Shown: one piece after another, positions 1-17,272 of the stretch
Numbering within the stretch: position 1 is the stretch's first letter
Layout of the letters: the number at the start of each line of letters is the position of its first letter
From: Desulfobacterales bacterium
Lineage (GTDB): Bacteria; Desulfobacterota; Desulfobacteria; Desulfobacterales; QNYZ01
Length of the DNA stretch: 17,272 bases
Direction of reading: 5' to 3'
NCBI GenBank assembly: GCA_029938515.1
Contig: JAOZUU010000006.1
Coordinates: 1-17,272, forward strand
The notes under the pieces: model-generated
What the model saw: the letters and a program-made list of their open reading frames with translations, nothing else
Databases searched by the model: none
Told to the model about the DNA's origin: nothing
Program-made: the position numbers and the translations under genes

Positions 1-68
1 TTTTCCCGGGTCGCAAACTTGGCGACTTCGGCGTTATCGATATTTATGTCTATGGAAGTATCGTCCAT
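1..68 (-). CDS. Partial 5' end of an unidentified gene
   Basis: An open frame begins with ATG at 66-68 and runs off the left edge after 22 complete codons, reading MDDTSIDINIDNAEVAKFAT and then RE. It lies in the same direction as the respiratory cluster, about 110 bases beyond the ccoI stop, with the palindromic repeat between them. An AGGA sits only a few bases before the ATG, which is closer than usual for a ribosome binding site. The stretch NIDNAEVAKF faintly resembles the N-terminus of UbiG-type quinone O-methyltransferases, which would suit a quinone-linked neighbourhood, but 22 residues cannot settle it. That it is coding at all is an inference from the open frame and the plausible N-terminus. 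Confidence 0.4.
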   Translation of the reverse strand, partial: MDDTSIDINIDNAEVAKFATRE

Positions 69-79
69 AATCCTAATTT

Positions 80-180
80 GGATAAACCGTAAAAAATAGC
101 CACAAAGGAACTAAGACACAAATAATAAGTGGTTATTATAATTAAACTTCGTGTCCTGGTGTCTTGGTGGCGAAAATATT
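80..180. repeat. Palindromic repeat, copy 1 (downstream of ccoI; possible terminator)
   Basis: A 101-base element whose reverse complement recurs at 8789-8887 with roughly 90 percent identity by eye. It is itself an imperfect palindrome: arms 99-122 and 148-171 pair at about 20 of 24 positions including wobbles, around a 25-base loop. It abuts the ccoI stop codon (183-181) directly. Read on the minus strand, the stem is followed at once by TATTTTTTA (98-90), so this copy could work as a factor-independent terminator for the operon. The arms carry the 'CCACAAAG.CACTAAGACAC' style of sequence common in dispersed bacterial repeats. Confidence 0.8.
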
Positions 181-2694
181 TTATCGACCCTTTCCTTTGA
201 TCAGCAGCAACGTATTGCCGATAACACTCAAGCTGCTTAACAGCATGGCACTCACGGCCACCAGCGGTGTCAGCAACCCGCTCATGGCAATGGGGATGCT
301 GATGATATTGTAGAGAAAGGCGCCGATGAAATTCTGTTGAATTTTCCGGTTTACCTTTTTGGCCAGTTCAAGAAAATCCAGGACCTGGCGCGGATCACCC
401 CGCATCAGGGACACATCCGCTACCTCTTTTCCCAGCAAGTGACCACCGTGGACGGCCAGCGCCAGGTCCGATTGCGCCAGGGCCGGCGCATCGTTGATAC
501 CGTCTCCCACCATGGCCACGACATGTCCGTTTTTCTTCAGATCCCGGACAAACTCGGCCTTGGCTGTCGGCAACATCCCGCCAAGGGATTTGCCGATGCC
601 GATGTTACGACCGATTAATCGGGTAGTTCGATCTCCATCACCGGAAATCAGGGCCGTGGCATACCCCTTGATATGGAGGGTTTTGATCGTCTCGGCGGCA
701 CCATCCTTGACGCGATCACCAAATTCAAACACTGCCGCCGGAGCATCATCAATCCCCATATAAACCCGTGAGGTATTCTCATCATTTGATTCATCAATGG
801 GTGCATCAATGAATGCTTGATTTCCACTATCTGTTGAAAATACCGGCCGCAAAAGATCCCATGAGCCTAGTTTTATTTTTTTCCGGTCAAAATAGCCGGT
901 CACACCATTATCACAAACCGAAATATTTTGAACGCTCTCGGGAGAAATACGTTGTGCCTTGGCATACCGTTGAATGGCCAGGGCGATGTAATGGTCCGAT
1001 TCTATTTCAAGGCCTGCGGCCAAAGCCAATATATTCTCTTTCGAAAACGGTTCGCGAATGACGACCCGAATCAGTTCCCATTGCCCGTGGGTGATGGTTC
1101 CGGTTTTATCAAAAACGAAATCACTTAAGCGATCCGTCCGTTCAAAGCAGGAAAAATCCCGGATCAGCATTCCGTTTCGGGCCGATACGGTGATGCCGGC
1201 GATACGGGCCAGAGGGATGGCGATTCCCAGGGCGCAAGGGCATGAAATGACCAGGACCGTTACGGACCGGATAACCGCATCTTCAATCGATATTCCGGAC
1301 AAAAGACAGATGATCCCGGCACAAAAGGCCAGCAAAATGACACCGGGGACAAACCATTGCAGTATCCGGTCGGTCTTTCCTTCCAGGGGTGTCCTTCGCT
1401 CCAGCGAATTTTCCATGATGCTGATCATCTGGCCCAGGATCGATTCCTCACCGATCCGGCGAGCCTTGACTTTCAGATCACCCTTGATCACGGAAGATCC
1501 GCTGCGAATCATGTCACCGGGCTTTTTTACCACCGGGCGGGCTTCGCCGGTCAATGACGATTCGTCCAATACACCCGTTCCTTCCATTACAATTCCATCT
1601 GCCGCCACGATCTCATCTGCTTCAACCCTGAACAGGTCCCCGCGCCCAAGCTGCTTAATCGATACATAGCGGCCCTGGGAATCGCTTTCGGACCATATTT
1701 TGACTTTCTTGGGTTTTAACGAAAAAAAGCTGTCCAGATCCTTCAGCACCTCATCTTTGGCCTTGGTTTCGAGTGTCTTGCCCAGCAGGACCAAGGTAAT
1801 CAACATGGCGGCGGTATCAAAATATAGATGCAAACTCCCCATCGTGAAATTATAGGTACTATATAAATAAGTAATAGATGATCCCACGCTGATTAAAGTC
1901 TCCATTCCAAATGTGGCCGTGGTAAAACTGGATAGCGCCCGTTGATGGATTTTGGTTCCGCCATAAAAGAAGACAATACTGGCCATTATAAAAATTGGCC
2001 ATGAAATCATGCGGATCTCATTTTTTGATAATTCGGTAAAAAAACCGGAATAAAGGGCAAAGGACAGCATCATGATATTCAAGGTAAGGAAAGCGGATAT
2101 GGCAAATCGAAGGAATTCTTTCCTTTTCCAGGCGGATGCGGAGTCATCGTCGTCGGGTTCAACCCCGTAACCCAATTGCCGAATGGTCGTGGCAATTTTT
2201 TCCGGCGATGTCCGGACCGGATCGTATTCACACCGGACCCGGTCTGTTGAAAAATAGCAGGCGGCACTGAACACGCCGGCGTTTTTTTTCATCGTTTCCT
2301 CAATGACCCAGGCACAGGCCGGACACCACATCCCGCTGACATTTAAATATAGCGGCAGTCTGTTCGGGCCTGAGGTTGAATGCGGGTCTGTTTCAACCGG
2401 GGTGCGGGTGAAGCATGACGCATCAGCTGTTGGTGAGACCGAATCGCGGGTTTTTTTCGCAAGGTCGGATTCCGAACGGGGAATGATGCCCATCGCCTGG
2501 CATTTTTTAAACAACTCGGTTGTCTGAAAATCGGCTGGATCGACTGAATCCGTTGCCTCCATCAGGATGCGGAATACCTGTTTGCATCCCTGACAACAAA
2601 AAAAGTAGGTTTGATCACCTGAAGCAAGCGGGAAGGAACCTAACCGCAGAGGAAGCCCGCACAGATCACAGGAGGCGTTGGGAAGGTTCTTCAA
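181..2694 (-). CDS. ccoI: CcoI/FixI-type copper-translocating P1B ATPase
   Basis: This is a heavy-metal P-type ATPase of 837 residues that should move copper across the inner membrane for assembly of the cbb3 CuB centre. The N-terminus carries a cysteine-rich metal-binding domain (C9, C12, then the FCCQGC run at 32-37) that is typical of CcoI rather than plain CopA. An HMA domain with GMWCPAC follows at about residues 120-190. The membrane region has the CPC motif near 485. The soluble domain shows TGE in the actuator loop, DKTGT (phosphorylated Asp near 528), SGDGD and GDGINDAPAL. The ATG lies inside the stop region of the preceding cytochrome gene (ATGA overlap, 2691-2694), so translation is probably coupled. 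It is the last gene of the cluster. The P1B ATPase call is near certain; the CcoI role rests on the N-terminal domain and the cbb3 context. Confidence 0.95.
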   Translation of the reverse strand: MKNLPNASCDLCGLPLRLGSFPLASGDQTYFFCCQGCKQVFRILMEATDSVDPADFQTTELFKKCQAMGIIPRSESDLAKKTRDSVSPTADASCFTRTPVETDPHSTSGPNRLPLYLNVSGMWCPACAWVIEETMKKNAGVFSAACYFSTDRVRCEYDPVRTSPEKIATTIRQLGYGVEPDDDDSASAWKRKEFLRFAISAFLTLNIMMLSFALYSGFFTELSKNEIRMISWPIFIMASIVFFYGGTKIHQRALSSFTTATFGMETLISVGSSITYLYSTYNFTMGSLHLYFDTAAMLITLVLLGKTLETKAKDEVLKDLDSFFSLKPKKVKIWSESDSQGRYVSIKQLGRGDLFRVEADEIVAADGIVMEGTGVLDESSLTGEARPVVKKPGDMIRSGSSVIKGDLKVKARRIGEESILGQMISIMENSLERRTPLEGKTDRILQWFVPGVILLAFCAGIICLLSGISIEDAVIRSVTVLVISCPCALGIAIPLARIAGITVSARNGMLIRDFSCFERTDRLSDFVFDKTGTITHGQWELIRVVIREPFSKENILALAAGLEIESDHYIALAIQRYAKAQRISPESVQNISVCDNGVTGYFDRKKIKLGSWDLLRPVFSTDSGNQAFIDAPIDESNDENTSRVYMGIDDAPAAVFEFGDRVKDGAAETIKTLHIKGYATALISGDGDRTTRLIGRNIGIGKSLGGMLPTAKAEFVRDLKKNGHVVAMVGDGINDAPALAQSDLALAVHGGHLLGKEVADVSLMRGDPRQVLDFLELAKKVNRKIQQNFIGAFLYNIISIPIAMSGLLTPLVAVSAMLLSSLSVIGNTLLLIKGKGR

Positions 2695-3218
2695 TTACTT
2701 TTTTGACGAGACCCCAATGATTTTACATAGGCAACGATCCGCCAGCGATCATTAACATCAATGGTGGTGGCCAAGGGCGGCTGCCGTCCGTCGGGTATGC
2801 CGAAACTAATCTCTTTGAACAGGCTTCCCTCGGATCGACCCTGTACCTTGGCCGCCTGTAAATCCATCGGTAACGGTGCGAAACTTTGACCGACGGTCCC
2901 GTTGCCGTCATGTTTTTTTCCGTGACACTGGGCGCAATAGGTAAAATATGCTTTCCGGCCCAAATCTATATTATTAGGGGCGGTTAAATCCAGTGGTGAT
3001 CGTAAATCTTCCGCGGGCATGGCGGCATGGATTGCATCACCGCCCGTAAAGGGTACAATGCCGGATGTCATCACCGGTATCGGTGCTTCATGGGGCCGAA
3101 TGCCGGGGGTCTCCCACATCCGGCCGTATTTAAAATGGTCGTCATAATAGGTCAGGCCGACATAAGCGGCCGACAAGACGACTGTCAGTACCACTGCCAA
3201 TAAGGCCAGGTTCTTCAT
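2691..3218 (-). CDS. actE: ActE-like membrane-anchored monohaem cytochrome c
   Basis: A 175-residue cytochrome c with one N-terminal hydrophobic segment (about residues 4-24, MKNLALLAVVLTVVLSAAYV) and one haem motif, CAQCH, beginning near residue 95. No lipobox cysteine is visible, so an uncleaved membrane anchor is likely. Features typical of ActE are present: the MWETPGIRPHEAPIPVM segment, the 'PLDLTAPNNIDLGRKAYFTY' lead into the haem, HGKKHDGNGTV after it, and a C-terminal NDRWRIVAYVKSL. In ACIII, ActE is a monohaem subunit that helps carry electrons to the acceptor. ActE is usually encoded between actD and actF; here it comes near the end of the cluster, between a small membrane protein and ccoI. 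A plain oxidase-associated cytochrome c is the alternative. Confidence 0.75.
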   Translation of the reverse strand: MKNLALLAVVLTVVLSAAYVGLTYYDDHFKYGRMWETPGIRPHEAPIPVMTSGIVPFTGGDAIHAAMPAEDLRSPLDLTAPNNIDLGRKAYFTYCAQCHGKKHDGNGTVGQSFAPLPMDLQAAKVQGRSEGSLFKEISFGIPDGRQPPLATTIDVNDRWRIVAYVKSLGSRQKSN

Positions 3219-3446
3219 CTATTCCCCTTTGGCGCCCCGTATATGTTGCGGATAGGGCAATTTCTCATAGATGGCATAGGGCGACTGGGACGGCACATCG
3301 GCAACGGGCCGGTAATCCCAAGTCGGCTGTCCCCGGTCCCCGATCACAAAGAAAGCATAAAACGCTTTAGCTACAACAAATAGAACCAGGAGACAAACAA
3401 CGACCCAGGTCTTGAGGGCCGATTCATTTAACACATCGTGTGTCAT
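3219..3446 (-). CDS. Small single-pass membrane protein, function unknown
   Basis: A 75-residue protein with one hydrophobic segment (about residues 13-35, TWVVVCLLVLFVVAKAFYAF), followed by a soluble tail containing GDRGQPTWDYRPVADVP and SPYAIYEKLPYPQ. The tail would lie outside the cytoplasm if the N-terminus stays in. It fits tightly between its neighbours: one base separates it from the upstream gene and none from the actE-like gene, so it is almost certainly translated as part of the operon. I do not recognise a named family. The proline- and aromatic-rich tail and the position suggest a small structural subunit of the oxidase or of the ACIII-oxidase assembly, but that is inference only. 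Confidence 0.8.
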   Translation of the reverse strand: MTHDVLNESALKTWVVVCLLVLFVVAKAFYAFFVIGDRGQPTWDYRPVADVPSQSPYAIYEKLPYPQHIRGAKGE

Positions 3447-3447
3447 T

Positions 3448-3723
3448 TTATATTTTTACCTCGAATATTCCGATGGACAGGATATAAAAAAATCCCCAGA
3501 GCACCGTCCCGACAATGACCAGAACCATGGCCAGGGGAAACGGTGCGTCTCGATCCTCAATACCATCCGGGAAGCGATAACAGATTTCAGTTTTTCGCTT
3601 TTCTGAATGTCGGGTGATAAAATGGGATTGCCCCAGAAACAATCCCAACAGGATAATAAATATCAGGGTCGGGAATAAACAGATAATGATATGCTGGAAA
3701 TTTAGAAGATCATAAAAACGCAT
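3448..3723 (-). CDS. Two-helix membrane protein resembling the N-terminal domain of CcoP/FixP
   Basis: A 91-residue protein with a hydrophobic segment at about 11-31, a basic middle (RHSEKRKTE) and a second hydrophobic segment at about 63-85. Just before the second helix it reads RFPDGIEDRDAPFPLAM, which resembles the DGI-E-x-(D/N)-P-x-P signature at the membrane entry of the CcoP/FixP N-terminal domain. CcoP normally carries this segment fused to one or two cytochrome c domains. Here no haem motif is present, while an extra cytochrome c domain is found on the CcoO protein upstream. It may therefore be the membrane part of a split CcoP that helps hold the oxidase together. The resemblance is short and judged by eye, so the role is tentative. 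Confidence 0.75.
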   Translation of the reverse strand: MRFYDLLNFQHIIICLFPTLIFIILLGLFLGQSHFITRHSEKRKTEICYRFPDGIEDRDAPFPLAMVLVIVGTVLWGFFYILSIGIFEVKI

Positions 3724-3753
3724 AATGGATCCTTTTTACGATAGTCCTTAGTA

Positions 3754-4014
3754 TTACTTCCCATGCAACAAGGCAGCGATCAACACTGCCGCGCTGGCCC
3801 CCAGTCCGGCAATGGCCAGTAAAAATAAAGCATACGTTTCCAGGCGATTGAACCGCGATGTTTTTGGTGCCGAGACATTCAATTCCTCCGTCAACGGCAA
3901 GAACCTGGCGCGCTGCTGGTTTTTAAATTGACCGGTTTTGATCGCCCAGATTAAAACCACCAGGCTAATGGCAAAACCGACGGTGATGTAACTGATAAAA
4001 TACGGGAAATACAT
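3754..4014 (-). CDS. CcoS-like cbb3 oxidase maturation protein with an extra C-terminal helix
   Basis: An 86-residue protein with two predicted membrane helices (about 8-26 and 62-83). After the first helix it reads LIWAIKTGQFKNQQRARFLP, which matches the pattern of CcoS proteins (short helix, then W-x-x-x-(S/T)-GQF and a basic stretch). CcoS is needed for cofactor insertion during cbb3 oxidase maturation. Typical CcoS is shorter and has only the first helix; here a linker and a second helix extend it. The ATG at 4014 lies just beyond a tandem repeat block with no clear ribosome binding site, so the S23-type insert upstream may have changed its translation signal. A small structural subunit (CcoQ-like) is the main alternative. 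Confidence 0.65.
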   Translation of the reverse strand: MYFPYFISYITVGFAISLVVLIWAIKTGQFKNQQRARFLPLTEELNVSAPKTSRFNRLETYALFLLAIAGLGASAAVLIAALLHGK

Positions 4015-4022
4015 TTCTTTTT

Positions 4023-4082
4023 AGTTTTATGAGTTCAATGAGTTTTATGAGTTCAATGAGTTTTATGAGTTCAATGAGTTTT
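4023..4082. repeat. Tandem repeat, three copies of an 18-base unit
   Basis: Three exact copies of AGTTTTATGAGTTCAATG (4023-4040, 4041-4058, 4059-4076), followed by a partial copy starting AGTTTT. Each 18-mer is two 9-base half units of the form AGTTnnATG. The block overlaps the last codons and stop of the four-helix-bundle gene (stop at 4071-4073) and ends about 10 bases before the start of the CcoS-like gene. Confidence 0.97.
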
Positions 4083-4445
4083 GTTTTTTCTAAGATAATT
4101 GGCCAGCGATAATGTCATTCGGGAAATTTCATCGCATTGGTTATATAACTCATCGAAGGTCTCTTGGTTAATATAGTTTTGATCTAAAGCCAAGTAAAGA
4201 TGAGACTGAGTTTCAGCGGCTGATCCATGCGAATAGTTAAGGAAATTGGCAAATTCCTGGTTGGATCGTCTACCAAAGCCCTCCGCAATATTTGCCATTA
4301 CGGATATTGCCGACCTTCGAACCTGGTGCTGAAGGTCAAAATCTTTTCCAAATCTACTATAACTTGACACCTTATAGACCCTATTCACTAACTCTCTCGC
4401 CTTTTGCCACGCTTCAATATCCTCAAACCGTTCAATTTTCCCCAC
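4071..4445 (-). CDS. Four-helix-bundle protein of the S23 (23S rRNA intervening sequence) family
   Basis: A 124-residue protein starting with GTG (4445-4443). It opens with the usual family start, IERFEDIEAWQKARELV, and continues with QVRRSAISVMANIAEGFGR (about 62-80), the most conserved region, then FANFLNYSHGSAAETQSHLY. The members form a four-helix bundle. They were first seen encoded in insertions within 23S rRNA genes, but most genomic copies lie elsewhere and their function is unknown. This one sits between ccoO and ccoS of a respiratory operon and has no visible link to it. Its gene is boxed by repeats on both sides (4023-4082 and 4462-4536), and the flanking genes' stop and start codons lie at the very edge of the box. 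It therefore looks like an inserted cassette. Family confidence is high, role unknown. Confidence 0.93.
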   Translation of the reverse strand: MGKIERFEDIEAWQKARELVNRVYKVSSYSRFGKDFDLQHQVRRSAISVMANIAEGFGRRSNQEFANFLNYSHGSAAETQSHLYLALDQNYINQETFDELYNQCDEISRMTLSLANYLRKNKTH

Positions 4446-4461
4446 AACCCACTCCCACCAA

Positions 4462-4536
4462 CCATCAACTCCCCAAACTCTCTACAACTCTCTCCAAACT
4501 CTCTAAACTCCCTCAACTCTCTCCAACTCTCTAAAC
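4462..4536. repeat. Degenerate tandem array of 9-11-base AGTT units
   Basis: On the minus strand this reads as about eight units that each begin with AGTT and end in purines, for example AGTTTAGAG, AGTTGGAGAG, AGTTGAGGG, AGTTTGGAGAG. It fills the gap between the ccoO stop (4541-4543) and the GTG start of the four-helix-bundle gene. Part of its purine-rich sequence (GGGAG) may act as the ribosome binding site for that gene. Confidence 0.85.
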
Positions 4537-4540
4537 TTTT

Positions 4541-5476
4541 TCAAGGCTCATAAGCCGCATCAATACCTTTAGGTTCCTCATCGGCATCGGTCTGGTTAAT
4601 AAAATTGACGGCGACATAATTGCCTACATCCCAAATCTTTTCCGATTCCAGCTCACGTTTAAAATAAGGCATGGCCGTGCCGGTAATGCCGTTCATGATC
4701 TGGTAATATAAAATACCGCCGCTGATGCCCCGGTCTTTTAAAATTGTGAAATTCAAGGGCGGCGGATAGAGATATTGCTGGGCCGGTCCCATGCCATCCC
4801 CAATGGGGCCATGGCAGCCAAAACAGAAATCCTGATAGATTTTATGTCCCCTGGCCAGCCCGGCCGCACTGGTTGGATAGGGATTGGGAATGTTTCGCCA
4901 CCCTTCGGGTATCAGTTCATGCAGCCATCTTACATTGGCTTCGGGTCCGGCTTCATAAGCTTTAATGGATGCTTCCTTCCAAAATTTTTGCCGCTTCATC
5001 CGCTCATCAGCATTTTTTAATCCCAGGCTCTGTACATAGTTTGTCAGCCGTTCGATATTCTCCGTGCCGAGAAAGGCAAAGGCCGGCATAATGGACAGCG
5101 GCCGGGTATATCTGGGGTTGATGAAATGAGCGGTCTGCCAGTCGTCCGGGTGCTCGCCTCCCTCCTGGGAAAGATCGGGGCCCGTTCGCTGGGAACCGAG
5201 AAGGATGGGATGATCCTGGACATAATCTCCTGCCTGGGCGATCCGTTCCGCACCCAGGCCCCAATCAATGACGCGAATGGACTGGCTGTGACAGTAGACA
5301 CACCCATTGGCGATATAGATATCTCGGCCGGTGGCCTCTTCATCCGATCGGAGTCTGAAAATTTCCGACGGGGTTATTTTATTGGTATGGAAATACGGTA
5401 AAATCACGACGGCAAACACCACGGCGGCGAGAATCATCAGGCTGCCGAACACCACCGCTTTGAAGGTCATCTTCAT
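4541..5476 (-). CDS. ccoO: CcoO-cytochrome c fusion (dihaem subunit of cbb3 oxidase)
   Basis: A 311-residue dihaem cytochrome c, anchored by an N-terminal helix (about 6-28). The first half is a CcoO domain: GRDIYIANGCVYCHSQSIR (haem Cys59/Cys62/His63), then a loop with DHPILLGSQRTGPDLS and INPRYTRPLSIMPAF, where the Met is the likely sixth haem ligand. The second half, from about residue 205, is a further class I cytochrome c domain with CFGCHGPIGDGMG (Cys218-His222) and a late TAMPYF methionine. It passes electrons from periplasmic or ACIII cytochromes to CcoN. Usual CcoO has one haem, and the second domain resembles what CcoP normally supplies. The start overlaps the ccoN stop by ATGA (5473-5476), which implies coupled translation. 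Confidence 0.93.
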   Translation of the reverse strand: MKMTFKAVVFGSLMILAAVVFAVVILPYFHTNKITPSEIFRLRSDEEATGRDIYIANGCVYCHSQSIRVIDWGLGAERIAQAGDYVQDHPILLGSQRTGPDLSQEGGEHPDDWQTAHFINPRYTRPLSIMPAFAFLGTENIERLTNYVQSLGLKNADERMKRQKFWKEASIKAYEAGPEANVRWLHELIPEGWRNIPNPYPTSAAGLARGHKIYQDFCFGCHGPIGDGMGPAQQYLYPPPLNFTILKDRGISGGILYYQIMNGITGTAMPYFKRELESEKIWDVGNYVAVNFINQTDADEEPKGIDAAYEP

Positions 5477-6882
5477 GAGGCTGCTTCTCTGGTATTAAAA
5501 AACAGGGTTGCAAGGATATTAAACAACCCGATCAGGGCCGAAACGAATACCATTAATCCCAGGGCGGCCCGGGTGACATAGTACGGATGAATCTCCGGCA
5601 GGATTCGATAAACCACTTCCCCATTCAGCCAGGCATTTCCCTGGATCAGGCCCGCGATGGTCAGGACCACGGTAAAACCGACCATGCCGATTAAAACCAG
5701 CCAGTATTGTAAATCGGCCAAAAACCGGCTGTAGAGCGGTTTGCGGGTAATGTAAGGCAGAACATAATAAATGCCGCCCAGCGTGATCATGCCTGCAAAC
5801 CCCAGCACCCCGATATGGGCGTGTCCCACCACCCAGTTATTAAAATGGGTGACCCGCTGAACATCGGGAAGCGCCATCATGGACCCCTGGATACTGACAA
5901 AAAAGTACATGATGGTGCCGGTAAAAACAAATTTTCCGCCGATATCGGCATGAATCTCGCCCAATTTTCCCCTGGCCGTAAACCAGATGTTAATCAGAAA
6001 GGCCATGACCGGAATCACCATGGCGATGCTATCCACAATGGCGATCACCTTCAGCCAGGTGGGGACCGGTACCTGTAGGAGATGATGGGTGCCGATATGC
6101 GTATAAACCACTAGAAGCGCCCAAAAACCCACCAGGGAAAGGGTATGACTGTAAAGTGGCGCCCGGCATACCCTGGGGATCACGTAATAGGTAACCCCGG
6201 CCGCTAAGGGCGTCAGCAAAAGACCAAATACATTGTGGCCGTAAAACCATAATAGAATCGCGTCGGGAATTCCCACCAGAGCGCCGCTGTTGGGCCGCCA
6301 GATGACATTGCCGAGGGAGTAAGTGGTGGCGGTTAAAATAACGCCGGCCAGGACATACCAGACGGAAACATAAAGCACCGGCTCCTGGCGATTTTTAACG
6401 GTCATGACCAGGTTAATAAAAACCAGGGCAAATGCAATAACCACCATTATATCGATGGGCCAGATCAATTCGGCGTACTCCCGGCCCTGGGTATAGCCCA
6501 TACAAAGGCTGATCACCACCGCCACCAGAGCGACGTTCCATGCGATCACGGTGACAACGCCCAGCTTCTCACTGTAAATTTCGGTCCGCAGCAGCCGCGG
6601 CACATAGTAAAAAGCGGCCCCAAGCAATCCCGGTGTAACGAAACCAAACAGTACAATATTGATATGAACCGGCCGGATACGACCGAAAACAAGCCATCCT
6701 ATATTTTCCGTCAGGTCCGGTGCCATCAATTCAGTGGCGCCGAGCAGCCCCATAAAGGTGCCCACAACCATCCAACACGCCGATGTCAGGGTAAATCCTT
6801 TGGCGGTGGCATGAGATTGAATCTTATCGTCAATTGCCGCGGTCAATACAGTTTCTCCCCTTTTTCTTTTTCGTTGTGACAT
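5473..6882 (-). CDS. ccoN: CcoN, catalytic subunit of cbb3-type cytochrome c oxidase
   Basis: A 469-residue polytopic haem-copper oxidase subunit that reduces O2 at the haem b3-CuB site. Visible ligands are His73 (RPVHINIVLFGF), His216 in WFYGHNVFG, Tyr232/233 in the helix carrying the cbb3-type cross-linked tyrosine, the CuB pair His266-His267 (GTHHLL), and His354/His356 in WVVGHAHIG. The GREYAELIWPID segment is characteristic of CcoN and argues against NorB. The glutamate of the usual FEGPMM motif is glutamine here (IQGSMM, Q332). The ATG at 6882 has a poor ribosome binding site and lies only about 16 bases from a palindromic element. A TTG at codon 13 (6846-6844) is preceded by GGGGAG eight bases upstream and may be the true start, which would give 457 residues. 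Confidence 0.97.
   Translation of the reverse strand: MSQRKRKRGETVLTAAIDDKIQSHATAKGFTLTSACWMVVGTFMGLLGATELMAPDLTENIGWLVFGRIRPVHINIVLFGFVTPGLLGAAFYYVPRLLRTEIYSEKLGVVTVIAWNVALVAVVISLCMGYTQGREYAELIWPIDIMVVIAFALVFINLVMTVKNRQEPVLYVSVWYVLAGVILTATTYSLGNVIWRPNSGALVGIPDAILLWFYGHNVFGLLLTPLAAGVTYYVIPRVCRAPLYSHTLSLVGFWALLVVYTHIGTHHLLQVPVPTWLKVIAIVDSIAMVIPVMAFLINIWFTARGKLGEIHADIGGKFVFTGTIMYFFVSIQGSMMALPDVQRVTHFNNWVVGHAHIGVLGFAGMITLGGIYYVLPYITRKPLYSRFLADLQYWLVLIGMVGFTVVLTIAGLIQGNAWLNGEVVYRILPEIHPYYVTRAALGLMVFVSALIGLFNILATLFFNTREAAS
6844..6860 (-). promoter_or_regulatory. Strong ribosome binding site before an internal TTG of ccoN
   Basis: On the minus strand GGGGAG (6859-6854), within a run AGGGGAG, stands eight bases ahead of TTG (6846-6844), in frame with the ccoN ATG at 6882. 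The upstream ATG has only TAAG nearby. This favours the TTG as the start, or as a second start. Confidence 0.55.
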
Positions 6883-6897
6883 CTTATGAAAAATAGC

Positions 6898-7028
6898 GCT
6901 GATGGCTAAGTAAAAAGGCCATATACAAGGCGTCGAGTTTTTTCAGGGGCGAGGGCCATACACAAGGTATGCCGAGTGTCTGAAAAAACACGACAACGCC
7001 GTAGATGGGACTTTTGACGACGCCATCA
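6898..7028. repeat. Imperfect palindromic element between actA and ccoN
   Basis: About 130 bases with nested inverted symmetry. The outer arms GATGGC..GTAAAAAGGCCATATACaAGGCGTC (6901-6933, with breaks) mirror 6996-7026. The next arms share TTTTTTCAG (6937-6945) with CTGAAAAAA (6980-6988). The centre has GGCCATAC against GTATGCC (6954-6974). It fills almost the whole space between the genes, and its right end coincides with the actA stop codon (7028-7026). It looks like a miniature mobile or palindromic intergenic element of a kind common in large deltaproteobacterial genomes. Only one copy is in the window, so mobility is not shown. Confidence 0.7.
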
Positions 7029-7577
7029 ATTATGGCACGCCAACCAGCAGTCAAGATTGGCTTTTTTAGCTTTATGACAAGTGATACAAAAACCCATTTT
7101 AAAACTTTCACCCTTCAGGCGATCCATCGTTTCAATGGGGCCATGGCATTCCCCACAGGCAATCTCTTTTTTAATATGACGCTGGTGGTTGAAAAATACA
7201 TGTTCCGGCAGATAAAAAACCTTCTTCCACGGTGTGGGGGTCCCGGTGTTAAAATACATGTGTTCTTTTTGAATTTCAGGGTGGTTGGCGATGATATATT
7301 TGTGGCAATACAGGCATTTTTCCACCGGGGGTATCCCCGGGTGAATCGAACGGTCCACATACGAATGACAAAATTGACACTGGATATCCTTGATCCCCGC
7401 ATGAACCCGATGGCTGAAGGCGATCGGCTGGGCCGCACCGATATCGGTGGCCGGCGGAATATAGAAATAAAAAAGAAAACCGATCACAGAGACAACGATC
7501 AATCCCACCCAGAAAATCAACTGGGTATCTTTAACCCTTTTGTGAGAATTGTTTTTTTCAGTGATCGAAGGGGTCAT
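7026..7577 (-). CDS. actA: ActA-type pentahaem cytochrome c of alternative complex III
   Basis: A 183-residue multihaem cytochrome c with an N-terminal membrane anchor (about 21-39) and the family's PIAFSHRVHAG lead segment. Haem motifs in order are CQFCH, CLYCH, CGECH, CITCH and a C-terminal CWLACH. The last has three residues between the cysteines (CX3CH), whereas relatives normally end in a CXXCH of the DCWTCH type. Additional histidines (FSHRVH, FNHQRHI) are likely distal ligands. In ACIII the ActA haems carry electrons from the ActB Fe-S chain to the acceptor. The ATG overlaps the actF stop (ATGA, 7574-7577). The 3' end runs directly into a palindromic element that supplies the TGA. actA is usually first in the operon; here it follows actF. 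Whether a fifth haem is attached is open. Confidence 0.9.
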   Translation of the reverse strand: MTPSITEKNNSHKRVKDTQLIFWVGLIVVSVIGFLFYFYIPPATDIGAAQPIAFSHRVHAGIKDIQCQFCHSYVDRSIHPGIPPVEKCLYCHKYIIANHPEIQKEHMYFNTGTPTPWKKVFYLPEHVFFNHQRHIKKEIACGECHGPIETMDRLKGESFKMGFCITCHKAKKANLDCWLACHN

Positions 7578-8770
7578 CTCTTTTCCGCCGATGGTTCAAA
7601 TCGTTTCAACTCCGGAAATTCATCCAGAAAATACACCACTGCAAAAATCATCAGTCCAAAAAATCCCAGCGTAATAAAACCGTCCAGCAACCCTATCGGT
7701 AATGTTTCACTCCCGTGGCTGATGGCCGGACCGACAAGCAGAAGATGTTCGAACCAGATGCCGATAAGAATGACGGTCACCAGAATCATCATGAATTTGG
7801 GTTTGGTTTTTACGTTTTTATTTAGCAAAATGAAAAATGGGAGTACAAAGCAAACGATAAGCACGCCCCAGGCCAGAAAATTCCAGGGGGACATCATGGT
7901 TCGCTCAATCACATAGGCGGTCTCTTCGGGGATGTTGCCGTACCAGATGACCACGAGCTGAACATAAAAGAAATCGGCCCATAACAGACAAAAGGCGAAA
8001 AAGAGTTTCCCCAGATTGTGGAAATGCGACAACGTCAGCCCGGATGAATCTCCCTGGGTCAGGTAAATTACGGCGGATAGGATGATCAGCCCGCCCAGCC
8101 CCACGTAAAATGCCTTGATGAATTGATATGCACCGAAAAGAGTTGAGACCCAATGGGGATCCAGGGCCATCACCAGGTCATACCCGATAAGGGAAAGGAC
8201 ACAGGCAAAGGCCAGGGCGTAAAGCACGCTGAAAGTACTCATCCGTTGCCGGACCCGCTTAACATCCGGATTGGCTCCCATCTTTTGATCGAGAAAAGAT
8301 CGCAGCCGCCCGCCCGCTGATTGCCGACTTGTTTTTAATTGTAAGGCGCAAAAAAGGTAGGCAAATCCCAACCCGTACAGAATTAACAATGCGACACCAT
8401 CCCTGAAAAATAGAAAGGGTACGTTGAGCCAGACTTCTTTGCCGTGAAGGTCCATGTGCAGCCAGGGAAACACATACGATTTTCCCAAAAAAAGAATCAG
8501 AAAAAGCCCAAAGGAAATCGGGAAAAAAGCGGCAAAGACTTCGGATAAATTGGTGAGCGGACCGCTCCACTTGGCCTTGGTCAAGTGCATGATCACGGAG
8601 AATAGAAGTCCTCCCTGGGCGATGGCCGACCACAGCAGGAAATTGATCAAATACGCCTGCCATGCCCGTTCGGGATGGTCTCCGGCCGCCTGAATCACGA
8701 AAGCCAGAAACCCCAGAGCAATCAGAACGGTCCCGAGAATGACCAGGCGTTTATTTTTCAACGATAGCAT
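7574..8770 (-). CDS. actF: ActF, integral membrane subunit of alternative complex III
   Basis: A 398-residue protein with about ten hydrophobic segments, related to the NrfD/PsrC-like quinol-interacting subunits but shorter than ActC. The family signature region reads AYLINFLLWSAIAQGGLLFS near residues 40-60, followed by HLTKAKWSGPLTNLSE; both match ActF and its paralogue ActC. In ACIII, ActF forms part of the membrane sector beside ActC, and a proton path has been proposed through it. It lies 126 bases after actD, a gap taken up by a palindromic repeat, with only a weak AGG upstream of the ATG, so translation may be less tightly coupled here than elsewhere in the operon. It overlaps actA by four bases. 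The family assignment is firm. Confidence 0.92.
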   Translation of the reverse strand: MLSLKNKRLVILGTVLIALGFLAFVIQAAGDHPERAWQAYLINFLLWSAIAQGGLLFSVIMHLTKAKWSGPLTNLSEVFAAFFPISFGLFLILFLGKSYVFPWLHMDLHGKEVWLNVPFLFFRDGVALLILYGLGFAYLFCALQLKTSRQSAGGRLRSFLDQKMGANPDVKRVRQRMSTFSVLYALAFACVLSLIGYDLVMALDPHWVSTLFGAYQFIKAFYVGLGGLIILSAVIYLTQGDSSGLTLSHFHNLGKLFFAFCLLWADFFYVQLVVIWYGNIPEETAYVIERTMMSPWNFLAWGVLIVCFVLPFFILLNKNVKTKPKFMMILVTVILIGIWFEHLLLVGPAISHGSETLPIGLLDGFITLGFFGLMIFAVVYFLDEFPELKRFEPSAEKR

Positions 8771-8788
8771 CGGATGATTTACCTAACT

Positions 8789-8887
8789 AATATTTTCGTC
8801 ACCAAGACACCAGGACACGAAGTTTAATTATAAACCAGCTATTATTTGTGTCTTAGTGTCTTTGTGGCTATTCTCTCCGGTTTATCC
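8789..8887. repeat. Palindromic repeat, copy 2 (between actD and actF)
   Basis: This 99-base element is the near-identical reverse complement of 80-180, with differences mainly at the outer stem and a two-base indel in the loop. Its arms (8798-8821 and 8845-8868) pair at about 22 of 24 positions with wobbles, around a 23-base loop, so it is a better palindrome than copy 1. Unlike copy 1 it has no T-run following in the minus direction, so it is not an obvious terminator within the operon. It occupies the slot where actE is normally found. Confidence 0.85.
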
Positions 8888-8896
8888 GGGGCGGGT

Positions 8897-9427
8897 TCAT
8901 GGATTCCCTGCCGACGTTGATGGTTCAAAAACCCGCGTAATCCCGCCTTTTTCCTTGAAATACGTAATCAATTGACTTTTCTCGGCTTCAGGGCAGGCGG
9001 CCAGTACCCCGAAATGATCTCCCGAGCACCGGGGATCGTAGACATCCAGGCCCTTATAATCCGGTAGTCCGCCCTGGGTCAGTAAACCGATGACATTTCC
9101 GAGCACCGCGAAAAGAATGGTGAATTCAAACCCCACGATCACAAAAGGAACCAGCGCAATCACCGGTTTGCCGCCCACAATGAGGTTCCATTTGGCCGCG
9201 GTGAACATCGCCAGTGCGAATCCCAGGAAAAAACCGATGATGCCGCCGACCAGGGTAAAGTAGCCCACCTTGCTTTTTTTGAGATTCAAGGCATCGGAAA
9301 GTTTGTGGCTCGGGACCGGGCTATGAACCTGTTTCAAATGCCACGGCGTTTTTTTGAGGGCCGTAATCGCCGAAGCGGCCCGGTCTTCATCGGTAAAAAG
9401 CCCCATGACTTGACATTCAGCCCCCAT
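8897..9427 (-). CDS. actD: ActD, DUF3341-type membrane subunit of alternative complex III
   Basis: A 176-residue protein with a soluble N-terminal domain (QVMGLFTDEDRAASAITALK), a two-helix hairpin (about 57-77 and 93-117) and a C-terminal tail with GGLPDYKGLDVYDPRCSGDHFGVL. This is the architecture of the DUF3341/ActD family, whose members are structural, cofactor-free subunits flanking the ActC/ActF membrane sector. It overlaps actC by 11 bases (the actC TGA lies inside the first codons of actD), and AAGGAG at 9439-9434 inside actC provides the ribosome binding site, so the two are translationally coupled. Assignment rests on size, topology, conserved segments and gene order, and is secure. 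Confidence 0.93.
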   Translation of the reverse strand: MGAECQVMGLFTDEDRAASAITALKKTPWHLKQVHSPVPSHKLSDALNLKKSKVGYFTLVGGIIGFFLGFALAMFTAAKWNLIVGGKPVIALVPFVIVGFEFTILFAVLGNVIGLLTQGGLPDYKGLDVYDPRCSGDHFGVLAACPEAEKSQLITYFKEKGGITRVFEPSTSAGNP

Positions 9428-10733
9428 GACTTTCTCCTTGGACGAGAACTTCTTTATTTTCCGTCATCGATACCGACGGCATGTGTTTGACAAACAGGAT
9501 AAACAGGAAAAAGAAAAGACTGAAACTGCCCACCATGATACCCATCTCCACAACGGTCGGCCAGTAAAGCCCCCAGGCGTGAGGCATGAAATCATGGGCC
9601 ACGCTGGAAATAATGATCACAAACCGCTCGAACCACATGCCGATATTGATAAAAATCGAGATTACGAATAGCCAGATGATCGATCGCCGGATCCGTTTTA
9701 GAAAAAGAAACAGCGGTATGATGGTGTTACAGATCACCATGATCCAGAATCCCACCCGGTAATGTCCCAGGGCGCGCCATTTGAAGATCGCGATTTCAAC
9801 ACTGTTGTGGCTGTACCAGGCGATGAAAAACTCCGTGCCATAGGCAAACCCGACGATGAGACCCGTAAAAATAATGGTTTTGGCCACATTCTCCAAAACG
9901 TCCAGGGTGATGATCTTTTCGTAGCCGAAAATTTTTCTGAGTGGAATCATCAGGGTCAACACCATGGCCAGACCCGAGTGGATGGCACCGGCGACGAAAT
10001 AGGGGGCAAAGATTGTCGTATGCCAGCCGGGAACAACCCCCAGGGCAAAATCCCAGGATACGACGCTGTGCACCGAAATCACCAGGGGCGTGGCCAAGGC
10101 GGCAAAGAAAAGATATCCCCGCACATAATGTCGCCACTGCTCCATTCGCCCTGTCCATCCCATGGAAAGGATCGTGAATATTTTTTTACGCAGCCCGGTG
10201 GATCGGTCCCGCACTATGGCCAGATCCGGCAACAGCCCGGTATACCAGAACAGGGAACTCACGATGAGGTAGGTACTGATGGCCACCACGTCGAACATCA
10301 GCGGCGATTGAAAATTCGGCCAGAGGGTCCGCTGGTTGGGATACGGAAGCATATAGAATACCATCCAGGCCCGCCCCAGGTGGACAAAGGGAAACAGACC
10401 GGCGGTACATACGGCGAAGACGGTCATGGTTTCCGCGGCCCGGGCAATCGGGTTGCGCCAGCCCGCCCGGAACAAATGTAAAATAGCCGAAATCAGGGTC
10501 CCGGAATGGGCGATTCCCACCCAGAAGACGAAATTGATCAGATAGGTTCCCCAGGCCACCGGGTTATTCTGTCCGCCGACGCCGATACCGATAAATATCT
10601 GATAGATCCAGCAGGCAAGTCCGCCGAGGATCCCGGCGGCCAGCAATGCTACCGTAAACCAATAGGCCCCGGTAGCCGGACGTAGTGTGTCCAGGACGGT
10701 TTGATCGATTTTGGCGTAGGTTAACTCGGACAT
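9417..10733 (-). CDS. actC: ActC, NrfD/PsrC-like quinol-oxidising membrane subunit of alternative complex III
   Basis: A 438-residue polytopic protein with about ten membrane segments, belonging to the NrfD/PsrC superfamily. The signature stretch WGTYLINFVFWVGIAHSGTL (about 62-81), followed by HLFRAGWRNPIARAAE, is diagnostic of ActC/ActF, and GRAWMVFYMLPYPNQRTLWP is typical of ActC. In ACIII, ActC holds the quinol site on the periplasmic side and passes electrons to the Fe-S clusters of ActB. It starts 17 bases after the actB stop and ends inside actD. Other NrfD proteins (polysulfide reductase, Hme/Dsr complexes) are excluded by the ActD/ActF neighbours and the length. Confidence 0.95.
   Translation of the reverse strand: MSELTYAKIDQTVLDTLRPATGAYWFTVALLAAGILGGLACWIYQIFIGIGVGGQNNPVAWGTYLINFVFWVGIAHSGTLISAILHLFRAGWRNPIARAAETMTVFAVCTAGLFPFVHLGRAWMVFYMLPYPNQRTLWPNFQSPLMFDVVAISTYLIVSSLFWYTGLLPDLAIVRDRSTGLRKKIFTILSMGWTGRMEQWRHYVRGYLFFAALATPLVISVHSVVSWDFALGVVPGWHTTIFAPYFVAGAIHSGLAMVLTLMIPLRKIFGYEKIITLDVLENVAKTIIFTGLIVGFAYGTEFFIAWYSHNSVEIAIFKWRALGHYRVGFWIMVICNTIIPLFLFLKRIRRSIIWLFVISIFINIGMWFERFVIIISSVAHDFMPHAWGLYWPTVVEMGIMVGSFSLFFFLFILFVKHMPSVSMTENKEVLVQGESHGG
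9434..9439 (-). promoter_or_regulatory. Ribosome binding site of actD inside actC
   Basis: AAGGAG on the minus strand, six bases ahead of the actD ATG (9427-9425) and within the last codons of actC. It fixes the actD start and explains the 11-base overlap. Confidence 0.8.
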
Positions 10734-10750
10734 ATCAAATACTCACGGAT

Positions 10751-13717
10751 TCAGGAAAACTCCTGAACCACTTTTTTAAGGTAAATGACGGCCGGTTTGG
10801 TATTGATGTATCCCATGGCCTGGTAAGCGCGCCGGTTCTGGGTCAACATCCTCACCTGGCTGTTCACATCCATGAGGTTGCCGAAGGTCAGGGCACCGGT
10901 GGGACAGGTCTGAACACAGGCCGGAATAACCTCCCCGTCTTTAATGTCCCTTTTTTCATCCTTGGCCACACCATGAGCCACCTTGATGCGTTGAACACAG
11001 AAAGAGCACTTTTCCATCACTCCTTTACTTCGAACGGTCACATCGGGATTGAGCTGGAGATTCAGCGGTTCCGGCCATTCCCATTCAAACCAGTTAAACC
11101 GCCTGACCTTATACGGACAGTTCTGGGAGCAAAAGCGAGTCCCGATGCACCGATTGTAGATCTGGTTATTTATTCCCTCCTTGGAATGATGAGGGGCATA
11201 CACGGGGCAGACCGGTTCACAGGGTGCATTATCGCAATGCTGGCACATCATGGGAAAGAAGGTGATTTTTTCCGGATTTTCCGGATCATGGTAGCGCTCC
11301 ACCTGTAACCAGGCCATTTCCCGCCCCTCGATGATCCGGTCTTTCCCCACAATGCCGATGTTATTCTCCACATAGCAGGCCGCCGCGCAGGCCGCGCAAC
11401 CAATGCATTTATCCAGATCCACGACCATGGCCCAGCGATAATTCTCGTGGCCATGGGGCGGATAGAAATCTCTTTTGGGATCGTATCCTTCCGGCAAGGG
11501 GAGGGTGAAGGGAAAACCTTCCATGGTCAACGATTCTCCATGGCCGGTTTTTTCATCGTCATTTTTGATAACCTGATCCAGGGGGACCGATAATGCGATT
11601 TTACGCCCATGCTGAATCCGGCTGCCATCAGTATGCGCCAGAGGTATGGTGTCACCGGTACCGGTGAAATCCGTTACGATGATAGAAAATACCGGGGCTC
11701 CGGTGTGGTCATCCGTTTTTGTTGACAGCAGGGTGAGCGGGTTGATTCCCACATTTTCAGCATATCTTCCGAAATGGCGATGTCCCTGCCCCATGCCCAT
11801 CACTAACACACCGGTTTTTACCTGGCGGGTCTCATAGGCGATGGTCTCGACGCGTCCGTAGCGGGTCTTGATTTCCACTCCTTCGCCATGGCCGGTTCCC
11901 GCCGCCTTGAGGGTCTCGGGATGACCCAGCACAGGGGTCTGCCAGGCCACTTTGGTCAATGGATCCGGTATTTCACACAGCCAGGGCCGGTTGGCGCCCC
12001 GGCCGTCAAAAAACCGGATGGAGGGCACGGCCGCAAATATCGGTTTGGCCGGATCCGCTTCGACAGTATCCGCAACTGTTTTAAAAAGACCAGCGACGCT
12101 CTCCAGCAACCGTGGACGCGTAACCGCTTGGGAGACCGCTGAAAATACCCCGCCGGCTTGAAGGGCTTTCAACCACCCGTTTTTTTCCTTCACAATCCCC
12201 CTGGAATGCAGCCGTGTCATCACCCAGGCTTTGTAATCGGAGACAGGCTGGTCATCCTTAAAAGCGACATCCAGCATCAGGTCACCGATATGCGGTGCCT
12301 CGGTCAAACGTCCCATGGCAGGTTGAAGGGTGGAAATAATTCCGTTTTTACCGCTGTACTCATCCCAGGATTCGAGCGAGAGGCTCACCGGGAAAATCAG
12401 ATCGGCCAAGGCAGTGGTGTCATCCATGAAATTGGAAAAAGACACCACGAACAGCCGGTCGTCGGTCAGGGTTTCTTTAACCCCGCTATCGTGGGGAAGG
12501 GCGTACACCGGGTTGGCATTATGGATAAAAAGCAGTTTGGCGGCATCGGCGCTTAAAGATTTGAAAAAATCGAGAACTTCTGATCGCCTGGCCGACCGCT
12601 CGACTCGATGTCGATGATCAAAATCGAAAAGTGCGAGGTCCGGGTCCAGGACAAGGTTTAGCATATTGGCCGCCAGATCGGCCTGAAAGGCACCGCCTCC
12701 GGCACCGGTACCGAGAATCAAGGGCGTTTTGGCTTTTAATACGTGGGATTTTAAGGTTTCAAAATCTTTTGGATTGATACCTGCCATGCGAGCCGTCGCT
12801 TGCGCGGTGTACCCTTCGGATGCATCCCGCAAGGATTGGACGAGGGATTGGGGAAGACCGGATCCCCGGCCCTGCTCAAGGGCCGCCTTGATCAGCCCCA
12901 TGACGACGGCAGCCTCTTTACCGGGGTCACAGGCAATCCAGCGATCGGCATTGGCACCGGTGAGAGACTGATAAGGGCTGATATGAAAAAAGATCCCCTT
13001 CTTTTCCGTTTTCACGGCATGCATGGCCTTAAACTGCCAGGCGTATTCCACCGGAGACAACCAGGTTTCCAAAAAATCGGCCCCCAGGGAAACCAGGCAA
13101 TCGGCCTTGTCCATACGATAGGATGGCAGGCCGTCAATACCGAAGGCTTCACGGTTCGCCGTCTTTAGTGTTTCGTATGCCAACGGCTCGAATGCGATCG
13201 GATCTTTAGATTTAAATTGTTCCAGGCAGCGGGTAAACAAGGTCATCTGGCTGTCACCGACAAGCTCAGTGATCATACGAACCTTGTCGGAGCCGTTTTG
13301 AACGGCCTGGATCGTTTTTTCCTGAATAAGGGAACGGGCCTGGGAAAACGAAATCGGCTGCCATTGGCTATTTTTTTTCTGGCCGTTTTTCTTCAGCAAG
13401 GGGCTTTTGATCCGGTCTGGATTATAAATGCCCTGGACAACGGCCTGGCCCCGGATGCACAACTTTCCCCGATTGATGGGATGCAGGGGATTCCCTTCGA
13501 CCTTGATCACCCGGCCTTCCCGATTTTTAGCGATAATACCGCATCCCGCCGGGCATTCCCGGCACGTGGAGGCATACCAGGTGGGTGACCCGGTCACCAT
13601 GTCGGCGGGTGCCTGCACCAGGGAAAAAATGGTTTTATCCGTTTCGGACGTGCAGGCCGATGCCGCAAAAGAAAGGCTGCCCATGCCGGCAAGCTTGAGA
13701 AAGTTTCGGCGTTTCAT
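10751..13717 (-). CDS. actB: ActB, fused molybdopterin-oxidoreductase-like and ferredoxin subunit of alternative complex III
   Basis: A 988-residue exported iron-sulfur protein and the first gene of the cluster. It begins with a Tat signal (RRNFLKLAG, twin Arg at 3-4) ending in SFAASAC, which could be a weak lipobox with Cys22 as lipid site. The B1 half is molybdopterin-oxidoreductase-like and keeps a CX2CX3CX27C motif (Cys52, 55, 59, 87), although the ACIII B1 domain is known to lack a molybdenum cofactor. The B2 half (about 765-960) is a four-cluster ferredoxin domain: CIGCAACAAAC near 771, CQHCDNAPCEPVC, CIGTRFCSQNC (Cx4Cx3C), CSFC and ACVQTC near 933-938. It relays electrons from ActC towards ActA. 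Only a purine-rich GAGAG precedes the ATG. Formate or polysulfide dehydrogenase chains are alternatives excluded by the fusion and the neighbours. Confidence 0.96.
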   Translation of the reverse strand: MKRRNFLKLAGMGSLSFAASACTSETDKTIFSLVQAPADMVTGSPTWYASTCRECPAGCGIIAKNREGRVIKVEGNPLHPINRGKLCIRGQAVVQGIYNPDRIKSPLLKKNGQKKNSQWQPISFSQARSLIQEKTIQAVQNGSDKVRMITELVGDSQMTLFTRCLEQFKSKDPIAFEPLAYETLKTANREAFGIDGLPSYRMDKADCLVSLGADFLETWLSPVEYAWQFKAMHAVKTEKKGIFFHISPYQSLTGANADRWIACDPGKEAAVVMGLIKAALEQGRGSGLPQSLVQSLRDASEGYTAQATARMAGINPKDFETLKSHVLKAKTPLILGTGAGGGAFQADLAANMLNLVLDPDLALFDFDHRHRVERSARRSEVLDFFKSLSADAAKLLFIHNANPVYALPHDSGVKETLTDDRLFVVSFSNFMDDTTALADLIFPVSLSLESWDEYSGKNGIISTLQPAMGRLTEAPHIGDLMLDVAFKDDQPVSDYKAWVMTRLHSRGIVKEKNGWLKALQAGGVFSAVSQAVTRPRLLESVAGLFKTVADTVEADPAKPIFAAVPSIRFFDGRGANRPWLCEIPDPLTKVAWQTPVLGHPETLKAAGTGHGEGVEIKTRYGRVETIAYETRQVKTGVLVMGMGQGHRHFGRYAENVGINPLTLLSTKTDDHTGAPVFSIIVTDFTGTGDTIPLAHTDGSRIQHGRKIALSVPLDQVIKNDDEKTGHGESLTMEGFPFTLPLPEGYDPKRDFYPPHGHENYRWAMVVDLDKCIGCAACAAACYVENNIGIVGKDRIIEGREMAWLQVERYHDPENPEKITFFPMMCQHCDNAPCEPVCPVYAPHHSKEGINNQIYNRCIGTRFCSQNCPYKVRRFNWFEWEWPEPLNLQLNPDVTVRSKGVMEKCSFCVQRIKVAHGVAKDEKRDIKDGEVIPACVQTCPTGALTFGNLMDVNSQVRMLTQNRRAYQAMGYINTKPAVIYLKKVVQEFS

Positions 13718-13837
13718 CAGCTCTCTGTTTTACGATATACAAAAAACGCTAAGGGTCTTACCGCTTAAGCCACTTGAAATGATTTGGGAATAAAAAGACA
13801 CACCCTCGTTGCTACAATGTGTCAGCGCTTGTTCTCA

Positions 13838-13865
13838 ATTAGCCAAAAGGGGCGCATGCTGTCAA
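13838..13865 (-). promoter_or_regulatory. Candidate sigma-70-type promoter for the respiratory operon
   Basis: On the minus strand TTGACA (13865-13860), a 16-base spacer and GCTAAT (13843-13838). The -35 box is perfect and the -10 matches four of six. It would give a leader of about 115 bases before the actB ATG. No FNR/Anr-type TTGAT-N4-ATCAA site was found beside it. Confidence 0.35.
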
Positions 13866-13932
13866 GGAATAAATTGGTCTTGAAAAAAAAGCATATCAGA
13901 GTCTTGATCCAGTACGGATAACTATTTCAGTG

Positions 13933-13948
13933 ACAGGGACACCCCTGT
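13933..13948. promoter_or_regulatory. Perfect short hairpin in the divergent region
   Basis: ACAGGG (13933-13938), a four-base loop ACAC, and CCCTGT (13943-13948). No T-run follows on either strand, so an operator or protein-binding site is as likely as a terminator. Function unknown. Confidence 0.4.
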
Positions 13949-14041
13949 AGAGACCTGAATTTTTAAAAGTCACACTTGGGCCGACAGACTTCCTGTGCCC
14001 AAAATCATCACAATTCTGCCGGGTTGAAGAGAAATATCGTC

Positions 14042-14070
14042 TTGACAATACAGCCGTTTTTCGATATCTA
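14042..14070 (+). promoter_or_regulatory. Candidate sigma-70-type promoter for the GH3-kinase pair
   Basis: TTGACA (14042-14047), a 17-base spacer and TATCTA (14065-14070). The -35 is perfect and the spacing optimal, but the -10 is weak. The predicted leader is about 130 bases and contains the CCCATTT/AAATGGG inverted pair. Confidence 0.4.
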
Positions 14071-14209
14071 AATAGCTTGGTTGGTTTTTCAAGGGCAACT
14101 TATTTGATGCATTCGGTTGCCTGGTTACCGCACCCCATTTTAAATTTCCCTAATTTTGATTTCGAAATGGGAATTAAAATAACTTTAACTTGAACGGAGG
14201 AAAATTGAG

Positions 14210-15901
14210 ATGGGTGGTCTGGCTTCTTTCTTGATCGGAATCGCAGCGCGCCGCAGTGCCGGCCGCTTTGAAAAGGCCGTTCGCGATCCGGTCGCCGCGC
14301 AGAACCAGCGGCTCCAGGAGATGATGGAGCGAAACCGGGATACCGAGTACGGCCGTGAATATGGATTCGCCCGTATTCGGAGCTTTGAGGACTACCGCAA
14401 AGCGGTTCCGATCGTCACCTACGAAGACATCCGCGAGCGAATCGACCGGGTGACCTTGGGCGAAAAGAACGTGCTCACCGCGGAAGATCCCGTTCTCTTT
14501 GCCCAGACCTCCGGCACCACGGGCAAGCCGAAGTACATTCCGGTAACCCCCACGTGTCAAAGCGGTGGTGGTATGACGACCTGGTTGCACTACTCACGCC
14601 GGGATCATCCGAAAATATTCCGGGGCAAAAGCCTGACGATCGTCTCCCCCGCCATCGAGGGCTATACCGAAGGCGGCCTCCCCTATGGTTCGACCAGTGG
14701 AATGATCGTCAAGGAGATGCCCTCGATCGTACAATCGGCCTATGCCGTTCCCTACGATGCCTTCGAGATCAAGAATTATGAGTCCAAGTACTACACCCTC
14801 CTTCGACTCAGTCTCGACGAGAACGTGACCTTCCTCGCCACGGCCAATCCTTCCTCGATCCTCAAGCTTGCCGAGATGGCGGACAGGCACGCCGACACAC
14901 TGATTCGAGATATTCAGGATGGCACCCTCGATCCCAAGATCGATGTCTCCGGTGAGATCCGACGCGCCCTCCAGGGGTGGCTCCACAAGAACCCCCAACG
15001 TGCGCGCTTTCTCGAGCAGGCCCGTGCGCAGCGCGGCGGCCGCCTCTTGCCGGCCGACTACTGGAAAGAAATGGCTCTACTGGGTTGCTGGAAGGGCGGC
15101 ACCGTCGGTGCCTATATCAAACGTCTCCACGAATGGTACGACCCCGACCGCAAGGGGATGCTGCCCACGCGGGACATGGGCTACCTCTCCTCCGAGGCAC
15201 GGATGAGTATCCCGATTTCCGACGAGGGTGCCGGAGGCGTGCTGACCGTTCACCACAACCTCTTCGAGTTTGTGGACGCACAGGAAGTCGAAGATCGCCC
15301 CGATAAGAGCGCAACCTGGGGATTGCAGGGTATCAGCGATCTCGAGCTCGGCCACGAGTACTTTGTCTTCATTACCACGCCGGGAGGCCTTTACCGCTAC
15401 GACATCAACGACGTCATTGAAGTCGTCGGCGATTATCGGGGGACTCCCCAGGTCGTGTTCAAACGCAAAGGGCGCGGCATGACCAATCTGACCGGCGAGA
15501 AGGTCTCGGTCAATCAGATCATTGACGCCATTGAAATGACCGCATCGACGGTCGAAATTCCGGTCTCCCATTTCCGGACCGAGCCCGATCTCGAAAGTTC
15601 GCGTTACGTCTTCAAGGTCGAATGCGCCACCGAATACCCACGTGAGAAATGGGCCACCTTCCTGAAGACCCTCGACCACCAGCTCGGAGAGCTTAACATC
15701 GAGTACAAGGCCAAGCGCGCCAGCGGCCGTCTGGGGGATCCGATCCTGCAGGTCATGAAAGAGGGGTGGTACGATCGGGGCAAGGAAGCCCTCGTGGCAG
15801 GCGGCAAGCGGATTTTCCAGGCCAAAACCGTATTGCTCGATTCGAAACTGGGCTACCATCCCGAGCCCGAAGAGACCGTCGTTGAGCTCACCCTGGAGTA
15901 G
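14210..15901 (+). CDS. GH3-family acyl-adenylating/amido synthetase-like protein
   Basis: A 563-residue protein of the GH3 auxin-responsive promoter family, part of the ANL adenylate-forming superfamily. It shows the three family motifs: the nucleotide-binding loop QTSGTTGKPKYIPVT (about 100-114), YLSSEARMSIPIS (about 324-336), and YRYDINDVIEVVG (about 398-410). Plant members adenylate a carboxylate hormone and join it to an amino acid; the bacterial substrates are mostly unknown. Length is normal and the protein looks intact, with no signal peptide, so it should be cytoplasmic. GGAGG nine bases before the ATG supports the start. Its stop is four bases from a protein kinase gene, so the two are probably co-transcribed. 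Third codon positions are richer in G/C than in the divergent respiratory genes. The family is secure, the substrate unknown. Confidence 0.93.
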   Translation: MGGLASFLIGIAARRSAGRFEKAVRDPVAAQNQRLQEMMERNRDTEYGREYGFARIRSFEDYRKAVPIVTYEDIRERIDRVTLGEKNVLTAEDPVLFAQTSGTTGKPKYIPVTPTCQSGGGMTTWLHYSRRDHPKIFRGKSLTIVSPAIEGYTEGGLPYGSTSGMIVKEMPSIVQSAYAVPYDAFEIKNYESKYYTLLRLSLDENVTFLATANPSSILKLAEMADRHADTLIRDIQDGTLDPKIDVSGEIRRALQGWLHKNPQRARFLEQARAQRGGRLLPADYWKEMALLGCWKGGTVGAYIKRLHEWYDPDRKGMLPTRDMGYLSSEARMSIPISDEGAGGVLTVHHNLFEFVDAQEVEDRPDKSATWGLQGISDLELGHEYFVFITTPGGLYRYDINDVIEVVGDYRGTPQVVFKRKGRGMTNLTGEKVSVNQIIDAIEMTASTVEIPVSHFRTEPDLESSRYVFKVECATEYPREKWATFLKTLDHQLGELNIEYKAKRASGRLGDPILQVMKEGWYDRGKEALVAGGKRIFQAKTVLLDSKLGYHPEPEETVVELTLE

Positions 15902-15904
15902 TAT

Positions 15905-17272
15905 TTGAGCAAGTCTGAAAAAGAAAAGCAGCCGGCCCGGGGCGTGGCCACTCATTTCGAGCCCGGAGAGCATCTGGGCGAAGGGGGTATCGCACGGGTT
16001 CGCGCCGCCCATGACGACAGTCTCCAACGCATGGTGGCGCTCAAGATCCTGCGCCCGGAGCTGGCCGACGACGGGGACCATCGCGAGAGGTTCTATCGGG
16101 AAGCGCAAATCCTCGCCGATCTGGACCACCCGGGCGCCATTCCCGTTTTCGAAGCAGGCACCCTGCCCAATGGGCACTGCTTCTACTCGATGCAAAAGGT
16201 TGATGGCAGGACGCTCCAGAAGTTTCTCGATGATCGCTCGAAAGAGGACATCCTGAGCCGGCACAAGACGGCTCATTTCATCGACATCTTTGAACGGGTG
16301 TGCCAGACCGTGGCCTTTGCTCACCAACGCGATATCATTCATCGCGATCTCAAGCCCGAGAACATCATGGTCGGCGAGCTCGGCCAGGTTTTTGTTATCG
16401 ACTGGGGGATTGCCAAACGGCTGGCGACCGAAGACGACGGCGGAGATTCCAAGACTCGCGTGGGCTCGGTCATGGGTACTCCGGCCTATATGTCGCCGGA
16501 ACAGGCCGAGGGTCGCTCAATTGAAAGCGACCAGCGTACCGATGTTTTTTCCCTTGGGACGATCCTCTATGAGATCCTGGCCGGCAAGCAGCCCTTCCGG
16601 GCCGACTCGGCACGGGAGGCCTTCAGCCGAGTGCGGTTCCACGATCCAGACCCGCCGCGAACGCTGGATCGACGAACCAGCCGGACCCTTTCAGCTATTT
16701 GCATGAAATGTCTTCACAAGGATCCCTTTCGGCGCTACCCCAGCGCGACCGAACTCACGCAGGATCTGCGTCGCTACCAGGAACATCTGCCGGTTACCGC
16801 CATCGATCCGCGTCTTCGCGACCGTCTCTACAATTGGGTACGTCGACGTCCTGCCTGGGCATCTGCTCTGGGCACACTGGCTGTCTTCGTGCTGGCGATT
16901 GTCTCTGGTTTCGTTTTTCACGCATCGGTCGAAAACCACATCGTGGGTAATGCCTACGATCAGATCGATGTCTGGCAGGAACAGCGGACGGAACTCGGTC
17001 GGGAGATCTCTCGCCTTCGCAAACTCCTGGACAACACCTCACAGGATCCGTCGGCGACTCGGAAAACACTTCATGACCTCCATGCGCGCGACCATGTCCT
17101 TTCCGACCTGATTCGCGGCACTGCCCGTGGGATCACGGGCTTGACCATTTACTCGCCCGAGGACCGGGCCGCCTCGATTCTCCGCGACCTGTTCGAGGAG
17201 AAGATCAATAGATTGATGACCGAAGACAGGCTTGTCGAAGTCCGTGCCTACCTGGAGTCTCTGAGAGATGTG
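15905..17272 (+). CDS. Membrane-anchored serine/threonine protein kinase, 3' end outside the window
   Basis: An open frame of 456 codons with no stop before the window ends. The TTG start (15905-15907) is chosen because CTGGAG at the end of the GH3 gene lies seven bases ahead and the product then begins cleanly before the kinase fold. The PknB-like kinase domain shows the glycine loop GEGGIARV (25-32), VALK with Lys47, HRDLKPEN (His146-Asp148) and DWG at 166-168 in place of DFG. It continues with MGTPAYMSPEQA and DVFSLGTILYEIL. All catalytic residues are present, so it should be active. A single membrane helix lies at about 320-341, followed by a charged, probably helical outer region of over 110 residues that is cut off. 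The third glycine of the loop is Ala. Target unknown; the tight link to the GH3 gene suggests a shared regulon. Confidence 0.93.
   Translation, partial: MSKSEKEKQPARGVATHFEPGEHLGEGGIARVRAAHDDSLQRMVALKILRPELADDGDHRERFYREAQILADLDHPGAIPVFEAGTLPNGHCFYSMQKVDGRTLQKFLDDRSKEDILSRHKTAHFIDIFERVCQTVAFAHQRDIIHRDLKPENIMVGELGQVFVIDWGIAKRLATEDDGGDSKTRVGSVMGTPAYMSPEQAEGRSIESDQRTDVFSLGTILYEILAGKQPFRADSAREAFSRVRFHDPDPPRTLDRRTSRTLSAICMKCLHKDPFRRYPSATELTQDLRRYQEHLPVTAIDPRLRDRLYNWVRRRPAWASALGTLAVFVLAIVSGFVFHASVENHIVGNAYDQIDVWQEQRTELGREISRLRKLLDNTSQDPSATRKTLHDLHARDHVLSDLIRGTARGITGLTIYSPEDRAASILRDLFEEKINRLMTEDRLVEVRAYLESLRDV

Follow-up and report, generated by a model that had tools for sequence, protein, structure and literature searches.

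A conserved block of ACIII and cbb3-type oxidase genes in a Desulfobacterales bacterium

Gene content and layout of the block

The block lies on the minus strand between positions 13717 and 181 of the window (the whole stretch of DNA analysed, 17,272 nucleotides), which probably belongs to a sulfate reducer of the Desulfobacterales. Together, the assigned products make up a predicted complete route from membrane quinol to oxygen in one gene block. All the genes named in the initial annotation were confirmed, on one strand and at the following positions.

10751..13717, minus strand: ActB, molybdopterin-like and 4Fe-4S fusion subunit of alternative complex III (ACIII) (Pfam Molybdop_Fe4S4 and Fer4 types)
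9417..10733, minus strand: ActC, NrfD-type membrane subunit with the predicted quinol site
8897..9427, minus strand: ActD, membrane subunit (PF11821, 4.8e-39)
7574..8770, minus strand: ActF, second NrfD-type membrane subunit
7026..7577, minus strand: ActA, membrane-anchored pentahaem cytochrome c with five haem motifs, the fifth being CWLxCH
5473..6882, minus strand: CcoN, catalytic subunit, cbb3-type (PF00115, 3.8e-80; PDB CcoN 3mk7_A, 7.5e-77)
4541..5476, minus strand: CcoO fusion, CcoO with a second monohaem cytochrome c domain (FixO, 2.1e-33; Cytochrome_CBB3, 6.3e-14)
4071..4445, minus strand: IVP gene, 124 residues, four-helix bundle of the 23S-rRNA-IVP family (PF05635, 5.6e-39; TIGR02436, 5.7e-37)
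3754..4014, minus strand: CcoS-like protein of the FixS family, with a second hydrophobic stretch
3448..3723, minus strand: haem-free CcoP membrane anchor of FixP_N type (sm2)
3219..3446, minus strand: sm1, 75 residues, with a conserved tail and a single helix (10-35) predicted to span the membrane
2691..3218, minus strand: ActE, ACIII subunit with one haem c, its gene displaced to a place among those of the oxidase
181..2694, minus strand: copper-translocating P-type ATPase with an HMA domain, CcoI/FixI by position

From ActB to the ATPase, the junctions measured 17, -11, 126, -4, 143, -4, 95, 56, 30, 1, 0 and -4 bases. Their description as overlapping or near-touching applied to most of them but was not wholly right, because two gaps exceeded 120 bases and the IVP gene, which had gone unmentioned, lies between CcoO and CcoS. 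The IVP gene was rejected as a member of the conserved set, since the loci of 18 relatives (L025-L042) gave no match to it; a further 7 loci have other PF05635 proteins in this position. Promoter and terminator scans gave scores within one standard deviation of chance.

ActA to ActF are all encoded, so that the predicted ACIII gene set is complete. ActC matched the ActC chain of Rhodothermus marinus ACIII (6f0k_C, E 1.6e-138) and 6btm_C (1.1e-130), and ActA matched the ActA chains of 8k9e, 6f0k, 6lod and 6btm (E 6e-40 to 1e-30). The first haem motif of ActA was kept in 95 of 96 loci, with a gap in the other one, and motifs 2-5 were kept in all 96, the fifth as CX3CH. Neither Pfam nor NCBIfam offered a match specific to ActF, which was assigned by its conserved position and its weak similarity to ActC (identity about 20-23%). 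Among 107 loci, ActF was present in 95, absent in 1 and censored in 11, and ActB was present in 78, absent in 4 and censored in 25. The Qrc menaquinone reductase of sulfate reducers resembles this module in its NrfD-type membrane subunit and in the QrcB/QrcC-like character of ActB, which reached 1.1e-68 against QrcB and 6.8e-65 against QrcC; both scores were below the curated cut-offs of those models, as expected of an ACIII relative. In contrast to Qrc, the block contains ActD, ActE and ActF, and its ActC was far closer to ACIII ActC chains (1e-113 to 1e-138) than to QrcD (merely 7e-6).

The residues of CcoN were assigned using the ligand positions of Pseudomonas stutzeri CcoN. The six His ligands and the active-site Tyr are present and were kept across the loci but for single loci. 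The position beside the proximal His, that of Glu323 in P. stutzeri, was occupied by Gln in 98, Arg in 5 and Leu in 1 of 105 loci, with a gap in 1. The block's CcoN has Gln in place of this Glu. A Glu beside the proximal His is described as conserved in cbb3-type oxidases in the available part of PMC8398457. The CcoO portion is monohaem, as is typical of cbb3 enzymes, and the ligands of the fusion were nearly invariant in 107 loci (C59 in 105; C62 and H63 in 106; M130, C218, C221, H222 and M269 in 107). The predicted structure of the fusion was poor (45.5). Instead of a dihaem CcoP, the block has the haem-free anchor, with the haem domain on CcoO. FixS was matched at E<=0.01 by 19 of 19 aligned CcoS-like members, the window protein itself scoring below the Pfam curated cut-off. 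The ATPase scored 427.5 bits against TIGR01511 (cut-off 397) and was adjacent in 75, absent in 13 and censored in 19 of the 107 loci. A search of the order set's 19 operon genomes for FixG_C, the marker of CcoG, gave no match, but would miss a C-terminally short CcoG.

Conservation of the block across genomes

Conservation outside its own genome had been set beforehand as a test of the proposal that the layout may encode an ACIII-cbb3 supercomplex. The gene set proved to be conserved: 56 of the 74 loci judgeable for all 12 genes, out of 107 non-duplicate loci with the rest censored, contained the full set, a count uncorrected for shared ancestry; 10 of the other 18 lacked only the adjacent ATPase. 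The order ActB-C-D-F-A-CcoN-O-S-CcoP anchor-sm1-ActE-CcoI was found in 14 of the 18 order relatives and was also kept in distant families with CcoN 51-61% identical, the loci coming from many families. In seven loci the order seemed to differ, which was explained for L031 and L042 by the midpoints of stop-to-stop frames and for L040, L070, L082, L127 and L130 by ActE mis-hits. The common order may stem from nothing more than co-regulation. Among the flanking ORFs, the largest similarity group comprised just 15 loci and no generally conserved neighbour was found among 71 upstream and 77 downstream flanks, which indicates that the block has sharp edges. Distance matrices of Act and Cco proteins correlated with r 0.78-0.94 in 51 loci; within 36 close loci, the ActC-CcoN value was 0.60 versus 0.67 for ActB-ActC and 0.79 for CcoN-CcoO.

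At the thresholds used, the genomes with the CcoO fusion of the block's clade and those with sm1 were identical, 22 of the 395 searched from the phylum, and 21 of these also carried ActD. By comparison, 31 genomes of the phylum matched ordinary CcoO (E 4e-36 to 3e-19); 10 of these also had ActD, on the same contig in none of the 10. One genome (G406) has both an ordinary CcoO and the fusion.

The window is one contig of an assembly of 560 contigs that is 72% complete, and in one relative (G054) the two modules lie apart, as they might if the layout were produced by fragmented metagenome assembly or contamination. Such an artefact is extremely improbable. The same order recurred in many unrelated assemblies and in records titled as isolates, those of Desulfosarcina alkanivorans, D. 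widdelii and Desulfatitalea alkaliphila (L050, L055 and L066), which argues against an assembly accident; a record titled as an isolate of D. cetonica (L053) also carries the block, on a contig that begins within ActC. The separation in G054 was rejected as a natural split, since masked or gap stretches (X runs in the translations) adjoin the break. In another locus (L077), ActC, ActD, ActF, ActA, CcoN and CcoO were present, and CcoS, the CcoP anchor, sm1, ActE and CcoI were absent from the 6 kb downstream, where no N run occurs; the downstream half can thus be lost or moved.

ActE and the two small membrane proteins

The best PDB matches of ActE were, in order, ActE 6f0k_E (1.5e-16), 6h5l_B (5.8e-14), ActE 6lod_E (8.2e-12) and CcoP 3mk7_C (3.1e-8). 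An apparent presence in 107 of 107 loci was inflated by matches to the CcoO haem domain; once these were removed, ActE was present in 95, absent in 2 and censored in 10. The haem motif was kept in 97 of 98 loci. The column of the axial Met contained Gln in 75 of the 98, His in 7, Met in 4, Thr in 4, Ala in 3, Ser in 2, Glu in 1 and a gap in 2, and three of the four Met rows were CcoO mis-hits (L070, L127, L130). The Met of the His/Met ligation is therefore replaced in the block's ActE, so this protein may differ from ordinary electron carriers. The ligation is known from R. marinus, and the family as a whole may not be defined by it. ActE has its own hydrophobic start, which by eye is lipobox-like in a few relatives. 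That its gene lies among those of the oxidase is an argument for a single functional unit.

The initial annotation had regarded two small membrane proteins as unknown, which held for sm1. The protein at 3448-3723 was identified as a CcoP anchor: at E<=0.01, 10 of its 18 aligned members matched FixP_N, the PDB CcoP chain 3mk7_C was matched at E 0.0036, and its profile matched the Desulfurivibrio-type CcoP anchor with a probability of 71% (E 3.7e-5), while other comparisons gave 0.4-1.1%. The anchor seemed to be absent from five loci, in three of which (L125, L126, L128) an unrecognised small ORF with hydrophobic stretches is in its place, so the anchor has probably diverged there. For sm1, none of 18 members matched Pfam at E<=0.01, no PDB chain was matched at E<=1, and comparison with a profile of 7 FixH sequences gave a probability of 0.8%; sm1 was thus rejected as a shrunken FixH or a piece of CcoP. 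AlphaFold predicted its helix 10-35 confidently and its tail with low confidence (mean pLDDT 69, pTM 0.39), and 1830 relatives were found. As the only one of the two outside the known families, sm1 is the remaining linker candidate, a putative undescribed subunit that in the sample searched was found only with the ACIII-cbb3 set.

These proteins bear on whether ACIII and the oxidase are co-expressed but remain separate, with ActE or some other cytochrome c, diffusing or tethered, carrying electrons between them and sm1 as an assembly factor or a part of only one complex. ActE is a small single-haem cytochrome with a start of the kind described above, and R. marinus ActE was reported to react with two different acceptors in the available part of PMC8552683. 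Co-transcription alone would account for the order, and L077 has no sm1 or ActE next to its other genes. We nevertheless consider separate complexes unlikely, since the replaced axial Met is a misfit for a standard soluble shuttle and sm1 was, in the phylum sample, restricted to genomes with the fused CcoO (22 of 395), while neither of the ordinary cbb3 operons inspected, L144 and L145, contained it.

Relation to known systems and proposed electron path

The caa3 oxidase of R. marinus is A-type, whereas the block's oxidase is C-type (cbb3). ActE has a Met ligand in R. marinus; in the block, ActE is displaced into the oxidase genes, and no counterpart of sm1 was found in the R. marinus system. 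Both systems share ActA to ActF, adjacent oxidase genes and a pentahaem ActA, and for R. marinus it was proposed that ActE passes electrons directly to a cytochrome c domain that forms part of an oxidase subunit by fusion (PMC5928083, in part). In Flavobacterium johnsoniae, ACIII likewise occurs with an oxidase, aa3, as a physical unit; contact there is made via CytcO subunit III, and ActA has a sixth haem, whereas the block's ActA has five motifs (portions of PMC8361435 and PMC8552683). No subunit III gene was recognised in the block. Supercomplexes of ACIII and oxidase are reported for these two organisms, and oxidase gene clusters often come directly after those of ACIII (PMC5928083 and PMC8361435, in part); since such clustering is well known, the surprise of the present layout is limited. 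Rhodobacter capsulatus also combines a complex III with cbb3 in supercomplexes, with bc1 there and ACIII in the block (PMC8361435, in part).

The ordinary cbb3 operons of the same phylum, L144 (Desulfurivibrio) and L145, share with the block the CcoO-cytochrome c fusion, a reduced CcoP (a haem-free anchor of 70 residues in L144; a one-haem protein of 153 residues in L145) and Gln at the Glu323 position. These three features were therefore rejected as inventions of an ACIII-cbb3 system. The two operons differ in that no ACIII or sm1 was found, CcoG-like genes are present (with FixH in L144), and their CcoN is just 32% identical to that of the window.

We consider it fairly likely, judging from the genes, that the block encodes an ACIII-cbb3 unit dedicated to electron transfer from menaquinol to oxygen and probably assembled as a supercomplex. 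Menaquinol would be oxidized at ActC, and electrons would pass via the iron-sulfur cluster of ActB to the five haems of ActA, with ActE ending the wire. From ActA/ActE they would be transferred directly to the additional haem domain of the CcoO fusion, reach the haem of CcoO itself and continue through haem b to the haem b3-CuB site of CcoN, where oxygen would be reduced. The CcoO fusion would take over the haem work of CcoP, reduced to a membrane anchor; the CcoS-like protein and the copper ATPase would serve maturation, and sm1 would be a small subunit, peculiar to the ACIII-cbb3 assembly, with a structural or assembly role. The unit would presumably also pump protons. If the complexes are physically joined, ACIII would here form a supercomplex with an oxidase of the C family, and the small sm1 family would gain a function. 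A more tentative extension, possible though rather doubtful, is a permanently coupled ACIII-cbb3 'quinol oxidase' widespread in sulfate-reducing Desulfobacterota, in which sm1 holds the assembly together, ActE is a gate or structural piece and electrons pass from ActA directly to the haem fused to CcoO.

A closely similar twelve-gene block, sm1 included, recurs in many sulfate reducers usually regarded as anaerobes, which meet oxygen in sediments and mats and may dispose of it or use it. A plausible role, somewhat less likely than not and compatible with the dedicated ACIII-cbb3 unit, is that the system mainly removes O2 (or NO) and protects the anaerobe, with no growth on oxygen. All 19 operon genomes of the order set had dsrA matches above the cut-off. 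For Desulfovibrio vulgaris, the cc(o/b)o3 oxidase is presented as an enzyme that detoxifies O2 and translocates protons, while O2 does not stimulate growth (PMC5492636, in part), and NO reduction is possible for cbb3 enzymes (PMC8398457, in part). However, ACIII together with an oxidase would be costly for pure scavenging, and CcoN has the CuB ligands and the Tyr expected in an enzyme that reduces O2; protection and energy conservation could also go together. Because the menaquinol-to-O2 block of about 12 genes is conserved and occurs in cultured genera such as Desulfosarcina, its role is directly testable. At least one PF00033 cytochrome b gene was found in 7 of the 19 operon genomes and two in the block's own genome, so ACIII need not be the sole quinol route. 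On the oxidase side, the block's CcoN was the only COX1 match found in its own 72% complete genome and the only COX1-family gene found in 15 of the 19 operon genomes of the order set.

Conservation of the operon genes

The operon and its neighbouring genes were arranged as follows:

13717 to 181, minus strand: ActB, ActC, ActD, ActF, ActA, CcoN, CcoO fusion, IVP-family gene, CcoS-like, CcoP anchor, sm1, ActE and copper ATPase (CcoI)
14210-17272, plus strand, divergent from the operon: GH3-family gene, then a Ser/Thr protein kinase cut off by the contig end

The GH3-family gene and the protein kinase are outside the operon. The set of 12 genes (those listed on the minus strand, apart from the IVP-family gene), which the initial annotation had described in this one genome, was also found in relatives. 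Among 58 genomes of the same order, each listed as a different family and including the genome holding the window, the window-type CcoN was present in 19, and three others gave weak partial matches only. All 12 genes were found in order in 14 of the 18 relatives' loci of this order, the remaining four comprising two cut by contig ends, one without an adjacent ATPase, and one broken at masked or gap stretches. ActD was present in 20 of the 58 genomes, namely the 19 CcoN carriers and G028, whose contig stops within ActF.

When non-duplicate loci were pooled (n=107), every gene could be assessed in 74, of which 56 contained all 12, with CcoI being the sole missing gene in 10 of the other 18. Over the 107 loci, the absences were CcoI (13), CcoP anchor (5), ActB (4), CcoS (3), sm1 and ActE (2 each), and ActC, ActD, ActF, and ActA (1 each). 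An unrecognised small ORF occupied the place of the CcoP anchor in three of its five absences, and two of the four loci without ActB, L039 and L095, come from records that contain gaps or masked sequence. Of the two loci lacking both sm1 and ActE, L102 contains 500 N. The other, L077 (5450-11489), contained the ACIII genes, CcoN, and CcoO, and CcoS, CcoP anchor, sm1, ActE, and CcoI were absent from the 6 kb downstream, with no N run. In L113 (3843-6743) and L116 (3870-6797), ActC was fused to ActD and the block yielded no ActB, whose place was taken by a gene for a DsbA-like protein with a thioredoxin domain, judged by eye to resemble a lipoprotein. Flanking genes were not generally common to the loci, the largest group of similar flanks comprising 15 loci.

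In a phylum sample of 395 genomes, with counts uncorrected for shared ancestry, the window-type CcoO fusion was found in 22 (matches scoring above 424 bits, that of G406 being split into two pieces), and sm1 (E<=0.001) was found in the same 22 genomes and in no other. ActD was present in 21 of the 22 and in 39 others; the single fusion genome without an ActD match, G098, has a contig that stops within ActA. ActD and CcoO were on one contig in 20 of the 22, counting G406, whose CcoO is split across two contigs. An ordinary CcoO match was found in at least 31 genomes (E 4e-36 to 3e-19, among the matches listed), G406 having the fusion as well; ActD was present in 10 of these 31 listed genomes and lay on a different contig from CcoO in all 10. 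Distance matrices of Act and Cco genes correlated with r of 0.78-0.94 (51 loci), an agreement that fits joint inheritance; within 36 close loci the ActC-CcoN correlation fell to 0.60.

ACIII clusters adjoining oxidase genes and ACIII-oxidase supercomplexes are already known from earlier reports (PMC5928083, PMC3534657, PMC9386147, PMC8361435). In the accessible parts of the open-access literature, a scope that key reviews fall outside, no account of an ACIII-cbb3 operon from Desulfobacterota was found, so its novelty is unproven. Two sulfate-reducer genome papers, in their accessible parts, mention cytochrome oxidase or cytochrome c oxidase unlinked to ACIII, or cydAB (PMC5109826, PMC2702500).

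The CcoP anchor and sm1

Both small membrane proteins were proposed as candidate linking subunits in the initial annotation. Judged by its sequence matches, the one of 91 residues is the membrane anchor of CcoP, since FixP_N was matched in 10 of 18 aligned members (E<=0.01), five of the six PDB matches at E<=1 were CcoP-type cbb3 chains (best E 0.0036), and a profile comparison paired it, at 71% probability, with the CcoP anchor, likewise free of haem, from an ordinary cbb3 operon of this phylum, three other profile comparisons giving 0.4-1.1%.

The 75-residue sm1 gave no Pfam match in any of 18 aligned members (E<=0.01) and no PDB match at E<=1. A relationship to FixH was considered, and the two were unrelated by profile comparison. 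Among 3120 candidates, 1830 relatives of sm1 were found; in the 120 listed, the named ones were mostly "hypothetical protein", with one named flagellar protein, and the organisms were Deltaproteobacteria, Desulfobacteraceae, Desulfobacterales or Thermodesulfobacteriota. The protein has one predicted helix, and its tail holds a Trp conserved in 96 of 96 loci. As a small family of unknown function, sm1 is the most testable part of the system.

ACIII and oxidase subunits and the proposed electron path

Comparison with the PDB matched ActC and ActA to their counterparts in solved ACIII structures (1e-113 to 1e-138 for the ActC chains, 1e-30 to 6e-40 for those of ActA) and CcoN to the CcoN chains of solved cbb3 oxidases (5e-69 to 7e-80). 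The monohaem cytochrome encoded at 2691-3218 was taken as ActE because it matched R. marinus ActE (1.5e-16) better than CcoP (3e-8). The usual order of ACIII genes is actABCDEF, according to PMC9386147, and the ActE gene is here displaced from its usual position into the oxidase genes.

Quinol would be oxidized at ActC, with electrons transferred via ActB and ActA and handed over to the oxidase-fused cytochrome c, which is the established ACIII scheme as given in PMC5928083. Two departures from that scheme were observed: the axial-Met column of ActE, a Met ligand in R. marinus, was Gln in 75 of 98 loci, and the fifth haem motif of ActA (7026-7577) was CX3CH in 96 of 96 loci (CWLxCH in the window). 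A direct route from ActA to CcoO is plausible here by analogy, since electron transfer to the oxidase can dispense with ActE in F. johnsoniae (PMC8552683).

All six His ligands of CcoN and the Tyr of its active site were retained wherever the alignment reaches, bar single loci. The Glu beside the proximal His (P. stutzeri Glu323) is reported to be highly conserved in cbb3 oxidases. At the position aligned with it, CcoN residue 332 (gene 5473-6882), 98 of 105 loci have Gln, as do the ordinary cbb3 operons L144 (Desulfurivibrio) and L145. The Glu-to-Gln change could alter the haem b3 environment. For the second haem domain of the CcoO fusion, the nearest solved relatives were 6h5l_B and cytochromes c552, not CcoP, and the score of the ATPase passed the cut-off set for copper-translocating members of its family.

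Host physiology and the CcoO-CcoS junction

The window is one entire contig of an assembly that comprises 3.2 Mb in 560 contigs and is 72% complete. Among the best 80 of 157 confirmed CcoO-fusion loci, the labels were chiefly Desulfobacterales, Desulfobacteraceae, Deltaproteobacteria or named genera thereof, with a few Syntrophobacterales, Syntrophobacteraceae, Desulfatiglandales, SAR324 or plain "bacterium". These labels, together with a 614-bit dsrA match in the genome holding the window, which exceeds its cut-off, make it very probable that the host is a sulfate reducer of the Desulfobacterales; the phylum name Desulfobacterota was likewise taken from the labels. In the order sample, dsrA was above the cut-off in all 19 operon genomes and in 52 of the 58 overall; since most genomes without the operon matched too, dsrA is a marker of the group and not of the operon.

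No second COX1-family gene was found in 15 of the 19 operon genomes. FixG_C (CcoG) was matched in none of the 19, a search that a CcoG without the C-terminal domain, as in L144, would escape. A PF00033 cytochrome b was found in seven of the 19, so that another quinol complex is possible in these; the genome holding the window has two such genes, at C237:2681-3217 and C10:2413-2943.

The junction between CcoO and CcoS (4015-4540 in the window) resembles an insertion hot spot. The IVP-family gene in the window is flanked by an array of 9-base period (about 4005-4094) and by C/T-rich repeats (4467-4532). A different PF05635 protein was found at this junction in seven other loci (L043, L045, L048, L051, L053, L061, L065), of which only that of L053 aligned with the window's protein by BLAST (28% over 82 residues), and L032, L027, and L034 carried other inserts there.
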